Shown in pieces: positions 1-64,000 of a stretch of DNA of 64,000 nucleotides. The notes below the pieces were generated by a model, which was not told the origin of the DNA, ran no database searches, and saw nothing but the letters and a program-made list of their open reading frames with translations. The number at the start of each line of letters is the position of its first letter. Position 1 is the stretch's first letter. This DNA is from Peristeroidobacter agariperforans (GTDB lineage: Bacteria > Pseudomonadota > Gammaproteobacteria > Steroidobacterales > Steroidobacteraceae), in the NCBI RefSeq assembly GCF_004138335.1, contig NZ_RYFW01000001.1, positions 2,405,244 through 2,469,243 on the forward strand, given 5' to 3'. Both the position numbers and the translations under genes were made by a program.

Positions 1-80
1 ATGCCCCGACCATCGCGACCAAGATGAATGGTGCGCTGGTGACGGGCGGAGAAGTCTCCGATTTCATGATCGTGCCGTAA
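1..80 (+). CDS. C-terminal end of an unidentified protein (partial)
   Basis: An open frame enters from the left edge (first full codon at position 3) and stops with TAA at 78-80, giving about 25 residues ending GGEVSDFMIVP. The piece is too short to assign a family. It is followed by a GC-rich inverted stretch (roughly 90-113) and by the end of the convergent diguanylate cyclase gene at 118, so a gene end here is sensible. Whether it is really coding cannot be settled from this fragment. Confidence 0.35.
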   Translation, partial: APTIATKMNGALVTGGEVSDFMIVP

Positions 81-117
81 CCCTCGCAGGCGGCGTCGAT
101 GGCGGCGCCGCCTGTAT

Positions 118-1473
118 TCAAAGGGTCACGCAGCGATTGCGGCCTTCTTGTTTGGCCCGATACAGCGCTTTGTCGGCGCGGTCGAAGGCGCTGCCGGCGG
201 TGTCGTCGGGAGACAGTGTCGTCATGCCGCTCGAAACGGTGATCGATACCGGGGTGCCGCGGAAGTGGAAGCCGATCTCGGCGATGGCCGCACGGATACG
301 CTCGCTGAAGCGCAAGGCATCTTCGAGGTGCGTGCCGGGAAGGATCATCACGAACTCTTCGCCGCCGTAGCGGGCGATGAAGTCGGTCGAGCGGATCCGG
401 CTGGCGAAGCAGTCGGCGACCACGCGCAACACGCGATCGCCGGCACGATGACCGTAGGTATCGTTGATGCGCTTGAAATGATCCACGTCCCACACGGCCA
501 GGCAGGTCGCTTGTTTGAAACGACGCAGCCGGTGCAGTTCCTCATCGACACGCTTGTCGTAGGCCTGGCGATTCGGAATGCCGGTGAGCACATCGAGCGT
601 CGAGGCGCGTTGCTCAGCCTGTAACTGGCTTTGCAGCCGCTTGGCTTCGGTTTCCAGCTCGACGATGCGGGAGCGCATCTGCTCGTTGCGAGCGCTGATG
701 GCTGCGGCGAAGGTGGCTTCACGCTGCCGGAAGTTTTGCAGATGCCGGTCGATGGCATCCATGCGACTGCGGACCTGCTGGCGGATCTGCTGCAGGTCCT
801 TGGCGGTCTCGACGGTCTCGCCCATGGCTTGGATCTCGCCGACCAGCTGCGTGTTCAAGGTCTCGCTGCTGGCTTGCGACTGCGCCTGGTGCTGGTGTTG
901 TTCGGCGACGAACTGGCCGATCTCATCCAGCTTGCCCACCATGTGACCGAGCAGCCCTTCGATTTCCTCTTTGGCGCGCTCGATGTGCTGGATGCGCTTG
1001 CCGACCATCTCGGTCAGGGAGGTGAGCACGTCGGGCAGTTGCTCGTTGGTCAGCGCGGCCGAGAGCGTTTGATCCAACGCATCAGCCTGCTCGATCAGCT
1101 CGGCGTCGCGCCGTAGCTCGAGGAGCAGGGCGCCGAGAATGGACCGCAGGCGCTCCTCGTTGGCGAGCCCACCATTCGATGAGTTTGTCGGGGATGGCGG
1201 CAGAGGATGATCGAGGGCCCCGATCGCGTCGGTGAGCGCGGGGGTGAGCTTTTCCAGTTCTTCCGCCGTGGTCTCGCGGCGGATGACCGCCTGCAGCTTG
1301 CGGAGCTGCTCATCCAGCGGTGGCGCCAGGCCGAGCGCGGCTGTGCAAAGGCGGCCGACCAGCCGCTTGAGCGCCGTTTCCATGGCGCGAAACTGCAGCT
1401 GCTGCTCTTCCAGCCGGCCCAGGCTGTCGTAGTACTTAGTGCGCCAAGGGTCAGTATCTGTGCCAGTCGTCAC
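118..1473 (-). CDS. Diguanylate cyclase with long N-terminal coiled-coil region
   Basis: This 451-residue protein should condense two GTP into cyclic di-GMP. The C-terminal ~165 residues are a GGDEF domain with the active-site signature GGEEF at 370-374. The product-inhibition I-site RxxD is present as RSTD at 361-364, exactly five residues before the signature, so feedback inhibition is expected. The first ~270 residues have no membrane segment and are rich in Glu, Gln, Arg and Leu, with coiled-coil character between about 165 and 290; this looks like a dimerisation or partner-binding region. The start is GTG at 1473. No EAL domain is present. It sits alone, convergent with the gene fragment on its left and about 160 bases from the next minus-strand gene. 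The c-di-GMP link to the type IV pilus operon at 3 kb is plausible but unproven. Confidence 0.93.
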   Translation of the reverse strand: MTTGTDTDPWRTKYYDSLGRLEEQQLQFRAMETALKRLVGRLCTAALGLAPPLDEQLRKLQAVIRRETTAEELEKLTPALTDAIGALDHPLPPSPTNSSNGGLANEERLRSILGALLLELRRDAELIEQADALDQTLSAALTNEQLPDVLTSLTEMVGKRIQHIERAKEEIEGLLGHMVGKLDEIGQFVAEQHQHQAQSQASSETLNTQLVGEIQAMGETVETAKDLQQIRQQVRSRMDAIDRHLQNFRQREATFAAAISARNEQMRSRIVELETEAKRLQSQLQAEQRASTLDVLTGIPNRQAYDKRVDEELHRLRRFKQATCLAVWDVDHFKRINDTYGHRAGDRVLRVVADCFASRIRSTDFIARYGGEEFVMILPGTHLEDALRFSERIRAAIAEIGFHFRGTPVSITVSSGMTTLSPDDTAGSAFDRADKALYRAKQEGRNRCVTL

Positions 1474-1632
1474 AACACATCACACTCGAACTTCGGTTCG
1501 CCGCTGATTCTGTCTGCCGCCGGTTTCGGCCGCTGAGAAGCACGGCGTGATATGCATTAATCGAAGCGGCGCGGCGAGTCTTGAGTGAAGTGGCTCGCAA
1601 AAGTGCAATGAAGACGCCGTTGGCTACGCGGT

Positions 1633-2325
1633 TCAGGGTTCCCCTGAGGTGGCGAAGATGTGCTCCAGGTACGCCTTGAACAGCGTGGTCCTGCGCTCCG
1701 GCAGCGGCAGGCCGGTGGCCACTGCGCTTGCGATGCGATCGACGCGAAAGGTGCGATAGTCCTGGCGCAATTCGCACCACGCGCCCAACGACGGCTGATG
1801 ATAGAAGGCAATGACCAGCGGCCAAACCGTCCGCTCGCTGCGCGCGCCGTCCGGGCCCTGGTAGACGATCGACACCTTTTCTTCCTTGCGCAAGGCTTCG
1901 CGAATCAGCGGCAGGACGGCCAGCCGCGTGGGCTCGTTCGGCTGTGGGAAGGCATATAAACCGATCGAGTCGATCTGGTCGCGCAGGTCGTCCGGGGTGG
2001 CCATCGCGATCTTGGCGATGGCATTGCTGGCCGCACGCGCCAGCCCGGCATCGGCCTGTTGCTCCACCCAGTAAGCGCCCAGCCTGAGCGCTTCGAGTTC
2101 GCTGGGGTCGAACATCAGCGGCGGCAGAAAGAATCCCGGGCGCAGCAGGTAGCCCGTGCCGGCCTCACCATCGATGGGTGCGCCCAGGCCGACCAGGGTC
2201 TGCACGTCCCGGTAGATGGTCCGCAGAGACACGTCCATTTCTTCGGCGAGCACCGCGGCGGTGACCGCCCGGCGGTGTCGGCGGAATACATCGATGAGGG
2301 CGAACAGGCGTTCAGTCTTATTCAT
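1633..2325 (-). CDS. YafY-type transcriptional regulator (HTH_11 plus WYL domain)
   Basis: This is a 230-residue DNA-binding protein of the YafY/DeoR-like group. Residues 1-60 form a winged helix-turn-helix (VLAEEMDVSLRTIYRDVQTL). The C-terminal half is a WYL-type ligand-sensing domain that ends with the usual DYRTFRVDRI segment. The start ATG at 2325 lies 92 bases from the ATG of the divergent GFA-family gene. Such pairs are common, and the regulator probably controls that neighbour and itself. The length is normal for the family. The ligand is unknown. Confidence 0.88.
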   Translation of the reverse strand: MNKTERLFALIDVFRRHRRAVTAAVLAEEMDVSLRTIYRDVQTLVGLGAPIDGEAGTGYLLRPGFFLPPLMFDPSELEALRLGAYWVEQQADAGLARAASNAIAKIAMATPDDLRDQIDSIGLYAFPQPNEPTRLAVLPLIREALRKEEKVSIVYQGPDGARSERTVWPLVIAFYHQPSLGAWCELRQDYRTFRVDRIASAVATGLPLPERRTTLFKAYLEHIFATSGEP

Positions 2326-2417
2326 TGGCGGAACAGGAGGGCTGCTGACAGGATCTGACAGCAGTGGCGACTACACTGCCGGCAAGCATAGCGTTTCACC
2401 TCACGGAGAGCCGACCC

Positions 2418-2822
2418 ATGTTGAAAACCTACCAGGGCAGCTGCCATTGCGGCGCCGTTCGCTACGAAGCGGACATCGACCTGAGCCAGGGCACCAGCCG
2501 GTGCAATTGCTCGATCTGCAAGAAGACGCGGTATTGGGGCACGGTGATCAAGCCCGAGGCCTTCCGGCTGCTGACCGACGAGGCACAGCTCGGCGATTAC
2601 CAGTTCGGCTCCAAGCAGGGGCACCAGCTGTTTTGCAAGAGTTGCGGGCTGCGTTCGTTCAGTCGCGGCGATGTGCCCGAGATCGGCGGCGCCTTCGTGT
2701 CCATCAACATCGCGTGTCTCGATGGCGTCTCGGATGAAGAATTGGCCGCGCTGCCGATCAAATATCAGAACGGTCGCGACTACGACTGGTTTCACGAGCC
2801 GAAGGTCACGAGCTATCTGTAG
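2418..2822 (+). CDS. GFA/CENP-V family zinc protein (glutathione-dependent formaldehyde-activating-like)
   Basis: A 134-residue protein with all zinc-ligand motifs of the GFA family: SCHCGAVRYE near the N-terminus, then CNCSICKK, then FCKSCGLRSF. Family members bind two zinc ions and are described as glutathione-dependent formaldehyde-activating or related small-molecule lyases; in most bacteria the substrate is unknown. ATG at 2418 is preferred because a GGAGAG stretch lies about ten bases before it and the family begins just before the first zinc motif. A longer in-frame start at 2364 would add 18 unconserved residues. It is divergent from the YafY-type regulator, its likely controller. Confidence 0.88.
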   Translation: MLKTYQGSCHCGAVRYEADIDLSQGTSRCNCSICKKTRYWGTVIKPEAFRLLTDEAQLGDYQFGSKQGHQLFCKSCGLRSFSRGDVPEIGGAFVSINIACLDGVSDEELAALPIKYQNGRDYDWFHEPKVTSYL

Positions 2823-2872
2823 GTCGGCTCCGACAGTGCACAAACTGCTCGTTACCTAATTACATACATTTC

Positions 2873-2903
2873 GCCGTCGCTGCGACTCATGCGCAGCGAC
2901 GGC
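2873..2903 (+). terminator. Perfect 12-bp hairpin after the GFA gene
   Basis: GCCGTCGCTGCG (2873-2884) is followed by a 7-base loop and its exact complement (2892-2903). It lies 50 bases after the GFA stop codon. No clear run of T follows, so it may be a terminator of the weak type, an mRNA-stabilising hairpin or a protein-binding site. Confidence 0.5.
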
Positions 2904-3000
2904 ATAGTCATTCCCTCAAGCAGCGCTCAGCGCATCGCTCGTACAGCGATTGCGCTTCCCTTACGCGTAATACGGTCCTGCCTGCGGCAATTTGCATGTG

Positions 3001-3042
3001 GGCACTTGCGATGCAATTCGCGAATTGCAGATAGCAAGTGCC
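3001..3042. other. Nested palindromes upstream of the minor-pilin operon
   Basis: An outer inverted repeat, GGCACTTGC (3001-3009) and GCAAGTGCC (3034-3042), encloses a 16-base perfect palindrome GCAATTCGCGAATTGC (3013-3028). The block ends 27 bases before the first pilin start codon. It could be an operator, a cruciform or a 5' leader hairpin; the sequence alone does not decide. Confidence 0.6.
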
Positions 3043-3069
3043 TATCCTTTGCGTATTGTTGCCTGATCA

Positions 3070-3636
3070 ATGCGGCTGCTCGCGATGCTCACGACCGTTC
3101 CAATCAACCGCGCCAACCGACCCGTGTCGGGATTTACCATGATCGAGCTGCTGGTGACCGTGGCCGTCGCCAGTATCACGCTCGCCTTGGCGGTGCCGAG
3201 CTTCACTCAGATGACCGTCAATAGCCGGTTGACGACGCAATCGAACGAAGTGGTCGCCGCGCTCAATCTCGCCCGCTCCGAGGCGATCAAGCGCAACGTC
3301 CGCGTGTCCTTCTGTCGTGTCGAATCGGAACAGGCGGAGGATTGCGAGCTCGCGACGGGGCCCTGGACGCATTGGATCGTCACGACCGGCGCCGGCGGCA
3401 ATGTAATTCGCCGCGGCGTGGTGAACACGTTCTCGGGCGGCATCAGCGTGCGCTCCACGTTGACTGAAGATCTGGTCACGTTCCGGCCGGAAGGCCTGGC
3501 TTACAGCGGCAATGCTCTCGTTGCCGATCGTCGCATCACTATCTGCGCACCGCGCAATGGCAGCGGCAGGCAAGTGACGTTGGGGCGCGGCAGCCGCCTG
3601 TCCACGGAATCGATTGACGAGGACTGTGGGGCATGA
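3070..3636 (+). CDS. fimT: Minor pseudopilin, GspH/FimT family
   Basis: The first gene of the minor type IV pilin operon, 188 residues. It has a type III signal sequence: a short basic leader ending in Gly, then FTMIELLVTVAVASITLALA, with the conserved Phe+1 and Glu+5 of the mature pilin, cut by prepilin peptidase PilD. The C-terminal part matches the GspH/FimT fold (NLARSEAIKRNVRV, then ICAPRNGSG). Such proteins prime pilus assembly at the inner membrane, and FimT in related bacteria also binds DNA during natural transformation. The start could be ATG 3070 or ATG 3085; neither has a strong ribosome site. The stop overlaps the next start (ATGA), so the genes are translationally coupled. FimT versus FimU cannot be separated here. 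Confidence 0.85.
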   Translation: MRLLAMLTTVPINRANRPVSGFTMIELLVTVAVASITLALAVPSFTQMTVNSRLTTQSNEVVAALNLARSEAIKRNVRVSFCRVESEQAEDCELATGPWTHWIVTTGAGGNVIRRGVVNTFSGGISVRSTLTEDLVTFRPEGLAYSGNALVADRRITICAPRNGSGRQVTLGRGSRLSTESIDEDCGA

Positions 3637-4103
3637 GGAGCGGACCTCGCGCGCAGGCAGGCGTCGGATTGATCGAAGTGCTGGTGTCGCTGCTGGTGCT
3701 CTCGATCGGCATGCTCGGCCTTGCCGGGCTGCAGATGTACAGTCTGCGAAACAATCAAGGCGCGATGGAGCGAAGCATGGCCGTGGTGGAAACACATTCC
3801 ATCGTGGATGCAATGCGCGCCGATCGAGCCGCAGCGCTCGCCGGCGACTTCGACTTCGACTCCGCAAAGGCGCAGGACCTCACCGGCGAGACCTTCGCCG
3901 AACGCGCCCTGGAAACTTGGCATACCAATCTGCTCAACACCTTGGGCCCGGGCGCGAACGGTGTCGTCGCGTGCACGAGCACCGGCGCGAACTCCGGGGT
4001 GTGCACGATCACGGTCCGCTGGTCCGATGAGCGTTCGGTCGGCAGCACGACGGAACGCAAGACGGCTCGGCAACAGGAAGTGACGACCGAGGTGCAGTTG
4101 TGA
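3633..4103 (+). CDS. pilV: Type IV pilus minor pilin PilV
   Basis: A 156-residue prepilin-like protein that begins with a short basic leader and the cleavage region AG/VGLIEVLVSLLVLSIGMLG. Mature residue +1 is Val instead of Phe, which prepilin peptidase tolerates; Glu+5 is kept. The hydrophobic helix is followed by the GLQMYSLRNNQ segment typical of PilV. In the pilus priming complex PilV acts with PilW, PilX, FimU, PilE and PilY1. It overlaps fimT by four bases (ATGA) and its stop overlaps the GTG start of pilW. Confidence 0.88.
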   Translation: MRSGPRAQAGVGLIEVLVSLLVLSIGMLGLAGLQMYSLRNNQGAMERSMAVVETHSIVDAMRADRAAALAGDFDFDSAKAQDLTGETFAERALETWHTNLLNTLGPGANGVVACTSTGANSGVCTITVRWSDERSVGSTTERKTARQQEVTTEVQL

Positions 4104-5098
4104 GCGAGCGCGGCTTCACGCTGGTCGAGTTGATGATCTCGATGGTGCTTGGGCTGGTCATCATCGGCGGCGCGATGGGTGTCATTCTCGCGAACCGACA
4201 GAGTTACCGAGCCAACGAGGGCTTGTCGCAAATTCAGGAAAGCGCACGCACCGCGTTTGAACTGCTGGCGCGCGACGTGCGCCAGGCGGGCGTCACTGGC
4301 TGCGATAGTAGTGGGCGGGTTGCGAATGTTCTGCAATCGCCCTCGGGCGAGCTGTGGTGGCAGGACTGGTTTGGCATTCGCGGCTTCGAGGGCGCGCAGG
4401 ACGACGGTGCCGTCGAGTTCGGCGCCGGCGCGCCGCCAAACAATCGCATCGAGGGCACGGACTCCATCCAATTGCAGGGTATCGAAGGCACTGGCTTGAC
4501 AGTCGTCAAGCACGAGGCCACTTCGGCAAACTTCAAGATCAATGTGCAGAGCACCGCGATCGCCAAGGATGACATCGTGATGGTGTGTGACTTCGACCAC
4601 GCGGCGATTTTCAAGATCACCAATTACAACAGCGCCAACGTGACCGTGGGGCACGGGGCCGAGAACAGCGGCGACCCGCGCAACTGCTCCAAAGGTCTGG
4701 GTTATCCGGTCGACTGCGCCAGCAAAGACGCCAATGGCAACGTCTACAGCTACGGGCCGAATTCGCAGCTGTCGCGCCTGAAGGCGGTGGACTGGTACAT
4801 CGGCGACAACCAGCGTCCCGCCGAAGGCGGCCGATCGTTGTTCCGGCGTTCGCTGAGCGGCGCCGCCGAAGAAATCGTCGCAGGCGTCACCGACATGCAG
4901 ATCTCCTACCGCGAGGCGGGCGAGACCGAATTCGGCCCGGCCACGGCGGTCGGTGTCTGGACCAACGTCAACGCCGTGATGATCACGCTCACGTTGCACA
5001 GCGCCGATCCGCGCCTGTCGACCGATGCCAGCGAGAACAACGGGCGATTCGAGCGCACCTTCACCAATGTCATTACTTTGAGGAACCGCGTGCCATGA
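4100..5098 (+). CDS. pilW: Type IV pilus minor pilin PilW
   Basis: A 332-residue minor pilin, the long member of the set as expected for PilW. The prepilin cleavage site lies very near the N-terminus (RG/FTLVELMISMVLGLVI), with Phe+1 and Glu+5. After the helix comes the PilW signature ARTAFELLARDVRQAG. It starts with GTG at 4100, overlapping the pilV stop as GTGA, and ends in an ATGA overlap with pilX. Together with PilX it is thought to link the pilus priming complex to the tip protein PilY1. Confidence 0.9.
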   Translation: MSERGFTLVELMISMVLGLVIIGGAMGVILANRQSYRANEGLSQIQESARTAFELLARDVRQAGVTGCDSSGRVANVLQSPSGELWWQDWFGIRGFEGAQDDGAVEFGAGAPPNNRIEGTDSIQLQGIEGTGLTVVKHEATSANFKINVQSTAIAKDDIVMVCDFDHAAIFKITNYNSANVTVGHGAENSGDPRNCSKGLGYPVDCASKDANGNVYSYGPNSQLSRLKAVDWYIGDNQRPAEGGRSLFRRSLSGAAEEIVAGVTDMQISYREAGETEFGPATAVGVWTNVNAVMITLTLHSADPRLSTDASENNGRFERTFTNVITLRNRVP

Positions 5099-5655
5099 GG
5101 ACTGCGCGGCGTGATCAACAGGGTGTGGCGCTGATCGTCTCGCTGGTTCTGCTCGTGGTGGCGACGCTCATCGGACTCGCTGCCGTGCGGGGCACCAGTC
5201 TGCAGGAGCACATGAGCGCCAATATGTATGATCGCTCGCTCGCGTTTCAGCGCGCCGAATCGGCGTTGCGTGCAGCCGAAGTCGCGATCCTGGCCAATGG
5301 CCGCATCGACGCTCTGGGAGGTGTCGATTGCCGGGCCGTGACCGGTGTGACTTGCCCGGTGATCCCCGATAACACCTTTACCGGCACCAGCGCGAACTGG
5401 GTCGCTGTCGACCGGGATCACGCTGTGAACAGCGGCAAGACGCCGGGCACGCCGGAATATTTCATCCAGTTCATGGGCACGGGCCCCGCCCAGAGCAGTT
5501 TCGATCTGGAAGCGAATGCCGACTCTGCCGCGTACGGCGCGACTACGTATCAAGGCGTCGCCTACTATCGAATCACCGCGCGCAGCAGCGCTCCCGCCGA
5601 CGCCGCCGACCGATCCATTGTCGTGCTGCAATCCACCGTCAAGCGTGCGTATTGA
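5095..5655 (+). CDS. pilX: Type IV pilus minor pilin PilX
   Basis: A 186-residue protein starting with a basic leader and QQG/VALIVSLVLLVVATLIG. The usual Glu+5 of pilins is missing. That is normal for PilX, which resembles GspK of type II secretion and caps the priming complex. The segment SLAFQRAESALRAAE after the helix is the family signature. The start ATG overlaps the pilW stop by four bases. The gene is followed after 22 bases by pilY1, its usual partner. Confidence 0.88.
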   Translation: MRTARRDQQGVALIVSLVLLVVATLIGLAAVRGTSLQEHMSANMYDRSLAFQRAESALRAAEVAILANGRIDALGGVDCRAVTGVTCPVIPDNTFTGTSANWVAVDRDHAVNSGKTPGTPEYFIQFMGTGPAQSSFDLEANADSAAYGATTYQGVAYYRITARSSAPADAADRSIVVLQSTVKRAY

Positions 5656-5677
5656 CGTGGCGCAAATCGAGGTCGTC

Positions 5678-8600
5678 ATGCCGGTGTTGGTGAAACTTCG
5701 CTACGCGTTGGCGGGTACGCTTCTGACCGTTCTCGCCGGCGCCGCGAGCGGTCAAACGGCGAGCAACACGGTCGCGCAGTCACCGCTCACCGTCGCAGGC
5801 AATGTTCCCGGCAATCTGCTGCTGGTGCCATCGGTCGAGTACCCGACGCTCGACAGCATGGCGAATCTCGGCAACTACGACGTAGCGCGTGCCTACACCG
5901 GCTACTTCGATCCAGCCAAATGTTACAAGTATTCATACAGCACGACTGAAACGAATCGATATTTCTATCCGGTTGGCAAGACCACGACCCGTACCTGTAG
6001 CAGCAGCTTGCAGCAGTGGAGCGGCAACTATCTGAACTGGGCGACGACCCAGACCATCGATCCGTTTCGCAAGGCGCTGACCGGCGGTCATCGAGTGAAG
6101 GACGAGGCCGGCGTGACCTGGTTGGAAAAGGCGCGCTACGACGGCAATGGCGCCAACAGTTTGTTTCCGAATCGGCGCATCCCGGCGAGCGGCAGCGGTT
6201 CCAGCCTGGTGAGTGGCGCAACCCCGGCCAACTGGAGCGATTTCACCTATCGCATCTGGACCCTCGGCAACCGCATGCGCTTCACCCGATCGGGCAATCT
6301 CAATTCGGATCCCGTCGTTGCCTACGATCCATCGACGCACACGTCCCTCGACGGCTCTAAGGTTTATGAAGTCAGCGTCCGCGTGAAGGTGTGCGACTCG
6401 AACATCGGCGTCGAGAGCAACTGCGTGCAGTACTCTTCGGGCTGGAAGCCCGAAGGCCTGATCCAGAAATATTCCAGCCGGATCCGCTACAGCGTGTTCG
6501 GCTACCTCAACGACAGCAGCATCCTGCGCGATGGCGGCGTGTTGCGCGCCCGCCAGAAATTCGTGGGCGAATACAAGCTGGATCCCGCCAGCAATCTGCT
6601 GGTCGCGAACGGCAACCGCGAGTGGGATCCGAGCACCGGCATCCTGGTGCAGAACCCGGATGCAGCGGATGCTGCCGCGACGGCGGGCGTGGTCGGCCAG
6701 GCTATCAACTACAGCGGCGTGATCAACTACATCAACCGATTCGGCCAGATGACCACGCAGGATCACAAGAGCTACGACCCGGTGAGCGAGCTCTATTACG
6801 CGGCTATTCGTTATCTGAAAGGCCAGGGAAACGTGTCCGAATACAGCGCGCTGAGCGGCACTTCCTCGCAGCGCTTCAACCATGCGGACGGCTTCCCCGT
6901 GATCACCGACTGGGACGATCCCATGCAGTACAGCTGCCAGAACAACGCGCTGCTCGGCATCGGCGATGTGAACACCCACCGCGACAAGAATCTGCCGGGC
7001 AGCAATACCACGACCGACGAGCCGACCCGCCCGGGCGCCGTTTCTTCCGACAAGTCCGTGAACGTACTGACGGCGACGCAGAAGGTGGCGCAGCTCGAAG
7101 GCATCACGATCCCGACGCCTTTTACCGGTCGCGAGAACTCCGCGTTCATCGCCGGCCTCGCTTACGACTCGCACACCCGGGATTTGCGGCCGGATCTGGA
7201 CGACAAGCAGACGGTCTCGACCTATTGGGTGGACGTGCGCGAGGCCCAGGTGCTCGAGCCCAGAGCACGCAATCAATACTGGCTCGCGGCCAAGTATGGC
7301 GGCTTCAACGTGCCGGAGGACTACGAGCCGTACCAGCAGACCAAGGCGCTCGACACCACGTTGTGGAGCAGTGGCGAAACGCTCTCGACCGGCGACCTGC
7401 GGCCCGAAAATTTCTATGTCGCGAGCGAAGCGGACAAGATGGTCGAAAGCCTGACGCGTGCCTTCGCAAAGATCGCCGCCGAAACACAGGGCGCGGGAAC
7501 TGCGTTGTCTTCGACCTCGAGTCAGCTGCAAACCGATACGCAACTCTTCCAGGCGGTGTTCTACAACGGCACGTGGCGTGGCGATCTGCGTGCGTACGAG
7601 CTGGATGACAAAGGCAGGGTCTCGAGCAGCCCGCTGTGGTCTGCCGGTGTGAAACTGACCGCGCGCGATTGGACGACGCGGCGGATCTATGTCCACAACC
7701 CACAAGGCAACAACGCAGACGCGAAGTACGCTGCCTTCAACTGGGACAACCTGGGATCCACCCAGAGGACTGCGCTGGGATCGGCGGACGTGGTGGATTA
7801 CTTGCTAGGCGATCGTAGCAAGGAGGAATCGCAGGCAAATGGCGCCTTGCGAACGCGTACCGGCTTGCTCGGCGACATCGTCAATTCCAGCCCGGTCTAC
7901 GTGGCTGCACCGAATGCGGCGTTGTATGAGCGCGCTTCGTTCACCGGCGCGTCATCCTACGCGAAGTTTGCGCAGGACGTAGCCGATCGAACTCCCGTCA
8001 TCTATGTGGGCGCGAACGACGGCATGTTGCACGGGTTCGACGCCGGCGCCGTCGAGGCCGAGCAGGGCCAGGAGACCTATGCCTTCGTGCCCAACAGCGC
8101 GATCGTCAATGGCCTGGGCTCATACAGCGATCCCGCCTACGAGCATCGCTATTTCGTCGACGGCGAAATGGTCGTGACCGATGTCTACGACAAGGGCTGG
8201 AAAACCATTCTGGTCGGCACTATGGGGCGCGGCGGTCCAGGAGTGTTCGCGCTGGATGTCACCGATCCGGACAGCGTGAAATTCCTGTGGGAGAAGAGCG
8301 GCGCCGACATTCCATCTTTGGGCAAGAACATCGGCCGTCCCGTCATTGCTCAAGTCGCCGACGGCGAATGGCGCGTGATCCTGGGCAACGGGCACGCCAC
8401 GTCGGCAGGTTCGGCGCAGCTCATCATGATCGATGCGATAACCGGTGCTGTGACGACAGCCGACACTGGTGCGACCGGCGGCAATGCACTCAGCGCGGTG
8501 CTGGCCCGGGACGTTGATGGCGACCGCATTTCCGATGTCGCGTACGCGGGCGATCTGAAGGGCAATCTCTGGAAGTTCACCGGCCTCGCCAGCAAGCCGA

Positions 8601-9346
8601 GCGCAACCAAGATGTTCCAGGCGCGCGATCCGAGCGGCAATGCTCAGCCGATCACCGCCGCTCCGATCGCTGGTCGGGATCCGTCGACCGGCGCGGTCTG
8701 GGTATTCTTCGGCACCGGACGTTACTTGAATGCCGCCGATCTGAACGACCGGCAGGTGCAGTCCTGGTACGGCATCAAGGACAACAATGCCAGCACCGCG
8801 ACGCGCAGCGACCTGGTGCAAAGAAACATCATCGCCGAGTCGAAACGCGACGACTTGACGCTGCGAGCCGTCGAGGACGGCTCGGTCGGCGATCTGGCCG
8901 GCAAGCGCGGTTGGTACATGGATCTGGTTTCGCCAGGGCGCGCGCCGCGAGGCGAGCGCGTCATCGTGCCAAATCAGTTCGTGGGCACGGCGTTGCTCGC
9001 AACCACGCGCATTCCCGAAGCGGCCGACATCTGCAAGCCGACCGGTACCGGCTTCATCATGGCGATCGATCCATTCACCGGCGCGCGTCTGCCTGACACC
9101 TTCTTCGACGTGAGCCGCGACGGCAAATACACCGAGGTGGACCACATGCCGGTGGAGTCCGGCTCGAACAGTTCGCAGGTCCTCGTGGTCTCCGGTGTCG
9201 CAATCGGCAACGCCATCGCTGGCCAGACGACGATTGTCGGCAGCGAGATCGACTTTCAAACCACCGGCGGCGTCATGGATCAGCTGGGATTCCAGGTGCC
9301 CGCCACCGCCGCCGGCCGGATGAGCTGGCGCGAGATCGTGAACTGA
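5678..9346 (+). CDS. pilY1: Type IV pilus tip adhesin / assembly factor PilY1
   Basis: A 1222-residue exported protein. ATG 5678 is chosen because GAGG lies five bases before it and it gives a clean signal peptide (to about residue 26, ending GAASG). The C-terminal half is the PilY1 beta-propeller: VIYVGANDGMLHGFDAGA, then ILVGTMGRGGPGVFALDV, then a calcium loop DVDGDRISD at 945-953 followed by YAGDLKGNLWKF. In Pseudomonas calcium binding here controls pilus extension and retraction. The N-terminal part has no von Willebrand A domain: the place of the usual DxSxS metal site reads LLVPSVEYPT, as I recall for Xanthomonas-type PilY1. It is the largest gene of the operon, between pilX and pilE. 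Confidence 0.92.
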   Translation: MPVLVKLRYALAGTLLTVLAGAASGQTASNTVAQSPLTVAGNVPGNLLLVPSVEYPTLDSMANLGNYDVARAYTGYFDPAKCYKYSYSTTETNRYFYPVGKTTTRTCSSSLQQWSGNYLNWATTQTIDPFRKALTGGHRVKDEAGVTWLEKARYDGNGANSLFPNRRIPASGSGSSLVSGATPANWSDFTYRIWTLGNRMRFTRSGNLNSDPVVAYDPSTHTSLDGSKVYEVSVRVKVCDSNIGVESNCVQYSSGWKPEGLIQKYSSRIRYSVFGYLNDSSILRDGGVLRARQKFVGEYKLDPASNLLVANGNREWDPSTGILVQNPDAADAAATAGVVGQAINYSGVINYINRFGQMTTQDHKSYDPVSELYYAAIRYLKGQGNVSEYSALSGTSSQRFNHADGFPVITDWDDPMQYSCQNNALLGIGDVNTHRDKNLPGSNTTTDEPTRPGAVSSDKSVNVLTATQKVAQLEGITIPTPFTGRENSAFIAGLAYDSHTRDLRPDLDDKQTVSTYWVDVREAQVLEPRARNQYWLAAKYGGFNVPEDYEPYQQTKALDTTLWSSGETLSTGDLRPENFYVASEADKMVESLTRAFAKIAAETQGAGTALSSTSSQLQTDTQLFQAVFYNGTWRGDLRAYELDDKGRVSSSPLWSAGVKLTARDWTTRRIYVHNPQGNNADAKYAAFNWDNLGSTQRTALGSADVVDYLLGDRSKEESQANGALRTRTGLLGDIVNSSPVYVAAPNAALYERASFTGASSYAKFAQDVADRTPVIYVGANDGMLHGFDAGAVEAEQGQETYAFVPNSAIVNGLGSYSDPAYEHRYFVDGEMVVTDVYDKGWKTILVGTMGRGGPGVFALDVTDPDSVKFLWEKSGADIPSLGKNIGRPVIAQVADGEWRVILGNGHATSAGSAQLIMIDAITGAVTTADTGATGGNALSAVLARDVDGDRISDVAYAGDLKGNLWKFTGLASKPSATKMFQARDPSGNAQPITAAPIAGRDPSTGAVWVFFGTGRYLNAADLNDRQVQSWYGIKDNNASTATRSDLVQRNIIAESKRDDLTLRAVEDGSVGDLAGKRGWYMDLVSPGRAPRGERVIVPNQFVGTALLATTRIPEAADICKPTGTGFIMAIDPFTGARLPDTFFDVSRDGKYTEVDHMPVESGSNSSQVLVVSGVAIGNAIAGQTTIVGSEIDFQTTGGVMDQLGFQVPATAAGRMSWREIVN

Positions 9347-9363
9347 GCTTGCAGGCAATGACT

Positions 9364-9783
9364 ATGAGATATGAACCGATGGGCCGACGCGCGACCGGCA
9401 TGACGTTGATCGAGCTGATGGTCGTCATGGCGATCGTCGCCATCCTCACCGCGATCGCGTATCCGTCGTATCGGTCGCACGTCGCGAAGACCCACCGCAA
9501 GGCCGCCGCGGCGTGCCTGTCGCAGTATGCGAACTTCATGGAGCGCTACTACACGACGAATCTCAGCTATGAAGGCGCGAAGCCCGATCTCGCCTGCCGC
9601 ACGGAGAGCGACTTGAATCGCTTTTATACGTTTCCTGAGCCGGAGATCGGCGAGAATTCGCGCTCGTACACCGTCAGCGCCATTCCCACCGACGCCCAAA
9701 AAGACACCGATCCCAGTCACTGCGGCGAGCTGAGCCTGGATCAGAGGGGCGGCCGCGAGCCCAAGGACGACGCGTGCTGGTAA
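9364..9783 (+). CDS. pilE: Type IV pilus minor pilin PilE
   Basis: The last gene of the pilin operon, about 139 residues. The prepilin site is TG/MTLIELMVVMAIVAILTAIA, with Met+1 and Glu+5, followed by YPSYRSHVAKTHRKAAAACL. This is the PilE/ComP-like minor pilin group that incorporates into the priming complex. Several starts are close together (TTG 9349, ATG 9358, ATG 9364). ATG 9364 is preferred because GCAGG (9351-9355) is at a good distance. The gene ends 12 bases before the end of the convergent hydrolase gene. An 8-bp hairpin (9794-9801 with 9807-9814) at that junction may slow transcription from both sides. Confidence 0.87.
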   Translation: MRYEPMGRRATGMTLIELMVVMAIVAILTAIAYPSYRSHVAKTHRKAAAACLSQYANFMERYYTTNLSYEGAKPDLACRTESDLNRFYTFPEPEIGENSRSYTVSAIPTDAQKDTDPSHCGELSLDQRGGREPKDDACW

Positions 9784-9795
9784 GGCGAGGCCCGG

Positions 9796-10806
9796 TCACC
9801 GATCGCCGGTGACCAGCTCCCACACTGCGGCAGCGAACTCTTTCGGCGCCTCTTCCGGCAGGTTGTGACCTGCGCCTGCGATGATGCGATGTGAGCGCGG
9901 CCCGGTAAATTTCTTCGCCGAGGCCGTGCCGTCGGTCGCCGGCACCACACCGTCCGCTGCGCCATCGAGCGTGATCGTCGGCACACCGATCGCTGGCAGC
10001 GCTGCCAAGCGCTGCTCAACGGCCTCGTACTGCGCGTATCCCGGCGCAAGACCGAGTCGATGCCGATAGGAATGAATCACCACATCGACATAGTCCGGAT
10101 TGTCGAAAGCCGCGGCGTGTCGGGCCAGGATGGCTTCATCGAAGCGCCAGTTCGGCGAGTTGCGGGTCCACAGGGTTTTCGCGATCTCGCGACGATGGGC
10201 GGTCAGACCGGCGCGGCCGCGCTCGGTTTGAAAGTAGTACTGGTACCACAGCCCCGACTCGATGGCCGGTGACAACGGCTTGTCGGCATTTGCGATGTCT
10301 TGAATGAGATAGCTATTCACGGACACGAGGCCACTGCAACGCTCTGGCCACAGCGCGGCTGCGACGCAGGCCGCGCGTCCACCCCAGTCGTAACCCGCAA
10401 GCACGGCGCGCTCGATCTTCAGTGCATCCATCAGGTCGACCACGTCAACGCCGATGGCAGCTTGCTGACCGGCGCGCGGCGTTGTGCTGTCGAGAAAGCG
10501 CGTTGAGCCATGTCCGCGCAGATAAGGAACAATCACTCGAGCGCCGCGTGCTGCGAGCATCGGCGCGACATCGACGTAGCTGTCGATGGAGTAGGGAAAC
10601 CCGTGCAGCAACAGGACGGCCGGGCCGTTGCTCGGCCCGGTCTCGGAGTAACCAACGCTCAGCATACCCGCCTTGATCTGCTTGTTTGCAACCAGGGGCG
10701 GATTGGCGGCGTGCGCAGTTGTCATGAGTGCGATCTTCGATGTGAGGACCGCGGCTGCAGTCGTCGCGAGAAAGCCGCGGCGGGTGTGTGAGAACGGGTG
10801 ACTCAT
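9796..10806 (-). CDS. Tat-exported alpha/beta hydrolase with Asp nucleophile (epoxide hydrolase / dehalogenase-like)
   Basis: A 336-residue hydrolase. The N-terminus carries a twin-arginine signal (HTRRGFLATTAAAVL), so the folded protein should go to the periplasm. The core shows the oxyanion motif LLHGFPYSIDSY and the nucleophile elbow LAGYDWGGRA. Asp takes the place of the usual Ser, as in epoxide hydrolases and haloalkane dehalogenases. The catalytic His is probably in GAGHNLPEEAP near the C-terminus. The substrate is unknown. The ATG lies eight bases after the stop of the upstream minus-strand hydrolase, so the two form an operon. Position beside the rubber-degradation region may be chance; none of the shared operators lies upstream. 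Confidence 0.85.
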   Translation of the reverse strand: MSHPFSHTRRGFLATTAAAVLTSKIALMTTAHAANPPLVANKQIKAGMLSVGYSETGPSNGPAVLLLHGFPYSIDSYVDVAPMLAARGARVIVPYLRGHGSTRFLDSTTPRAGQQAAIGVDVVDLMDALKIERAVLAGYDWGGRAACVAAALWPERCSGLVSVNSYLIQDIANADKPLSPAIESGLWYQYYFQTERGRAGLTAHRREIAKTLWTRNSPNWRFDEAILARHAAAFDNPDYVDVVIHSYRHRLGLAPGYAQYEAVEQRLAALPAIGVPTITLDGAADGVVPATDGTASAKKFTGPRSHRIIAGAGHNLPEEAPKEFAAAVWELVTGDR

Positions 10807-10814
10807 GTCGCAGG

Positions 10815-11573
10815 TCAGTGATTGGTCGCAGCGGCGATGATGACGTCCGCGACTTCCTTGGGATGGGAAACCATCGGCACGTGACTGCTCGGCAGTGTCG
10901 TCACCTTCGCATGAATCTTCTGCGCGGTCTTGGACTCGTATGCCGGCTGGATCATGTGATCCTTGCTCGCCACGATGTACCAGCTCGGCCTGGTTTCCCA
11001 GGCAGCCGCCGTGATCTTCTCATCGAAGCTCGCACCACGAATCGGACCTTGAGTGATCGCGATCAGGTTGGCTTCTGCTGGCGTTACGTCCTGCGCGAAG
11101 TCGCTCGCGACCGCTTCGGCCGGCAGCGAGAGGAATCCCGCCGGGTCGGCTACGAGCTTGGCGATGCCCGGCGGAGTTTCGTAATTCTTGCCTTGATCGG
11201 CGCTCGATTCGCCCTTGGACGGCGCAAACGCGGCGACATACACCAGCGCTTTCACCTTGTCGTGGTTGCCCGCCTCGGTGATCACGGTGCCACCCCAGGA
11301 ATGGCCGACCAGCACCACGTTGCCCGAAGCGTTGTCGATGGCGCGGCGAGCGGCGGCGACGTCGTCCGCCAGCGAGGTCAACGGATTCTGCACCGAAATC
11401 ACTTTCAGGCCGCGAGCCTGCAGCTTCGGAATGATCTTGTTCCAGCTCGAGCCATCGGCAAACGCGCCGTGCACCAGCACGACCGTAGTGTCGGCGGCGC
11501 TCGCCGAAGCGAACGGCACATGGGCGAGAAATGCGGCCGCGGCCAGGAAACGAAGTAACGGACGACGAATCAT
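10815..11573 (-). CDS. Exported alpha/beta hydrolase (Ser nucleophile)
   Basis: A 252-residue secreted hydrolase with a Sec signal peptide (hydrophobic to about residue 22, cut near ASA). The mature protein begins with the VVLVHGAFADGSSW oxyanion region. The nucleophile elbow is LVGHSWGG (Ser) and the catalytic His lies in SSHVPMVSHP. This is the common alpha/beta hydrolase group related to pyrethroid-hydrolase/MenH-like proteins; the substrate cannot be told. It is the first gene of a two-gene operon with the Tat-exported hydrolase. Its start at 11573 is about 135 bases from the divergent DNA methyltransferase start. Confidence 0.87.
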   Translation of the reverse strand: MIRRPLLRFLAAAAFLAHVPFASASAADTTVVLVHGAFADGSSWNKIIPKLQARGLKVISVQNPLTSLADDVAAARRAIDNASGNVVLVGHSWGGTVITEAGNHDKVKALVYVAAFAPSKGESSADQGKNYETPPGIAKLVADPAGFLSLPAEAVASDFAQDVTPAEANLIAITQGPIRGASFDEKITAAAWETRPSWYIVASKDHMIQPAYESKTAQKIHAKVTTLPSSHVPMVSHPKEVADVIIAAATNH

Positions 11574-11707
11574 ATGCGCTCCTCTATGAAAATCAGCGGG
11601 CGCTCATTGCAGCGGCGGTGTGTATCCGGCGTGTGTGGTTGGCCCGCGGCTGCGTGTTGCTTCGTTTCCACGGCGGCCGCGGATACGTTCGGATACAATC
11701 GCCGTCC

Positions 11708-12685
11708 ATGAAAACAGTCGCCTCCGACTCCGGCCGCACGAAGTCCTGGCGTGCCGCGTTGGTCGATCGTCAAGACGAGCTGTGGCAACGAGTACGCGAG
11801 CATGGCGAGCAGCGCCGCCAGCACCTTTCCGAGCGGGCCACCGGAGTGTTGGCCGATGCCGTTCAGTGGCTCGCCGAGCTGCCGGAGCACTCTATCCACG
11901 CGGTGGTGACCGATCCACCCTACGGCATCGTCGAATTCGAGGAGAAGGATCATCGCAAGCTGCGAGCAGGTCGCGGCGGCGTGTGGCGCATCCCTCCGTC
12001 TTTCGATGGCGCGAAGCGCAGCCCCCTGCCGCGCTTCACAGTGCTCTCGCAGGAAGAAGTCAGCGCGCTATATAACTTCTTCGGGGCGCTGGCTTACGGA
12101 TTGAATCGTGCGCTCGTGCCTGGCGGACACGTGTTCCTCGCGTCCAATCCTTTGCTGTCCACGATGACGTTTCATGCCTTCCAACGTGCCGGTTTTGAAA
12201 AGCGCGGCGAAGTCATCCGGCTCGTGCAGACTTTACGTGGTGGCGACCGCCCCAAAGGCGCGGAAAAAGAATTCTCCGACGTGTCGATGATGGCCCGCTC
12301 GTGCTGGGAGCCGTGGGGCGTGTTCAGAAAACCGTTCGAAGGCACCGCGGCGGATAACTTGCGCAAGTGGGGCACCGGGGGTTTGCGTCGAATCTCAGGC
12401 GAAGAACCCTTCAAGGACGTCATCACCTGTTCGCCGACGCGCGGCGCCGAGCGCGAGATTGCTCCTCATCCATCGCTCAAGCCGCAACGTTTCCTGCGCC
12501 AGGTCGTGCGTGCGGCACTGCCTCTGGGGCTCGGCATCGTTTATGACCCATTCGCCGGCAGCACCTCGACACTCGCCGCGGCCGATCATCTGGGTTACCT
12601 CTCCATTGGCACGGAACGCGATGTGACATACTTCGCGATGGGCTGCAAAGCATTCCCGCAATTGAAGGCGCTGACGCTCGGCTGA
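11708..12685 (+). CDS. Solitary site-specific DNA methyltransferase (N6-adenine/N4-cytosine, beta type)
   Basis: A 325-residue methyltransferase of the N6_N4_Mtase family. The catalytic motif TDPPYG is at 68-73, and the S-adenosylmethionine motif comes late as YDPFAGSTSTLAAA, about 45 residues before the end. This is the beta-class order. DPPY favours N6-adenine methylation. ATG 11708 is preferred; an in-frame upstream extension would run into the divergent hydrolase promoter. No restriction endonuclease, specificity subunit or repair gene is next to it, so it is an orphan enzyme, either regulatory or the remnant of a restriction system. The target sequence cannot be inferred. Confidence 0.9.
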   Translation: MKTVASDSGRTKSWRAALVDRQDELWQRVREHGEQRRQHLSERATGVLADAVQWLAELPEHSIHAVVTDPPYGIVEFEEKDHRKLRAGRGGVWRIPPSFDGAKRSPLPRFTVLSQEEVSALYNFFGALAYGLNRALVPGGHVFLASNPLLSTMTFHAFQRAGFEKRGEVIRLVQTLRGGDRPKGAEKEFSDVSMMARSCWEPWGVFRKPFEGTAADNLRKWGTGGLRRISGEEPFKDVITCSPTRGAEREIAPHPSLKPQRFLRQVVRAALPLGLGIVYDPFAGSTSTLAAADHLGYLSIGTERDVTYFAMGCKAFPQLKALTLG

Positions 12686-12715
12686 CGACACGCGCGCCGA
12701 AAATCATCCTCGAAA

Positions 12716-12759
12716 TCGTCCCTTCCGACGAAGCCGGTCCCGGACCGCGTCGTTAGATT
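12716..12759 (+). promoter_or_regulatory. Predicted roxA promoter with shared operator, copy 1
   Basis: The palindrome TCGTCCCTTCCGACGA (12716-12731) is followed by 22 bases and then TAGATT (12754-12759), a -10-like hexamer. The predicted transcript would start near 12766, 37 bases before the roxA ATG. The palindrome is centred near -42, as for activators that contact RNA polymerase. Three further copies of TCGTC-N6-GACGA occur in this window with the same geometry; this copy has the most divergent centre. Confidence 0.75.
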
Positions 12760-12761
12760 CA

Positions 12762-12796
12762 CCCTGTACAGAACTCATTCGCTGGGCCGTACAGGG
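12762..12796. repeat. Inverted repeat across the roxA transcription start and ribosome site
   Basis: CCCTGTAC (12762-12769) and GTACAGGG (12789-12796) are perfect complements separated by 19 bases. The right arm merges into the GGGGG ribosome-binding stretch before the roxA ATG at 12803. If transcription starts near 12766 the left arm is only partly transcribed, which makes a DNA operator more likely than an RNA hairpin. Confidence 0.55.
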
Positions 12797-12802
12797 GGAA
12801 TC

Positions 12803-14833
12803 ATGAGACGCCTAAGACTAGGGAGGGCGTGGGCCGTGCTCGCGGCTGCGCCCATATTGTTGATCGCTCAGGGAGCAAACGGGCAGGCCTTGCCGTTGCT
12901 CGATCAGGCATCGATTCGCTCGCCGTTGATGGCGGGCTGTAATGGCAAGCCGGACAATACGCCGCTGCCGGTGGATCCGCGCTCGCTGGTGACAGCGGCC
13001 GTGAATACCAATCCGAACGCGGCGATTCAGTTCAACGCTCCTTTCGTCGATCTACACAATCCACCGCCGCCGTTCCTGAATCGTCTGCCGCCACGGCCGA
13101 GGACGTGCGGGGAGTTTCGCGCGAGCGCCACTCGCGGACGGATCAATCTCGAGGAGCGTCAGTTCTTCCTGCCGATGGCGCTGGCGGTCAGCTATCACTT
13201 CATCTACCAGCAATGGGGTTATCTGGTGCGTCCGCCAGATTTCGAAGAGCAGGTGGCCAAGCGTTATGGTTTGTATCCTGCGCCGTTCCGCAATCCCTAT
13301 CCGCTGCCGGGCGAGGATCCGAACCAGACCAATGGCGGCAGCGGCCAACTGCCATTGGGCCTGATTCAAGGCAAGGACGACAACGGCAAGTGGACGGGCC
13401 TGATCGGCGCGTCCTGCTCGGCATGTCACGACTCTCGCCTGGGCACCGCAAGCGAAGCGCCGTTCAAGTGGGGTCTGCCCAACAGTGCGAACGATGCCGG
13501 ATTGCTGGCATCGGATCTGTTCCGGACCACCCCGATCACATCGCTGGGTAATTTGTTACCTATTCCCTGGAGCAATGGTCGCGGCAGCTCGGATGCGATC
13601 GGTCTGATCTCGCTGCTGCCCGCACTGTTCGACATGGAAACCCTGACGTTCGCGCCAAGCCCGCTCGAGTATGTCGCCGACAGTCCGCATGGAGGCATGA
13701 CCAAGGCGCCGGCCTGGTGGGCGAGAGCGTTCAAGACACGCCAGTTCTGGGATGGCTCGTTGTCATCGGACAACGTGCACTCGGAGATGGCGTTCGGTGT
13801 CGCGAATCTGTTCCGCGATGCCACCATGCGCCGTAACCTCGAAGATGAGTTCGAGGACATCAACAATTTCCTGATCTCGCTGTCGCCGGCGACCTATCCA
13901 AAAACAATCAACACGGCGCTGGCGGAGCAGGGCGCGGTGATCTATCACGAGCGCGATCTGTGGGCGGGTACCGTGAATGGGGCCATTCCCAAGCCACCTG
14001 GCAACGGATCGTGCGCGAGCTGTCATGGCGTCTATTCGCCGCGGCATGCAGCAGACCCCAACTATCTGCCCGATCCTCGTTTGAAGGGCGTCGCCGCCGT
14101 GGTGACACCGATCGAAACGATCCGCACCGATCCGCAGCGTATGAAGCTGATGGCGGACGAGCGCAGCCGCCGGGCTTGGAACAGCAGTTGGTGGGCGTAC
14201 AACAGTCTCAGCCCGGACTTCACTGGCTACCCATCGGATAGCATCGTCGAGAGCGAGCTGCGTCGCGTGCCACGCGCCATCTATAACAATGGTGGGCCGA
14301 TCTATTCGCCGCTCGGACCCAATATCTGGGAGGAGCCGATCGGCTACATCGCACCGCCGCTGTATGGTGCCTGGGCGACGGCTCCGTACTTCCACAACGG
14401 CAGCGTGCCGAATTTGTGGGGCGTGCTGAAACCGGCGGATCGTCCGAAGGTGTGGAAGCGTCCGTACACTGCGCCTGGCGTGTTCGGCAAGAACGCCGGC
14501 TACGATTACAGCTTCGCGTCCTACGATTGGCAGAAGCTGGGTTGGAAGTACACGTCGGTGAATTGCAGCAACAACATCTTCACCTCGCCGTTCCTGCCTT
14601 GCACGGCCGGCATGGCGACCATCGATATCATCTATTCGATGTGGGACAACGTGGCGGCTCAGTATCTGAACCTGGCGTACCAGGTCCCGCCGCCGGTCAC
14701 GGATCAGCAGATCAAGTCGCGCATGGTCTATAACAGCTACCTGTACGGCAACGGCAACGGCGGTCACGACTTTACGCAGTCGCTGACTGACTCGGAGCGG
14801 TGGGCGCTGATCGAGTATATGAAGACGCTGTAG
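12803..14833 (+). CDS. roxA: Rubber oxygenase RoxA (secreted di-heme c-type dioxygenase)
   Basis: A 676-residue exported protein that should cleave poly(cis-1,4-isoprene) oxidatively, mainly to the C15 oxo-aldehyde ODTD, outside the cytoplasm. A signal peptide covers about residues 1-28. Two heme c motifs are present: CSACH at 205-209 and CASCH at 404-408. The characterised RoxA of Xanthomonas sp. 35Y has, as I recall, 678 residues with motifs at 191 and 390, Trp302 and Phe301 (MauG motif), Phe317 near the active heme and Ala251. With a constant offset of 14, all are found here: Trp316, Phe315, Phe331 and Ala265. This agreement separates it from ordinary cytochrome c peroxidases, which are about half as long. 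The gene stands alone between its own promoter (operator copy 1) and a strong terminator. The paralogue RoxB is the main alternative. Confidence 0.93.
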   Translation: MRRLRLGRAWAVLAAAPILLIAQGANGQALPLLDQASIRSPLMAGCNGKPDNTPLPVDPRSLVTAAVNTNPNAAIQFNAPFVDLHNPPPPFLNRLPPRPRTCGEFRASATRGRINLEERQFFLPMALAVSYHFIYQQWGYLVRPPDFEEQVAKRYGLYPAPFRNPYPLPGEDPNQTNGGSGQLPLGLIQGKDDNGKWTGLIGASCSACHDSRLGTASEAPFKWGLPNSANDAGLLASDLFRTTPITSLGNLLPIPWSNGRGSSDAIGLISLLPALFDMETLTFAPSPLEYVADSPHGGMTKAPAWWARAFKTRQFWDGSLSSDNVHSEMAFGVANLFRDATMRRNLEDEFEDINNFLISLSPATYPKTINTALAEQGAVIYHERDLWAGTVNGAIPKPPGNGSCASCHGVYSPRHAADPNYLPDPRLKGVAAVVTPIETIRTDPQRMKLMADERSRRAWNSSWWAYNSLSPDFTGYPSDSIVESELRRVPRAIYNNGGPIYSPLGPNIWEEPIGYIAPPLYGAWATAPYFHNGSVPNLWGVLKPADRPKVWKRPYTAPGVFGKNAGYDYSFASYDWQKLGWKYTSVNCSNNIFTSPFLPCTAGMATIDIIYSMWDNVAAQYLNLAYQVPPPVTDQQIKSRMVYNSYLYGNGNGGHDFTQSLTDSERWALIEYMKTL

Positions 14834-14847
14834 CGTTGGGCTTCGCC

Positions 14848-14890
14848 CCGCGTAGGCGATCCTTTTGGGGTCGCTTACGCGGTGGTTTTT
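14848..14890 (+). terminator. Rho-independent terminator of roxA
   Basis: A stem of about 15 bp (14848-14862 with 14868-14882, two G-U pairs, TTTTG loop) begins 15 bases after the roxA stop codon. A T5 run follows at 14886-14890. This is the clearest intrinsic terminator in the window and makes roxA a single-gene unit. Confidence 0.9.
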
Positions 14891-14920
14891 GAAGACCTGC
14901 CCACCCGCGCGATTTTGTTG

Positions 14921-15310
14921 CCCACCCACCCGCCCTATATTTGTTCTTGTTTGGCGCTACGCGCCGGCCGGGGCTTCGCGGAGCAGGAACGCTTGCGTTT
15001 TGTTTGGCGCTGCGCCCCCAAGTTCCTGCGCCGCCGGTCCGGCACGGGCCGGCCGGGCAGCGCGGAGCGCCAGAAGAGGAAAGAAATACGGGCGGGTGGG
15101 ACTCTTGAACACTTCACTGCGCGCCGGAGCAAGAATAGGCCGTATGGCCGCGCGCAGCGCCAAAAGAAAGAAAAAAGGCGGGTGGGTGGGCTCTTAGAAC
15201 ACTTCGCTGCGCACCGGAGCGAGAATAGGCCGTATGGCCGCGCGCAGCGCCAACAGAAAGGGCGGGTGGGCGGGCTCCTAAAACACGTCGCCCCGCGCGA
15301 TGGAGCGTGC
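14921..15310. repeat. Tandem and inverted repeat cluster between convergent genes
   Basis: A ~445-base gap between roxA and the convergent kinase gene holds repeats instead of a gene. Two near-identical units start at 15091 and about 15177; their common core, including the hairpin GGCCGTATGGCC, recurs 90 bases apart. A truncated third unit starts at 15261 and runs into the last codons of the kinase gene. An inverted, diverged copy of the unit ends lies at 14921-14966 (CCCACCCACCCGCC ... GGCGCTACGCGCC). A second copy of TTGTTTGGCGCT is near 15000. The long open frames crossing this block are by-products of its composition. It may be a REP-like or bidirectional stop element. Confidence 0.7.
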
Positions 15311-16375
15311 GAACTGCAGCAGCCCCTCCCCGATCTCACCAAATCGCTCATACCGCGAATCGCGAGTCTCACCGCGACGCCACCGAACGTGCAGCTGTTG
15401 AAAAATCACGGCAGTGCGCATCTGAGCAAGCACGCGATGAAACCTGAACGTCGAGAGATCACGGCCGAGCGCCGACGCGTAGCGCTCAGCGGCCTGCTGT
15501 CGAGTCGGAAAGCCGGCACTGGCCGTCGGCATCTGCGCCATCTGATGCATCGCTGCCGGATCGGCAGGCTCGGTCCAGTAACTCAGCAGCACCGCGAGAT
15601 CGAACAACCCGTCGCCACGAGTCCCTTGATCCCAATCCAGCACCGCAAGCGGAGCCAGCGTCGTAGGGTCGAGCAGCACGTTGTCGAGCTTGAAATCATT
15701 GTGGAGCAGTGTCGGACTGGCGTCCGGAACACAGTTCTCACGCAACCAGTGTGCGAGCTCGATGATCAGTTGCAGTGCCGTCGGCGTACCCCACCCATCG
15801 ACCGCGACGCTTGCCCGCTTGATCCAGCCTTCGGTCGCGCGCTGAAGGAAGCCCGAGGGCTTGCCCAATGTTTCCAACCCCACGCTCACCGGATCCACGC
15901 GATGCAGATCGACGAGGATATCGACGAGCGTGTTGCCGAGCGAGGCGCCGATCGTCGCATCGCCGGCGAGCGGGGCAGGCAGCGAGTCGCGTAACGAAAT
16001 GCCCGTTCGATACTCGACGATCTGAAACGGCGCACCGATGACGCGCGCATCTTCGCAAAGGTGCAGGCCACGCGGCGCGAGCGGAAACTTCTGCCACAGC
16101 CGCGAGAGAATCTGAAACTCGCGCGCCATATCGTATGCGCCTGCCGGCAGCGGCCCTTTCGGCGGTCGGCGTAGTACGGCCGGTTGGCCGTCGAGCTTGA
16201 TCAGGTAGTTCAGATTCGCGAAGCCCCCAGCGAACTGCTGCGGCGGCGTGTCGAGATCCAGCTGCATGCCCAGCCCCGCCAGATATTCGGCGAGACGCGG
16301 CCAGTACTGCGGCACGGTCTCGATTTCGGCGCGCATGGTATCGGCTGCCGCGTTCAACATCGCGTTACTCTCCAC
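15278..16375 (-). CDS. APH-fold small-molecule kinase, LvaA/ACAD10-11 kinase-like (candidate 4-hydroxyacyl-CoA kinase)
   Basis: A 365-residue protein kinase-like phosphotransferase. The catalytic loop is HNDFKLDN at 225-232 and the metal site is LDWDQ with DWD at 247-249. The N-terminal GGFANLNYLI and AVLRRPPKG are the nucleotide-binding signature of the ACAD10/ACAD11-like and LvaA-like group. Those enzymes phosphorylate the 4-hydroxyl of 4-hydroxyacyl-CoAs so that phosphate can be eliminated before beta-oxidation. It is the last gene of the operon 18640 to 15278 and overlaps the crotonase gene by 11 bases. Degrading rubber product to the end should give levulinyl-CoA, whose reduced form is the LvaA substrate; that role is inferred. 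Its last codons lie in the neighbouring repeat. No LvaB-like partner gene is visible. Confidence 0.82.
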   Translation of the reverse strand: MESNAMLNAAADTMRAEIETVPQYWPRLAEYLAGLGMQLDLDTPPQQFAGGFANLNYLIKLDGQPAVLRRPPKGPLPAGAYDMAREFQILSRLWQKFPLAPRGLHLCEDARVIGAPFQIVEYRTGISLRDSLPAPLAGDATIGASLGNTLVDILVDLHRVDPVSVGLETLGKPSGFLQRATEGWIKRASVAVDGWGTPTALQLIIELAHWLRENCVPDASPTLLHNDFKLDNVLLDPTTLAPLAVLDWDQGTRGDGLFDLAVLLSYWTEPADPAAMHQMAQMPTASAGFPTRQQAAERYASALGRDLSTFRFHRVLAQMRTAVIFQQLHVRWRRGETRDSRYERFGEIGEGLLQFARSIARGDVF

Positions 16376-17132
16376 GAAATGCGGGCGGCCGCCGCTCGGC
16401 GAAGGCGCGGACGCCTTCCTGCAGGTCTTGTGTTCGAGCTAGCAGGGATTGTGTATCCGCTTCCCAGGCAAGCATCGTGTCCAGGGACAAGGGCGAACGA
16501 GACAACATGGCCTTGGTCGTCGCAATCGCGCCCGGCGAAGCGGCGGCCAGCTCTTTGGCGAGCTGTAGCGCGGCGTCGAGCGTTTCGCCCGGGCCCACGA
16601 GGCGATCGATCAAATGCATCGACAACGCTTCTTCGGCGCCGACCTGCCTGCACAACATCAGCAGCTCTCGCGCGCGCCCGATGCCGATGCGCTGGGGCAG
16701 CGTCCACATCAATCCGTAATCGGGCGTGAGAGCCACTTTGCCGAACGCCGCGCACAACGTGGTCGACGGATCGCCGATGACGAAGTCACAGGCCATCGCA
16801 AGCGAGAAGCCTGCGCCGAATGCGCTGCCTGAGACAGCCGCCACGGCGGGCAATCGACCGCCAATCAACGCGCGCACGGCGCGATGGCCGACGTGCATTG
16901 CCGAGCGCATCGCGAGCGGCGCCGAGTCCAGGGATGAAATATCCCCGCCCGAACAGAAGTGCTTGCCGCCGTGTAAAACCAACGCACGAACTGACGGATC
17001 GTCTTGCAGCGACGTCAATGTTTGCGAGAGCGCTCGGTATAGCGAGACCCCCAGGGCATTGCGCTTCTCCGGCACGTTCAATGTCACGATGGCGACATCG
17101 CCGCGATGCTCGAGGAGTACCGGTTCACTCAT
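16365..17132 (-). CDS. Crotonase-family protein, isomerase-like active site
   Basis: A 255-residue member of the enoyl-CoA hydratase/isomerase superfamily. The CoA-binding and oxyanion segments (HFCSGGDISSL, GSAFGAGFSLAMACD) are intact. Neither of the two glutamates used for hydration is present: Ser110 stands at the first position and the second region is shortened. The segment FGKVALTPDYG with Asp138 matches the arrangement in PaaG and delta3-delta2-enoyl-CoA isomerases, where an Asp does the proton transfer. The likely job is shifting a double bond, which chains derived from polyisoprene require. It is the middle gene of a three-gene operon and overlaps the upstream gene by four bases. Confidence 0.85.
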   Translation of the reverse strand: MSEPVLLEHRGDVAIVTLNVPEKRNALGVSLYRALSQTLTSLQDDPSVRALVLHGGKHFCSGGDISSLDSAPLAMRSAMHVGHRAVRALIGGRLPAVAAVSGSAFGAGFSLAMACDFVIGDPSTTLCAAFGKVALTPDYGLMWTLPQRIGIGRARELLMLCRQVGAEEALSMHLIDRLVGPGETLDAALQLAKELAAASPGAIATTKAMLSRSPLSLDTMLAWEADTQSLLARTQDLQEGVRAFAERRPPAFRGE

Positions 17133-18640
17133 GTCACAGTCCAGTGGAGAAGGTTGTCCGCGCCGGTCGTCACTTGGCCCACGCGGCCGATGGGAGTCGT
17201 CGACAGGCTCGTCAACGCTTGCAGCGAGGCGGCATCGCTTGGCGCGACGCGCGCCATCAGGCGGGGGCCGGTGTCGGTGCGGGCGATCGCCGTGCCAAAG
17301 TCCGGCTCGCCGCCGCGGCCGTAAACGACGGTGAATGTTTCCAATGCCGCCGGCCCGCTGAAATCATCGATCAGTTCCGGCACCGGCCGCCGCAGTCGAT
17401 CGGCGCGTGCCTGCACGTTGTCATCGATGGCTGCTAGTTCGTGCTGTGGCGGTGACGAGCTCAGTAGCAACGCATGATGTTTGGTGACGAATTCGCCCTG
17501 GCCGTAAAGCAGAGCAAATCCGTCGCGCTGATTCCGCAGCCGGCGCACCAGCCCTGCGGTCGCATGCGTCATGTAGTTGTTGAGCGGTGCGCCGAAGAAG
17601 CTCAGTCCGCCGATTGAAGTCAGCCGCGCCTTGGCCGGCAGCTCGAGCACGCGTCGAGCCATCTTGGGCACGATGGGGAAGCAGCTGTACAACTCGACGG
17701 CGTCGAAGCGAGCGGCCACGTCGCGCAAAGCTTCCAACACGGCTTCTTGCGCGTACGAGCGCTGATACTGGTCCCGTTGCAAATAATCTCTTGGCTCAAT
17801 CGCTCGCGCGCCGGCGTGAATGAACACACAACGCTCGTCGGCAATGCCGAGCTCGCGAGCTTTCGCCAGTGAAGTCAGCGCGACCGCGGCGCCCTGGTTC
17901 ACGAATGGATTCGCGACCATGTGCTTGGTGTAAGGCCACGCGACGGGACGATTGTCTGGCGAGGGTGTCGCGAGTTGATCGGCCGAGTAGGCCTGCTTCA
18001 GCCAGGCGCTCGGCGTTTCCGCAGCGACTTTGGAAAAATCCGACCACAGTTCCGCCGACTCACGCATCGCTTCGGCGGGCGTTTGTCCCCACGAGGCCGT
18101 GGCCGCGTTTTCGTAGAAGGGATAAACGTGGACGGGCTGTGTCATGCCATGCCTGATCGCGACGGGATGACACAAATCCTTGCCTCGCAGCAGCCCGGCA
18201 TTCGCGCCACGAGGCGACCAGGGCAACTGAACCGATTGTTTGCTCGCGGCCGCAACGGAGTGTTGCGACTCGGCGCCGACAACGGCCGCGACGGTACTGT
18301 CTCCGGAGGCGATGCGCAGTGCTGCTTCGTGAATAAAACGAACAGGCGATTCGCCGCCTGCGACACCGTACACACAACGCTTCGGCGCACGACCGAGTCG
18401 GGCGGTGACCACGTCACAAGGCTCGGCATACGGCCAGGAATGCTCGGCGACGATGTCCAGCGAATCCAGCGCGTCGAGCAACGAGGGTGCTGCCGAACCG
18501 GCGGCGTCTTGCAAGGCGCCGAGCAGCGCATCCGCCATCAACGCCGCTGGCTCGCGCGCTTGCGCCAGGTCTGCTGGGCGGTCGATGACGTCGGCGACGC
18601 CGACGATGACGGGGATTCGGTGCGGTGGAACGATTGCCAT
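17129..18640 (-). CDS. Thiolase-like acyl-CoA acyltransferase (SCP2/TLP1 type)
   Basis: A 503-residue thiolase-fold protein of the SCP2-thiolase/TLP1 group with an extra C-terminal domain (about 415-503). The usual early Cys nucleophile region reads CVYGVAGGESPV, so the canonical nucleophile position carries Gly or Glu. Later family motifs are present (VELYSCFPIVPKMA and GGLSFFGAPLNNYMTHA). Related proteins act on methyl-branched or sterol side-chain acyl-CoAs, and some work as aldolases. It is the first gene of a tightly coupled operon with the crotonase and the kinase. ATG 18640 has AAGG seven bases upstream within a predicted 17-base leader. Here it may release propionyl-CoA from a 2-methyl-3-oxoacyl-CoA; this is inferred. 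Confidence 0.82.
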   Translation of the reverse strand: MAIVPPHRIPVIVGVADVIDRPADLAQAREPAALMADALLGALQDAAGSAAPSLLDALDSLDIVAEHSWPYAEPCDVVTARLGRAPKRCVYGVAGGESPVRFIHEAALRIASGDSTVAAVVGAESQHSVAAASKQSVQLPWSPRGANAGLLRGKDLCHPVAIRHGMTQPVHVYPFYENAATASWGQTPAEAMRESAELWSDFSKVAAETPSAWLKQAYSADQLATPSPDNRPVAWPYTKHMVANPFVNQGAAVALTSLAKARELGIADERCVFIHAGARAIEPRDYLQRDQYQRSYAQEAVLEALRDVAARFDAVELYSCFPIVPKMARRVLELPAKARLTSIGGLSFFGAPLNNYMTHATAGLVRRLRNQRDGFALLYGQGEFVTKHHALLLSSSPPQHELAAIDDNVQARADRLRRPVPELIDDFSGPAALETFTVVYGRGGEPDFGTAIARTDTGPRLMARVAPSDAASLQALTSLSTTPIGRVGQVTTGADNLLHWTVT

Positions 18641-18663
18641 GCTCGAGCCTTACTGTGCGACTC

Positions 18664-18735
18664 ATCCTGCCCGCGGGCCCAGCGCCGAAAATCGTCAGAA
18701 CCGACGAGGCGTGCTCCTCCCCCGACCCCTAGCTT
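18664..18735. promoter_or_regulatory. Divergent promoter region with shared operator, copy 2
   Basis: The palindrome TCGTCAGAACCGACGA (18692-18707) lies between two divergent operons. Rightward, 22 bases separate it from TAGCTT (18730-18735). Leftward, 22 bases separate it from CAGGAT on the minus strand (18669-18664). The leftward start would fall near 18657, leaving a 17-base leader with AAGG in the right place for the ATG at 18640. One activator site may thus serve both directions. Confidence 0.75.
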
Positions 18736-19735
18736 GATCGCACCGAAACGATACGAACCGGGGGATCCTCTGCGCACGCGCATCACCGAAATGCTGGGCA
18801 TCGCGTACCCAATAGTCCAGGGCGGGATGATGTGGGTCGGCACGGCGCAGCTGGCTGCCGCGGTTTCCAATGGCGGCGGCTTCGGCATCATCACGGCGCT
18901 GACCCAGCCCACCCCGGAAGCATTGTGGGACGAGATCGGCAAGTGTCGGACGCTCACCGATCGGCCGTTCGGCGTGAATCTCACCATGCTGCCTTCGATC
19001 AATCCGCCGCCGTACGATCGTTATCTCGACACCATCGTGCGCGCCAAGGTCGCCGCGATCGAAACAGCCGGCAAGGTGCCGCCCGAATTCATCGCAATCG
19101 CCAAGGCCGCCGGGCTCAAAGTCATTCACAAGTGCGTGTCGTTGCGACACGCACTGTCGGCGCAGAAGCACGGCGCCGACGCGATCTCCATCGACGGTTT
19201 CGAGTGCGCCGGACATCCCGGTGACGATGATGTCGGTGGCATGGTGCTCATTCCGGCAGCGGCGCGCCGATTGTCGGTGCCCATCATTGCCTCGGGCGGA
19301 ATCGGCGACGGTTGTGGCATGGCCGCGGCTCTCACGCTAGGCGCCGACGGCGTCAACATGGGCACTCGCTTCTGCGCGACCCGCGAAGCGCCGATCCACG
19401 ACAACATCAAACAGGCGCTGGTCTCGGCGAGCGAGCGAGATACCCGCCTGATCTTTCGCACCATGCACAACACCGCTCGCGTGCTCAGAAATGCGATCTC
19501 CGAAGAAGTGGTCGCGGCCGAAACAAAGGGCTGTCAGTTCGAAGACATTCGTCATCTGGTGGCGGGCCAGCGCGGGCGTGAAGCACTGATCGCGGGCGAT
19601 CCGAATGGCGGAGTGATCGCAGCCGGCCAGGTGGTGGGCTTGATCGATGACGTTCCCACGTGCGCCGAGCTCATCGAGCGCATGGTGAGCGAATGCCGCG
19701 AGCGGCTGCGGCACGTCACCGCGAGTTTCAACTAG
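18734..19735 (+). CDS. Nitronate monooxygenase-fold flavoprotein (candidate enoyl/dienoyl-CoA reductase)
   Basis: An FMN-dependent TIM-barrel protein of about 322-333 residues. It shows PIVQGGMMWVG near the N-terminus, GFECAGHPGDDDVGG in the middle, and the phosphate-binding ASGGIGDG and ALTLGADGVNMGTRF. The family is named after nitronate monooxygenase. Members inside beta-oxidation clusters, such as IpdC of sterol ring degradation, instead act on unsaturated acyl-CoAs. As first gene of an operon with FadB, acyl-CoA dehydrogenase and CoA ligases, a 2,4-dienoyl-CoA reductase role is suggested. The start is uncertain. TTG 18734 overlaps the predicted -10 box. ATG 18791 has no ribosome site. 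A CTG at 18770, after GGGGGA, would give an N-terminus reading RTRITEML, like relatives. Confidence 0.82.
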   Translation: MIAPKRYEPGDPLRTRITEMLGIAYPIVQGGMMWVGTAQLAAAVSNGGGFGIITALTQPTPEALWDEIGKCRTLTDRPFGVNLTMLPSINPPPYDRYLDTIVRAKVAAIETAGKVPPEFIAIAKAAGLKVIHKCVSLRHALSAQKHGADAISIDGFECAGHPGDDDVGGMVLIPAAARRLSVPIIASGGIGDGCGMAAALTLGADGVNMGTRFCATREAPIHDNIKQALVSASERDTRLIFRTMHNTARVLRNAISEEVVAAETKGCQFEDIRHLVAGQRGREALIAGDPNGGVIAAGQVVGLIDDVPTCAELIERMVSECRERLRHVTASFN

Positions 19736-19776
19736 TAATACATCGGGCGCGCGAGCGCGAGGAGAGGCGGATTCCA

Positions 19777-21921
<2,145 letters not shown>

Positions 21922-21928
21922 GGCAATC

Positions 21929-23071
21929 ATGCTCGCTCGCACCATCTTTACTGCCGATCACGATGAGTTCCGCAAGAATGTCCGGCGCTTCCTGGAAGAA
22001 GAGTGCGTGCCGCACCACTCGCGCTGGGAGGAGCAGCAGCATATAGACCGCGATGTCTGGCGGCGTGCAGGCGAACTGGGATTTCTGTGCCTCACCGTGC
22101 CCGAGGAATATGGCGGCATGGGCGGAGACCGCCTGTACAGCACCGTGCTCATGGAAGAGCAGAGCTATGCGGGTGTGACCGGGCCGGGCTTCGCGGTGCA
22201 CTCGGACATCGTCGCGAACTACATCCTGAATTTCGGCACCGAAGAGCAGAAGCACGCCTGGCTGCCGAAGATGGCGAGCGGCGAAGCGGTTGGCGCCATC
22301 GCGATGACCGAGCCCGGCACCGGTTCGGATCTGCAGGCGGTGAAGACCCGCGCCGAGCGCGATGGCGATGACTACATCATCAACGGCAACAAGATCTTCA
22401 TCACCAACGGCTATCTCGCCGACATCGTCGTGGTGGTGGCCAAGACCGGCAACTCGGGCTCGGGCTCCAAGGACACCTCCTTGATCCTGGTCGAGAACGG
22501 CCGGAAAGGGTTCACCAAGGCGTCGCCCTTGAAGAAGGTGGGCATGAAGGCGCAGGACACGTGCGAGCTGTTCTTCGAGAACGTGCGCGTGCCGCGCTCC
22601 AATCTGCTCGGCGGCGTGGAAGGTCAGGGCTTTCCGCAGTTGATGAAGGAGCTGGGGTGGGAGCGGCTGATCATCGCCATTCTCTCGATCTCGGCAGCCG
22701 AGGCCGCGCTCAAATGGACGATCGATTACACCCGCACGCGCAAGGTGTTTGGTAAGTCGGTCGCCGAATATCAGAACACGCGCTTCAAGCTCGCGGAGCT
22801 GAAAGCGCAGATCGCCGTCACGCAAGTGTTCGTCGATCGCTGTCTGGAATTGGTGCTGCAGAATCAGCTGAGTCCCGAAGCGGCGGCGACCGCGAAGCTC
22901 ACGGCATCCGAGCTCGTGTGTCACGTGGTCGATGAGTGTGTGCAGTTACATGGCGGCTACGGCTACATGCTGGAGTACCCCATCGCACGCGCCTTCATCG
23001 ACAACCGCGCGAGCCGCATCTACGGTGGCACCAACGAAATCATGAAGGAACTGATCGCGAGGACGCTGTGA
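21929..23071 (+). CDS. Acyl-CoA dehydrogenase, long-chain (LCAD) type
   Basis: A 380-residue FAD enzyme introducing the 2,3 double bond into acyl-CoAs. The flavin and substrate signatures are AMTEPGTGSDL and IFITNGYLAD. The position of the catalytic Glu in short-chain enzymes reads IYGGTNEIMKELIAR, with Gly instead of Glu. That wording is typical of LCAD, in which the base comes from the earlier helix, here GWERLIIA. It may therefore accept long or branched chains. ATG 21929 follows GAGG with good spacing and lies seven bases after fadB. Its stop overlaps the next start as TGATG, so the CoA ligase is coupled to it. Confidence 0.9.
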   Translation: MLARTIFTADHDEFRKNVRRFLEEECVPHHSRWEEQQHIDRDVWRRAGELGFLCLTVPEEYGGMGGDRLYSTVLMEEQSYAGVTGPGFAVHSDIVANYILNFGTEEQKHAWLPKMASGEAVGAIAMTEPGTGSDLQAVKTRAERDGDDYIINGNKIFITNGYLADIVVVVAKTGNSGSGSKDTSLILVENGRKGFTKASPLKKVGMKAQDTCELFFENVRVPRSNLLGGVEGQGFPQLMKELGWERLIIAILSISAAEAALKWTIDYTRTRKVFGKSVAEYQNTRFKLAELKAQIAVTQVFVDRCLELVLQNQLSPEAAATAKLTASELVCHVVDECVQLHGGYGYMLEYPIARAFIDNRASRIYGGTNEIMKELIARTL

Positions 23072-24735
23072 TGCTGGAGCGTCTGGAACATTGGGCCCGC
23101 ACCACGCCCGACCGCACCTATCTCACGCAGCCGCTGCCGGATGGCACGGTCGTCGAATACAGCTGGGCGCGCGTATGGGACGAAACCCGGCGCATGGCGG
23201 CGCATCTGCATGCGCTCGGATTACCTGCGGGCAGCAGCATTGCGATCTATGGGAAGAACTGCGCGCACTGGATCATGGCGGACCTGGCGATCTGGATGTC
23301 AGGCCATGTGAGTGTGCCCTTGTATCCGAGCGCAAGCTCACAAACCGCGGAGTACGTGCTGCGTCATTGCGATGCCCGTCTGATCTTCATCGGGCGAGTG
23401 GATGGCGTGACCGATAGTTGGAACGACGTGCAGCGCGTGCTGCCGGCCACGCTGCCCAAGATCGGCCTGCCCATGTCTCCTGCGACCGTCAGCCCGCGAT
23501 GGGGCGATCTCATTGCCGCCCGCGAGCCGCTGCCCAAAGCCGTCGAGCGCGACGAGAACGCGTTGGCCACCATCATCTATACCTCCGGAACGACGGGCCA
23601 GCCGAAGGGCGTGATGCACAGCTTTCACTCCTTGATCGCGCCGTGCCTGACCACGAAGTCGTTGTGGGGCACGAGCACCGAGGATCGGATGCTCTCGTAT
23701 CTGCCGCTTGCGCACATCGCAGAGCGCGTGGCGCTGGAAGTGCCATCGTTGGTGTTCGGTTTCCAGGCGTTCTTCAATCTCGGCTTGGAAACATTCGCGC
23801 AGGACCTCAAGCGCGCGCGTCCGACTCGGTTCTTTTCTGTGCCGCGGTTGTGGACCAAGTTCTATCAGGCGGTGAATCAACAGGTGCCGCCGGAGAAGCA
23901 GAAGCTATTGTTTTCCGATCCGGTGCAGGGCCCGATCGTCAAGAACAACATCCTGGCGGGTCTGGGGCTCGACGCCGCGACTTTGGGATTCACGGGCGCC
24001 GCGCCGCTGCCGGCGCAAATCCTCTCGTGGTATCGCGACCTGGGGCTGGATCTGATCGAGGTCTATGGCATGACCGAGAATGCCGCGACTTCTCATGCGA
24101 GCCCTCGCGATGATGTGCGGCCTGGTTATGTCGGCGTGCCGCTGCCAGGCGTCGAATGCCGTCTCGGCGAGGACGGCGAAGTGCTGGTGAAAAGCCCCGG
24201 GCAGATGCTCGGTTACTACCGGGCCACAGAAGATTCACAGACATGTTTTACACCTGACGGGTTCTTCCGCACCGGCGATCGCGGTGAGCTCGATGAAGCG
24301 GGCCGGCTGCGTATCACTGGCCGCGTCAAGGAACTATTCAAGACGAGCAAAGGCAAGTACGTCGCGCCAGTGCCGATCGAGAACCGGCTGGGAGCGCACC
24401 CGTTCGTCGAGGCGATTTGTGTGACCGGTCACGGCGAGCCGCAGCCCTTCGCGCTGCTCATGGTGGCGGCGGACAAATATCGTCAGGCCCAGGCAGACAC
24501 GGCTACGCACACGCAGCTCGATCGTGAGCTGGCGACGTTGCTCGAGCAAGTCAACGCGTCGCTGGAAGATCACGAGCAGGTGGAGTACCTGGTCGTCGTC
24601 AAGGAGCCGTGGACCATCGAGAGCGGCTTGCTCACACCGACGATGAAGATCCGTCGCAGCCAGATCGAAGACCGCTATCTCGCACGGGCCACGCAGTGGC
24701 GCGAGCTGGCGCAGCCGGTGATCTGGGAATCCTGA
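23071..24735 (+). CDS. AMP-forming acyl-CoA synthetase
   Basis: A 554-residue ATP-dependent acid:CoA ligase of the long-chain/bubblegum type. It has the P-loop-like motif IIYTSGTTGQPKG, the second core motif EVYGMTEN, and FRTGDRGELDEAGRLRITGRVKE with the hinge. The C-terminal lysine is probably in LTPTMKIRRS. It forms acyl-AMP and then acyl-CoA. Being fourth in an operon controlled by operator copy 2, it is the best candidate to activate the acid made from the rubber oxo-aldehyde. The start overlaps the dehydrogenase stop by one base. No membrane segment is seen. Confidence 0.9.
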   Translation: MLERLEHWARTTPDRTYLTQPLPDGTVVEYSWARVWDETRRMAAHLHALGLPAGSSIAIYGKNCAHWIMADLAIWMSGHVSVPLYPSASSQTAEYVLRHCDARLIFIGRVDGVTDSWNDVQRVLPATLPKIGLPMSPATVSPRWGDLIAAREPLPKAVERDENALATIIYTSGTTGQPKGVMHSFHSLIAPCLTTKSLWGTSTEDRMLSYLPLAHIAERVALEVPSLVFGFQAFFNLGLETFAQDLKRARPTRFFSVPRLWTKFYQAVNQQVPPEKQKLLFSDPVQGPIVKNNILAGLGLDAATLGFTGAAPLPAQILSWYRDLGLDLIEVYGMTENAATSHASPRDDVRPGYVGVPLPGVECRLGEDGEVLVKSPGQMLGYYRATEDSQTCFTPDGFFRTGDRGELDEAGRLRITGRVKELFKTSKGKYVAPVPIENRLGAHPFVEAICVTGHGEPQPFALLMVAADKYRQAQADTATHTQLDRELATLLEQVNASLEDHEQVEYLVVVKEPWTIESGLLTPTMKIRRSQIEDRYLARATQWRELAQPVIWES

Positions 24736-24754
24736 GACGACGATCGACGATTGC

Positions 24755-26935
24755 ATGTCACATCCACTAGCTGCACTGTTCTCGCCGCGTTCCATCGCAT
24801 TGGTGGGCGCGACGGAGCGTTCCGTCTGGACCCGCGCTGCATTCGCGAATCTGCGCACGCTCGGGTACGACGGAAAAATCTTTCTGGTCAATCGCAAGGG
24901 CGGAGAGGTGCTGGGGCATCCCGCGGTGAGCTCGATTCGTGAGATCGGCGAGCCGGTGGATGTCGCGCTGCTGATGGTGCCCTCCGAAACTCTGCTCGAT
25001 ACCTTGCCAGAGCTCAGTGCCGCGGGCATTCGCAATGCCATCATTCTGAGCGCCGGGTTTGCCGAGTCCGGCGCCGCCGGTCGTGAGCTGCAGGAACGAC
25101 TGATGAATCTGGCTCGCGAGCTCGGCATTTCGTTGCTGGGGCCGAACTGTCTGGGGTTCGTGAACTACACCAACAACGCGCCGGTGTGGACAGTGAGCTT
25201 GCGGCCGCAACGTGCTCACGCCGCAAAGGTCGCCATCGTTTCTCAAAGCGGCGCGTTGGCGGCGCAGATGTCCTACTTCGCGCAGTGGCAGGGCATCGGG
25301 CTCACTTACATGGTGTCTACCGGCAACGAAGCGGGCGTCGGTGTCGCGCAGGTCATCGATTATCTCGTCGACGATCCCGCCACTCGTTCGATCGCACTAT
25401 TCCTGGAATCGGTGCGCGACGCTCCTGCCTTCGCGCGCGCTTGCCTGCGAGCGTCGCAAGCGGGCAAACCCGTCGTGGTGCTCAAGGTCGGCAGCAGCGA
25501 GGTCACGGTTCGATCGGCGCAGGCACACACGGGCTCGTTGGTCGGCGACGATCGTGTGTTCGACGCCGTTTGTCGTCGCTTCGGGCTGGTGCGCGTGACG
25601 TCGCTCGAAGATTTGATTCTCACCGCAGAGGTGCTGGCTCGCTGGGGCAAGCTGCCCGAGGGCGGGTTGGGATTGATCTCCCTGTCCGGTGGCTTGTGCG
25701 AAATAGCCGCGGACCGCGCGGCCGACGCCGGTGTGAGCTTACCATCGTTGTCGTCGCCAGCGTCGGCGCGTCTTGCGGCTGCGCTGCCGAACTTTGGGAC
25801 GCCCCATAATCCGTTGGACGTCACCGGCGGCGCGTTGCTCGATCCATCGTTGCTCGAGAAATCACTCGATGCGATGACGGCGGAGCCTGAGTTCGCCGCG
25901 GTCCTCGCTGTGTTGGATGTGGCGTCGGCAGCCGCTGATGACAGCAAGCTGCTGCGGCAGCTGCTCGCAGGCGTGGCGGCGGCGCAGGCCCGAGCCGACC
26001 GTGCGACGTTGCTGATCAGTCACACTGTGCGGCCCTTTACAGAGATGAGCGAAGAGATCATCGAAGCTACTGGCTGCAACTATCTTCCATGCGGTCTGGA
26101 GCACGGCATCCGAGCGGTGGCGCGTGCCCTCGAGTGGTCGAAACGCTCGCGTGAGGTGCGGCCTTCGGCGAATGACAGGTGCGCGCTGCCCGGCGTTGGC
26201 TCGTCCAGCCCGCGAAGCGGGCAAATGTCCGCGGGTGTGCTATCTGTGGCCGACTCGCGACCGGAGTCCGAGCGCCAGGTGCTTCAATATTTGCAGAGCC
26301 GTGGTGTTCCGGTCGTGCCTGCCAAGGTGGTCAACAGCGCAGAAGAAGCGATCCGCCATGCGCGTACGCTTGGATCGTCAGTCGCGCTGAAGATCGTCTC
26401 TCCCGACATTCCTCACAAGACCGAAGTGGGCGGCGTGAAGCTCGATGTTACTGGCGATGCAAACGTCGCGGCTGCGTACGAGCGAATCATCGCGAGTGCG
26501 CGACGGGCCATGCCTGATGCACGCATCGAAGGTGTCTCGGTCGGACCGATGCGCGACGCCGGCGTTGAACTGTTCGTCGGCACGATGCGCGATCCGCAAT
26601 GGGGCCTGGTGATCACCATTGGCTTGGGCGGCATTTGGGTCGAAGCGCTGCGCGATGCCAGCCTGCGCTTGTTACCGATCTCGCAGGCCGACGCGCTCGC
26701 CATGTTGGATGAGCTGCGAGGCAAGGCGTTGTTGGATGGCTTCCGCGGGACGCCGGCCGTCGACCGTCTCGCCGCTGCAAACGTCATCGTTGCGATTGGC
26801 GATGCGGCCCTGGCGCTGGGTCCGCAGTTGGTGTCTTTGGAGATCAATCCGCTGCGCGCAAGCGGCGAGCGGATCGAGGCGCTGGATGGCTGGGCGGAAT
26901 GGAGCAGCTCAGGCGGCTGGAGCCGCCCGAGCTGA
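24755..26935 (+). CDS. ADP-forming acyl-CoA synthetase (acetate--CoA ligase family)
   Basis: A 726-residue fused protein of the NDP-forming acyl-CoA synthetase superfamily. A CoA-binding Rossmann domain (about 8-135, with SIALVGATERS) is followed by the succinyl-CoA-ligase-like domains with the phosphohistidine motif AHTGS at His258. A C-terminal ATP-grasp domain follows (about 500-726, VALKIVSPDIPHKTEVGGV). The reaction is reversible acid plus CoA plus ATP to acyl-CoA plus ADP. In this operon it may use short acids such as propionate, acetate or a levulinate-like end product, or recover ATP from acyl-CoA. It follows the AMP-forming ligase by 19 bases and ends 21 bases from the convergent thiolase gene. 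Confidence 0.88.
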   Translation: MSHPLAALFSPRSIALVGATERSVWTRAAFANLRTLGYDGKIFLVNRKGGEVLGHPAVSSIREIGEPVDVALLMVPSETLLDTLPELSAAGIRNAIILSAGFAESGAAGRELQERLMNLARELGISLLGPNCLGFVNYTNNAPVWTVSLRPQRAHAAKVAIVSQSGALAAQMSYFAQWQGIGLTYMVSTGNEAGVGVAQVIDYLVDDPATRSIALFLESVRDAPAFARACLRASQAGKPVVVLKVGSSEVTVRSAQAHTGSLVGDDRVFDAVCRRFGLVRVTSLEDLILTAEVLARWGKLPEGGLGLISLSGGLCEIAADRAADAGVSLPSLSSPASARLAAALPNFGTPHNPLDVTGGALLDPSLLEKSLDAMTAEPEFAAVLAVLDVASAAADDSKLLRQLLAGVAAAQARADRATLLISHTVRPFTEMSEEIIEATGCNYLPCGLEHGIRAVARALEWSKRSREVRPSANDRCALPGVGSSSPRSGQMSAGVLSVADSRPESERQVLQYLQSRGVPVVPAKVVNSAEEAIRHARTLGSSVALKIVSPDIPHKTEVGGVKLDVTGDANVAAAYERIIASARRAMPDARIEGVSVGPMRDAGVELFVGTMRDPQWGLVITIGLGGIWVEALRDASLRLLPISQADALAMLDELRGKALLDGFRGTPAVDRLAAANVIVAIGDAALALGPQLVSLEINPLRASGERIEALDGWAEWSSSGGWSRPS

Positions 26936-26956
26936 GTTCACGACTTCACATCGATT

Positions 26957-28165
26957 TTATAGGCGCTCGACGATCGTCACATTCGCCATGCCGCCGCCTT
27001 CGCACATGGTCTGCAACCCGTAACGTTTGCCACGACGATGGAGCGCATGTACGAGCGTCGTCATAAGCTTTGCTCCCGAGCCGCCCAGCGGATGACCGAG
27101 CGCGATGGCGCCGCCGTGCACGTTGAGGCGCTGCGGATCCGCGCCGGTAACTTTCAAGAACGCCAGCGGCACCGGCGCAAAGGCCTCGTTGACCTCGAAC
27201 AGATCGATGTCGTTGATGCTCATGCCAGCTTTCCGGATCGCGTTCTGAGTTGCGGGCAAGGGCGCTTCCAGCATGATGACGGGATCGTGCCCCATGACGC
27301 TCATGTGATGGATGCGGGCGAGCGGCGTTGCGCCGAGTTTCTTCAGGCCACGCTCGTTGACGATCATGACGCCGGCGGCGCCGTCGCAGACCTGGCTTGC
27401 CGTCGCGGCGGTGACGCGTCCATCCTCGGCCAGCAGCTTCACGGCGCGAATGCCCTCGATGCTGGCATCGAAGCGGATGCCTTCGTCGATGGTGTGCAAA
27501 TCCTCGGTCGCTGCGGGCGTCACGACTTCGCCGCTCGGCATGGTGACCGGAGCACGACGGATCTGCACCGGCACGATCTCGTTGTCGAATGCCTTTGCCT
27601 GCGTCGCCGCGATCGCGAGCCGATGACTCTTCAGCGCGTACTCATCCAGCTGATCCTTCGACAGTTCATATTTGCGCGCCATCATCTCGGCGCCCAGGAA
27701 CTGGCTGAACTCGACGTTCGGATAGCGCGCCTGCATACCCGGGCTGACATAAAACCCGAAGCCGTGCTTCTGGGGCAGCGACACCGACAGGCCCATCGGC
27801 ACGCGCGTCATGCTCTCGACGCCGGCGGCAATCACCACGTCCATCGATCCGGACTGGACGGCCTGCGCCGCGAAATGAATCGCTTGTTGCGAGGAGCCAC
27901 ACTGCCGATCGACCGAAGTGCCGGGCACGCTTTCGGGCAAGCAGGACGACAACACGGCATTGCGCGCCACGTTGAAGCCTTGTTCGCCGACCTGGCTGAC
28001 GCAGCCCATGATGACGTCATCGACGGCGTCGCTCGGTACTTTGGCGCGGGCGACGAGCGCGTCGATCACCTGGGCGGCGAGGTCGGCGGGATGCCAGCCG
28101 GACAGGCGTCCCCCTTTGCGTCCGCCTGCGGTGCGAACGGCAGCAACAATGTAAGCTTCGGACAT
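26957..28165 (-). CDS. Acetyl-CoA acyltransferase (FadA-type thiolase)
   Basis: A 402-residue degradative thiolase. The acyl-binding Cys is Cys89 in SVDRQCGSSQQA. The catalytic His is in NVHGGAIALGHPLGGSGA and the second Cys in MCEGGGMANVTIVE. Length and motifs fit FadA/FadI. It cleaves 3-oxoacyl-CoA to acetyl-CoA (or propionyl-CoA when the 2-carbon carries methyl) and a shortened acyl-CoA. ATG 28165 has GAGGA eight bases upstream. It is a single-gene unit under its own promoter with operator copy 4, divergent from the regulator, and it presumably completes the cycle of the FadB protein at 19777. Confidence 0.93.
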   Translation of the reverse strand: MSEAYIVAAVRTAGGRKGGRLSGWHPADLAAQVIDALVARAKVPSDAVDDVIMGCVSQVGEQGFNVARNAVLSSCLPESVPGTSVDRQCGSSQQAIHFAAQAVQSGSMDVVIAAGVESMTRVPMGLSVSLPQKHGFGFYVSPGMQARYPNVEFSQFLGAEMMARKYELSKDQLDEYALKSHRLAIAATQAKAFDNEIVPVQIRRAPVTMPSGEVVTPAATEDLHTIDEGIRFDASIEGIRAVKLLAEDGRVTAATASQVCDGAAGVMIVNERGLKKLGATPLARIHHMSVMGHDPVIMLEAPLPATQNAIRKAGMSINDIDLFEVNEAFAPVPLAFLKVTGADPQRLNVHGGAIALGHPLGGSGAKLMTTLVHALHRRGKRYGLQTMCEGGGMANVTIVERL

Positions 28166-28207
28166 GATCGATTCCTCGAGACGGTACGTTGGAGGGAGCG
28201 ATCCCGT

Positions 28208-28250
28208 ATTCTAGGCGGCGGCCGGCTCGACACTTCGTCGGATCTGACGA
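28208..28250 (-). promoter_or_regulatory. Thiolase promoter with shared operator, copy 4
   Basis: On the minus strand the palindrome TCGTCAGATCCGACGA (28250-28235) is followed by 21 bases and TAGAAT (28213-28208), the best -10 hexamer of the set. The transcript would begin near 28201, 36 bases before the thiolase ATG. Read the other way, 22 bases lead to TCAACT (28273-28278), a poor -10, so weak autoregulation of the LuxR-type gene at 28359 is possible. Confidence 0.75.
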
Positions 28251-28358
28251 TTGCAGCCGCGGCCAAACCCGCTCAACTGGGCGGAGGAAGAATCAAGCAC
28301 AGTCGATTCATGAGGGGGTTGGGCGCCGAGCGCTGAGCCGGCGGCCGCGGGTCGATAG

Positions 28359-31079
28359 ATGTACGTGGGATTGCCGAAAAATCGTTCTGACTTCGTCTCG
28401 GGCGTGCGCAATCATTTGCTGCTGGCGAAAACCACGCCGCCGACGCTGCCGGCCTCGCAAATTCCGCGCAAGGAATTGCAGGAGCGTTTGTGCCGTGCCG
28501 GCGGCGAGAGCGTGGTGTTGATTCAAGCGCCGGCGGGCTTCGGCAAGACCACGTTGATGCTGCAAGTCATGGACGGCTTGCGCGCCCAGGGCGTCACTAC
28601 CACCTGGCTCACCGTCGATGCGGCTGACAACGATGTCGGGCGCTTTCTCGCGTTCCTCGATGCGTCGTTCGATAAGTTGCTCAGTGGCGTCGCGCCCGGC
28701 ACGGAGCCGGAGAACGATGTCGCGGCCGGTGTCATCGCGCTCGACCTGATGGAGCGCATTGCCTGCACGCCGGCCCCATTCGTGCTGTTCGTCGATGACG
28801 CGGAGTCGTTACAGAACGCAGCGTCGCTGGCGGTGTTGCGACAGGTGATCGAGAACCTGCCCGAGGGCTGCCGCGTCGTGATTGGGTCGCGAACGATGCT
28901 GGACATCGGTGCGCCCCGGCTGCTCGCTCGCGGTCAATTGCTGGTGATCGATCCGATGCAGCTTCGCTTCTCGGTCGCCGAGACTGGCGACTATCTGCGA
29001 GACAAGCGTGGATTGAACGTGCCCGGCGCCGACATCGCGCGGCTGCAAGGCGCTACCGAAGGATGGCCGGTTGCGTTGTGGCTGGCGTCGCTCGCGCTCG
29101 AACGCAGCGAGCGCTCGGTCGAGTTGGTGTCGCACTTCTCCGGCTCGAATGCGTTGGTTGCGGACTATCTGGCCGAGGAAGTGCTGGCTCAGCAAAGTCA
29201 GAGCGTGCGCGAATTCCTCGTGCGCACCAGCGTGCTTCATCATTTCAACGCGCCACTCTGCGACGCCGTGCGCGGTCAACGCGACAGTCGCGAGATTCTC
29301 GAGTCGTTGCAACGCTCGAATCTGTTCGTGCAGCGGATCAGCGAGGACGGCGAGTGGTTCCGATATCACAGCCTGTTTGCCGGCTTCCTTCGCACTCAGT
29401 TGGAGCGCCTGTATCCGCAGGACATTCCCGATCTGCATCGTGCCGCGTCTCGCTGGTACGACGCGCAGAATCGCCCCGTGCCGGCCGTGGAGCATGCGCT
29501 TGCCTCGGCGGACTTCGACTATGCACTGCCGATGTTGGAGCGCATCGCCGAGCAATTGCTGGAAGGCGGACGCATCCGGCTGCTGGCGCGATTGCTGGAT
29601 TTGGTGCCGCCACAGGAGCTCGCGAACTGGCCGCATCTGCGCTTGATGCACGCCTGGGCGTTGTCATTCACGAAAGGCGGGCAGGAGGCCATGCAGATGT
29701 TGAAGCGCATCGAGGCGCAAGGCCCGCTGCCGCCGCAGCTGGAAGTGCATGCGCTTGCCTTGCGCCCGATGTTGCTCACGATGCTGGATCGGTTCGATGA
29801 GGCATACGACGCCGCTCAAGGCGCGCTCGAGCAGGTGACCGCAGAGCAGGTGTTTCCTTTCAGCATCCTGCGCACGTCGCTGGCGAACCTGCACATGATC
29901 ATGGGCAAGTACACCAACGCGCGCGAGCTGCTTGATCGCAGCCGGGTTCAGCAGGATGCGCCGGCCGGTCCGTTCATGACCATCTTCGCTCAATGTGTGG
30001 AAGGCGCCATTGACCTGCTGCATGGCCGGCTCAGGCAGGCGACCGCGCGCTTCAAACATTCCTCCGCGGTCGGCTCGCGCAAGTTCCTGATCGATACGAA
30101 TGGCAATGCCATGGCCGGCATCCTGCTCGCCGAAGTGCTCTATGAGCAGGACGAGCTGGCGGAGGCGGAGCGCTTGCTCAGCGTGTATGTGCCGCTGATG
30201 CAGGAACTGGGAATGACCGATCATCTCATCTGCGGCCATCGCAGCCTGGCACGCATTGCCCATCACGCCGGCGATCACGATCGCGCGCTGCTGGCCGTGA
30301 CCGAAATGGAATGTTTCGGCCATCGCATGAGCCTCGCACGCCTGGTGGCGAACGCACAGCTGGAGCGGGCGCGTCTGTCGTTATGGCGCAATGATGTGAA
30401 GAGCGCACGTGAAGCGTTGCAGAGGGCACGGTCGGCGGTGGATTGGACGCCGGTGATGTCCCGCGCGCTGTTTGGCAACGACATGGACACGTTGCTGGAA
30501 GGCCAGCTGCGCTTGATGATTCACAGCGGCGGGGCGGACGAGGCGGTCAATCAACTCAAACAGGAACTCGAGCGCGCCGAGAACGCCAAGCGTCATCGCC
30601 GCGCCCTGAAGCTGCGCATCCTGCTGGCGCTCGCGCTGGATAAGGCGGGTAACGCAAAGGCGTCGCTGCGCATGGCTCGAGATGCGCTCCGATTGGGTGC
30701 GCGCGAACGGTTCGTGCGGATCTTCCTCGACGAAGGCGAGCCGATGCAGCGGCTGTTGCAGCGGTTGTCGCTGGCTCAACAGAACGAGCTCGACGAAACG
30801 GCCAACCTGGCCGAATACCTGAAACGGCTCGCCGGGCAGCGCGCCGAAAAGGTCGAAGCACCGGCCCCGGCGCCCGGCGCCACCGAGGCGCTGACCCGCA
30901 AGGAGCTCGAAATCCTGCGGCTGCTGGCGGAGGGGCTGTCGAATCTGGCGATTGCCGGGCGCTTGTTCGTATCGGAGACCACGGTGCGTACGCACCTGCG
31001 CAACATCAACGCCAAGTTCGGCGTACACAACCGCACCCAGGCCATCGCCGTGGCCCGCAAGTTGAACCTGATCACCTGA
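28359..31079 (+). CDS. MalT-like LuxR-family transcriptional activator (LAL type)
   Basis: A 906-residue regulator with the architecture of MalT. An N-terminal NTPase carries Walker A APAGFGKTT (57-65) and Walker B FVLFVDD. A long helical TPR-like region (about 340-830) follows, and a C-terminal LuxR helix-turn-helix covers about 845-905 (LTRKELEILRLLAEGLSN, then SETTVRTHLRNINAKFG). Such proteins bind ATP and a small inducer, oligomerise and activate transcription. It sits in the centre of the catabolic region, and palindromic operators flank it on both sides (28235-28250 and 31087-31102), the second only seven bases after its stop. It is therefore the prime candidate for binding TCGTC-N6-GACGA, with ODTD or a derived CoA ester as inducer; both are inferred. 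Confidence 0.9.
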   Translation: MYVGLPKNRSDFVSGVRNHLLLAKTTPPTLPASQIPRKELQERLCRAGGESVVLIQAPAGFGKTTLMLQVMDGLRAQGVTTTWLTVDAADNDVGRFLAFLDASFDKLLSGVAPGTEPENDVAAGVIALDLMERIACTPAPFVLFVDDAESLQNAASLAVLRQVIENLPEGCRVVIGSRTMLDIGAPRLLARGQLLVIDPMQLRFSVAETGDYLRDKRGLNVPGADIARLQGATEGWPVALWLASLALERSERSVELVSHFSGSNALVADYLAEEVLAQQSQSVREFLVRTSVLHHFNAPLCDAVRGQRDSREILESLQRSNLFVQRISEDGEWFRYHSLFAGFLRTQLERLYPQDIPDLHRAASRWYDAQNRPVPAVEHALASADFDYALPMLERIAEQLLEGGRIRLLARLLDLVPPQELANWPHLRLMHAWALSFTKGGQEAMQMLKRIEAQGPLPPQLEVHALALRPMLLTMLDRFDEAYDAAQGALEQVTAEQVFPFSILRTSLANLHMIMGKYTNARELLDRSRVQQDAPAGPFMTIFAQCVEGAIDLLHGRLRQATARFKHSSAVGSRKFLIDTNGNAMAGILLAEVLYEQDELAEAERLLSVYVPLMQELGMTDHLICGHRSLARIAHHAGDHDRALLAVTEMECFGHRMSLARLVANAQLERARLSLWRNDVKSAREALQRARSAVDWTPVMSRALFGNDMDTLLEGQLRLMIHSGGADEAVNQLKQELERAENAKRHRRALKLRILLALALDKAGNAKASLRMARDALRLGARERFVRIFLDEGEPMQRLLQRLSLAQQNELDETANLAEYLKRLAGQRAEKVEAPAPAPGATEALTRKELEILRLLAEGLSNLAIAGRLFVSETTVRTHLRNINAKFGVHNRTQAIAVARKLNLIT

Positions 31080-31086
31080 CGCCAGA

Positions 31087-31131
31087 TCGTCAGTTCCGAC
31101 GAGTCGGGCCGACCCGCCCCGGGCCCATCCT
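31087..31131 (+). promoter_or_regulatory. TonB-receptor operon promoter with shared operator, copy 3
   Basis: The palindrome TCGTCAGTTCCGACGA (31087-31102) is followed after 23 bases by CATCCT (31126-31131), the weakest -10-like hexamer of the four. The predicted start near 31138 leaves a 63-base leader before the receptor ATG at 31201, which has GGGGGGAAAA upstream as ribosome site. Confidence 0.7.
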
Positions 31132-31200
31132 TGAGTCAGAACGGGCCGCCGTATCCGGGGGCCATGCAGCCTGATCAATAAGAGTCGGGGGGAAAATCGG

Positions 31201-33525
31201 ATGACTATCGAGTTGGGGTACAAGCGGGTGGGTGGATCGCTGGCGGTCCTGCTGGCCATGGCGGGAACCGCGGGCGCGCAGGAATCGACCGTCGCGAACA
31301 CGAACCAGAGCGTCGCAGGGGCGCACACCGAAGAGGTCATCGTTACCGCTCAGCGACGAGCGCAAAACCTGCAAGAAGTGCCGGTCGCCGTGACCGCAGT
31401 GACGGCGGAAACACTCGAAGCCGCGCGAGTCGAAAACATCGGCGACGTGCAACAGATCTCGCCGAGCATCTCATTCGATAGCAGCAACAGCGCCGCGAAC
31501 AGCGCCAACATCCGTATTCGAGGCATCGGCACGGTCGGCAACAGCCGCGCCTTCGAAGGCGCAGTCGGCGTGTTCGTCGATGGCGTGTACCGCACTCGTG
31601 CCGGTCAGGCCCTGCAGAACTGGCTCGACATCGATGGCCTGCAGGTCCTGCGTGGACCGCAAGGCACGCTGTTCGGCAAGAACACGTCCGCCGGCGCTTT
31701 GCTCATCAACAGCACCCGACCGACGCTGGGCGACTTCAATTCGAACTTCGAGCTGACTTACGGTAACTACGACACGATGCTCGCGCGTGGCGCCGTAAAC
31801 ATTCCGATGGGCGATCGGGCGGCGGCTCGGGTCGCGGCGTTGTGGTCGGAAGCCGATGGCTTCATCGAGAACCCGAACACGGGCGACTCCTACAACGAAC
31901 GCAAGCCACGCGCGGCCAAGGCGCAACTGCTGGTCGAGCCGACCGACTCGCTGACCTTGCGACTGATCGCCGACTACTCCGAGGAGAAGAGCAACTGCTG
32001 TTACGGGCAGGTCGACGATGTGGATGGACCGCTGCAGCCCTTCATCAACCTTCTCACCGTCGGTCGTGGGCTGAGTCCGCCGTCTGCGGACTTCGACGAC
32101 TATGAGCAGGTGCTGAGCAACGACACCATCCAGGATCTCACTGATAAAGGCGTCGTATTGCAGGCCGACTGGGAGCTGGGCAAGGGCAACTCGCTGCACT
32201 CGGTGACGGCGTACCGCAGCTGGAAGATTCAGCAGGACGGCATGGACGCCGATTTCACCGGCGCCAACATCCTCACCATCAACGAAAGCTTCCGCACCGA
32301 TTTCTTCTCGCAGGAGCTCACTTACAACGGCACGCTGGCTTCGGCCGACTATGTGTTCGGCGCGTACTTCGCGGATGAAGACATCGACGCCACGCATCAG
32401 CTGTTGTGGGGCAATCAGGCGCAGGCGTTCTTCGATGTGCTGTTCGGTGCGCAGGCAGGGCTGCCGCCCGGCACCTCGGCCGCGCCGGAAGGGTTGTGGA
32501 GCGATGCGGTTCTGCCGGCAAGCAGCCGTTCGTACGCGGCGTTCACGCATTGGAGCATCGGGCTCAGCGATCCGCTGAAGCTGATCGTCGGTGCTCGATA
32601 TTCGCGTGAAGACAAGACCGGCGCGTTCGAGCGCTTCTTCTTCACGCCGCTGCCGAACGCCGCGTTCCGGTTGTTGAACGTGCAGCCGGGGCCCGAGTAC
32701 AGCGCCAAGCAAGAAGACGATGCGGTCACCGGCACGCTCGGTCTGCAGTATCAATTCACGTCGGATGTGATGGGCTATGTGAGCTACAGCCGCGGCTTCA
32801 AGGCCGGCGGCGTGAACATCGACAACACGGCTGCAGGCACGCGACTGAACAATCCCGCCGAAGTGCCTGGCGCCGTGCCGCTCGATCCACGCTACAAGCC
32901 GGAGTACGTCGACGGCTACGAGCTCGGCTTGAAGACCGAATACGCCAACGGTCGTGCCCGCAGCAACTTCGCCGCGTTCTACGATGAGATGAAAGACCTG
33001 CAGGTGGCGCAGTTCCTCGGCACGCAGTTCACCATCGTGAATGCGCCGGAAGCCACGGTGTACGGCCTCGAAGCGGAGAACAGTTTCACGCTGACGGATA
33101 CGCTGACACTGGGGCTCGATGCCACGTGGCTCGCGGAGGCGGAGTTCGGCGAGTCGGCATCGATCCTCAATCTGTCGGGTCGTGATTTCGCGCAGGCACC
33201 CGATCTCGCGGCGAATGCGTCGTTGAGTCTCGATCAGCCGTTGAGCAACAGCCTCTCGCTAGTCGGTCGCGTGGCCGCGACCTACACGGGCGATCAGTTC
33301 ACGAACACGTCCAACAACCTCATGCGTGAGGCGCAGACGGAGCTGAACCTGAGCCTGGGCCTGAAAGCTTCGGACAACTCGTGGTCGGTCACGGCGTGGT
33401 GCCAGAACTGCAGCGATCAGCGCTATGTGACTCAGCATTTCAACTCGCCGCTGCAAGGAACGGACGCGAACGGCTATGTCTCGGCGCCGCTGACATACGG
33501 CCTGACATTGCGGATGTCGTTCTAG
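31201..33525 (+). CDS. TonB-dependent outer-membrane receptor
   Basis: A 774-residue outer-membrane transporter. The signal peptide ends near AGTAGAQ (about residue 27). The TonB box EEVIVTAQRR follows at about 44-53. The plug domain has the usual RIRGIGTVGNSR and GPQGTLFGKNTSAGALLI, and a 22-strand barrel ends in Phe (LTLRMSF). It belongs to the large proteobacterial group that imports hydrophobic carbon compounds such as sterols and terpenoids as well as siderophores. As first gene of an operon for an alcohol dehydrogenase, aldehyde dehydrogenase, SDRs and an acyl-CoA dehydrogenase, with operator copy 3 ahead of it, uptake of rubber cleavage products is the best guess. Confidence 0.92.
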   Translation: MTIELGYKRVGGSLAVLLAMAGTAGAQESTVANTNQSVAGAHTEEVIVTAQRRAQNLQEVPVAVTAVTAETLEAARVENIGDVQQISPSISFDSSNSAANSANIRIRGIGTVGNSRAFEGAVGVFVDGVYRTRAGQALQNWLDIDGLQVLRGPQGTLFGKNTSAGALLINSTRPTLGDFNSNFELTYGNYDTMLARGAVNIPMGDRAAARVAALWSEADGFIENPNTGDSYNERKPRAAKAQLLVEPTDSLTLRLIADYSEEKSNCCYGQVDDVDGPLQPFINLLTVGRGLSPPSADFDDYEQVLSNDTIQDLTDKGVVLQADWELGKGNSLHSVTAYRSWKIQQDGMDADFTGANILTINESFRTDFFSQELTYNGTLASADYVFGAYFADEDIDATHQLLWGNQAQAFFDVLFGAQAGLPPGTSAAPEGLWSDAVLPASSRSYAAFTHWSIGLSDPLKLIVGARYSREDKTGAFERFFFTPLPNAAFRLLNVQPGPEYSAKQEDDAVTGTLGLQYQFTSDVMGYVSYSRGFKAGGVNIDNTAAGTRLNNPAEVPGAVPLDPRYKPEYVDGYELGLKTEYANGRARSNFAAFYDEMKDLQVAQFLGTQFTIVNAPEATVYGLEAENSFTLTDTLTLGLDATWLAEAEFGESASILNLSGRDFAQAPDLAANASLSLDQPLSNSLSLVGRVAATYTGDQFTNTSNNLMREAQTELNLSLGLKASDNSWSVTAWCQNCSDQRYVTQHFNSPLQGTDANGYVSAPLTYGLTLRMSF

Positions 33526-33550
33526 GCGGACGTGCGCTGTCGAAAGCCGC

Positions 33551-34663
33551 ATGCGAGCTGCCACCGCCGCTGTCGTCCGTCGCCCGGGTGCGTTCGATCT
33601 CGAACCGATCGAGATCGACGCGCCTCGGCAGCACGAGGTGCTGGTGCGCATCGTCGGCTGCGGACTGTGTCATACCGACTTGAGTGCTCGCGACCAGGAC
33701 TTGCCGTTCAAATTACCTGCGATTCTGGGCCACGAAGGCTCGGGCATCGTCGAGCAAGTGGGCGCGGGCGTCACGCGGCTGCGCCCCGGCGATGCCGTCG
33801 TACTTTCCTATGCATACTGTGGCGATTGTGAGTATTGCCAGGACGATCGGATGGCTTACTGCACGCGCAACGCCCGCCTCAATTTCGGCGGCGTTCGTGT
33901 GGATGGCAGTGCGCTCGCGAGAGATCGGCAAGGCCAGCCGTTATCGGCGCGGTTCATTGGGCAAAGTGCGTTCGCCACGCATGCGTTGGTGCTGGAGTCG
34001 AATGCGATCCGCGTGCCGACCGATGTGCCGCTGGAATTGATGGGGCCGCTCGGCTGCAGCATGCAGACGGGTGCGGGAGCCGTCATCAATGCGCTGAAGC
34101 CAGGTCGCGGCGAGAGCATCGCGATCTTCGGTGCGGGCAGCGTCGGCTTGTCCGCGATCATGGCGGCGCGCATCGCCGGATGCGCAACGATCATCGCAAT
34201 CGATAAGAACGCGGGACGCTTGGGAATCGCTGCAGAGTTGGGCGCGACGCTCACTATCAATACGCAAGTTGAAGACGCTCTCGTGGCGATTCGTGCTGCC
34301 ACGAAAGGCCGCGGCGTTCACTACAGCGTCGAGTGCACCGGCGCGCCTGCGGTGCTGAGGCAGGCGGTCGATAGTTTGCGAGCTTGCGGCGTGTGTGCGT
34401 CGCTCGGTGTCGCCGGCCATCAAGCCGAAGTTCAGCTTCACATGAATCGATTTCTGTTCGGGAAGACGCTGCGCGGTGTTACTGAGGGAGACAGCGTCCC
34501 GCAGCGATTCATTCCGCAACTGATCGATTGGTGGCGCGACGGAACGTTTCCGTTCGATCGCCTGGTTTCCTATTTCAGTCTGGCGCAATTGAACGAAGCG
34601 GCCGCGGCGTGCGCCAGCGGCCTGGCGATCAAGGCCATCGTGCAGCCGCCTCATACGAGTTAA
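33551..34663 (+). CDS. Zinc-dependent alcohol dehydrogenase (MDR family)
   Basis: A 370-residue medium-chain dehydrogenase. Catalytic zinc ligands are visible in CGLCHTD and GHEGSG. The structural zinc site has four Cys in CGDCEYCQDDRMAYC. The Rossmann motif is IFGAGSVGLSAIMAARIAG followed by an acidic residue (AIDKNAG), favouring NAD. It is close to aryl/benzyl-alcohol dehydrogenases. It begins 26 bases after the receptor stop and is second in the operon. It could interconvert the aldehyde end of the oxo-aldehyde and its alcohol. Confidence 0.9.
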   Translation: MRAATAAVVRRPGAFDLEPIEIDAPRQHEVLVRIVGCGLCHTDLSARDQDLPFKLPAILGHEGSGIVEQVGAGVTRLRPGDAVVLSYAYCGDCEYCQDDRMAYCTRNARLNFGGVRVDGSALARDRQGQPLSARFIGQSAFATHALVLESNAIRVPTDVPLELMGPLGCSMQTGAGAVINALKPGRGESIAIFGAGSVGLSAIMAARIAGCATIIAIDKNAGRLGIAAELGATLTINTQVEDALVAIRAATKGRGVHYSVECTGAPAVLRQAVDSLRACGVCASLGVAGHQAEVQLHMNRFLFGKTLRGVTEGDSVPQRFIPQLIDWWRDGTFPFDRLVSYFSLAQLNEAAAACASGLAIKAIVQPPHTS

Positions 34664-34676
34664 TCGGAGTCTTCGA

Positions 34677-35441
34677 ATGCATCTAGCGGGTCATGCAGCC
34701 ATTGTCACGGGCGGCGCCTCCGGCCTCGGCGCCGCAACGGCGGCCGCCTTGTTGAAAGCGGGAGCGAAGGTCACGTTGCTCGACCTGAACGAGACCACGC
34801 TGGCGGCGCAGGCGAAGACGCTCGGCTGTCACGCCGAGGTTTGTAACGTTGCTGATGAGACGAGCACGGCTCGGGCTATTGAATCTGCCGAACAACATAA
34901 CGGCGTCGCGCGCGTCATCGTCAACTGCGCCGGCATTGGCAGGCCGGGAAAGGCCGTGGGACGCGACGGGCCACTGGCGCTTGCGGAGTTCTCGCGCATC
35001 GTCAATGTGAATCTCGTCGGCACGTTCAACATCATTCGCCTCGCTGCCGCGCGCATGCAGAATGCGCCTGCGCTCGATGGTGGCGAGCGTGGCGTGATCG
35101 TGAACACCGCATCGATCGCGGCGTTCGACGGACAGATCGGACAGCCGGCGTACTCGGCATCGAAGGCTGGTGTCGTAGGCATGACGCTGCCGCTGGCCCG
35201 TGAGTTCGCGCGCGTGGGCATACGGGTCGTGACTATCGCGCCCGGCGTATTTGAAACGCCGATGCTCGGTGGCGAGCTCAATGAGCAACTACAAGCTGCG
35301 TTGACCTCGTCCATTCCGTTTCCAAACCGCCTGGGCCGGCCGCCGGAGTTCGCGCAACTCGTGATCTCGATCGCCGAGAACCCATTCCTCAACGGCGAGA
35401 CCATTCGTCTCGACGGCGCGCAGCGCATGCCACCGAAGTAA
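34677..35441 (+). CDS. Short-chain dehydrogenase, 3-hydroxyacyl-CoA dehydrogenase type 2 (HSD10)-like
   Basis: A 254-residue SDR. The cofactor motif TGGASGLG begins near residue 11, and Asp after the second strand (LLDLNE) indicates NAD. The catalytic residues are Ser in NTASIAAF and Tyr/Lys in PAYSASKAG. The wording of the whole chain (CAGIGRPGKAVGRDGP, RVVTIAPGVFETPM, LNGETIRLDGAQRMPPK) is that of HSD17B10-like enzymes, which oxidise 2-methyl-3-hydroxyacyl-CoAs in branched-chain breakdown. That activity is what methyl-branched isoprenoid chains need. ATG 34677 follows GGAG and lies 13 bases after the alcohol dehydrogenase. Confidence 0.88.
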   Translation: MHLAGHAAIVTGGASGLGAATAAALLKAGAKVTLLDLNETTLAAQAKTLGCHAEVCNVADETSTARAIESAEQHNGVARVIVNCAGIGRPGKAVGRDGPLALAEFSRIVNVNLVGTFNIIRLAAARMQNAPALDGGERGVIVNTASIAAFDGQIGQPAYSASKAGVVGMTLPLAREFARVGIRVVTIAPGVFETPMLGGELNEQLQAALTSSIPFPNRLGRPPEFAQLVISIAENPFLNGETIRLDGAQRMPPK

Positions 35442-35451
35442 GGGACTTCCT

Positions 35452-36885
35452 ATGTACGACTTCCGCAAGTTCTATATCGACGGCGCCTGGGTTTCGCCGG
35501 CCAGCCCTCGCGATCTCGAAGTTGTCAGTCCGGCGACGGAACGACCGGTCGGTGCGATCAGTCTCGGATCGATCGTGGACGTCGATCGGGCCGTGAAAGC
35601 AGCGAGGGCTGCATTCGCGTCGTTCTCACAGACATCTCGCGAAGAGCGCATTGCCTTGCTCCAGCGCATCATCGAGGTGATGCAGAAGCATTTGCCGCGC
35701 CTCGGCGAGGTGATCTCCGATGAAATGGGCGCGCCGCTGGGATTAGCGGTGCAGGTCCAGGCTGGCGCGGGCATCGGCCATTTCATGGCGGCGTTGAGTG
35801 CGCTGCGGACGTTCGAGTTCGAAGAGCAAATGAACGGTACGTTGGTCCGTCGCGAACCCATCGGCGTGTGCGGATTGATCACGCCCTGGAACTGGCCGAT
35901 CAATCAGATCGCCTGCAAAGTGGCGCCCGCCCTCGCAGCCGGCTGCACGGTTGTTTTGAAACCGAGCGAGATCGCGCCGCTGTGTGCGCACGTGTTCGCC
36001 GAGATCCTCGAGGAAGCGGCTGTGCCGAAGGGCGTGTTCAATCTCGTCGATGGGGATGGCCCGACGGTGGGCGAAGCATTGGCGCGGCACCCGGACGTAG
36101 ACATGATTTCTTTTACCGGCTCGACGCGCGCCGGCGTTCAGGTGGCCAAGATGGCGGCGGACACGGTGAAGCGCGTGTCACAGGAACTTGGCGGGAAATC
36201 GGCCAACATCATTCTGGACGATGCCGACCTGACGGCGGCGGTCAAGGGCGGCGTGATGCCGATGCTGATCAATAGCGGCCAATCGTGTAACGCGCCCTCG
36301 CGCATGCTCGTGCCGGCGAAGCTTTACGATGAAGCCGTGCGCATCGCCAAGAGCGTGGCCGAGCGCTGCGTCATCGGCGATCCGAAGGCGTCGGGCACGA
36401 CCATGGGCCCCGTGGCGAGCAAAGCGCAGTTCGACAAGATCCAGGGATTGATTCAGCGAGGCGTCGATGAGGGGGCGAGACTCGTCACCGGCGGACTCGG
36501 ACGTCCGGACGAGCTGACTCGCGGCTACTTCGTGCGCCCGACGATCTTTGCCGATGTCACCAACTCGATGACGATCGCGCGCGAGGAGATCTTTGGCCCG
36601 GTGCTCGTGATGATTCCCTACCAGGATGAGCAAGAGGCGGTGCGCATCGCGAATGACACGGTGTATGGGCTCGCCGGCTACGTGCACTCCGGCAACCTGG
36701 AGCGAGCGCGGAATGTCGCCAGGCAACTGCGGGCCGGGATGATTCATATCAACGGTGCTGCGCTCGACATGAATGCACCGTTCGGCGGCTACAAGCAGTC
36801 CGGCAACGGCCGCGAATGGGGCAAGGAAGGTCTCAAGGAATTCCTCGAGACCAAGGCGGTGCTCGGCCACTTCGCGGAGCACTGA
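35452..36885 (+). CDS. Aldehyde dehydrogenase (NAD(P)-dependent)
   Basis: A 477-residue member of the ALDH superfamily. Catalytic Cys279 lies in NSGQSCNAPSR, the general-base Glu245 in SQELGGKSANI, and the cofactor segments are TPWNWPINQI and FTGSTRAGVQV. It oxidises an aldehyde to the acid. Being in the receptor operon under operator copy 3, it is the natural candidate to convert the C15 oxo-aldehyde from rubber to its acid before CoA activation. It starts ten bases after the SDR stop and its own stop overlaps the next start as TGATG. Confidence 0.92.
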   Translation: MYDFRKFYIDGAWVSPASPRDLEVVSPATERPVGAISLGSIVDVDRAVKAARAAFASFSQTSREERIALLQRIIEVMQKHLPRLGEVISDEMGAPLGLAVQVQAGAGIGHFMAALSALRTFEFEEQMNGTLVRREPIGVCGLITPWNWPINQIACKVAPALAAGCTVVLKPSEIAPLCAHVFAEILEEAAVPKGVFNLVDGDGPTVGEALARHPDVDMISFTGSTRAGVQVAKMAADTVKRVSQELGGKSANIILDDADLTAAVKGGVMPMLINSGQSCNAPSRMLVPAKLYDEAVRIAKSVAERCVIGDPKASGTTMGPVASKAQFDKIQGLIQRGVDEGARLVTGGLGRPDELTRGYFVRPTIFADVTNSMTIAREEIFGPVLVMIPYQDEQEAVRIANDTVYGLAGYVHSGNLERARNVARQLRAGMIHINGAALDMNAPFGGYKQSGNGREWGKEGLKEFLETKAVLGHFAEH

Positions 36886-38678
36886 TGCAAACGTACAAGG
36901 CGCCGCTTCGCGACGTGCGCTTCTGTGTGCACGAGGTGCTCGACTTCGCTGCTCACTACCGCGCTCTGGAGTCGGAGCTTGGGACAGAAGAAGTCGATGC
37001 AGTGGTGCAGGCTGTTGCAACCTTCGCGGAAGATGTCCTCGTGCCGCTGAATCAAGTCGGCGACGAAGAAGGCGCGCATTTCGAAGCTGGGCAGGTTCGT
37101 TCGCCGAGCGGCTTCGCCGACGCCTACGAGGAGTATGTCGAGGCGGGCTGGCCCCGGCTTGGCAATCCGGCCGAGTATGGCGGCGAAGCGGCGCCATATT
37201 CGCTCAAGCTCTGCGTCTCGGAGTTCATGCAGGCTGCGAATCACGCGTGGTGCATGTATGCGCTGTTGAACGACGGCGCGATCAAGACGTTGCTCGGATT
37301 CGCGGATGCCGAGTTGCTGCAGCGTTTCGTTCCCAGGCTGATCAGCGGCGAGTGGATGGGCACAATGTGCCTGACCGAGCCGCACTGTGGCTCGGACCTT
37401 GGCCAGGTGCGTTGCCGGGCCGAACCGCGAGCCGACGGCAGCTACTCGATCTCCGGCACAAAGATCTTCATCAGCTCGGGTGAGCAGGACTTCTCCGAGA
37501 ACATCGTGCATCTCGTGCTGGCGCGCTTGCCCGGTGCGGCTTCCGGCACGCGAGGCATTTCGTTGTTTGCAGTCCCCAAGCGTGTGCCGGACGCGTCCGG
37601 TGCGTTGGGCTCGCTCAACTCGGTGCGCTGCCTGTCCATCGAGAACAAGATGGGCTTGAAGGCCAGCGCTACGTGCGTCATGGCCTTCGAAGGTGCGCAG
37701 GGCTGGCTGGTGGGCGAGCCGGGGCGTGGCCTGAGTGCAATGTTCGTATTCATCAACAAGTCCCGGCTGGGTACGGCCCAGCAGGCACAAGCGCACGCCG
37801 AAGGCGCGTTTCAAACGTCGTTGGCGTATGCGCAGCAGCGGCTGGCGGGGCGGGCGTTGGATGCGCCGGCCGATGAGATTCGACCGGCGGCGTTGATCGT
37901 TCATCCGGATATCCGTCGAATGCTGTTGACGCAGAAGGCGATTGCCGAAGGTGGCCGCGCCTTCGTGCTCTACTGCGCAAAATGGGTCGACCTCGCCGAC
38001 AGCCCGAACGCTCACGTGCGTTCGCGTGCTGAGCAACGGCTTGCGTTGTTGACGCCGATTGCGAAGGGCGCGTTGTCCGAGTGGGCGACGGAGGCCACGG
38101 ATCTGGGCATTCAGATTCTGGGCGGCCATGGCTATATGAAAGAGTGGGGGCTCGAGCAGCGCGTGCGCGACGTTCGCATCACTCGGATCTACGAAGGCAC
38201 AACGGGTATTCAGGGCATGGATTTGCTCGGTCGGAAGCTGCTCGGTCCGTTGCGCGAGGAATTCGAAGGGTTCACTGATGAGATCCTTGCGCTTGCCACG
38301 CGAGCTGAACGTCAGCGATCGTTGCAGCGATTGGCGGCGGCGCTCACGGACGGCGTGAGCTTGTGGCGGGAGATTACGGACGCCGTTGCTGAGCAGCACC
38401 GCTCGGATCCGGCGAGTGTGGGCGCGGCGGCTGTGGATTATCTGATGCTCGCCGGCTATGTGTGCGTTGGTTATGTGCTCGCGCTGTCGGCGGTGGTCGC
38501 GCACGAGCGGCTCGACGCCGGCGATGCGGAGTCGGCGTTCTATCGAGCGAAGATTCAAACGGCGCAGTTTTATTTCGACAAGATGCTGCCGAGGATTCAC
38601 GCGCACGCGCACAGTATCCGGAATGGCAGCACGTCGCTGATGAGTATGGATGAGGCGAGCTTTGGACTCGGTGTTTGA
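36885..38678 (+). CDS. Acyl-CoA dehydrogenase, long C-terminal form (DmdC/FadE5-like)
   Basis: A 597-residue acyl-CoA dehydrogenase, about 200 residues longer than standard enzymes. The extra part lies at the C-terminus, as in DmdC- and FadE5-like proteins. Flavin motifs are CLTEPHCGSDLGQV and IFISSGEQDF. The catalytic Glu is in RITRIYEGTTGIQGMDLLG. Unlike the enzyme at 21929 it keeps Glu in the canonical place, so the two differ in active-site geometry and probably in chain preference. The start overlaps the aldehyde dehydrogenase stop by one base. It could serve a branched intermediate, or the dephosphorylating step in a levulinate-type end route; neither is shown. Confidence 0.88.
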   Translation: MQTYKAPLRDVRFCVHEVLDFAAHYRALESELGTEEVDAVVQAVATFAEDVLVPLNQVGDEEGAHFEAGQVRSPSGFADAYEEYVEAGWPRLGNPAEYGGEAAPYSLKLCVSEFMQAANHAWCMYALLNDGAIKTLLGFADAELLQRFVPRLISGEWMGTMCLTEPHCGSDLGQVRCRAEPRADGSYSISGTKIFISSGEQDFSENIVHLVLARLPGAASGTRGISLFAVPKRVPDASGALGSLNSVRCLSIENKMGLKASATCVMAFEGAQGWLVGEPGRGLSAMFVFINKSRLGTAQQAQAHAEGAFQTSLAYAQQRLAGRALDAPADEIRPAALIVHPDIRRMLLTQKAIAEGGRAFVLYCAKWVDLADSPNAHVRSRAEQRLALLTPIAKGALSEWATEATDLGIQILGGHGYMKEWGLEQRVRDVRITRIYEGTTGIQGMDLLGRKLLGPLREEFEGFTDEILALATRAERQRSLQRLAAALTDGVSLWREITDAVAEQHRSDPASVGAAAVDYLMLAGYVCVGYVLALSAVVAHERLDAGDAESAFYRAKIQTAQFYFDKMLPRIHAHAHSIRNGSTSLMSMDEASFGLGV

Positions 38679-39432
38679 TCTCAGCAGCAAGGTCGCGCTG
38701 GTTACGGGTGCATCGAGCGGCCTGGGTCGGCATTTCGCTCAAACCCTGGCGAGAGCTGGTGCGAGTGTCGTCGTCGCGGCGAGGCGGGCTTCGTTGCTTG
38801 ATGCGCTGGTAGCAGAGATCGTTGCTGCGGGCGGTCGGGCGGCGCCTCTGATTCTGGATGTCTCCGGCGATGCGGATTCCGTTGAACGTGCGGTGGAGGA
38901 GGCACGGCAGTGCTTCGGACGCCTGGACATTCTCATCAACAACTCGGGCGTCACTGTCAGCAAGCCGGTGTTCGATCAGACGCAGTCCGATTGGGATACC
39001 GTCATCAACACCAATCTGCGTGGCGCGTTCTTCATGAGCCAATCGGTCGCTCGCTATCTGCGCTCCGCGGGGCACGGCGGATGCATTGTGAACGTGGCGT
39101 CGATTTTGGGGTTGCGACAGGCCGGGATGGTCGCGCCGTATGCGGCCTCCAAAGCGGCGCTGATTCAGCTGACCAAGACGATGGCGTTGGAGTTGGCGCG
39201 ATATTCCATTCGCGTCAACGCCATCGCACCGGGTTATATCGCGAGCGACTTGAATTCAGCGTTCTTCGAGACGGACGCCGGACAAGCCCTGGTCCGACGT
39301 ATTCCACAGCGCCATCTCGGCGAGCCCGCCGATCTGGATGGCGCGTTGTTACTGTTGTGCAGCGACGCCTCGCGCTACATGACCGGCAGTGTCATCACTG
39401 TCGATGGCGGGCATGTGGTCAGCACGTTATGA
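38650..39432 (+). CDS. Short-chain dehydrogenase/reductase (SDR)
   Basis: A classical SDR of about 253-260 residues. It has TGASSGLG near the N-terminus, the NNSG motif after strand four, catalytic Ser in NVASILG, and Tyr/Lys in APYAASKAAL. The segment AARRAS after strand two suggests NADP(H). It is the last gene of the receptor operon and overlaps the dehydrogenase end. GTG 38671 is a good alternative start because relatives begin with FDLSGKVAL. Possible roles are 3-hydroxyacyl-CoA dehydrogenase or reduction of a keto group such as that of levulinyl-CoA; the sequence does not decide. Confidence 0.87.
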   Translation: MRRALDSVFDLSSKVALVTGASSGLGRHFAQTLARAGASVVVAARRASLLDALVAEIVAAGGRAAPLILDVSGDADSVERAVEEARQCFGRLDILINNSGVTVSKPVFDQTQSDWDTVINTNLRGAFFMSQSVARYLRSAGHGGCIVNVASILGLRQAGMVAPYAASKAALIQLTKTMALELARYSIRVNAIAPGYIASDLNSAFFETDAGQALVRRIPQRHLGEPADLDGALLLLCSDASRYMTGSVITVDGGHVVSTL

Positions 39433-39446
39433 ATGCGCCGCGATTG

Positions 39447-39845
39447 TTACTTGCGGCGACTGTGCGGCGTCTCGGTTGTCTGGTCGAACGCCGAACATTT
39501 GGTGGGCTCGATCGGCCGGATCTCCATACTCAGCCCACACGCCAGCGTCGGATTCTGCGCGGCCAGCGCCGCCGCTTCTTCGAGGCTACTTGCTAAAAAA
39601 TGCCAGTACCCTCCGATGACTTCCTTGGTTTCGGCAAACGGCCCGTCGGTGATGCCGTGCTTGGAAACCACCATCTTCGCCGGCTGCAACCGCTGCCCCG
39701 AAATCATCTTGCCCTGCGCCACCAGCACGTCGTGCCATTTATAGAAGGCATCGATCGCGCCCTGGATCTGCTCCGGGGATTTATCTTCGTCCCAGTATCC
39801 TTTGGAAATAACCAGATACTCGGACAGCCCTTTCGCATTGCTCAT
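39447..39845 (-). CDS. YCII-domain protein
   Basis: A 132-residue protein with the YCII fold, a ferredoxin-like domain: EYLVISKGYW at the start, then FYKWHDVLVAQGKMISGQRL and FAETKEVIGGYWHFLASSLEEA. Relatives are described as possible small-molecule enzymes or accompany ECF sigma factors, but the function is unknown. It is convergent with the end of the SDR gene (14 bases between the stops) and marks the right edge of the catabolic region. No sigma factor is next to it. Confidence 0.85.
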   Translation of the reverse strand: MSNAKGLSEYLVISKGYWDEDKSPEQIQGAIDAFYKWHDVLVAQGKMISGQRLQPAKMVVSKHGITDGPFAETKEVIGGYWHFLASSLEEAAALAAQNPTLACGLSMEIRPIEPTKCSAFDQTTETPHSRRK

Positions 39846-39959
39846 TATCGTCCCCTGCTTGGGTTACTGTACGGATAGACAGAGTAGCAGACTGGCGGGA
39901 GGGATGGTGCAGGCAGGACGGAGGGCGCAACTAATGAGATAGGGTGTGTTAACTGGCTT

Positions 39960-40095
39960 GTTCTACTTCATTGGCCGCCGTAGAACCCCCCTGTGCACAA
40001 AAGCCGGCCCGGTGCACGCCCGCCTCTGACGAGGTCCGCCCCGGTGCTTGGTAAGAGGATCCGGACTGACGAAGCCCCGCCACAAGCGGGGTTTC
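39960..40095 (+). ncRNA. Candidate structured RNA ending in a terminator
   Basis: The 525-base gap between YCII and the ABC-F gene has no convincing reading frame but has consecutive hairpins on the plus strand. They are GTTCTAC/GTAGAAC (39960-39966 with 39980-39986), GTGCAC/GTGCAC (39993-39998 with 40012-40017), CCTC/GAGG (40023-40034) and a 10-bp stem GAAGCCCCGC/GCGGGGTTTC (40071-40080 with 40086-40095). The last is followed by CGCGTTTCT and looks like an intrinsic terminator, yet no plus-strand gene precedes it closely. I recognise no known RNA family. Confidence 0.4.
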
Positions 40096-40370
40096 GCGTT
40101 TCTGGGGTTTGAGGTCTAGGGCGGCGGCCGCGGGCTTGTGCCTCGCAGGACATGGCCCAGCAAGGCGTGGAAACTGATGCGGCCTCGACCCGGCGCCCTC
40201 GATCGACAGCTCCATGTCGGAAATCCGTCACCTCGCAATCATGTTCGATGTGATCAACCCAAAATGGTGAATAGCTCGTTGTTTGACTGAACAGGCGTGC
40301 GCCGTATGCCGCGGCGTCCATGCCGCGTGACGCGCACGCCGGGCGTTGCGCGGCCTCTGATCCGCGCGCC

Positions 40371-41864
40371 TCAGCGAGCTGGCAACTCAAACCCCGCCGT
40401 CACCCCGCAGTTCGCCAGGAATCTGTGATCGTGCGAGACGACGATCAGTGCGCCGTGGAATTCGCGAATCAGCCCTTCCAGGAACTCGATGTTTGCCAGG
40501 TCCAGGTTGTTGGTCGGTTCGTCGAGTAGGAGCAGTTCGGGTTTGTGCGTGGCGAGGAGGCCGCGGGCGAGGGTGGCGCGGAGGCGTTCGCCGCCGCTGA
40601 GGGAGTGGGCTTTCTGGAAGACGGTATCCCTGGTGAAAAGGAAGCGGGCGAGATGAGTGCGGATCTCGCTTTCGCTGCCTGGAGCCACGGCGCGGACGTT
40701 GTCGAGGACGCTCAATGTGTCGTCGAGCACGCTGCAGCGTTGATCTATATATAGCGTCACGAGTTGACCCCGATTCAACTCACCGCGCGAGATCGAAGGC
40801 GCGCCGGTCAGGGCCTTGAGCAGGGTGGATTTGCCCGAACCGTTGGGGCCTTGCAGAGCCAACCTGACATTGCCGCGCCAGCTGAAGTCGAGATCGTGCG
40901 CATAGAGCCAGTCGCGAAAGCGAATGTTGAAGCCGCGAGCTTCGGCGATGAGTTTCTGCGAGTGCAGTTCCTGTCCCATCAGGTCCGCATACATCACCGG
41001 ATCGACCTTCAAGTCCGCGAACGCTTCGTGTGCCGTGGTCACAGCGGCCCCGGCACGCTCGACCAGAGCGACATCTCGCTTGCCCGTCGTAACTTGGGCC
41101 GCGCGCTTGCGGCCGCCGGCGAGAATTCTGGGAATGCCTCCGCGGGCGGCAGCAGCCTGCCCTCGACGGTTGCGCTTTTCCTGCCGGGCTTGTTGTTCTA
41201 CGCGATGGACGACCGCAGCGTCGCGCTCTCGTTTGGCTTGGTCGAGGGCCGCGCCGAGCCGCGCACGCTCGCGATCTTTCTCGATCACGTACTCCGACCA
41301 CGATCCGCCGAACTTCATCAGGCCCAGGTTGGAAAGCTCCAGGATCTCGTCGCACAGCTCGAGCGCCTCGCGATCATGAGAGATCAGCAGCACGCCGCCG
41401 GCATGCGAACGAAGGAACTGGAACACCGCCTCACGGCCTTCGCGGTCCAGGTCATTGGTGGGCTCATCGAGAATCAGAAAGCCTTCGTCCAGCGCGCGTG
41501 CCAGCCGCACTCGCATCCACTGGCCGCCGCTCAGTGTCGTGCACAGCGCTTGCTGATCGATGTTTGTCAGCAGCCGGTCTCGCGTGAGCGACCACTGATC
41601 GACGGACGCAAGATAGTCAGCCACCGCAATCGGCTCGGGTGGCTCGCGCTGAGCAAACAGGGCGACGGCGCCATCGCGTTGAATGGCGCCATGGGTCGGC
41701 TCGAGCCCGCCGGCCAGCAGCCGGGCGAGGCACGTTTTACCGACGCCGTTGGGGCCGACCAATGCCGACCGCGCGGCATTCAGGGTGAAGCTCAGGTGCT
41801 TGAACAGCTCGCGCCCATTGGAGAATTCGTACGCGACGTCGCGCGCCACGATAACTGGAGACAT
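40371..41864 (-). CDS. ABC-F family ATPase (ribosome-associated, possible antibiotic resistance factor)
   Basis: A 497-residue protein with two ATP-binding cassettes and no membrane segments. The first Walker A is GPNGVGKT (signature LSGGQWMRVRLARAL, Walker B LILDEPTNDLD). The second is GPNGSGKST (signature LSGGERLRATLARGL, LLLDEPTNNLD). A charged linker (about 205-290) separates them. ABC-F proteins enter the ribosomal E site and either assist translation or displace antibiotics. This one is shorter than EttA/Uup and resembles resistance-type members. The leader (41865-41957) can hide the ribosome site in a hairpin, a control style known from antibiotic-induced genes. It is a single-gene unit. 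Confidence 0.88.
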   Translation of the reverse strand: MSPVIVARDVAYEFSNGRELFKHLSFTLNAARSALVGPNGVGKTCLARLLAGGLEPTHGAIQRDGAVALFAQREPPEPIAVADYLASVDQWSLTRDRLLTNIDQQALCTTLSGGQWMRVRLARALDEGFLILDEPTNDLDREGREAVFQFLRSHAGGVLLISHDREALELCDEILELSNLGLMKFGGSWSEYVIEKDRERARLGAALDQAKRERDAAVVHRVEQQARQEKRNRRGQAAAARGGIPRILAGGRKRAAQVTTGKRDVALVERAGAAVTTAHEAFADLKVDPVMYADLMGQELHSQKLIAEARGFNIRFRDWLYAHDLDFSWRGNVRLALQGPNGSGKSTLLKALTGAPSISRGELNRGQLVTLYIDQRCSVLDDTLSVLDNVRAVAPGSESEIRTHLARFLFTRDTVFQKAHSLSGGERLRATLARGLLATHKPELLLLDEPTNNLDLANIEFLEGLIREFHGALIVVSHDHRFLANCGVTAGFELPAR

Positions 41865-41957
41865 AACAACCTCCGCGCACAGGCGTGCGCGTCTGCAGGA
41901 GAAGCAAGTAGAAAATGCAGAGGTTGTTTATTGGCGCATAGAACTCTGGATTTGCAT
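41865..41957 (-). promoter_or_regulatory. Attenuator-like leader of the ABC-F gene
   Basis: On the minus strand AACAACCTC (41928-41920) is the perfect complement of GAGGTTGTT (41873-41865), which contains the GGAGG ribosome site five bases before the ATG. Pairing would block translation. A competing stem GCGCAC/GTGCGC lies between the arms. A 9-codon frame, MQIQSSMRQ (41957-41928), stops exactly at the first base of the blocking arm. Its start has no clear ribosome site, so the leader peptide is less certain than the hairpin. Confidence 0.6.
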
Positions 41958-42107
41958 CCAGAGGCGGGCAGTGTACGTCGAATCGCGCCGGATTGCAGCA
42001 GGCCGCGCCTGAAGTGGGACTCGCAACACCTATTAAGTGTTGCAGCGTGTGGCAACAACTCTTACGGCGCGTGCTTCCATGCGCCGGCAATTCGTGCGGA
42101 GAACTCC

Positions 42108-42581
42108 ATGTCAGCTTCGATGCTCGCGGGCGCACGCTGGAAACGCCTGGTGATTCTGGGCGACAGCGACATGTCGTGGGTCGATCGGATCAGCGAAGCG
42201 CTCACCCGCGTCCAGCCGGAATTCGTTGCATTCGATCTCGCTCGCCGAAATCTGCTCGCGGCGGAGGTGCGCATCACGCAGCTGACGCGCGCGTTGGAGC
42301 TGAAGCCTGACCTTGCCATCGTTGCCGCCGGCGGCAGCGACATCGCCCGAGGTGAATTCAATCCTTCTCTGGTTAGAAGCGAGCTGACCGTGATGATATC
42401 CGCGTTGCGCGCCGCTGGCGCCGATGTGCTCACGCTGGGATGGCCCGAACGGGAGCGTGAGCTTGCGACACTCACCGCGGAGGTGACTAAGAAATTCGGT
42501 GGCATCTTCTGCGAATCGACCTCCGACCGCTCGGATCCCGACGTGGACGTCCTTCGCGCACTGGCGGCGTTCTTGCGCTGA
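42108..42581 (+). CDS. Small SGNH-hydrolase-like protein lacking later catalytic motifs
   Basis: A 157-residue protein starting at ATG 42108 with GGAG seven bases before it. The N-terminal VILGDSDMSW resembles block I (GDS) of SGNH/GDSL esterases, and AIVAAGGSDIARGEF resembles block III, with GSD where GND is usual. The C-terminal DxxH block is not found. It may be a shortened or non-catalytic SGNH fold. It lies 26 bases before the upstream GTG of the following winged-helix gene. The function is unknown. Confidence 0.6.
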   Translation: MSASMLAGARWKRLVILGDSDMSWVDRISEALTRVQPEFVAFDLARRNLLAAEVRITQLTRALELKPDLAIVAAGGSDIARGEFNPSLVRSELTVMISALRAAGADVLTLGWPERERELATLTAEVTKKFGGIFCESTSDRSDPDVDVLRALAAFLR

Positions 42582-42643
42582 ACGTGCCTTCGATACAAAT
42601 TGGACACATTGCAGACACACTGCTGCCGTCAGATCGCAGGCCT

Positions 42644-42964
42644 ATGACGACGACAGCATTTGGCCCGTTTCGTTTCGAGCTCGACCAGCGAAGGCTGTTT
42701 CGCGGCGATACGCCGGTGCGCTTGGGCAGTCGGGCGCGCGAGGTTCTCGGCGCCTTGGTTACGCAGGCCGGGCAGGTTGTTAGGAAACGCGACTTGATGG
42801 CGCACGTTTGGCCCGACATGGTCGTGGAAGAAGGGACACTCCGTGTCCACATCTCAGCGCTCAGGAAAGCGTTGGGCGAAAGCGGCGCCGGCGATCAATA
42901 CATCGAAAACGTCACGGGCCGCGGTTATCGATTTTCGGCGCCAGTGACGTTTGCGGATAGCTGA
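42644..42964 (+). CDS. Stand-alone winged-helix (OmpR/CadC-type) DNA-binding domain
   Basis: A protein of 106 residues from ATG 42644 (126 if GTG 42584 is used). It consists only of a Trans_reg_C winged helix: FGPFRFELDQRRLFRGD, then VRKRDLMAHVWPDMVVEE and VHISALRKALGESG, ending ENVTGRGYRFSAPV. No receiver, sensor or TPR domain follows. It resembles the N-terminal domain of the convergent regulator whose 3' end it overlaps by 40 bases. It may be a working single-domain regulator or the surviving 5' part of a larger paralogue. Confidence 0.72.
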   Translation: MTTTAFGPFRFELDQRRLFRGDTPVRLGSRAREVLGALVTQAGQVVRKRDLMAHVWPDMVVEEGTLRVHISALRKALGESGAGDQYIENVTGRGYRFSAPVTFADS

Positions 42965-45810
42965 TCGAGCAGTAGTCGAGCGGCGCGTAGATCGGCAGTG
43001 CCGAAACCCTCGGTGAACCTGGCGAACACTGGCGCGAGCGCATCGTACGCAGCGCCCACTTGTCCTTGTTTGGCGAGCAGCCGTGCGAGGTCCATGGCTG
43101 AGCGCAGCTCCCACGACAGGGAATGTTGCCGCCGGCTGTGCTCCAGTGCGTTCCGCAACGTCTCTTCGGCCTCGCCATCCTCGAGCAGGCCCGCTTTGAC
43201 TCGCAGCAGCTCCGGCAGCGCGATCAACTCGCCGCTTGCTTCGTTGTGTGCGATGGTCGATTCGATGAGCTCTCGCGCCTCTGCGGCACGCTGAATCGCA
43301 ATCAGACCTTCCGCGAGCGACAGATTCAGATGAGTGGTCAGCAGCTCATAGCGAACGGCGTGCAGCCGTCGTAGACACTCGCGTAGCGCCGGCACGCCCG
43401 CCTCGGCCTGACCGCGGCGGATGGCAAGCTCGCCTTTGATGCCCATGCCGACGGCGAGATACGGACTGAGCGAATGAATCTCGGCCTCGGCGATGAACTC
43501 GTCGATGTGACGTTCCGCCTGTTCGAGATCGCCGCTCCACAGATCGACGGACACGGCCCAGATCAACGCAATACAGTGAGTGACCGGATGTTCGAGGCCG
43601 GCCGCTTCGCTGACGGCAGCGGCCGCGCGAGCGCGTGCTTGATCCGGCAACCCCTGCAGCCACAACGTGCGAGCCAGCGTGATGAGCGATCGATTGCGAT
43701 GATCGAATCCTGCATCGATGGTCTGCCAGCGCTCCGACGGGGCGCTGAGTTTCAGAGCCGCTTCCGACGCCGCTCGCGCGCGCGCCTGATCGCCCATCAG
43801 GTGGAACGAGATTGCGAGCAACGAGCTGGCAACGGCCCGCTGTTCTGGCTGGCCGAGCTCAGCGGCGATCTGAGCCGCCTGTCGAGCCTTCGCGAGCGAG
43901 CCCGCGAAATCTCCCAGACGCTCGTGGAAGATGTGCAGGCGAGCCAGCATTCGCACTTGATTGCGAGAGTCGTGCAAGGCGGTCGCGATTTCGAGCGCAC
44001 GCTCGAAGGCGATGCGTGCGGCGTCCGTGTTGCCCAAGGTAAATGTCACCGACAGGCCATACGCCGCTTGCAACTCGTGCTCGGGCGCGTCGCCGCGTTG
44101 GGCGTCGGTCATCGACTCGATGGCCCGCTCGCACCAGCGCCGGCACTCAGTGAGCAGCGACAGCTCGAGGAACAGTCGGGACGCGACTCGCGCCAGCGAG
44201 ATTGCAATCGGCGCATGCCCGCGAGGCGAGAACGCCCATTCGAGCGCCGCGCGAACATTGCTGAGGTTCTCGGCCAGGTAGCTGCGCCAGGTTTGGGCAT
44301 TTTCCTTGAAGCAGTCCTCGGGAAATTCGAGCAGCCGCTGGAACAGCCGAGCATGGCGGAGCGCGAGTTCGTGATGCTCTCGCTCATCGGCTTGCAGTCG
44401 CTCCATGCAATACGCGCGAGTCGTCTCCATCAGTCGATAAGTCGTTCGTCCGGCGTAGCTGCTCAGAGACAGCAAGGACTTGGCGTGCAGAGCCTCGACC
44501 GCTGAGATCACGCTTCTTGCGTCCACTTCGGCGTCGGCTGCGACCACTTGCGCGACTTCCAGGCAGAAGTGTCCCACGAAGATCGAGAGCCGATAGAGCA
44601 CACGCAGCTCGATCGGCGGGAGCAGGGCGCAACTCCAACTGAGCGTAGCTTCCAGCGTTTGTTGTCTGGGCTGAGCCGTGCGGCGGCCGGACCAGGCGAG
44701 GCCCAATGTTTCATCCAGCAAGCTGGCCGTTTGACCCAGGCCGAACGTGGCGACGCGGCCGGCTGCGAATTCGATCGCCAGCGCGACACCATCGAGCTTG
44801 CGGCAGATTCTGCCGATGATGCGCGCGTCCGCATCGCTGGGCGTGTGCCGCCAGCCACCGGCGTTGGCGCGATCGATGAACAGTTGCGCGGCCGAGTACT
44901 GCATCAGCGTCCCGGCCGACAGCTCCGGTGAGTCGGGCGGCGTCTGCAGCGGCTCCAGCGGATAAATGTGCTCGCCGTCGATTCGCAATGCTTCGCGGCT
45001 GGTGGCGAGGACGTGAACCTCCGGCGCGGAATGAACGATGGACTCGATCAGTCGTGCGGCATCGTCGATCACGTGCTCGCAATTGTCGAACACCAGCAAC
45101 ATGCGCCGCGTGCGCAGGAAGGCGAGCAGGCTCGGCGTCGGATCGTCGGTCGGCACGGACATGCCGAGCACCGAGGCCAGGGCCGTCGAAGTCAGGGCCG
45201 CATTCCGAAACGCGCTCAGATCGATGAAGTAGACCTGGCCCGGGAAAGTGCTTTCCAGATCGTGCGCGACCGCGACCGCCAGCGTCGTTTTGCCGACGCC
45301 GCCCGGCCCGACCACAGTGACACAACGATCCGCTAGGGCGTGCGCTGACAGCAGTCGAGCGTCTTGATCGCGGCCGAGCATCCGGCGCAGCCGAGTCGGC
45401 AATGAACTGCGTAACGGCATCGTTGCCAGCGGGGCCGGTTCGCGGACTTCGGCAATCGCTGGAGCTGGATCATGGCGACGAACCGGCGCGACGAAGCAGT
45501 AACCCCGTCCAACCTGAGTCGTGATGTAGCGCGCCTCGTCATCGCCGTCCGCCAGCGCGCCCCGCAGCGTCTTCATGTGAAACCGCAGGCTCTCTTCGCT
45601 CACGACCACGTCCGGCCACACGGCCGCCAGCAACTCGCGCTTGCTGACCGTCTCGTTGGCCCGCTCGATCAGCACCATCAACAGATCGAGCGCACGCCCG
45701 CCCAGGTCGACGGGCTCGCCATGGCGAGTCAGCAGTCGCTGACGGGGCTTCAGAACGTAGGGCCCGAAGGCCACCGCCGTGTCGATCGGGGGCACGATCC
45801 TGCCGCTCAT
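42925..45810 (-). CDS. Winged-helix / NB-ARC-like ATPase / TPR transcriptional regulator
   Basis: A 961-residue regulator. Residues 14-110 are an OmpR-type winged helix (VSKRELLAAVWPDVVVSEESL, ending QVGRGYCFVAP). An ATPase module follows with Walker A GPGGVGKTTLA near 168 and Walker B LLVFDNCEH near 240. TPR-like helices run from about 480 to the end. The layout is that of STAND-type signal ATPases joined to DNA-binding domains (AfsR-like order, with the ATPase after the winged helix). Ligand and targets are unknown. It begins 91 bases from the AraC-type gene on the other strand, which it may control, and overlaps the small winged-helix gene at its 3' end. Confidence 0.87.
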   Translation of the reverse strand: MSGRIVPPIDTAVAFGPYVLKPRQRLLTRHGEPVDLGGRALDLLMVLIERANETVSKRELLAAVWPDVVVSEESLRFHMKTLRGALADGDDEARYITTQVGRGYCFVAPVRRHDPAPAIAEVREPAPLATMPLRSSLPTRLRRMLGRDQDARLLSAHALADRCVTVVGPGGVGKTTLAVAVAHDLESTFPGQVYFIDLSAFRNAALTSTALASVLGMSVPTDDPTPSLLAFLRTRRMLLVFDNCEHVIDDAARLIESIVHSAPEVHVLATSREALRIDGEHIYPLEPLQTPPDSPELSAGTLMQYSAAQLFIDRANAGGWRHTPSDADARIIGRICRKLDGVALAIEFAAGRVATFGLGQTASLLDETLGLAWSGRRTAQPRQQTLEATLSWSCALLPPIELRVLYRLSIFVGHFCLEVAQVVAADAEVDARSVISAVEALHAKSLLSLSSYAGRTTYRLMETTRAYCMERLQADEREHHELALRHARLFQRLLEFPEDCFKENAQTWRSYLAENLSNVRAALEWAFSPRGHAPIAISLARVASRLFLELSLLTECRRWCERAIESMTDAQRGDAPEHELQAAYGLSVTFTLGNTDAARIAFERALEIATALHDSRNQVRMLARLHIFHERLGDFAGSLAKARQAAQIAAELGQPEQRAVASSLLAISFHLMGDQARARAASEAALKLSAPSERWQTIDAGFDHRNRSLITLARTLWLQGLPDQARARAAAAVSEAAGLEHPVTHCIALIWAVSVDLWSGDLEQAERHIDEFIAEAEIHSLSPYLAVGMGIKGELAIRRGQAEAGVPALRECLRRLHAVRYELLTTHLNLSLAEGLIAIQRAAEARELIESTIAHNEASGELIALPELLRVKAGLLEDGEAEETLRNALEHSRRQHSLSWELRSAMDLARLLAKQGQVGAAYDALAPVFARFTEGFGTADLRAARLLLDQLSANVTGAENR

Positions 45811-45901
45811 GACTTCGATCTCACGCCGACTCCCGAGACCTCACAGCAGGGGCGCGAGGTGTCTGCGAGACTGCCGGCCAGGATCGGACAGGAGCGGTGT
45901 C

Positions 45902-46366
45902 ATGTTCATGGCAGATAGCGAGCGCGGCGGAGTCACGGCGGCGGGCGAGCGCATGTTGGTGTCGGGCAGAGGATTGGCAGCCTGGCAGGTTCGCCGCGTG
46001 ATGAATCATATGAGCAATCGATTGGAAGAGGGCATCAGCCTCGCCGAAGCGTCCGCGGAGCTCGGCCTCAGCCCGGCCTACTTCTGTACGGCCTTCAGGC
46101 TGGCGACCGGTCGCACGCCGTTCGCGGCGTTCAGTGCACTGAGAATCGAGCGGGCACGACAGCTGTTGACCGATCCAACGGTCTCGATCACCGACGTGTC
46201 TCTGTCGGTGGGCTTCCAGACGCCGTCGGCGTTCGCCAACACGTTCCGCCGCATCACCGGGATGACGCCATCGCAATTCCGCAAGTTTCAGGCAGTCGAT
46301 CCGTCGCTGCGGGCGGCAGTGTACACGGGCGCCCCGGGCGTGCGCGACGAGCGGGCCGCGATCTGA
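45902..46366 (+). CDS. Short AraC-family regulator (DNA-binding domain only)
   Basis: A 154-residue protein from ATG 45902, which has GGAG seven bases upstream; ATG 45908 is also possible. Nearly all of it is the double helix-turn-helix of AraC/XylS (ISLAEASAELGLSPAYFCTAF and ITDVSLSVGFQTPSAFANTF, then RRITGMTPSQFRKF). There is no ligand-binding domain, so activity may be set by its own expression. It is divergent from the STAND-type regulator and 79 bases upstream of the MFS transporter, a likely target. Confidence 0.85.
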   Translation: MFMADSERGGVTAAGERMLVSGRGLAAWQVRRVMNHMSNRLEEGISLAEASAELGLSPAYFCTAFRLATGRTPFAAFSALRIERARQLLTDPTVSITDVSLSVGFQTPSAFANTFRRITGMTPSQFRKFQAVDPSLRAAVYTGAPGVRDERAAI

Positions 46367-46416
46367 ATAAAGTGCGAATGTTCACCCGGTCGGCCACGCG
46401 CGACTGCTAAACTGGT

Positions 46417-46445
46417 GAATCCTTTGCTAGTCGTGGCAAGGATTC
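46417..46445 (+). promoter_or_regulatory. Hairpin covering the ribosome site of the MFS gene
   Basis: GAATCCTT (46417-46424) and AAGGATTC (46438-46445) pair perfectly and the stem can be extended by two G-C pairs past a bulge. The right arm contains the AAGGA ribosome site and ends at the ATG (46446). The folded mRNA would hide the site. Confidence 0.5.
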
Positions 46446-47714
46446 ATGCCGAGCTGGTTCAACGCTCTCACCGCCAAAGATCGCCGCACTTTCTGGGCCT
46501 GCTTCACCGGCTATGCCGCGGACTCGATGGACGTCCATCTGTATCCGTTCGTCATGCCGGTGCTCATGGGGCTGTGGAGCCTCTCCAAGACGGACGCGGG
46601 CATTCTCGCCACCGCGCCCATGGTTTTTTCCGCGGTCGGTGGCTGGATTGCGGGCATCCTCGCCGATCGCTTCGGCCGCGCGCGCCTGTTGCAGATCACG
46701 ATCCTGTGGTTTGCAGTGTTCACGTTCTTATCCGGAGTCGCGCAGAACTTCGAGCAGATGCTGGTCATCCGGTGTCTGCAGGGCTTGGGATTCGGCGGTG
46801 AGTGGGCGGTCGGCTCGATTCTGATCGGCGAGGCGGTTCAGTCGCGCTATCGCGGTCGGGTCATGGGCTCGATCCAGAGCGCATGGGCGGTGGGTTGGGG
46901 CGCCGCCACGCTGCTGGCGACGCTGTTGTTTACTCAGCTGCCCGAAGCTATCGCGTGGCGCGTGCTGTTCTTCACCGGCTTGCTGCCGGCGCTCGTGGCG
47001 CTGTATGTGCGTCGCTCGGTGTCTGAGTCGAGCGTGTTCCTGGAAGCGAAAAGGTCGACGCATGATTCGCATGCATCGATGTTCGCAATCTTCGGGCGGC
47101 CTTACCGATCGGCGACCTTCTATGCGTGCCTGCTCGCGGCGGGCGCCCATGGCGGCTACTACACCATCGCGATCTGGTTGCCGACGTACTTGCACACCGA
47201 GCGAGAGCTGTCTTTCATCGGCACTGGCGCGTTCACCAGCATCATCATTCTCGGTGCGTTCTGTGGATACATGGTCGCGTCGTGCCTGGTGGACTCTGCG
47301 GGTAAGCGCGTCACGTTCCTGATGTTTGCTATCTTCTCTGGCGTGCTCGCCCTGTTATACACGCAGCTGCCGATATCGAACGCGGCGTCTGCGGCGCTGG
47401 GTTTGCCATTGGGCTTCTTTGCCGCGGGGCTCTACAGTGGACTGGGCCCGTGGATGAGCGAACTGTTCCCCACCGAGTTGCGCGCAGCGGGGCAGGGCTT
47501 TTGTTACAACTTTGGACGCGCGCTGGGCTCGATCTTCCCGGTGCTGGTCGCAGCGTCGTGGCTCGATGTTCCGCTGGGCCGTTCCATCGGCATGCTTGCG
47601 ACGGCCGCATTCTCGCTGGTGATCATCGGCGCGCTGGCGTTGCCGGAGACGCGGGGCATGCCGCAAGAGTCAGCGTTGCCAACAGACCGCCCCCTTCACG
47701 ATTCGCCAGGCTGA
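46446..47714 (+). CDS. MFS transporter, sugar/organic-acid proton symporter type
   Basis: A 422-residue membrane protein with about 12 hydrophobic helices. The loop after helix 2 is LADRFGRARLLQ, the MFS signature. GLGFGGEWAVGSILIGE in helix 4-5 is the wording of the aromatic-acid/sialate/sugar:proton symporter branch, and FPTELRAAGQGFCYNFGRALG lies in the second half. It imports or exports a small organic acid or sugar across the inner membrane; the substrate is not clear. The ATG lies directly after a hairpin over the ribosome site. The last 92 bases overlap the histidine kinase gene on the opposite strand. Confidence 0.9.
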   Translation: MPSWFNALTAKDRRTFWACFTGYAADSMDVHLYPFVMPVLMGLWSLSKTDAGILATAPMVFSAVGGWIAGILADRFGRARLLQITILWFAVFTFLSGVAQNFEQMLVIRCLQGLGFGGEWAVGSILIGEAVQSRYRGRVMGSIQSAWAVGWGAATLLATLLFTQLPEAIAWRVLFFTGLLPALVALYVRRSVSESSVFLEAKRSTHDSHASMFAIFGRPYRSATFYACLLAAGAHGGYYTIAIWLPTYLHTERELSFIGTGAFTSIIILGAFCGYMVASCLVDSAGKRVTFLMFAIFSGVLALLYTQLPISNAASAALGLPLGFFAAGLYSGLGPWMSELFPTELRAAGQGFCYNFGRALGSIFPVLVAASWLDVPLGRSIGMLATAAFSLVIIGALALPETRGMPQESALPTDRPLHDSPG

Positions 47715-48330
47715 GTGCTCCGCCCAGCGACGTAGCGAGCTCGTGCGCGATCGACAGGCCAAGTCCCGCGCCCGAAACGCCGGCGACGCATGAGCTCGCT
47801 CTATAAAACGGCTGCATGACAGAGGCGAGCTCCGCGGGCGGGATGCCGGGGCCGCGGTCGGCGACGACGATCGAGATCGAGTTGCCCGGCACGCGTCTCA
47901 CACACAGCTCGGCCGAGCCAGCGTACTTCAAAGCGTTGTCGATCAGGTTCATCAGTGTGCGTCGTAGTGCGTGCTGGCAGGTGATCCACGGCGTACCGAT
48001 TCGCCCGAAAAGCGTGACCGCCTTGCCGATGTCCCGATAGTCGCTCGCCAGGCTTTGCAGACAGGCATCCAGATCGATACGTCGCAGCGTTACAGCCGCG
48101 CCGTGACGTGAGCGCGCATACACGATTCCTTGCCGAACGAGGTGTTCCATCTCCTCGAGATCCGCGATCAGCTTGTTTCTTTCGATGGAGTCGGCCATCG
48201 CCTCGGCGCGAAGTTTCAGGCGCGTCAGCGGCGTCTGCAGATCGTGCGACATCGACGCGAGTATGCGCAGCGGGTCTGTCAGCGAAGCGGCGCTGAATTC
48301 GACGATTCGCGTCGCGGCCTGGGTGGGCAT
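47623..48330 (-). CDS. Soluble, truncated sensor histidine kinase
   Basis: A 235-residue protein with only the transmitter part of a histidine kinase. The phospho-acceptor His29 is in SHDLQTPLTRLKLRAE, the N box is NLIDNALKYA, and the G boxes are ADRGPGIPP and GAGLGLSIAHEL. Typical relatives carry two membrane helices, a periplasmic sensor and HAMP before this point; none is encoded here and no response regulator is adjacent. It may be a remnant of a longer EnvZ-like gene or a soluble partner of a distant regulator. Its 3' end overlaps the MFS gene by 92 bases. Confidence 0.8.
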   Translation of the reverse strand: MPTQAATRIVEFSAASLTDPLRILASMSHDLQTPLTRLKLRAEAMADSIERNKLIADLEEMEHLVRQGIVYARSRHGAAVTLRRIDLDACLQSLASDYRDIGKAVTLFGRIGTPWITCQHALRRTLMNLIDNALKYAGSAELCVRRVPGNSISIVVADRGPGIPPAELASVMQPFYRASSCVAGVSGAGLGLSIAHELATSLGGALSLANREGGGLLATLTLAACPASPATPARR

Positions 48331-48402
48331 GTATCACCGGAGGTGAGCTTAAGGGATGTTGCGGCTCACTATATCTCCGGGCGATTGGCCAGCGCTGTCG
48401 CG

Positions 48403-48972
48403 CTATTCGGATTCGTTCGGGATGGCGCAGCCGTCGGCATCGCACTTCGCTTGCGGATTGCGCCGTTGCCGATCGTCCGTGCTGACAGCGTCGATGTTTG
48501 CAGGCTCGCGCATCAGCGCCATGATTTCGGCGCCCAACTGCAGATCGGGAATGTGACCGAACGTTTGCCGTCGCAACCGTCCCTCGCGATCGATCAGCAG
48601 AAGCGTCGGCGTGCCCTGCATGCCATAGCGGCGCATGGTCGAGGGGATCGGCTCGCCGCGACCGCTCGTACGGTCGACGCCGACCGGAAAACGGACCTGG
48701 TACTCGTGCAGGAATGCTTCGAGCGCCGTCGGACCCATCGCTGCGTGATGTTCGAACACGGTGTGCAGACCGATGACGGCGACTTCGGATTCGGGAAACA
48801 ACGCGTGCGCCTGGCGCAACTGCGGAATCGTTTGCGAGACGCAGCCGGGACAAAGCATCTGAAACGCACCGGCGACCACGACCCGGCCTCGCAGCGCGCG
48901 AAGGTCGAGCGGAGCGTCGACGTTGAACCACTGAGCGATGTCCCAGTCTGGAGCGAGCTTTGGGGATGCCAT
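48403..48972 (-). CDS. Thioredoxin-fold redoxin with CPGC motif
   Basis: A 189-residue redox protein. The active site is Cys41-Pro-Gly-Cys44 after VVVAGAFQML, and the cis-Pro segment is YGMQGTPTLLLIDREGRL. This is the AhpC/TSA-redoxin/TlpA-like fold. There is no signal peptide or membrane anchor, so a cytoplasmic disulfide reductase or peroxidase role is likely. An unusual C-terminal tail contains CDADGC, a possible second redox or metal pair. It is followed by the truncated kinase gene after 72 bases on the same strand. Confidence 0.85.
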   Translation of the reverse strand: MASPKLAPDWDIAQWFNVDAPLDLRALRGRVVVAGAFQMLCPGCVSQTIPQLRQAHALFPESEVAVIGLHTVFEHHAAMGPTALEAFLHEYQVRFPVGVDRTSGRGEPIPSTMRRYGMQGTPTLLLIDREGRLRRQTFGHIPDLQLGAEIMALMREPANIDAVSTDDRQRRNPQAKCDADGCAIPNESE

Positions 48973-49127
48973 GTTCGCTAGCTTAGACGGCAGGCCTGCG
49001 ACCGGGAAGCAGGCACAAAGCGGTGGCTTGAGTACTTTTTGGTGTACGTCGTTGTTTCGGCACGCTCATCCAAGACCCGGTGCGAACACTGCGAGATCAT
49101 CGCTGGCAGCGTTTGCAGGAGAGCACG

Positions 49128-49280
49128 ATGTCCGAGACCCCTCGTGACGAGGTCACGCCCGATGACTCCGCCGAGCAGAATCAAGAGGTCGACGCCTACG
49201 ATCCGGTCGAGGAGGCCGGCTGGGAATCGTTCCCTGCCAGCGATCCGCCGGCGTGGTCGGTGGCGTCGAAGCGCAAATGA
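49128..49280 (+). CDS. 50-residue acidic protein with ESFPASDPPAW motif
   Basis: A small acidic protein beginning at ATG 49128 with GGAGAG eight bases upstream. Its C-terminal third is WESFPASDPPAW, a motif I recognise from many short proteobacterial proteins of unknown role. The gene is squeezed between the divergent redoxin gene and the convergent cheW (three bases from its stop to the end of cheW). The ribosome site and motif support a real gene in spite of its size. Confidence 0.7.
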   Translation: MSETPRDEVTPDDSAEQNQEVDAYDPVEEAGWESFPASDPPAWSVASKRK

Positions 49281-49283
49281 GCC

Positions 49284-49814
49284 TCAGGCGGCGGGCATCG
49301 CCAAACCAGCAAGCTCATCGAATGCCAGCACGTGATTCACGTCCAGCAGGATGACGAACTTGTTGTGCACCTTGCCCATGCCGAGGATGAAGTCGGTGCG
49401 GATGCCTGCGCCGAAGGCCGGTGGCGGCTCGATATCCGAAGCTGGGATGTCGAGCACTTCATTCACCGCATCGACGACGATGCCGATCACCTGCCGCTCC
49501 TCGTTCGCCATGACTTCGATGATGACGATGCAGGTGCGCTTGGTCACGGGCGCCGAGGCGCGGCCGAAGCGAACTGAAAGATCGATCACCGGCACCACGG
49601 CGCCACGCAGATTGATGACGCCGCGGACGTAGGGCGGCATCATCGGCACGTCGGTGAGGCTCGAGTATTCGATGATCTCCTTGATCGCGAGAATGCCGAG
49701 GGCGAAAGTCTCGGCGCCCAGCATGAATGTGAGATATTGATTGATCTGCGCTTCCGCGCCGGGCGCCAGCGGCAATGTTGCCTCTCTCGCCCGATGTGAG
49801 CTGGCCTGAGTCAT
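49284..49814 (-). CDS. cheW: Chemotaxis coupling protein CheW
   Basis: A 176-residue CheW-domain protein (YLTFMLGAETFALGILAIKEI, then YVRGVINLRGAVVPVIDLSVRFG and IGIVVDAVNEVLDI). It links chemoreceptors to the kinase CheA at the cell pole. It starts 12 bases after the stop of the chemoreceptor gene on the same strand, so the pair is co-transcribed and probably works together. CheA, CheY, CheR and CheB are not in this window. Confidence 0.93.
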   Translation of the reverse strand: MTQASSHRAREATLPLAPGAEAQINQYLTFMLGAETFALGILAIKEIIEYSSLTDVPMMPPYVRGVINLRGAVVPVIDLSVRFGRASAPVTKRTCIVIIEVMANEERQVIGIVVDAVNEVLDIPASDIEPPPAFGAGIRTDFILGMGKVHNKFVILLDVNHVLAFDELAGLAMPAA

Positions 49815-49826
49815 GCGCGCTGCTCG

Positions 49827-51770
49827 TTAGTTGAACTTCGCGAACTGAGACGCGTCCGGCTCGTTGCCCGAGACCGCGAGATTTCCCATCACCGATGCGG
49901 CCGCAGCGACTTTGCGCGGCTGTTCCTTGGCGACCGTCATCTTGCGAGCCGGAGCAGTGATTTGCGAGCCCCTGGAGCCGGTCCGGAAGAACGACATCGT
50001 CTGCTGCAGCTGGCTCGCCTGACTGCTCATTTCTTCTGCGGTGGCGGCGAGCTCTTCGGACGACGCTGCGTTCTGCTGCGTCGTCTGGTTGAGCTGCGTG
50101 ACTGCCGAGTTGATCTGGCCGACGCCGGAAGACTGTTCCTGCGAAGCCGCCGAGATTTCCTGCACCAGATCCGAAGTCTTCTTGATGCTCGGAACGATCT
50201 CGCTGAGCAGCGCGCCGGCTTTTTCCGCCAGTTCCACGCTGCCTGTCGCCACCGTGCCGATTTCCTGCGCGGCGACCTGGCTGCGCTCGGCGAGCTTGCG
50301 CACTTCAGCGGCGACAACCGCAAAGCCCTTGCCGTGCTCGCCGGCGCGCGCCGCCTCGATCGCGGCGTTGAGCGCCAGCAGATTCGTCTGGTACGCGATG
50401 TCGTCGATGATCGTGATCTTCTGCGCGATCTGCTTCATCGCGGCGACGGTGGCCTTCACCGATTCGCCGCCTTCGCTCGCCTCCGACGACGCCTTGGAGG
50501 CCATGGTGTCGGTGACCTTCGCGTTCTCGGTGTTCTGAGCGATCGAGGCAGTCATCTGCTCGATGGCGGCGCTGGTCTGCTCGACGCCCGCGGCCTGCTC
50601 GGTCGCAGCCTGCGACAGCGACTGCGCCGTCGTGCTGACCTGCTCGGAGGCGCTCAACAGAGAATCCGTGGCGCTGTTGACCTCGCTGATGATCATCGAC
50701 AGCTTCAGCACTGTGTTGTTGGCGTATTCCTTCATCTCGCCGTAAGCGCCCTGATAGTCCTTGTCGATCGTCTTGGTGAGATCGCCTTCGGAGATCGCGC
50801 GCATCGTGCGCACGACGTCGTCGATGCTCTGGCCGGTGGTCGTCGCGAGCTGATTGAGCCCTTCGCCCATCTCCTTCTGGAAGCCGCTCAGACCGTTCAG
50901 GTCCACGCGCTCCCTGAAGTCGCCGCGGTTGGCGGCTTCGACCAGGCGCTGTTGGCCGGAGATCACCTGCTTCAGGCGATCGATCATATTGCGCACGGCA
51001 AACAACATGCTGCTGTTGTCGCCGTTCTTGGTGGCCACTTCGATATTGATGTTGCCGTTCGCGACCGACGTGAGCAGCTGCGCGGCATACGACGGCTCGC
51101 CGCCGAGCTGCTTCAGAATGCTACGGGTGACCAGCAGGGCAGCGGCAACCGCGAGCAGACCGGCGATGGCGCCGAGCACGATCATCATGTTGCGAGCGGC
51201 TTCGTAAGTCTGCACCGCTTCAGCGGCGGCCTCGTCGTTCAGATCGTTCTCGTATTCGACGAGTTCCTCGGCGGCGTCGCGCACCGCAGAGTTCGGCTTG
51301 GACGCTTCGCTCATATACAGCTGAATCGCTTCGGTCTTCTTGTTTGCCAGCGCCAGCTTGGCGACCTTGTCGATCACCGCCGGGAGGGGCTTGCTGAGCT
51401 CTTCCAGCTTCGCAAACAGCTCTTTCTCCCGCGCCGTGGTGCCGTCGATCGTGTCGAACATCTCGGCAAGCGCCGCCCTCTCCTGGCGCGCCTTTTCGAA
51501 CAGCGCCTGCAGCTTCGCGTACTCGGCCTTCATTTCTTCGTCATCGCTCACGATGATCAGATTTCGGATCGACGAGCTCACCGCATACGAGGCCGCGCGG
51601 ACCTCTTGCGCATGCTGCATCTGTACGACGTTTTCTTCCGCGATTGCCCGCAGGCTCTCGTTGATGTGGCCCATGCGGCTGACGCCGACCATGACGACGC
51701 CCACCAGCAGCGTCAGCACTACACCGAAGGCAATCGCCAGGCGAGTGCCTACCTTCATATCGTTGAACAT
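49827..51770 (-). CDS. Methyl-accepting chemotaxis protein
   Basis: A 647-residue chemoreceptor. ATG 51770 with AAAGG four bases before it is chosen, because it places the first membrane helix (about 9-29, [20 protein letters not shown]) at the N-terminus as usual. A four-helix-bundle sensor follows (about 30-185), then a second helix (about 186-210), a HAMP region and the long signalling coiled coil. The hairpin tip is [32 protein letters not shown] shortened here to its key part [14 protein letters not shown]. No C-terminal CheR-binding pentapeptide is seen. A weak sigma-28-like match lies at 51849-51875 (TCAA, 15 bases, GCCG). The ligand is unknown. Confidence 0.92.
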
Positions 51771-51923
51771 CGACCTTTGACTCCAACAGCACGCACTGGT
51801 GCTGACTCTGAAGTCGTGTAGCGGACGCTCGATGGGGAACTGAAGTGCCCTGCGGCACAACTATTTTTTATTTGAAAAACTCAGGGAATGCCGCATCCAC
51901 GTTGCGATGAGCACCTGACGAGA

Positions 51924-52910
51924 CTATGAGGATACGGCTCGTGCCCGGGCGAGAATGGCCTCCAAGGTCCACGCGACATCGATGCTTGCGGCACGTCGCG
52001 CGGCGTGGCGATCGCGCTCGCTGCCGTCGATCATCGCAGCGAACGCATCGATTTCCAGGCGAAAGCCGTCTTCGCGAGGCACGGCTATGGCTTCCGTCGG
52101 CCGCCGCCAATCGCTGCCACGACGCAGGCCGAACGTCGGCGCGGGCGAGCGGATCGTGTGATTGCTGTAGTCCGTCTCGATGATGCCGTCCGACCCGGCG
52201 ATCACCGCCGTGCGTACCAGCCCGCTCGCAAAGCTGCAGCTCAGCTGAGCGATCGTGCCGCTCGCAAACTCGAGAGTGGCTGCCAGCGTTTGATCGACAC
52301 CTCGATGCCACTGGGCCGTTGCCGTCACTCGCGTTGGCCGGGCGCCGGTGATCTGACGGATCAGGCTGACCGGATAACAGCCCGCGTCGAGCAGAGCGCC
52401 GCCGCCCATCGTGGGATCGAGCCTGAAGTCATCGGGATTGCTTAAGGTAAAGCCGCAGGTCGCAAAAATGGTTTGCACCCGGCCGATCTCACCGGCCTGG
52501 ATGCGTCGCTCGATCTCCAGCGTCTGCGGCTGAAACAGAAACGGATATCCCTCGAGCAACACGATGCCCGCGGCGTCGGCTGCCGAGAACATTTCAAGCG
52601 CCTCTGCTTCGGACAGGGCGAGCGGCTTTTCGCACAGAACATGCTTGCCGGCACGCGCGGCCGCGATGGACCAAGGTGCATGCAGACTGTTCGGCAGAGG
52701 GATGTAAACGGCGTCGATCTCCTTCGCCGCCAGCAGCTGCTCATACGTCATCGCGTGCGGCACGCCGTGCGTGTCCGCCAAGGCTTGTGCCCGTCCACGA
52801 TCTCGGCTCGCTACGGCCACGACTTCCGCGCGAGAAGAAAGTTTGGCGCCGGCGATGAAGGGAGTGGCGATCCGGGCTGCGCCGAGAAGACCGATGCGAA
52901 GCTTGCTCAT
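51924..52910 (-). CDS. Gfo/Idh/MocA-family NAD(P)-dependent oxidoreductase
   Basis: A 328-residue enzyme with the N-terminal Rossmann fold (LRIGLLGAARIATPF) and the family motif LCEKPLALSEAEAL, whose Lys acts in catalysis. The C-terminal sheet domain contains GGGALLDAGCYPVSLIR, where the Asp and His-equivalent positions shape the sugar site. Relatives oxidise or reduce sugars, inositols or trans-dihydrodiols; the wording is close to dimeric dihydrodiol dehydrogenase-like proteins. The substrate cannot be read from context. It lies on the same strand upstream of the chemoreceptor gene, 153 bases apart. Confidence 0.88.
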   Translation of the reverse strand: MSKLRIGLLGAARIATPFIAGAKLSSRAEVVAVASRDRGRAQALADTHGVPHAMTYEQLLAAKEIDAVYIPLPNSLHAPWSIAAARAGKHVLCEKPLALSEAEALEMFSAADAAGIVLLEGYPFLFQPQTLEIERRIQAGEIGRVQTIFATCGFTLSNPDDFRLDPTMGGGALLDAGCYPVSLIRQITGARPTRVTATAQWHRGVDQTLAATLEFASGTIAQLSCSFASGLVRTAVIAGSDGIIETDYSNHTIRSPAPTFGLRRGSDWRRPTEAIAVPREDGFRLEIDAFAAMIDGSERDRHAARRAASIDVAWTLEAILARARAVSS

Positions 52911-52995
52911 TGAGCAAGCGTATCACGCACGTCGGGGACGCCGGGCGGATGACACGCTTCGTCATCCGCCGCTGCTGTTCAGCTCGCCCATCCAC

Positions 52996-53349
52996 TCAGC
53001 CCGGGATCGACTTGGACTTCGTGCGGTGATACGCCGTGAGCACGGGTTGATTGACCTGTTTGATGGCATCGTCGACCGCGGCTCGATAGCACGCTTCCGG
53101 ACGGCGCTGCCTCGAGAGCTCCTTGTGCAAGCGATCGTAGTCGCAGATATCCATTGCGGCGTATTGGATGCGGGAATAGAGAGTCGCGAGGCCCTGCGAA
53201 TTGGAGATATCCACATCCTCGTAGTTGACGACGATCTTCGGCGTGCCTTCCAGTTGCCCGACTCGATCGGCGTGCGCTACGGCGAATGGTCCGACGAGTG
53301 CCGCGGCCAGAGTCAAGCTCACGGCCGATTTCGATTTCGCTGCGTTCAT
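52996..53349 (-). CDS. UrcA-family exported small protein
   Basis: A 117-residue protein. ATG 53349 is preferred: AGGGGA lies seven bases before it and the protein then starts with a signal peptide cut after AVAHA (about residue 27). The mature part has the UrcA signature: VVNYEDVDISNSQGLATLYSRI-type wording shown here by YEDVDISNSQG, two Cys (MDICDYDRL and EACYRAAVDDAI) that probably form a disulfide, and VNQPVLTAY. UrcA proteins are periplasmic, frequent in Sphingomonadales and Steroidobacteraceae, and of unknown function. The divergent winged-helix/TPR regulator at 53573 may control it. Confidence 0.82.
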   Translation of the reverse strand: MNAAKSKSAVSLTLAAALVGPFAVAHADRVGQLEGTPKIVVNYEDVDISNSQGLATLYSRIQYAAMDICDYDRLHKELSRQRRPEACYRAAVDDAIKQVNQPVLTAYHRTKSKSIPG

Positions 53350-53572
53350 TGCTTTTCCCCTTTGGTGTGGCGGAGTCGGGGCGTAGCGTGCGAGTCGCGG
53401 TATGAATTGGCTTTGCAAATACTCTGAACGTTTGTGAATTGCACGCACGCCGCGGAGCTGACCTGTAGGGGAAATCCGGTTGATGGCTCGAAGCATGGCG
53501 CTAGAATTCCGCCGGGGTACGGAAGCCAGGCTTTGCGAGAGATCCTCATATCTTGTGTTTATATGGCTCGTT

Positions 53573-55459
53573 ATGGCGGCCGGCCGGTTTACCTACGAGT
53601 TCGGAGACTTTCGTCTCGACGCGGCGCGGCGCTTGCTGCTGCCGAAGAATGGCGATCGGGCGCTGCCCTTAACCGCTAGGGCATTCGATACGCTGCTGTA
53701 TCTAGTAGAGCGACCCGGAAAATTGTTGAGCAAGGCGACGCTGATCGGTGCGATCTGGCCGGATGTGATCGTCGAAGAGAACAGCCTCAATCAAAACATC
53801 TCATTGCTGCGACGAGTGCTCGGTGAAAGTCCGGGAGAGTATCGCTTCATCGTCACCGTGCCTGGGCGCGGCTATCGCTTCGTCGCCGACGTGCAGACCG
53901 TCTCCGAACCGTCGGACGAATCGCCACAGGTCGCATCGGTTGCGAACTCGAATGAGCCGGCGCGTCCTGCCGCTCGTACGCATACGCGCATTCCACTGGC
54001 GATTCTGCCATTCGCGAACCTGACTGGAGACCCCGCGACCGATCGTTTTGGCGAAGCAATGGCGGAGGAGTTGATCAACACATTCGCGCGCGTGCGCTGG
54101 TTCGAAGTGGCCTCGCGAACCTCCACCTTTGCCTTCAAGGACCGGAATGTGGATGTGCGAAAGATCGCACGCGAGCTCGATGTGGAAGCGGTGCTGGAAG
54201 GCAGCATCCGTCGCATCGGCGAGCGCATCAGGGTTACCGCGCAACTGGTGGATGGGCGCACCGGTCATCACTTGTGGTCGGAGAGCTACGAGCGCAGCTG
54301 CGACGACCTTGCGAGGGTGCAGGACGAATTGACCGTCGCCATTGTCGACGCAACGGCGAGCCGTTTCGTGATGGGAACCGCCCGGCGCAAAACACCTACG
54401 CGCGATCTCGAGGCGTATCACCTCTACCTGCAGGCAATGGCACTGCGTGCTCAGCCGACCGAGGACAATCTGGAAGCGGCCATACAGACTCTGGATCGCG
54501 CACTGGCGCGTGACCCGGATTTCGCCCGCGCGTGGTACGCCATCGCTGAGGCGCGGGCTCACCGCGCCGCAAATGATGGGTGCGCGTTGATGCTGTTGAA
54601 TCATGCGGAGCGCGACGCCCGACATGCGCTCGCTCTGGATCCATCGATATCCAGAGCACACGGGGTGCTCGGACTGATCAATGCGTGTTGCGGGCGTTGG
54701 CTCGAAGCGGAGACTGAATTGCGCCGGGCGCTGTCGTTAGTCGCCAGGAATCCCGACGCTCTCGTGTGTCATGCGATCTATATCGCACGACAGGCCGGTC
54801 ATCAGCGCAAGGCGTTGGGCGAGATTCAACTGGCCTATGAGCTGACGCCCTCGGCGCCGGCGCTCGCGCTGCACTTGGGTGCTCAGAAGCTGCTCGATGG
54901 CGATGGCTTGGAAGCTTGCAAATGGATCGACCTGGCCGTTGCGAACGGTTATCCGCGCAGTCTCACGGCAATACGAGAAGCCCGTGCGCAGTTAGCGATG
55001 CTCGAAGGACGCTTCGAGGAAGCGGCACAGGAGCTGACCGAGACGCTGTCGCCCGCTTCGCGCGAAGCGGGCGGTTTCGAGGCCATTCAATCTTTCTATC
55101 GAGCGCAATCCGAGCCGTCACGCAATGATCGGGCCGTCGCAGCGCTGCAGGCGTGGGAGGCGAAACTGTCGCCGGAAGAGCTGGAACCAAGCGTGGCGCA
55201 AAGACTGATCGTCTGGTTCACCATGCTCGGTGCAGTCGATGTGGCTCACGACCTCGCTCAGCGGATCGTCGATCGCCTTGCAGCCCACGGAACGATCGGC
55301 AACGGTTGGGGAATACTGTGGACCAGGGAAATGCACGCATTCCGCGATTCCCCGCGGTTTCAGAATTTCGTCACGCGGCTTGGATTGTTTAGTTACTGGC
55401 GTCAGTACGGTCCGCCGGACAAGTGCGTGTTGCGAGGTGAGCTGCTCCATTGTTACTAG
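53573..55459 (+). CDS. CadC-type winged-helix regulator with TolB-like and TPR domains
   Basis: A 628-residue protein from ATG 53573. An OmpR/CadC winged helix covers residues 1-105 (LLSKATLIGAIWPDVIVEENSL, ending PGRGYRFVADV). Next comes the AILPFANLTGDPATDRFGE segment of the TolB/FlgO-like domain found in many such regulators (about 140-285), then TPR repeats to the end. No membrane helix is visible, so unlike CadC it should be soluble. It is divergent from the UrcA gene with 223 bases between starts. The inducer is unknown. Confidence 0.86.
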   Translation: MAAGRFTYEFGDFRLDAARRLLLPKNGDRALPLTARAFDTLLYLVERPGKLLSKATLIGAIWPDVIVEENSLNQNISLLRRVLGESPGEYRFIVTVPGRGYRFVADVQTVSEPSDESPQVASVANSNEPARPAARTHTRIPLAILPFANLTGDPATDRFGEAMAEELINTFARVRWFEVASRTSTFAFKDRNVDVRKIARELDVEAVLEGSIRRIGERIRVTAQLVDGRTGHHLWSESYERSCDDLARVQDELTVAIVDATASRFVMGTARRKTPTRDLEAYHLYLQAMALRAQPTEDNLEAAIQTLDRALARDPDFARAWYAIAEARAHRAANDGCALMLLNHAERDARHALALDPSISRAHGVLGLINACCGRWLEAETELRRALSLVARNPDALVCHAIYIARQAGHQRKALGEIQLAYELTPSAPALALHLGAQKLLDGDGLEACKWIDLAVANGYPRSLTAIREARAQLAMLEGRFEEAAQELTETLSPASREAGGFEAIQSFYRAQSEPSRNDRAVAALQAWEAKLSPEELEPSVAQRLIVWFTMLGAVDVAHDLAQRIVDRLAAHGTIGNGWGILWTREMHAFRDSPRFQNFVTRLGLFSYWRQYGPPDKCVLRGELLHCY

Positions 55460-55483
55460 ACATTCCAATTCGTTGTCGCGCGC

Positions 55484-55507
55484 GATTACACCCCTGATTA
55501 CACCCCT
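55484..55507. repeat. Tandem 12-base repeat
   Basis: GATTACACCCCT occurs twice without a gap (55484-55495 and 55496-55507), about 25 bases after the regulator stop and 110 bases before a small exported-protein gene. A direct-repeat operator for the winged-helix regulator is possible; chance duplication is equally so. Confidence 0.45.
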
Positions 55508-55614
55508 AGTGGAAATTCCCTCGCGTGGAGCGCGGCGCTTATGTCTTAACTCACAGATGTCGCGTCGCATTCACTCATAGAGTTGCGCTCGGGTGGCAAC
55601 GACAAGGAGAGCGC

Positions 55615-55860
55615 GTGAATAAGCTGTTTTGTGGAGTGATGGCTTTAGCTGGATGCGTGTTGGTTGCTGGGGCGGGCATTGCGGAGACAGCGCAGGCTCG
55701 GGAGGATAAGAAGAGCCGCGACGCGGAGGCGGTGCGGGAAGTGAGAACGCCACCGGGGTTGTCAAAGCAGAACAAGTGGTCGTCGATGGAGCGACATCCG
55801 AATCCGCATGTTGGGAAGGAGGAGACGAAGGATTTGTTGAGGGCGAAGAGGCCGAAGTAG
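55615..55860 (+). CDS. Small exported protein of unknown function
   Basis: An 81-residue protein starting with GTG at 55615, which has AAGGAGAG at ideal distance. A signal peptide (FCGVMALAGCVLVAGAGIA, cut after AQA near residue 28) leads to a basic, hydrophilic mature part of about 53 residues ending in KDLLRAKRPK. No Cys remains after cleavage. No family is recognised. The strong ribosome site and clear signal peptide are the reasons for calling it. Confidence 0.65.
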   Translation: MNKLFCGVMALAGCVLVAGAGIAETAQAREDKKSRDAEAVREVRTPPGLSKQNKWSSMERHPNPHVGKEETKDLLRAKRPK

Positions 55861-56079
55861 TGCGGATTGAGTTATCAAGGGAGAAAGGCCGTTGCCCGGT
55901 CAGGGCAGCGGCGTTCGATGCAGGCTGAGGACGTCCAGTCTCCCCGCTCTTGAGCCAACCATCCGATGCACTGAGTGCTTTTCGACATTAGGAGCGTAGG
56001 CAATAGCCCGTTCGTCGGATGCGGCTCATTGCCAGGCTTTGCCACTCTCGCGCGCTGATTCACTCAGCGGACCGGCTAC

Positions 56080-57438
56080 GTGATTGCACACAACCGTCGA
56101 GCGGCGGCGATCTTCATCATTGGCGTTTTTCTTAGCGGCTGTGGCGGCGGAGGCGGCGGTAGCACGTCGCAACCGCCTAGTGGCCCGGTGATCACTCAAC
56201 TCACGTCCGATCGCTCCGCCTATCACGTCGGTGACAGCGCACAGTTGACGGCCGTCTTTGCGAACGGGACCGGAGTTCTCCAGCCGGACGATGTTCCGGT
56301 GCAGAGCGGGCAGCCCGTCACGATCAGCGGACTGACGCAGAACATCCGCTACAAGCTGGTTGTTACGAACGGCGGCCAGTCGGTATCACGCGATCTCGAT
56401 CTTATCGTCAGCTATCGCGAACACATGCGTGCCATCGAGATGCCTTTCGCTCGAGCTGAGCACGCCGCGGCGACGTTGCAGGACGGGCGCGTGATCATTT
56501 TCGGCGGCGAAGACAATGGCTCGGTGTTCCCCAGCAGCGTCTGGGCATTCGATCCCGGTACTGAGCGATTCTCTCAGATCGGCGAGCTTGCCACCGGTCG
56601 CGTGGGATTCGTCTCTGTGACGTTGTTCGATGGCGACGTGCTGGTCGCCGGCGGCCTTCGTGCTTTGACCGGTTCCCCAGGCGCCGAGCTCATCGATGGT
56701 GATACTGGAGCAAGTAGCTCGCTGCCCAACGCTCCGCAACGAGAGCGCGTGTTTGCTGCCGCGAGCCTTCTGCTAAACGGCACCGTGCTGATTTCCGGCG
56801 GATTGAAAGGAGCGATCCCGGACAACACGGTCGAGATCTACGATCCAGCGAACGATACGTTCACTCTCCTGCCGGGGCCGCTGCAGGTTGCCCGTGCCGA
56901 GCACACTTCAGTTCGCATCAACGAACGCCGTGTACTCATCTATGGCGGCTACACAGTTGACGGCCAGCCTGCGCCGCCCGAACTGTACGATCCAGTTGCT
57001 GCGACGTCGACGTTGCTGCCTGCGGCTGAGCCTGGTGCCAGGGCGCGGCATGTCGCTCATACGATGATTGATGGCGGCGTGCTCATCTTGGGCGGGGTGG
57101 ATGCGGATGATCAGCCGGTGAACTCTATTCTTCGATTCGACCCTGCGGCGAGTACGTTCTCTTCGTTTGCTTCGATGGCAACACCGCGGGCGTCATTCGG
57201 CGTAGGCAGGCTGGTGGACTCGCGATTGCTCATCGCTGGCGGAACTCACTCGATGTCGGGAGCAGGTACGGATACGACGGAGATTGTGGCGGTTGATGGT
57301 GGGCGTCGGGATGGGCCGGTTATGACGAGAACGCGGTTCCTGCATACGGTGACACCGCTGCGGAGTGGGAAGGTGCTGGTGGTGGGCGGGTTGGATGAGG
57401 GGAGGAGGGTGATTCAGGGGGCGGAGGTGTTTGAGTGA
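56080..57438 (+). CDS. Kelch-repeat lipoprotein
   Basis: A 452-residue envelope protein starting with GTG 56080. The lipobox FLSGC gives lipidation at Cys21, followed by a poly-Gly spacer. A small Ig-like domain (about 35-110) precedes a beta-propeller of kelch/galactose-oxidase-like repeats, each with the pattern DGRVIIFGG, DGDVLVAGG, NGTVLISGG, ERRVLIYGG, DGGVLILGG, DSRLLIAGG and SGKVLVVGG. Seven blades can be counted. Such propellers bind ligands or carbohydrates. No catalytic residues are recognised and no operon partner is present. Confidence 0.86.
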   Translation: MIAHNRRAAAIFIIGVFLSGCGGGGGGSTSQPPSGPVITQLTSDRSAYHVGDSAQLTAVFANGTGVLQPDDVPVQSGQPVTISGLTQNIRYKLVVTNGGQSVSRDLDLIVSYREHMRAIEMPFARAEHAAATLQDGRVIIFGGEDNGSVFPSSVWAFDPGTERFSQIGELATGRVGFVSVTLFDGDVLVAGGLRALTGSPGAELIDGDTGASSSLPNAPQRERVFAAASLLLNGTVLISGGLKGAIPDNTVEIYDPANDTFTLLPGPLQVARAEHTSVRINERRVLIYGGYTVDGQPAPPELYDPVAATSTLLPAAEPGARARHVAHTMIDGGVLILGGVDADDQPVNSILRFDPAASTFSSFASMATPRASFGVGRLVDSRLLIAGGTHSMSGAGTDTTEIVAVDGGRRDGPVMTRTRFLHTVTPLRSGKVLVVGGLDEGRRVIQGAEVFE

Positions 57439-57750
57439 AGAGGCACCACACGACGGTGTGACGGTCACGAACAATCACAATTATGCACAAGGATTAGGGG
57501 CTGATTCCGTCGTATACGACGGTGTCGTAGTAGACAGTCTTGGTTGCGGCATCGGAAGTTGAACAGCTCGCGGCGGGCATAACTGGCGGGTTGGCCGGCC
57601 CCTAGAACGGCCTGGTGGCTGACGACATGTCCCAATTAGTAAGTGCGATGCTTTTTTTGTTGGAGAACTAGCTGGCCGTGTCCACGGCGCGCCTCGACTA
57701 CTATAGATGATGCCGTCAACCAAACGGCGGTAAGATTACGAGGCAACTTT
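57439..57750. other. 312-base gap without a recognisable gene
   Basis: Base composition drops in G+C within this stretch, marking the left border of the helicase patch. Short frames exist on both strands but none has a ribosome site, motif or known wording. A promoter for the membrane-protein gene at 57751 should lie near the right end; no clear -35/-10 pair stands out. Confidence 0.5.
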
Positions 57751-58500
57751 ATGACAAGTGACTCACCCTGGCTTAGCGTTTCAGAGGTTCTGAACCTGGT
57801 TAGGGACCACTCAGAGAAATACAAGTCGTCGAGGCCGTCATCGACAAAATTGGAACGCTTGTCGGGATGGGCTGCCATGATCGGCGGTTGCCTATTTGTA
57901 GCGGGAGAGGTGCTGCGGCAGGTTGGTGGCGCGACGACATCGTGGTTCTACCTTGCCTATTTGTCACTGTCTATTCTCGGTCTCGTGGTGTTTTTAGCTG
58001 GTCTCGTCGTGATCCTTATCGAGTTTGCCCGGACAACGCGGCGTCCGTTTGTAGAGCATGTGGATCGAATCATTGAAGCACTAGATCGTGAGCATGAACT
58101 GATCGCTGCGCTCGAGCACTTTGAGACTTCGACGTTGGAGTTCGCTTGCGAGCGACTCAAGCTTCAGTCGACGAAAGTGGTTTCGCGGCTGGGCATGATC
58201 GGCGGTGGCGAGGGTCTCCGAACCTCGCTAGTCGGTATTGCCCTGCTCGGGGTGGCCTTAATCTCTAAGTATGAGCCCGCTGTCCACGGGTGGACGATGA
58301 ACAGTCTCGCGTTCTTTGGCCTCGCGCTATTGTTGGAGTATCGGTGGATGGCTCGTACGGTACGGAGCGTCACAAGCCGATTATTACAGCAAGATCATCA
58401 GGCTAGCCCTTCAGCGGAAGGCACATACAGTAAAGCCGACGCGCGAGGCCTTCTCGGCCCGTATAGGTCGGAACCGGCGGATCGAGTATTGACTATCTGA
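57751..58500 (+). CDS. Four-helix membrane protein of unknown function next to a helicase
   Basis: A 249-residue protein from ATG 57751 with GAGG nine bases upstream. Hydrophobic segments are near 43-63, 72-97, about 165-182 and about 192-210, grouped as two hairpins around a charged, probably cytoplasmic, middle region (EHVDRIIEALDREHELIAAL). No family is recognised. It ends 50 bases before the helicase gene on the same strand and shares its lower G+C content, so the two may have been acquired together and act together. Confidence 0.65.
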   Translation: MTSDSPWLSVSEVLNLVRDHSEKYKSSRPSSTKLERLSGWAAMIGGCLFVAGEVLRQVGGATTSWFYLAYLSLSILGLVVFLAGLVVILIEFARTTRRPFVEHVDRIIEALDREHELIAALEHFETSTLEFACERLKLQSTKVVSRLGMIGGGEGLRTSLVGIALLGVALISKYEPAVHGWTMNSLAFFGLALLLEYRWMARTVRSVTSRLLQQDHQASPSAEGTYSKADARGLLGPYRSEPADRVLTI

Positions 58501-58550
58501 TCCGTCGTAATGCTGGAGTTCTCAGCCCTCTAATAACTAGAATCGAACCC

Positions 58551-61500
58551 ATGAGCAACACAAGACCGGGCCTTTACGACACGCTCATTACCGAGGCCCT
58601 AAGCGAGACGATCGCGAAGCTTGATCGTAGCCTGGTTCCAATCAAAGGCTTGTTGCGAGCAGCGGATGCGCCAGACCGGATCTCCCTGCACATTGCGCGA
58701 CTGATCGCGAGAGCCATTGGCACGATTGACGAGAAGGAACGTGCCAAAGTCGGACTCGCTCTTGCGCGTCACCTCGTCGCCGAGATCCACAAAGTGGTCG
58801 CAGAGGCCGAGGTGGAGCCCGAGCAACTGATTGTGACAGGGGAGGTCCTTCAATCGATCGCCCGCCGTAACCCAGATGGCACGGCCGAAGCTGTTGCCGG
58901 ACCCCTTATCCCGTTACTTGATACGACGCTGTTAACAAACGCGCCGGGCGAGCCAAGAATTGGAAGCCAGCTTGTTACAGAGATTGAATCCGCCGACGCG
59001 ATCTCTGTCGTGATGGCCTTCATCCGCTATAGCGGGCTTAGACCACTGATCGAGGCCTTAAAGAAGCATTGCGCCGCCGGCAAACCGTTGCGTGTCCTGA
59101 CAACTATCTATACAGGATCAACCGAGGCCCGTGCGCTTGACGCACTCGTCGCACTCGGCGCAACTGTACGAGTCTCATATGACATCACGGCAACGCGCCT
59201 TCATGCGAAAGGCTGGATGTTCGAGCGGCAGTCCGGATTCTCCACAGCATACATCGGTTCCTCAAATCTGACCCATTCAGCCCAGCACGATGGCCTTGAG
59301 TGGAATGTACGCATCTCCGGCGCCCGCAACCCGTCGGTCATCGAGAAACTTAGCGCGGTATTCGAAAGCTATTGGAGCAGTTCCGACTTTGAGTCGTACG
59401 TTCGCGCTGAGTTCGAAGCGAGGCTGAAAGTGGAATCCAGGAAGGGTGGCTCGCTGGCATTGAGTCCAATCGAGCTCATGCCACAGCCCTTTCAAGAGAG
59501 GTTACTGGAGCAAATCGAGGTATCTCGGCAGCTCGGGCACCATCGAAACCTTCTTGTAGCTGCGACCGGGACGGGAAAGACGGTTATGGCTGCGCTCGAC
59601 TACGTTCAATTGAAGTTCCGTCTGCCACGCTCTCGCCTACTGTTCGTGGCCCACAGAGAAGAGATTTTGCAAAAGAGTCTGGAGACGTTCCGCCTTGCCC
59701 TGCGCGATCACTCTTTTGGTGCGCTCTGGGTTGGCGGTAAGCGTCCATCGAGCTTCGAGCACGTATTCGCATCCATTCAAAGCCTGAGCGCCACGGGATT
59801 TGCTGATTTGTCTCCAAATCACTTTGACGTGGTCATCGTCGATGAGTTTCACCACGCCGCGGCCAGATCCTATTCATCGTTACTCTCGCATATCCAGCCC
59901 GTGGAGCTATTGGGTCTCACTGCGACGCCGGAGCGCGCTGACGGCCTGCCTCTACTCCACTGGTTCGACAACCGAATCGCCGCGGAGCTGCGTCTTTGGG
60001 ATGCGATCGAGCAGCATCGCTTATGTCCATTCTTGTATTACGGTATTCACGATGGAGTGGATTTGCGTCATGTTCCTTGGCGGCGCGGGCGGGGTTACGA
60101 CATAGATGAACTGACTAATGTGTTGACCGGGAATGACCTACGAGCAAGCTTGGTCGCAAAGCAGCTGAACGAGCATGTCGCCGATGTTTCAAGAGTGCGT
60201 GCCCTCGGGTTCTGCGTCAGCATCAAGCACGCACACTTTATGGCCAGAGCATTTAACCGGATCGGGATTCCATCAGTTGCAGTTTCTGGCGAGACCGATT
60301 CAGGACTAAGGATGCAAGCGTTAAAAGACCTCGAGGCCGGTCGCACTAACGTTGTGTTTTCTGTCGACCTCTTCAATGAGGGAATTGATGTTCCCGCCGT
60401 TGACACGCTGCTGCTGCTTCGCCCTACGGAGAGTGCAACATTGTTTCTCCAGCAACTGGGACGTGGCTTGAGAAGGTATCCCGGAAAATCCGCATGCACC
60501 GTATTAGATTTTGTTGGCCAACATCGCAAGGAGTTTCGATTCGACCAACGATTTCGAGCTCTGCTTGGCGGTTCGCGGGCTGACATCATCGGGCAGATCC
60601 AGAACGGATTTCCATTCTTGCCCGCAGGCTGTCATATGCAACTCGACCGGGTCGCATCAGATATCGTGCTCGCGAGCATCAAGCAAGCTATTCCAAGCGG
60701 ATGGGCGGCGAAGGTTGCGGAGTTGCGCTCCATGCAGAGCGGCAAATCCGATGTAACCCTGGGCCAATACCTTGGCCGTTCCGGCTTGGATCTAGAAGAC
60801 ATTTACGAAGGAAAACGCTCGTGGTCGGAACTGCGTGAGTCCGCTGGGTTGCCTATCGCAGGAGCTGGGCCCGAGAATGATGGGCTCCGTCGGGCGTGCG
60901 GCCGAATGCTTCATATAGATGATCTCAACCGCATCGACACATATCAGCAGTTTCTGAGCTCCGGTCCGCCGGCCGCCAATGCTCTGTCGACTCACGATCA
61001 GCGGCTCCTTCGAATGCTGGTGGCCTCAATCACCGGCTCAGCGGCTGAACGGGATACGACTCTGGAGGCAGCAACCCGCCTTCTTTGGGAACATCCTCAA
61101 ATCGTCCTGGAGCTCCGAGAAATACTGGGAGTGCTCCGTCAGAGGGTTAATCACGTTCACCATTCCCTTGCAAACAAGGCCGAAGTGCCGTTGCGGGTCC
61201 ATGCTCGTTACACACGAACGGAGATCCTGTCCGCATTCGGCGTCGGTGATGCTGCTATCCCTCCAGATTGGAGAGAGGGTGTCCGCTTCGTCCGGGATGC
61301 GCGCGCTGATCTTTTCGTGTTCACGCTGGACAAAACCGATGGACAGTTCTCCCCGACGACGCGCTACAAGGACTACGCGATCAGCCGCGATCTAATTCAT
61401 TGGGAATCGCAATCTACGGTTCGTGAGTCGAGCGAAACTGGTCAGCGATACCAGAAACATGTGTCTATGGGCACGAGTGTCCATCTCTTCGCGAGATTGC

Positions 61501-61643
61501 GCCGCGATGATCGCGCCTTTTGGTTCCTTGGGCCGGCGACCTATGTTAGTCACACTGGGGAGCTCCCGATGGCGATCACCTGGAAGCTAGATCACGCGTT
61601 GCCTGGTGATCTGTTTGCGCAGTTTGCGGCTGCGGTTGCTTGA
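58551..61643 (+). CDS. Phospholipase D-nuclease / SF2 helicase / DUF3427-like protein
   Basis: A 1030-residue multidomain protein. Residues ~135-260 form a PLD-type nuclease domain (RLHAKGW with His218 and Lys220, then GSSNLTHSA with Asn239). A superfamily 2 helicase follows with Walker A ATGTGKT (338-344), the DEAD-box-like DEFH (431-434), the SAT-like motif LTATPERADG and motif VI QQLGRGLRR. The C-terminal ~180 residues resemble DUF3427. Proteins of this layout are frequent in defence islands and are thought to cut or remodel foreign DNA or RNA. Codon use is less GC-biased than in flanking genes, a sign of transfer. The membrane protein just upstream is a possible partner. Confidence 0.88.
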   Translation: MSNTRPGLYDTLITEALSETIAKLDRSLVPIKGLLRAADAPDRISLHIARLIARAIGTIDEKERAKVGLALARHLVAEIHKVVAEAEVEPEQLIVTGEVLQSIARRNPDGTAEAVAGPLIPLLDTTLLTNAPGEPRIGSQLVTEIESADAISVVMAFIRYSGLRPLIEALKKHCAAGKPLRVLTTIYTGSTEARALDALVALGATVRVSYDITATRLHAKGWMFERQSGFSTAYIGSSNLTHSAQHDGLEWNVRISGARNPSVIEKLSAVFESYWSSSDFESYVRAEFEARLKVESRKGGSLALSPIELMPQPFQERLLEQIEVSRQLGHHRNLLVAATGTGKTVMAALDYVQLKFRLPRSRLLFVAHREEILQKSLETFRLALRDHSFGALWVGGKRPSSFEHVFASIQSLSATGFADLSPNHFDVVIVDEFHHAAARSYSSLLSHIQPVELLGLTATPERADGLPLLHWFDNRIAAELRLWDAIEQHRLCPFLYYGIHDGVDLRHVPWRRGRGYDIDELTNVLTGNDLRASLVAKQLNEHVADVSRVRALGFCVSIKHAHFMARAFNRIGIPSVAVSGETDSGLRMQALKDLEAGRTNVVFSVDLFNEGIDVPAVDTLLLLRPTESATLFLQQLGRGLRRYPGKSACTVLDFVGQHRKEFRFDQRFRALLGGSRADIIGQIQNGFPFLPAGCHMQLDRVASDIVLASIKQAIPSGWAAKVAELRSMQSGKSDVTLGQYLGRSGLDLEDIYEGKRSWSELRESAGLPIAGAGPENDGLRRACGRMLHIDDLNRIDTYQQFLSSGPPAANALSTHDQRLLRMLVASITGSAAERDTTLEAATRLLWEHPQIVLELREILGVLRQRVNHVHHSLANKAEVPLRVHARYTRTEILSAFGVGDAAIPPDWREGVRFVRDARADLFVFTLDKTDGQFSPTTRYKDYAISRDLIHWESQSTVRESSETGQRYQKHVSMGTSVHLFARLRRDDRAFWFLGPATYVSHTGELPMAITWKLDHALPGDLFAQFAAAVA

Positions 61644-61957
61644 TGGTGAGGGGGGGCTTTGGGATGGAGTGGGCTTTACTCCGGGTTCATCGGCAACTAG
61701 TTCCCAGCAATTTGGAGGCCCCGATGCGTGGTGGAGTGACAGGGAATAATGTGGTCAGGGTGAAGGGATTTGCGCTGTTCCTGCACCGCTGGTCCGTGTT
61801 CGAGTCAGATAGATCGCATGCTGCGCGTGGGTTTCGGCTAGATGTGACCTATTCGGGAGGTGTTGGTACCTGCGCGCCAGCTGCAATCTGCATAACGAAA
61901 TAGGGTGGCGGTGGGCGTTGATCCCGCCGCCGAGACATCACTCGCATCCGAGACCCC
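61644..61957. other. 314-base gap with weak coding traces and a leader hairpin
   Basis: A frame of 87 codons (61640-61903) has no ribosome site or recognisable wording and is probably not a gene. Close to the right end GGCGGTGGG (61907-61915) pairs with CCCGCCGCC (61923-61931) with one G-U pair, forming a hairpin in the leader of the PepSY gene at 61958. The lower G+C content of the helicase patch ends here. Confidence 0.5.
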
Positions 61958-62689
61958 ATGCGTCCCGCACTACTCTCACGCACAATTCACACGTGGCTCG
62001 GTCTCATCGTTGGGATTCCGCTCGTGCTCTGGACGCTCAGCGGCTTCTACATGGTCGTGGTCGACCTCGATTTCATTCACGGCGACCCGCTCGTGCGCAA
62101 CGTTCGCGTGCCATTCGAGGCGAAACCCCCTCCGGTTTCGTTTGCCGCCGTGGCGAATCGGTTCGAAGGCGTCACTCAAGTGTCGTTGCGTGCTTTGCCA
62201 GGCGTGATCGCTCCCGTCTACGAAGTGACGACGCGCACCGGTAAAGCACTCGTCGATTCCACGACCGGGCAGGTGCTCTCGCCATTGCCGAAAGATGCCG
62301 TGTCGAATCTTGCCCGCGAGTACTACGCAGGCGCGGGCAAGCTCACCACACTGACGCTGATCGAGCGCGACGCACCTCTGGAAATTCAGACTCGGCCTCT
62401 GCCGATCTGGCGTGGAGATTTCGACGACTGGTCGGAAACGAGCCTCTATATCGATCCGGACACAGGTGTGCTCGTGACGCGGCGCCACCGTTTCTGGCGA
62501 TGGTTCGATTTTCTCTGGATGTTTCACATCATGGATTTCGACACTCGGACCGATATGAACAATGCGCTATTGCGGACAGCAACGGCGGCAGGAGTGGTCG
62601 CGGTGTTGAGCGGTGGTTGGCTCCTGTACTTCAGCTTCCGTCGGAAGACGCCAGTACGGCGGCCCAATTCCTCAATCGGAACACTGTGA
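61958..62689 (+). CDS. PepSY-domain membrane protein 1
   Basis: A 243-residue inner-membrane protein. An N-terminal helix HTWLGLIVGIPLVLWTLSGF is followed by a periplasmic PepSY domain (about 60-185, with YEVTTRTGKALVDSTTGQ), then FLWMFHIMDFD, and a C-terminal helix (about 205-225). Related PepSY_TM proteins accompany iron or siderophore uptake and respiratory genes, sometimes as ferric reductases; none is visible here. The stop overlaps the start of a homologous gene (TGATG). Confidence 0.82.
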   Translation: MRPALLSRTIHTWLGLIVGIPLVLWTLSGFYMVVVDLDFIHGDPLVRNVRVPFEAKPPPVSFAAVANRFEGVTQVSLRALPGVIAPVYEVTTRTGKALVDSTTGQVLSPLPKDAVSNLAREYYAGAGKLTTLTLIERDAPLEIQTRPLPIWRGDFDDWSETSLYIDPDTGVLVTRRHRFWRWFDFLWMFHIMDFDTRTDMNNALLRTATAAGVVAVLSGGWLLYFSFRRKTPVRRPNSSIGTL

Positions 62690-63393
62690 TGCGATTCCTA
62701 AGAAAACTCCACAAGTGGCTCGGCCTCATCGTAGGCCTGCAGGTGCTGCTCTGGGCGGTGAGCGGCCTCGTGTTCGCATGGCTGAATCATCATGACGTCT
62801 CGGGTGAGCACAGCGTGCGTGATCCGCAGGCGCAAGTGCTAGCAGCGTCTGCATCGTTCGTTGAGCCGGCGAGTTGGTTGGGTGAGCTGGACTCGAAGGA
62901 GATTCTCGAAATCCGTCTTTTTTCAGTGCTCGACCGATGGGTCTGGCGCGTTGAAACGGCGCAAGGTGTCATGCTGCGAGACGCCGTCAGCGGTGAGGTC
63001 ACGAACCTCTCGGAGGCCGAGATCCGCGACTTGGCGCAGGAGCAGTATGCCGGCAAAGGCCGACTCGCGTCCGTGACGTTTCACCCGAATGAAACGATCG
63101 AGACGCGAGATTCGGGTGCGACGTGGCAAGCGCGCTTTGATGACGAGCGGGGTACAACGCTCTACTTTTCCGCGGACGACGGCCGGTTGGTCCAGACGCG
63201 CGGCGACAGCTGGCGGCTGTTCGATTTCTTCTGGATGCTGCACACGATGGACTATCGGGGGCGTGACAACTTCAACAATCCACTCGTGATCACCATCGGC
63301 TTCGCCGCGCTTTGGTTGTCCCTGTCCGGGCTGCTACTTCTATTCAAGAGCTTCCGCCGGCAAGACTTCGCGTTCATTACGCGTCGCGGATGA
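62689..63393 (+). CDS. PepSY-domain membrane protein 2
   Basis: A 234-residue protein homologous to the preceding one and translationally coupled to it; ATG 62689 overlaps the upstream stop. It repeats the same plan: HKWLGLIVGLQVLLWAVSGL helix, PepSY domain (VWRVETAQGVMLRDAVSGE), FFWMLHTMDYRGRDN and a C-terminal helix. The pair therefore arose by tandem duplication and may form a heterodimer. The shared motif of Trp, His and Met before the last helix could bind heme or metal, which is speculative. Confidence 0.84.
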   Translation: MRFLRKLHKWLGLIVGLQVLLWAVSGLVFAWLNHHDVSGEHSVRDPQAQVLAASASFVEPASWLGELDSKEILEIRLFSVLDRWVWRVETAQGVMLRDAVSGEVTNLSEAEIRDLAQEQYAGKGRLASVTFHPNETIETRDSGATWQARFDDERGTTLYFSADDGRLVQTRGDSWRLFDFFWMLHTMDYRGRDNFNNPLVITIGFAALWLSLSGLLLLFKSFRRQDFAFITRRG

Positions 63394-63460
63394 CCGCACC
63401 GCCGATAGGCAGGATACGGCATCCGCAGAACGTTGCGGTGCGCTCGTCGCTCAGCGATAC

Positions 63461-63646
63461 ATGCCTTCTCGCACGGGTCGAGATGAGCTCCGCATTGGCG
63501 ATGGGCTTTGTATCGGCATTTACTCTCTGCAGCGCACGCTCGTCGATGCCATTCGGCTGCGACATCAGGAAGGGGCCGATGTCGCGTGGGAAGCGCTTCG
63601 TCGCTGGATTGCGCGCAACGTGAACTGCGACGGCTTCTCGGATTGA
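63461..63646 (+). pseudogene. Relic of an AbiEi-type antitoxin (C-terminal fragment)
   Basis: A frame of 61 codons carries GIYSLQRTLVDAIRLRHQEG followed by WEALRRWIA. This is the wording of the C-terminal part of AbiEi-family antitoxins (type IV toxin-antitoxin). The N-terminal winged helix is absent: reading upstream in the same frame gives unrelated sequence. No AbiEii nucleotidyltransferase gene follows. A TGA ends it nine bases before the hydrolase end. It looks like the remnant of a lost toxin-antitoxin module. Confidence 0.5.
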
Positions 63647-63654
63647 CGACGCCG

Positions 63655-64000
63655 TCAGCGTTGCGGCTTTTCTTTGGCAAGCGGGGCCACGTATTTCACG
63701 AGGCTCAGCACCGTCTTGCCCGGCTCCTCCCACGGAATCATGTGGGAGGAGTGTTCGAACCACACGCCTTGCTTGTATGGAGCCTTCACCTTGGCCAGCC
63801 ACGCCGCGGTCGGTTCGGAGGGAGTGGTGTAGTCGTGCCGGCCCATGAACATCACGACCGGAATCGGAAAGCGAGTGACGTTCTTGTAGTCGACTTCGAG
63901 GAATTCGGGCAGCACGCGTCCGAGTGTGAAAAGACTGCCTTGATCGACAGCGCAAACATCAGCCGCGCTGTACTCCGGCGAGAGCAGCGGCGCGCTAAAG
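63655..64000 (-). CDS. Alpha/beta hydrolase, C-terminal part (partial at window end)
   Basis: The minus-strand frame is open to the window edge, so the visible 114 residues are the C-terminus of a longer hydrolase. The acid residue is Asp in FMGRHDYTTPSE and the catalytic His lies in VWFEHSSHMIPWEEP. This pattern fits the proline iminopeptidase-like/S33 branch of alpha/beta hydrolases. The nucleophile and signal region are outside the window. The substrate is unknown. Confidence 0.8.
   Translation of the reverse strand, partial: FSAPLLSPEYSAADVCAVDQGSLFTLGRVLPEFLEVDYKNVTRFPIPVVMFMGRHDYTTPSEPTAAWLAKVKAPYKQGVWFEHSSHMIPWEEPGKTVLSLVKYVAPLAKEKPQR

What the first reader, a model, noticed from the sequence alone, without database searches (positions are those of the whole stretch)
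12716..31131. Four copies of TCGTC-N6-GACGA with fixed -10 spacing define an undescribed catabolic regulon
Seen directly: 16-base palindromes at 12716-12731, 18692-18707, 28235-28250 and 31087-31102. Oriented toward their genes, three read ATCGTCAGWWCCGACGA and the roxA copy differs only in the centre. Each is followed by a -10-like hexamer after 21-23 bases: TAGATT (roxA), TAGCTT (flavoprotein-fadB operon), TAGAAT (thiolase) and CATCCT (receptor operon). Copy 2 also fits leftward (CAGGAT after 22) and gives a 17-base leader with a well-placed ribosome site. A centre near -42 is the classical activator position. The sites join about 26 kb of otherwise separate transcription units.
Basis: seen in the sequence. 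Interest (0 to 1): 0.95.

Follow-up and report, generated by a model that had tools for sequence, protein, structure and literature searches.

The report
Predicted master switch for rubber digestion
Four mirror-image DNA sites stand in front of the rubber-cutting gene and of likely rubber-fragment-digesting genes of this bacterium, a fifth stands at its second rubber-cutting locus, and a related rubber-oxygenase bearer keeps all five at the matching places; they are predicted to be the switch by which one regulator protein likely turns the pathway on.

Summary
The four TCGTC-N6-GACGA palindromes are real (4 found, 0.22 expected) and intergenic. The bare motif is common in this genome (71 sites; 36 of the 44 first classified lie inside genes). 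Palindrome plus a YAnnnT (-10-like) hexamer 21-23 bases on leaves 16 sites, six intergenic; five of the six are at rubber loci. The fifth, outside the window, lies in the roxB cluster, between a LuxR-type gene and an MpaB/Lcp-family oxygenase gene.

In Povalibacter uvarum, whose roxA cluster is rearranged, all five boxes keep all ten arm bases (50 of 50) while centres have drifted (17 of 30). Of 13 gene-facing promoters in other genomes, 12 carry the hexamer at 21-23 bases, putting the box centre near -42.5. The same box flanks 44%-identical regulators in two further genomes of the group. One-mismatch versions precede roxA in two of three Halieaceae roxA genomes, both with the regulator near roxA. 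The eight box-associated regulators group together (100/99) and share a recognition helix.

Best reading: a LAL/MalT-type regulator (28359-31079) controls a rubber regulon covering both rox loci through a lux-box-like operator. Binding, activation and inducer are inferred. I met no regulator of Rox-type rubber degradation in the papers searched.

The parts
12716..12731 (+). Box 1, TCGTCCCTTCCGACGA, in front of roxA
   Evidence: orthologous box in Povalibacter L153:5405
12754..12759 (+). -10-like hexamer TAGATT, 22 bases after box 1
   Evidence: YAnnnT at 22 also in Povalibacter, P. maris and G213 roxA promoters
12803..14833 (+). roxA, rubber dioxygenase RoxA
   Evidence: NCBIfam NF050033 1276.8 bits, cut-off 1000; close match to solved RoxA 4B2N
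15278..18640 (-). Leftward unit: APH-fold protein (15278-16375), enoyl-CoA hydratase-like (16365-17132), thiolase-like with TLP1 C-terminal domain (17129-18640)
   Evidence: Pfam; one transcription unit inferred from overlap
18664..18669 (-). Leftward -10-like hexamer CAGGAT, 22 bases from box 2
   Evidence: CACGAT at 22 in Povalibacter
18692..18707 (.). Box 2, TCGTCAGAACCGACGA, probably serving both directions
   Evidence: conserved in G001 and G008
18730..18735 (+). -10-like hexamer TAGCTT, 22 bases after box 2
18791..26935 (+). Rightward unit: NMO-type flavoprotein (18791-19735, start uncertain), FadB-like (19660-21921), acyl-CoA dehydrogenase (21899-23071), AMP-binding acyl-CoA synthetase (22936-24735), ADP-forming acyl-CoA ligase-like (24755-26935)
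   Evidence: Pfam; first-start ORFs, some starts probably further in; one unit inferred
26957..28165 (-). Thiolase
   Evidence: Pfam
28208..28213 (-). -10-like hexamer TAGAAT, 21 bases after box 3
28235..28250 (-). Box 3, read TCGTCAGATCCGACGA toward the thiolase
   Evidence: conserved in G001, G008
28359..31079 (+). LAL/MalT-like LuxR-family regulator, 906 aa, predicted to bind the boxes
   Evidence: TPR_MalT and GerE; MalT model 371.3 bits, below its 537 cut-off; matches MalT structure 8BOB over 24-423
31087..31102 (+). Box 4, TCGTCAGTTCCGACGA, 7 bases after the regulator's stop
   Evidence: conserved in G001, G008
31126..31131 (+). -10-like hexamer CATCCT, 23 bases after box 4
31201..39432 (+). 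Receptor unit: TonB-dependent receptor (31201-33525), Zn alcohol dehydrogenase (33551-34663), SDR (34677-35441), aldehyde dehydrogenase (35452-36885), acyl-CoA dehydrogenase-like (36816-38678), SDR (38650-39432)
   Evidence: Pfam; one transcription unit inferred from spacing

Best explanation
The four palindromes are very likely operators of the MalT-like (LAL) regulator encoded at 28359-31079, which is predicted to switch on the rubber-degradation genes by binding each box centred near -42.5, beside RNA polymerase. Shown by sequence: boxes with exact arms sit in front of roxA, of divergent beta-oxidation-type units, of a thiolase gene and of a receptor/dehydrogenase unit, with a -10-like hexamer 21-23 bases on; a fifth box sits in the roxB cluster elsewhere in the genome; all five are kept in Povalibacter uvarum. 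Inferred: a rubber-derived oligo-isoprenoid (for instance the C15 RoxA product ODTD or a CoA derivative) plus ATP is sensed by the STAND/TPR part; the protein then binds the palindrome as a GerE-domain dimer overlapping the -35 region, recruits RNA polymerase, and co-induces RoxA, uptake, aldehyde oxidation and beta-oxidation. At the roxB locus it would act on the divergent luxR2 / mpaB-lcp promoter. In Povalibacter the same box faces a row luxR2, two dehydrogenase-subunit-like genes, roxB.
For: (1) Conservation: G000 against Povalibacter, 5 of 5 boxes, 50 of 50 arm bases identical, centres 17 of 30, ungapped 40-base flanks 130 of 400, gapped identity of the 136-base stretches around the boxes 0.47-0.65. 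The scan that found the Povalibacter boxes allowed one arm mismatch; all five proved exact. Expected exact-arm sites in those 1,275 bp: about 0.0015 from base composition, about 0.012 at the motif's own density in the window's genome. (2) Spacing outside the discovery genome: YAnnnT at 21-23 bases in 12 of 13 gene-facing promoters, 10 of 13 at exactly 22, at most one at any other single offset from 0 to 69; 20,000 shuffles reached at most 6. Over both orientations of the 12 sites: 13 of 24. (3) Specificity in the own genome: box + spacing + YAnnnT gives 19 matches at 16 distinct sites, against 2 for the reversed control; 6 of 16 are intergenic, 5 of them at rubber loci. (4) Link to the regulator: exact boxes lie within 700 bp of 7 of 63 LAL locus rows, which are 5 distinct loci of one group; 0 of 54 rows outside that group. 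The eight box-associated LALs sit on one branch with support 100/99 among 56 rows. TVR[TA]H[LM]RNI occurs in those 8 of 8 and in none of the other 48 rows. (5) Distant taxa: two of three Halieaceae RoxA genomes have a one-mismatch box with a hexamer at 22 upstream of roxA and a 41% LAL nearby. (6) Co-occurrence: of 14 genomes of the genus, the same three hold a full-length RoxA, a full-length RoxB-like gene, a regulator at least 68% identical, and the MpaB/Lcp-family gene.
Against: No binding, transcript or mutant data. The Povalibacter receptor promoter lacks YAnnnT at 21-23, while the back side of that box, and of box 4 in G000, carries one pointing into the regulator gene, so a hexamer alone is not proof of a promoter. 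The mpaB-lcp side of box 5 has its TAGnnT at 41-44, not 21-23. In G000 and G001 the roxB row itself has no box within one arm mismatch in front of it, so its control would be indirect. G009b has no exact box beside its LAL gene, only one before a fadB-like gene. The Halieaceae boxes have one arm mismatch, and a third RoxA genome (G300) has a decayed box. The exact strict 16-mer also occurs between genes in G030 of the same order, without the hexamer and with no rubber gene that I could recognise. Gene-facing orientation was chosen by me for the 13 promoters. A repressor could also sit over -35.
Confidence: 0.83

Rival explanations
1. The LAL protein binds the boxes but represses the genes until a rubber-derived ligand releases it.
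For: A box ending next to -35 would block polymerase as easily as recruit it; nothing here measures the sign of control. AlkS, a relative, represses one promoter and activates another (passage of PMC3664771).
Against: Known catabolic LAL relatives are chiefly activators (MalT, recalled; AlkS at PalkB). The fixed 22-base spacing is what contact with polymerase needs and a repressor would not. The hexamers are weak and the -35 place is filled by the box arm.
Confidence: 0.1
2. The boxes belong to another GerE-family factor, such as the small LuxR encoded in the roxB cluster (luxR2).
For: luxR2 lies beside box 5 in G000, G001 and G008, and GerE proteins generally bind palindromes (general knowledge).
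Against: In G003 and G009 the boxes lie beside or in the same stretch as a LAL gene, in P. maris and G213 near one; I saw no luxR2-like start in the gene lists of the stretches printed (luxR2 was not searched for in those genomes). The box tracks the LAL group. The luxR2 recognition region (TVRFHLKKA) differs from the LAL one (TVRTHLRNI).
Confidence: 0.06
3. Chance: TCGTC and GACGA are favoured coding words in this GC-rich genome and four fell together.
For: 71 copies genome-wide, 36 of 44 classified ones inside genes.
Against: All four are intergenic; arms are perfectly kept while centres drift; spacing holds in other genomes.
Confidence: 0.01

Closest known systems
MalT / AlkS (LAL, LuxR-MalT family activators of catabolic genes)
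   Same: Domain order: NTPase-type N-terminus, MalT TPR region, C-terminal GerE; AlkS is the alkane-responsive activator of a hydrocarbon pathway (passages of PMC3664771).
   Different: MalT sites are short asymmetric repeats (recalled); here a single strict palindrome at one fixed distance. MalT model score is below its cut-off. Predicted effector is rubber-derived.
lux box of LuxR
   Same: Inverted repeat centred at -42.5 upstream of the start, both arms needed (passage of PMC3376562).
   Different: 16 bp TCGTC-N6-GACGA instead of a 20-bp lux box; regulator is a LAL protein, not an acyl-homoserine-lactone receptor.
LcpR (TetR-type) control of lcp genes in rubber-degrading actinomycetes
   Same: Transcriptional control of a rubber oxygenase through a palindrome (passages of PMC7413915).
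   Different: TetR family, other palindromes, Gram-positive Lcp enzymes; not the same kind of regulator or box.
CrbR acetate regulon of Pseudomonas
   Same: Regulator acting through an imperfect palindrome in front of acs and other genes (passages of PMC5715377).
   Different: Response regulator of a two-component system; motif of a different sequence (TACTACCATCGTCGAAT at acs).

Membership tests
LAL / MalT family regulator | STAND/AAA-type NTPase N-terminal part | tested here: met
   AAA_16 and nSTAND_NTPase5 hits are weak and below their cut-offs, but residues 24-423 match MalT structure 8BOB at 3.3e-48
LAL / MalT family regulator | MalT-like TPR middle region | tested here: met
   PF17874 101.8 bits, cut-off 45
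LAL / MalT family regulator | C-terminal GerE helix-turn-helix | tested here: met
   PF00196 69.6 bits, cut-off 23.5
MalT (orthologue) | NCBIfam equivalog score | tested here: not met
   371.3 bits, cut-off 537: a family relative, not MalT itself
LAL / MalT family regulator | Activation by ATP and a small inducer | not testable with these tools
   needs purified protein
lux-box-like class II operator | Inverted repeat centred about -42.5 | tested here: inconclusive
   met with respect to the predicted -10; start sites not mapped
lux-box-like class II operator | Conservation of box and spacing at orthologous promoters | tested here: met
   one Povalibacter promoter of six lacks the hexamer
RoxA rubber dioxygenase | NCBIfam RoxA cut-off | tested here: met
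   1276.8 bits, cut-off 1000
RoxB rubber dioxygenase (fifth-box locus) | NCBIfam RoxB cut-off | tested here: met
   1071.9 bits in G000, 1084 in G008, cut-off 900; G001 not scanned

The most novel reading that the evidence does not exclude
A two-tier rubber-sensing circuit: the LAL protein senses a rubber fragment, activates the roxA-uptake-beta-oxidation regulon and luxR2 through the same palindrome at -42.5, and luxR2 in turn drives the roxB cluster, so that both synergistic rubber oxygenases come under one switch. The LAL-box pair is an old portable module reused for other catabolic clusters, and its operator changed together with the recognition helix (TCGTC with TVRTH in the Steroidobacter group, TAGTC with TVRAH in Halieaceae).
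Probability: 0.35. Interest if true: 0.8.

Novelty: new member of a known kind. Interest (0 to 1): 0.72.

Why it matters
How Gram-negative bacteria switch on rubber breakdown was not described in the papers I met; term searches inside two reviews showed no regulator of rox genes. This gives a named regulator, an operator with a testable consensus, its spacing rule, and a gene list covering RoxA, RoxB, a molybdenum-hydroxylase-like pair, receptors and beta-oxidation genes. It makes the downstream pathway of the C15 rubber fragment guessable from shared boxes, and offers a possible sensor for rubber fragments.

Tried and rejected
AMACR-like/thiolase site (L049, C9:2874575, one mismatch to the strict form): lies inside the called 5' end of the gene; exact arms in the G001 orthologue, no exact-arm site listed at the best relatives in G003, G009, G008 and P. 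maris (which printed only sites with at least two A/T in the centre). Not counted. Povalibacter site G008:C6:572089 (L155): inside a long kinase-like gene, taken as chance. Own-genome intergenic sites L001, L208, L210: absent from the spacing search; neighbours read from translations only. L260: has the spacing, but does not face the start of either neighbouring called gene. Not counted. G030 strict site (L033): intergenic, no hexamer, neighbours not recognised; unexplained.

Hairpin or terminator reading of box 4, just after the regulator's stop: set aside because the arms are shared with sites that are not after genes; not folded. My first coding test called two known intergenic sites coding and was replaced by a codon-based caller.

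Literature: word searches over open-licence papers; each listed only its top rows (for example 20 of 547, 20 of 43, 20 of 28). No listed title or abstract start showed a Gram-negative rubber regulator, but absence from print is not established, nor is absence of this palindrome from print. I saw passages found by term in PMC5979037, PMC5715377, PMC7413915, PMC6311187, PMC3664771 and PMC3376562; in PMC10837239 the six terms asked did not occur. All others: listing only.

Rows left out: the tree used 8 box-associated LALs and 48 other rows (44 different); partial, short and some further LAL loci were left out by choice. One search used 63 rows (at most 61 distinct loci). Of the 71 own-genome sites, 44 were classified as coding or not and six more where one search matched them; the rest were not.
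Full report
Observation. The four palindromes TCGTC-N6-GACGA are at the stated places, against 0.22 expected from shuffles. All four lie between called genes. With a 22-base gap and a hexamer at -12 to -7, the box centre lies at -42.5.

Setting. The window is G000:C9:2405244-2469243 of a 7.65 Mb genome. The gene at 12803-14833 is RoxA (NF050033, 1276.8 bits). It is close to, but not identical with, the solved RoxA 4B2N, so this is not the strain of that structure. Around it lie a FadB-like protein, acyl-CoA dehydrogenases, acyl-CoA ligases, thiolases, a TonB-dependent receptor, alcohol and aldehyde dehydrogenases. The gene at 28359-31079 encodes a 906-aa LAL/MalT-like regulator.

Is the motif special? 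Alone, no: 71 copies in the genome, 37 for the reversed control. Of 44 distinct TCGTCH-class sites, 36 fall inside called genes and 8 between genes. The strict form has three copies, all here. Adding the spacing rule (box, 21-23 bases, YAnnnT) gives 19 matches at 16 distinct sites, 2 for the reversed control. Six of the 16 are intergenic: the four window boxes, one on another contig (C11:537535), and one low-complexity site that does not face the start of a neighbouring called gene.

The fifth box. C11:537535 (L244:10036) lies between a small LuxR-type gene (called luxR2 here) and a gene of the MPAB_Lcp_cat family (PF09995, 165.6 bits), followed by an acyl-CoA synthetase gene. A TonB-dependent receptor gene, a molybdenum-hydroxylase-like gene pair (hits below NCBIfam cut-offs) and RoxB (NF050034, 1071.9 bits) lie within 9 kb. 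This box was listed from the window's consensus before I knew the neighbours. The MPAB_Lcp_cat gene occurs in 3 of 14 genomes of the genus, the same three that hold full-length RoxA and RoxB-like genes and a regulator at least 68% identical.

Conservation. In Povalibacter the roxA cluster is rearranged: roxA sits between the thiolase-like gene and the flavoprotein gene. Still, each promoter region looked for has one box: thiolase-like/roxA, roxA/flavoprotein, thiolase/regulator, regulator/receptor, and luxR2/mpaB-lcp at the roxB locus. Arms: 50 of 50 bases identical; centres 17 of 30; ungapped flanks 130 of 400; gapped identity of the stretches 0.47-0.65. In those 1,275 bp about 0.0015 exact-arm sites are expected from base composition, about 0.012 at the motif's density in the window's genome.

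Other regulators of the same group. G003 and G009 carry 44-45% identical LAL genes; their only RoxA matches are short ones at E about 1e-5. In G003 and at one G009 locus exact boxes with different, A/T-rich centres lie on both sides of the LAL gene; at the other G009 locus an exact box precedes a fadB-like gene. In the family of Parahaliea maris (Halieaceae), 3 of 140 genomes have a RoxA match at E up to 1e-60. P. maris (roxA and LAL 1.5 kb apart) and G213 (adjacent) have TAGTCC-N4-GGACGA upstream of roxA with a hexamer 22 bases on. The third, G300, has a decayed left arm, a TATGTT at about 20 (read), and no LAL match in about 17 and 19 kb on the two sides of roxA. That agrees with joint loss, but LAL was not sought elsewhere in G300.

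Spacing outside the discovery genome. In 13 gene-facing promoters of G008, G003, G009, P. maris and G213, 12 have YAnnnT at 21-23 and 10 at exactly 22; each other single offset from 0 to 69 has at most one. I chose the facing side; over all 24 orientations of the 12 sites the count is 13. Boxes between a LAL gene and its divergent neighbour have the hexamer on the neighbour's side only (G000, G001, G008, G003, G009), so the regulator's own promoter is not predicted to use it. Against this: box 4 in G000 and its Povalibacter counterpart also have a YAnnnT at 22 pointing back into the regulator gene. The exception among the 13 is the Povalibacter receptor promoter. The mpaB-lcp side of box 5 keeps TAGnnT at 41 (G000) or 44 (G001, G008) bases, which would put the box at -61.5 to -64.5.

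Link to the regulator. Of 63 LAL locus rows scanned (at most 61 distinct loci), exact boxes lie within 700 bp of 7 rows (5 loci), all of one group; none of 54 rows outside the group has one. The tree of 56 rows puts the eight box-associated LALs on one branch with support 100/99 (rooted at the midpoint for drawing only). They share TVR[TA]H[LM]RNI in the GerE recognition region; none of the other 48 rows has it. In Halieaceae T changes to A in that motif and the box's second base from C to A; with two lineages this is only a hint.

A result that does not fit: the exact strict 16-mer also occurs in G030 of the same order, between genes, without the hexamer and with no rubber gene that I could recognise. 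A looser 17-mer was found in 18 of 40 relatives, as expected for a motif common in coding DNA; most of those contexts were not examined.

Mechanism. Shown: sites, spacing, conservation, association with one regulator group and with both Rox loci. Inferred: the LAL protein binds the box as a dimer, activates from -42.5, and responds to a rubber-derived ligand. The sign of regulation is inferred from family (AlkS passages) and geometry (lux box passage).

Known work. The six terms asked (regulator, MalT, TonB, expression of rox, induc, promoter) do not occur in the review PMC10837239. In the review PMC6311187, passages found by term show no regulator of rox genes and stress the synergy of RoxA and RoxB, which a shared box would serve. 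Passages of the Steroidobacter cummioxidans genome paper PMC5979037 name none for rox. TetR-type LcpR regulators are known for actinomycete lcp genes (PMC7413915 passages).

Verdict. New member of a known kind (LAL-controlled catabolic regulon with a lux-box-like operator), notable for the pathway it controls.

Noticed in passing
L208:1501-1516 (G000:C13:334887) and L211:1501-1516 (G003): The same 16-bp palindrome TCGTCTGAACGGACGA (reverse complement in L211) lies in a 44-base gap inside a gene row whose products look like the CcmA/CcmB/CcmC haem exporter (names from my reading of the sequence, not from a call). It is kept in G003, which lacks a full-length RoxA, and has no -10 at the box spacing; possibly unrelated, though Rox enzymes need c-type haem.
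   Followed up: partly
L033:1502-1517 (G030): Exact strict box ATCGTCAGTTCCGACGA between genes in a genome of the same order, without the hexamer; neighbours not identified.
   Followed up: partly
L049 (G000:C9:2874575): One-mismatch strict box in the first codons of a CoA-transferase family III (AMACR-like) gene divergent from a thiolase gene; exact arms in G001, none listed for G003.
   Followed up: partly
L148 and L150: A closely similar catabolic gene row in G003 and G009 lies next to box-flanked LAL regulators; its substrate was not worked out.
   Followed up: no
window 57507-57522: Intergenic palindrome CCGTCGTATACGACGG (two arm mismatches) with a YAnnnT hexamer 21 bases away on the minus strand.
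   Followed up: no
window 11531-12685: The gene just upstream of roxA matches an N6/N4 DNA methylase domain near its C-terminus (PF01555, 44.3 bits).
   Followed up: no
L244:4391-6595 and 3927-4370: Molybdenum-hydroxylase-like pair next to RoxB, the large one with an RRRFLQ Tat-like start, with hits below cut-off to families such as PaoA and PaoC: a candidate oxidase for the aldehyde ends of rubber fragments.
   Followed up: partly
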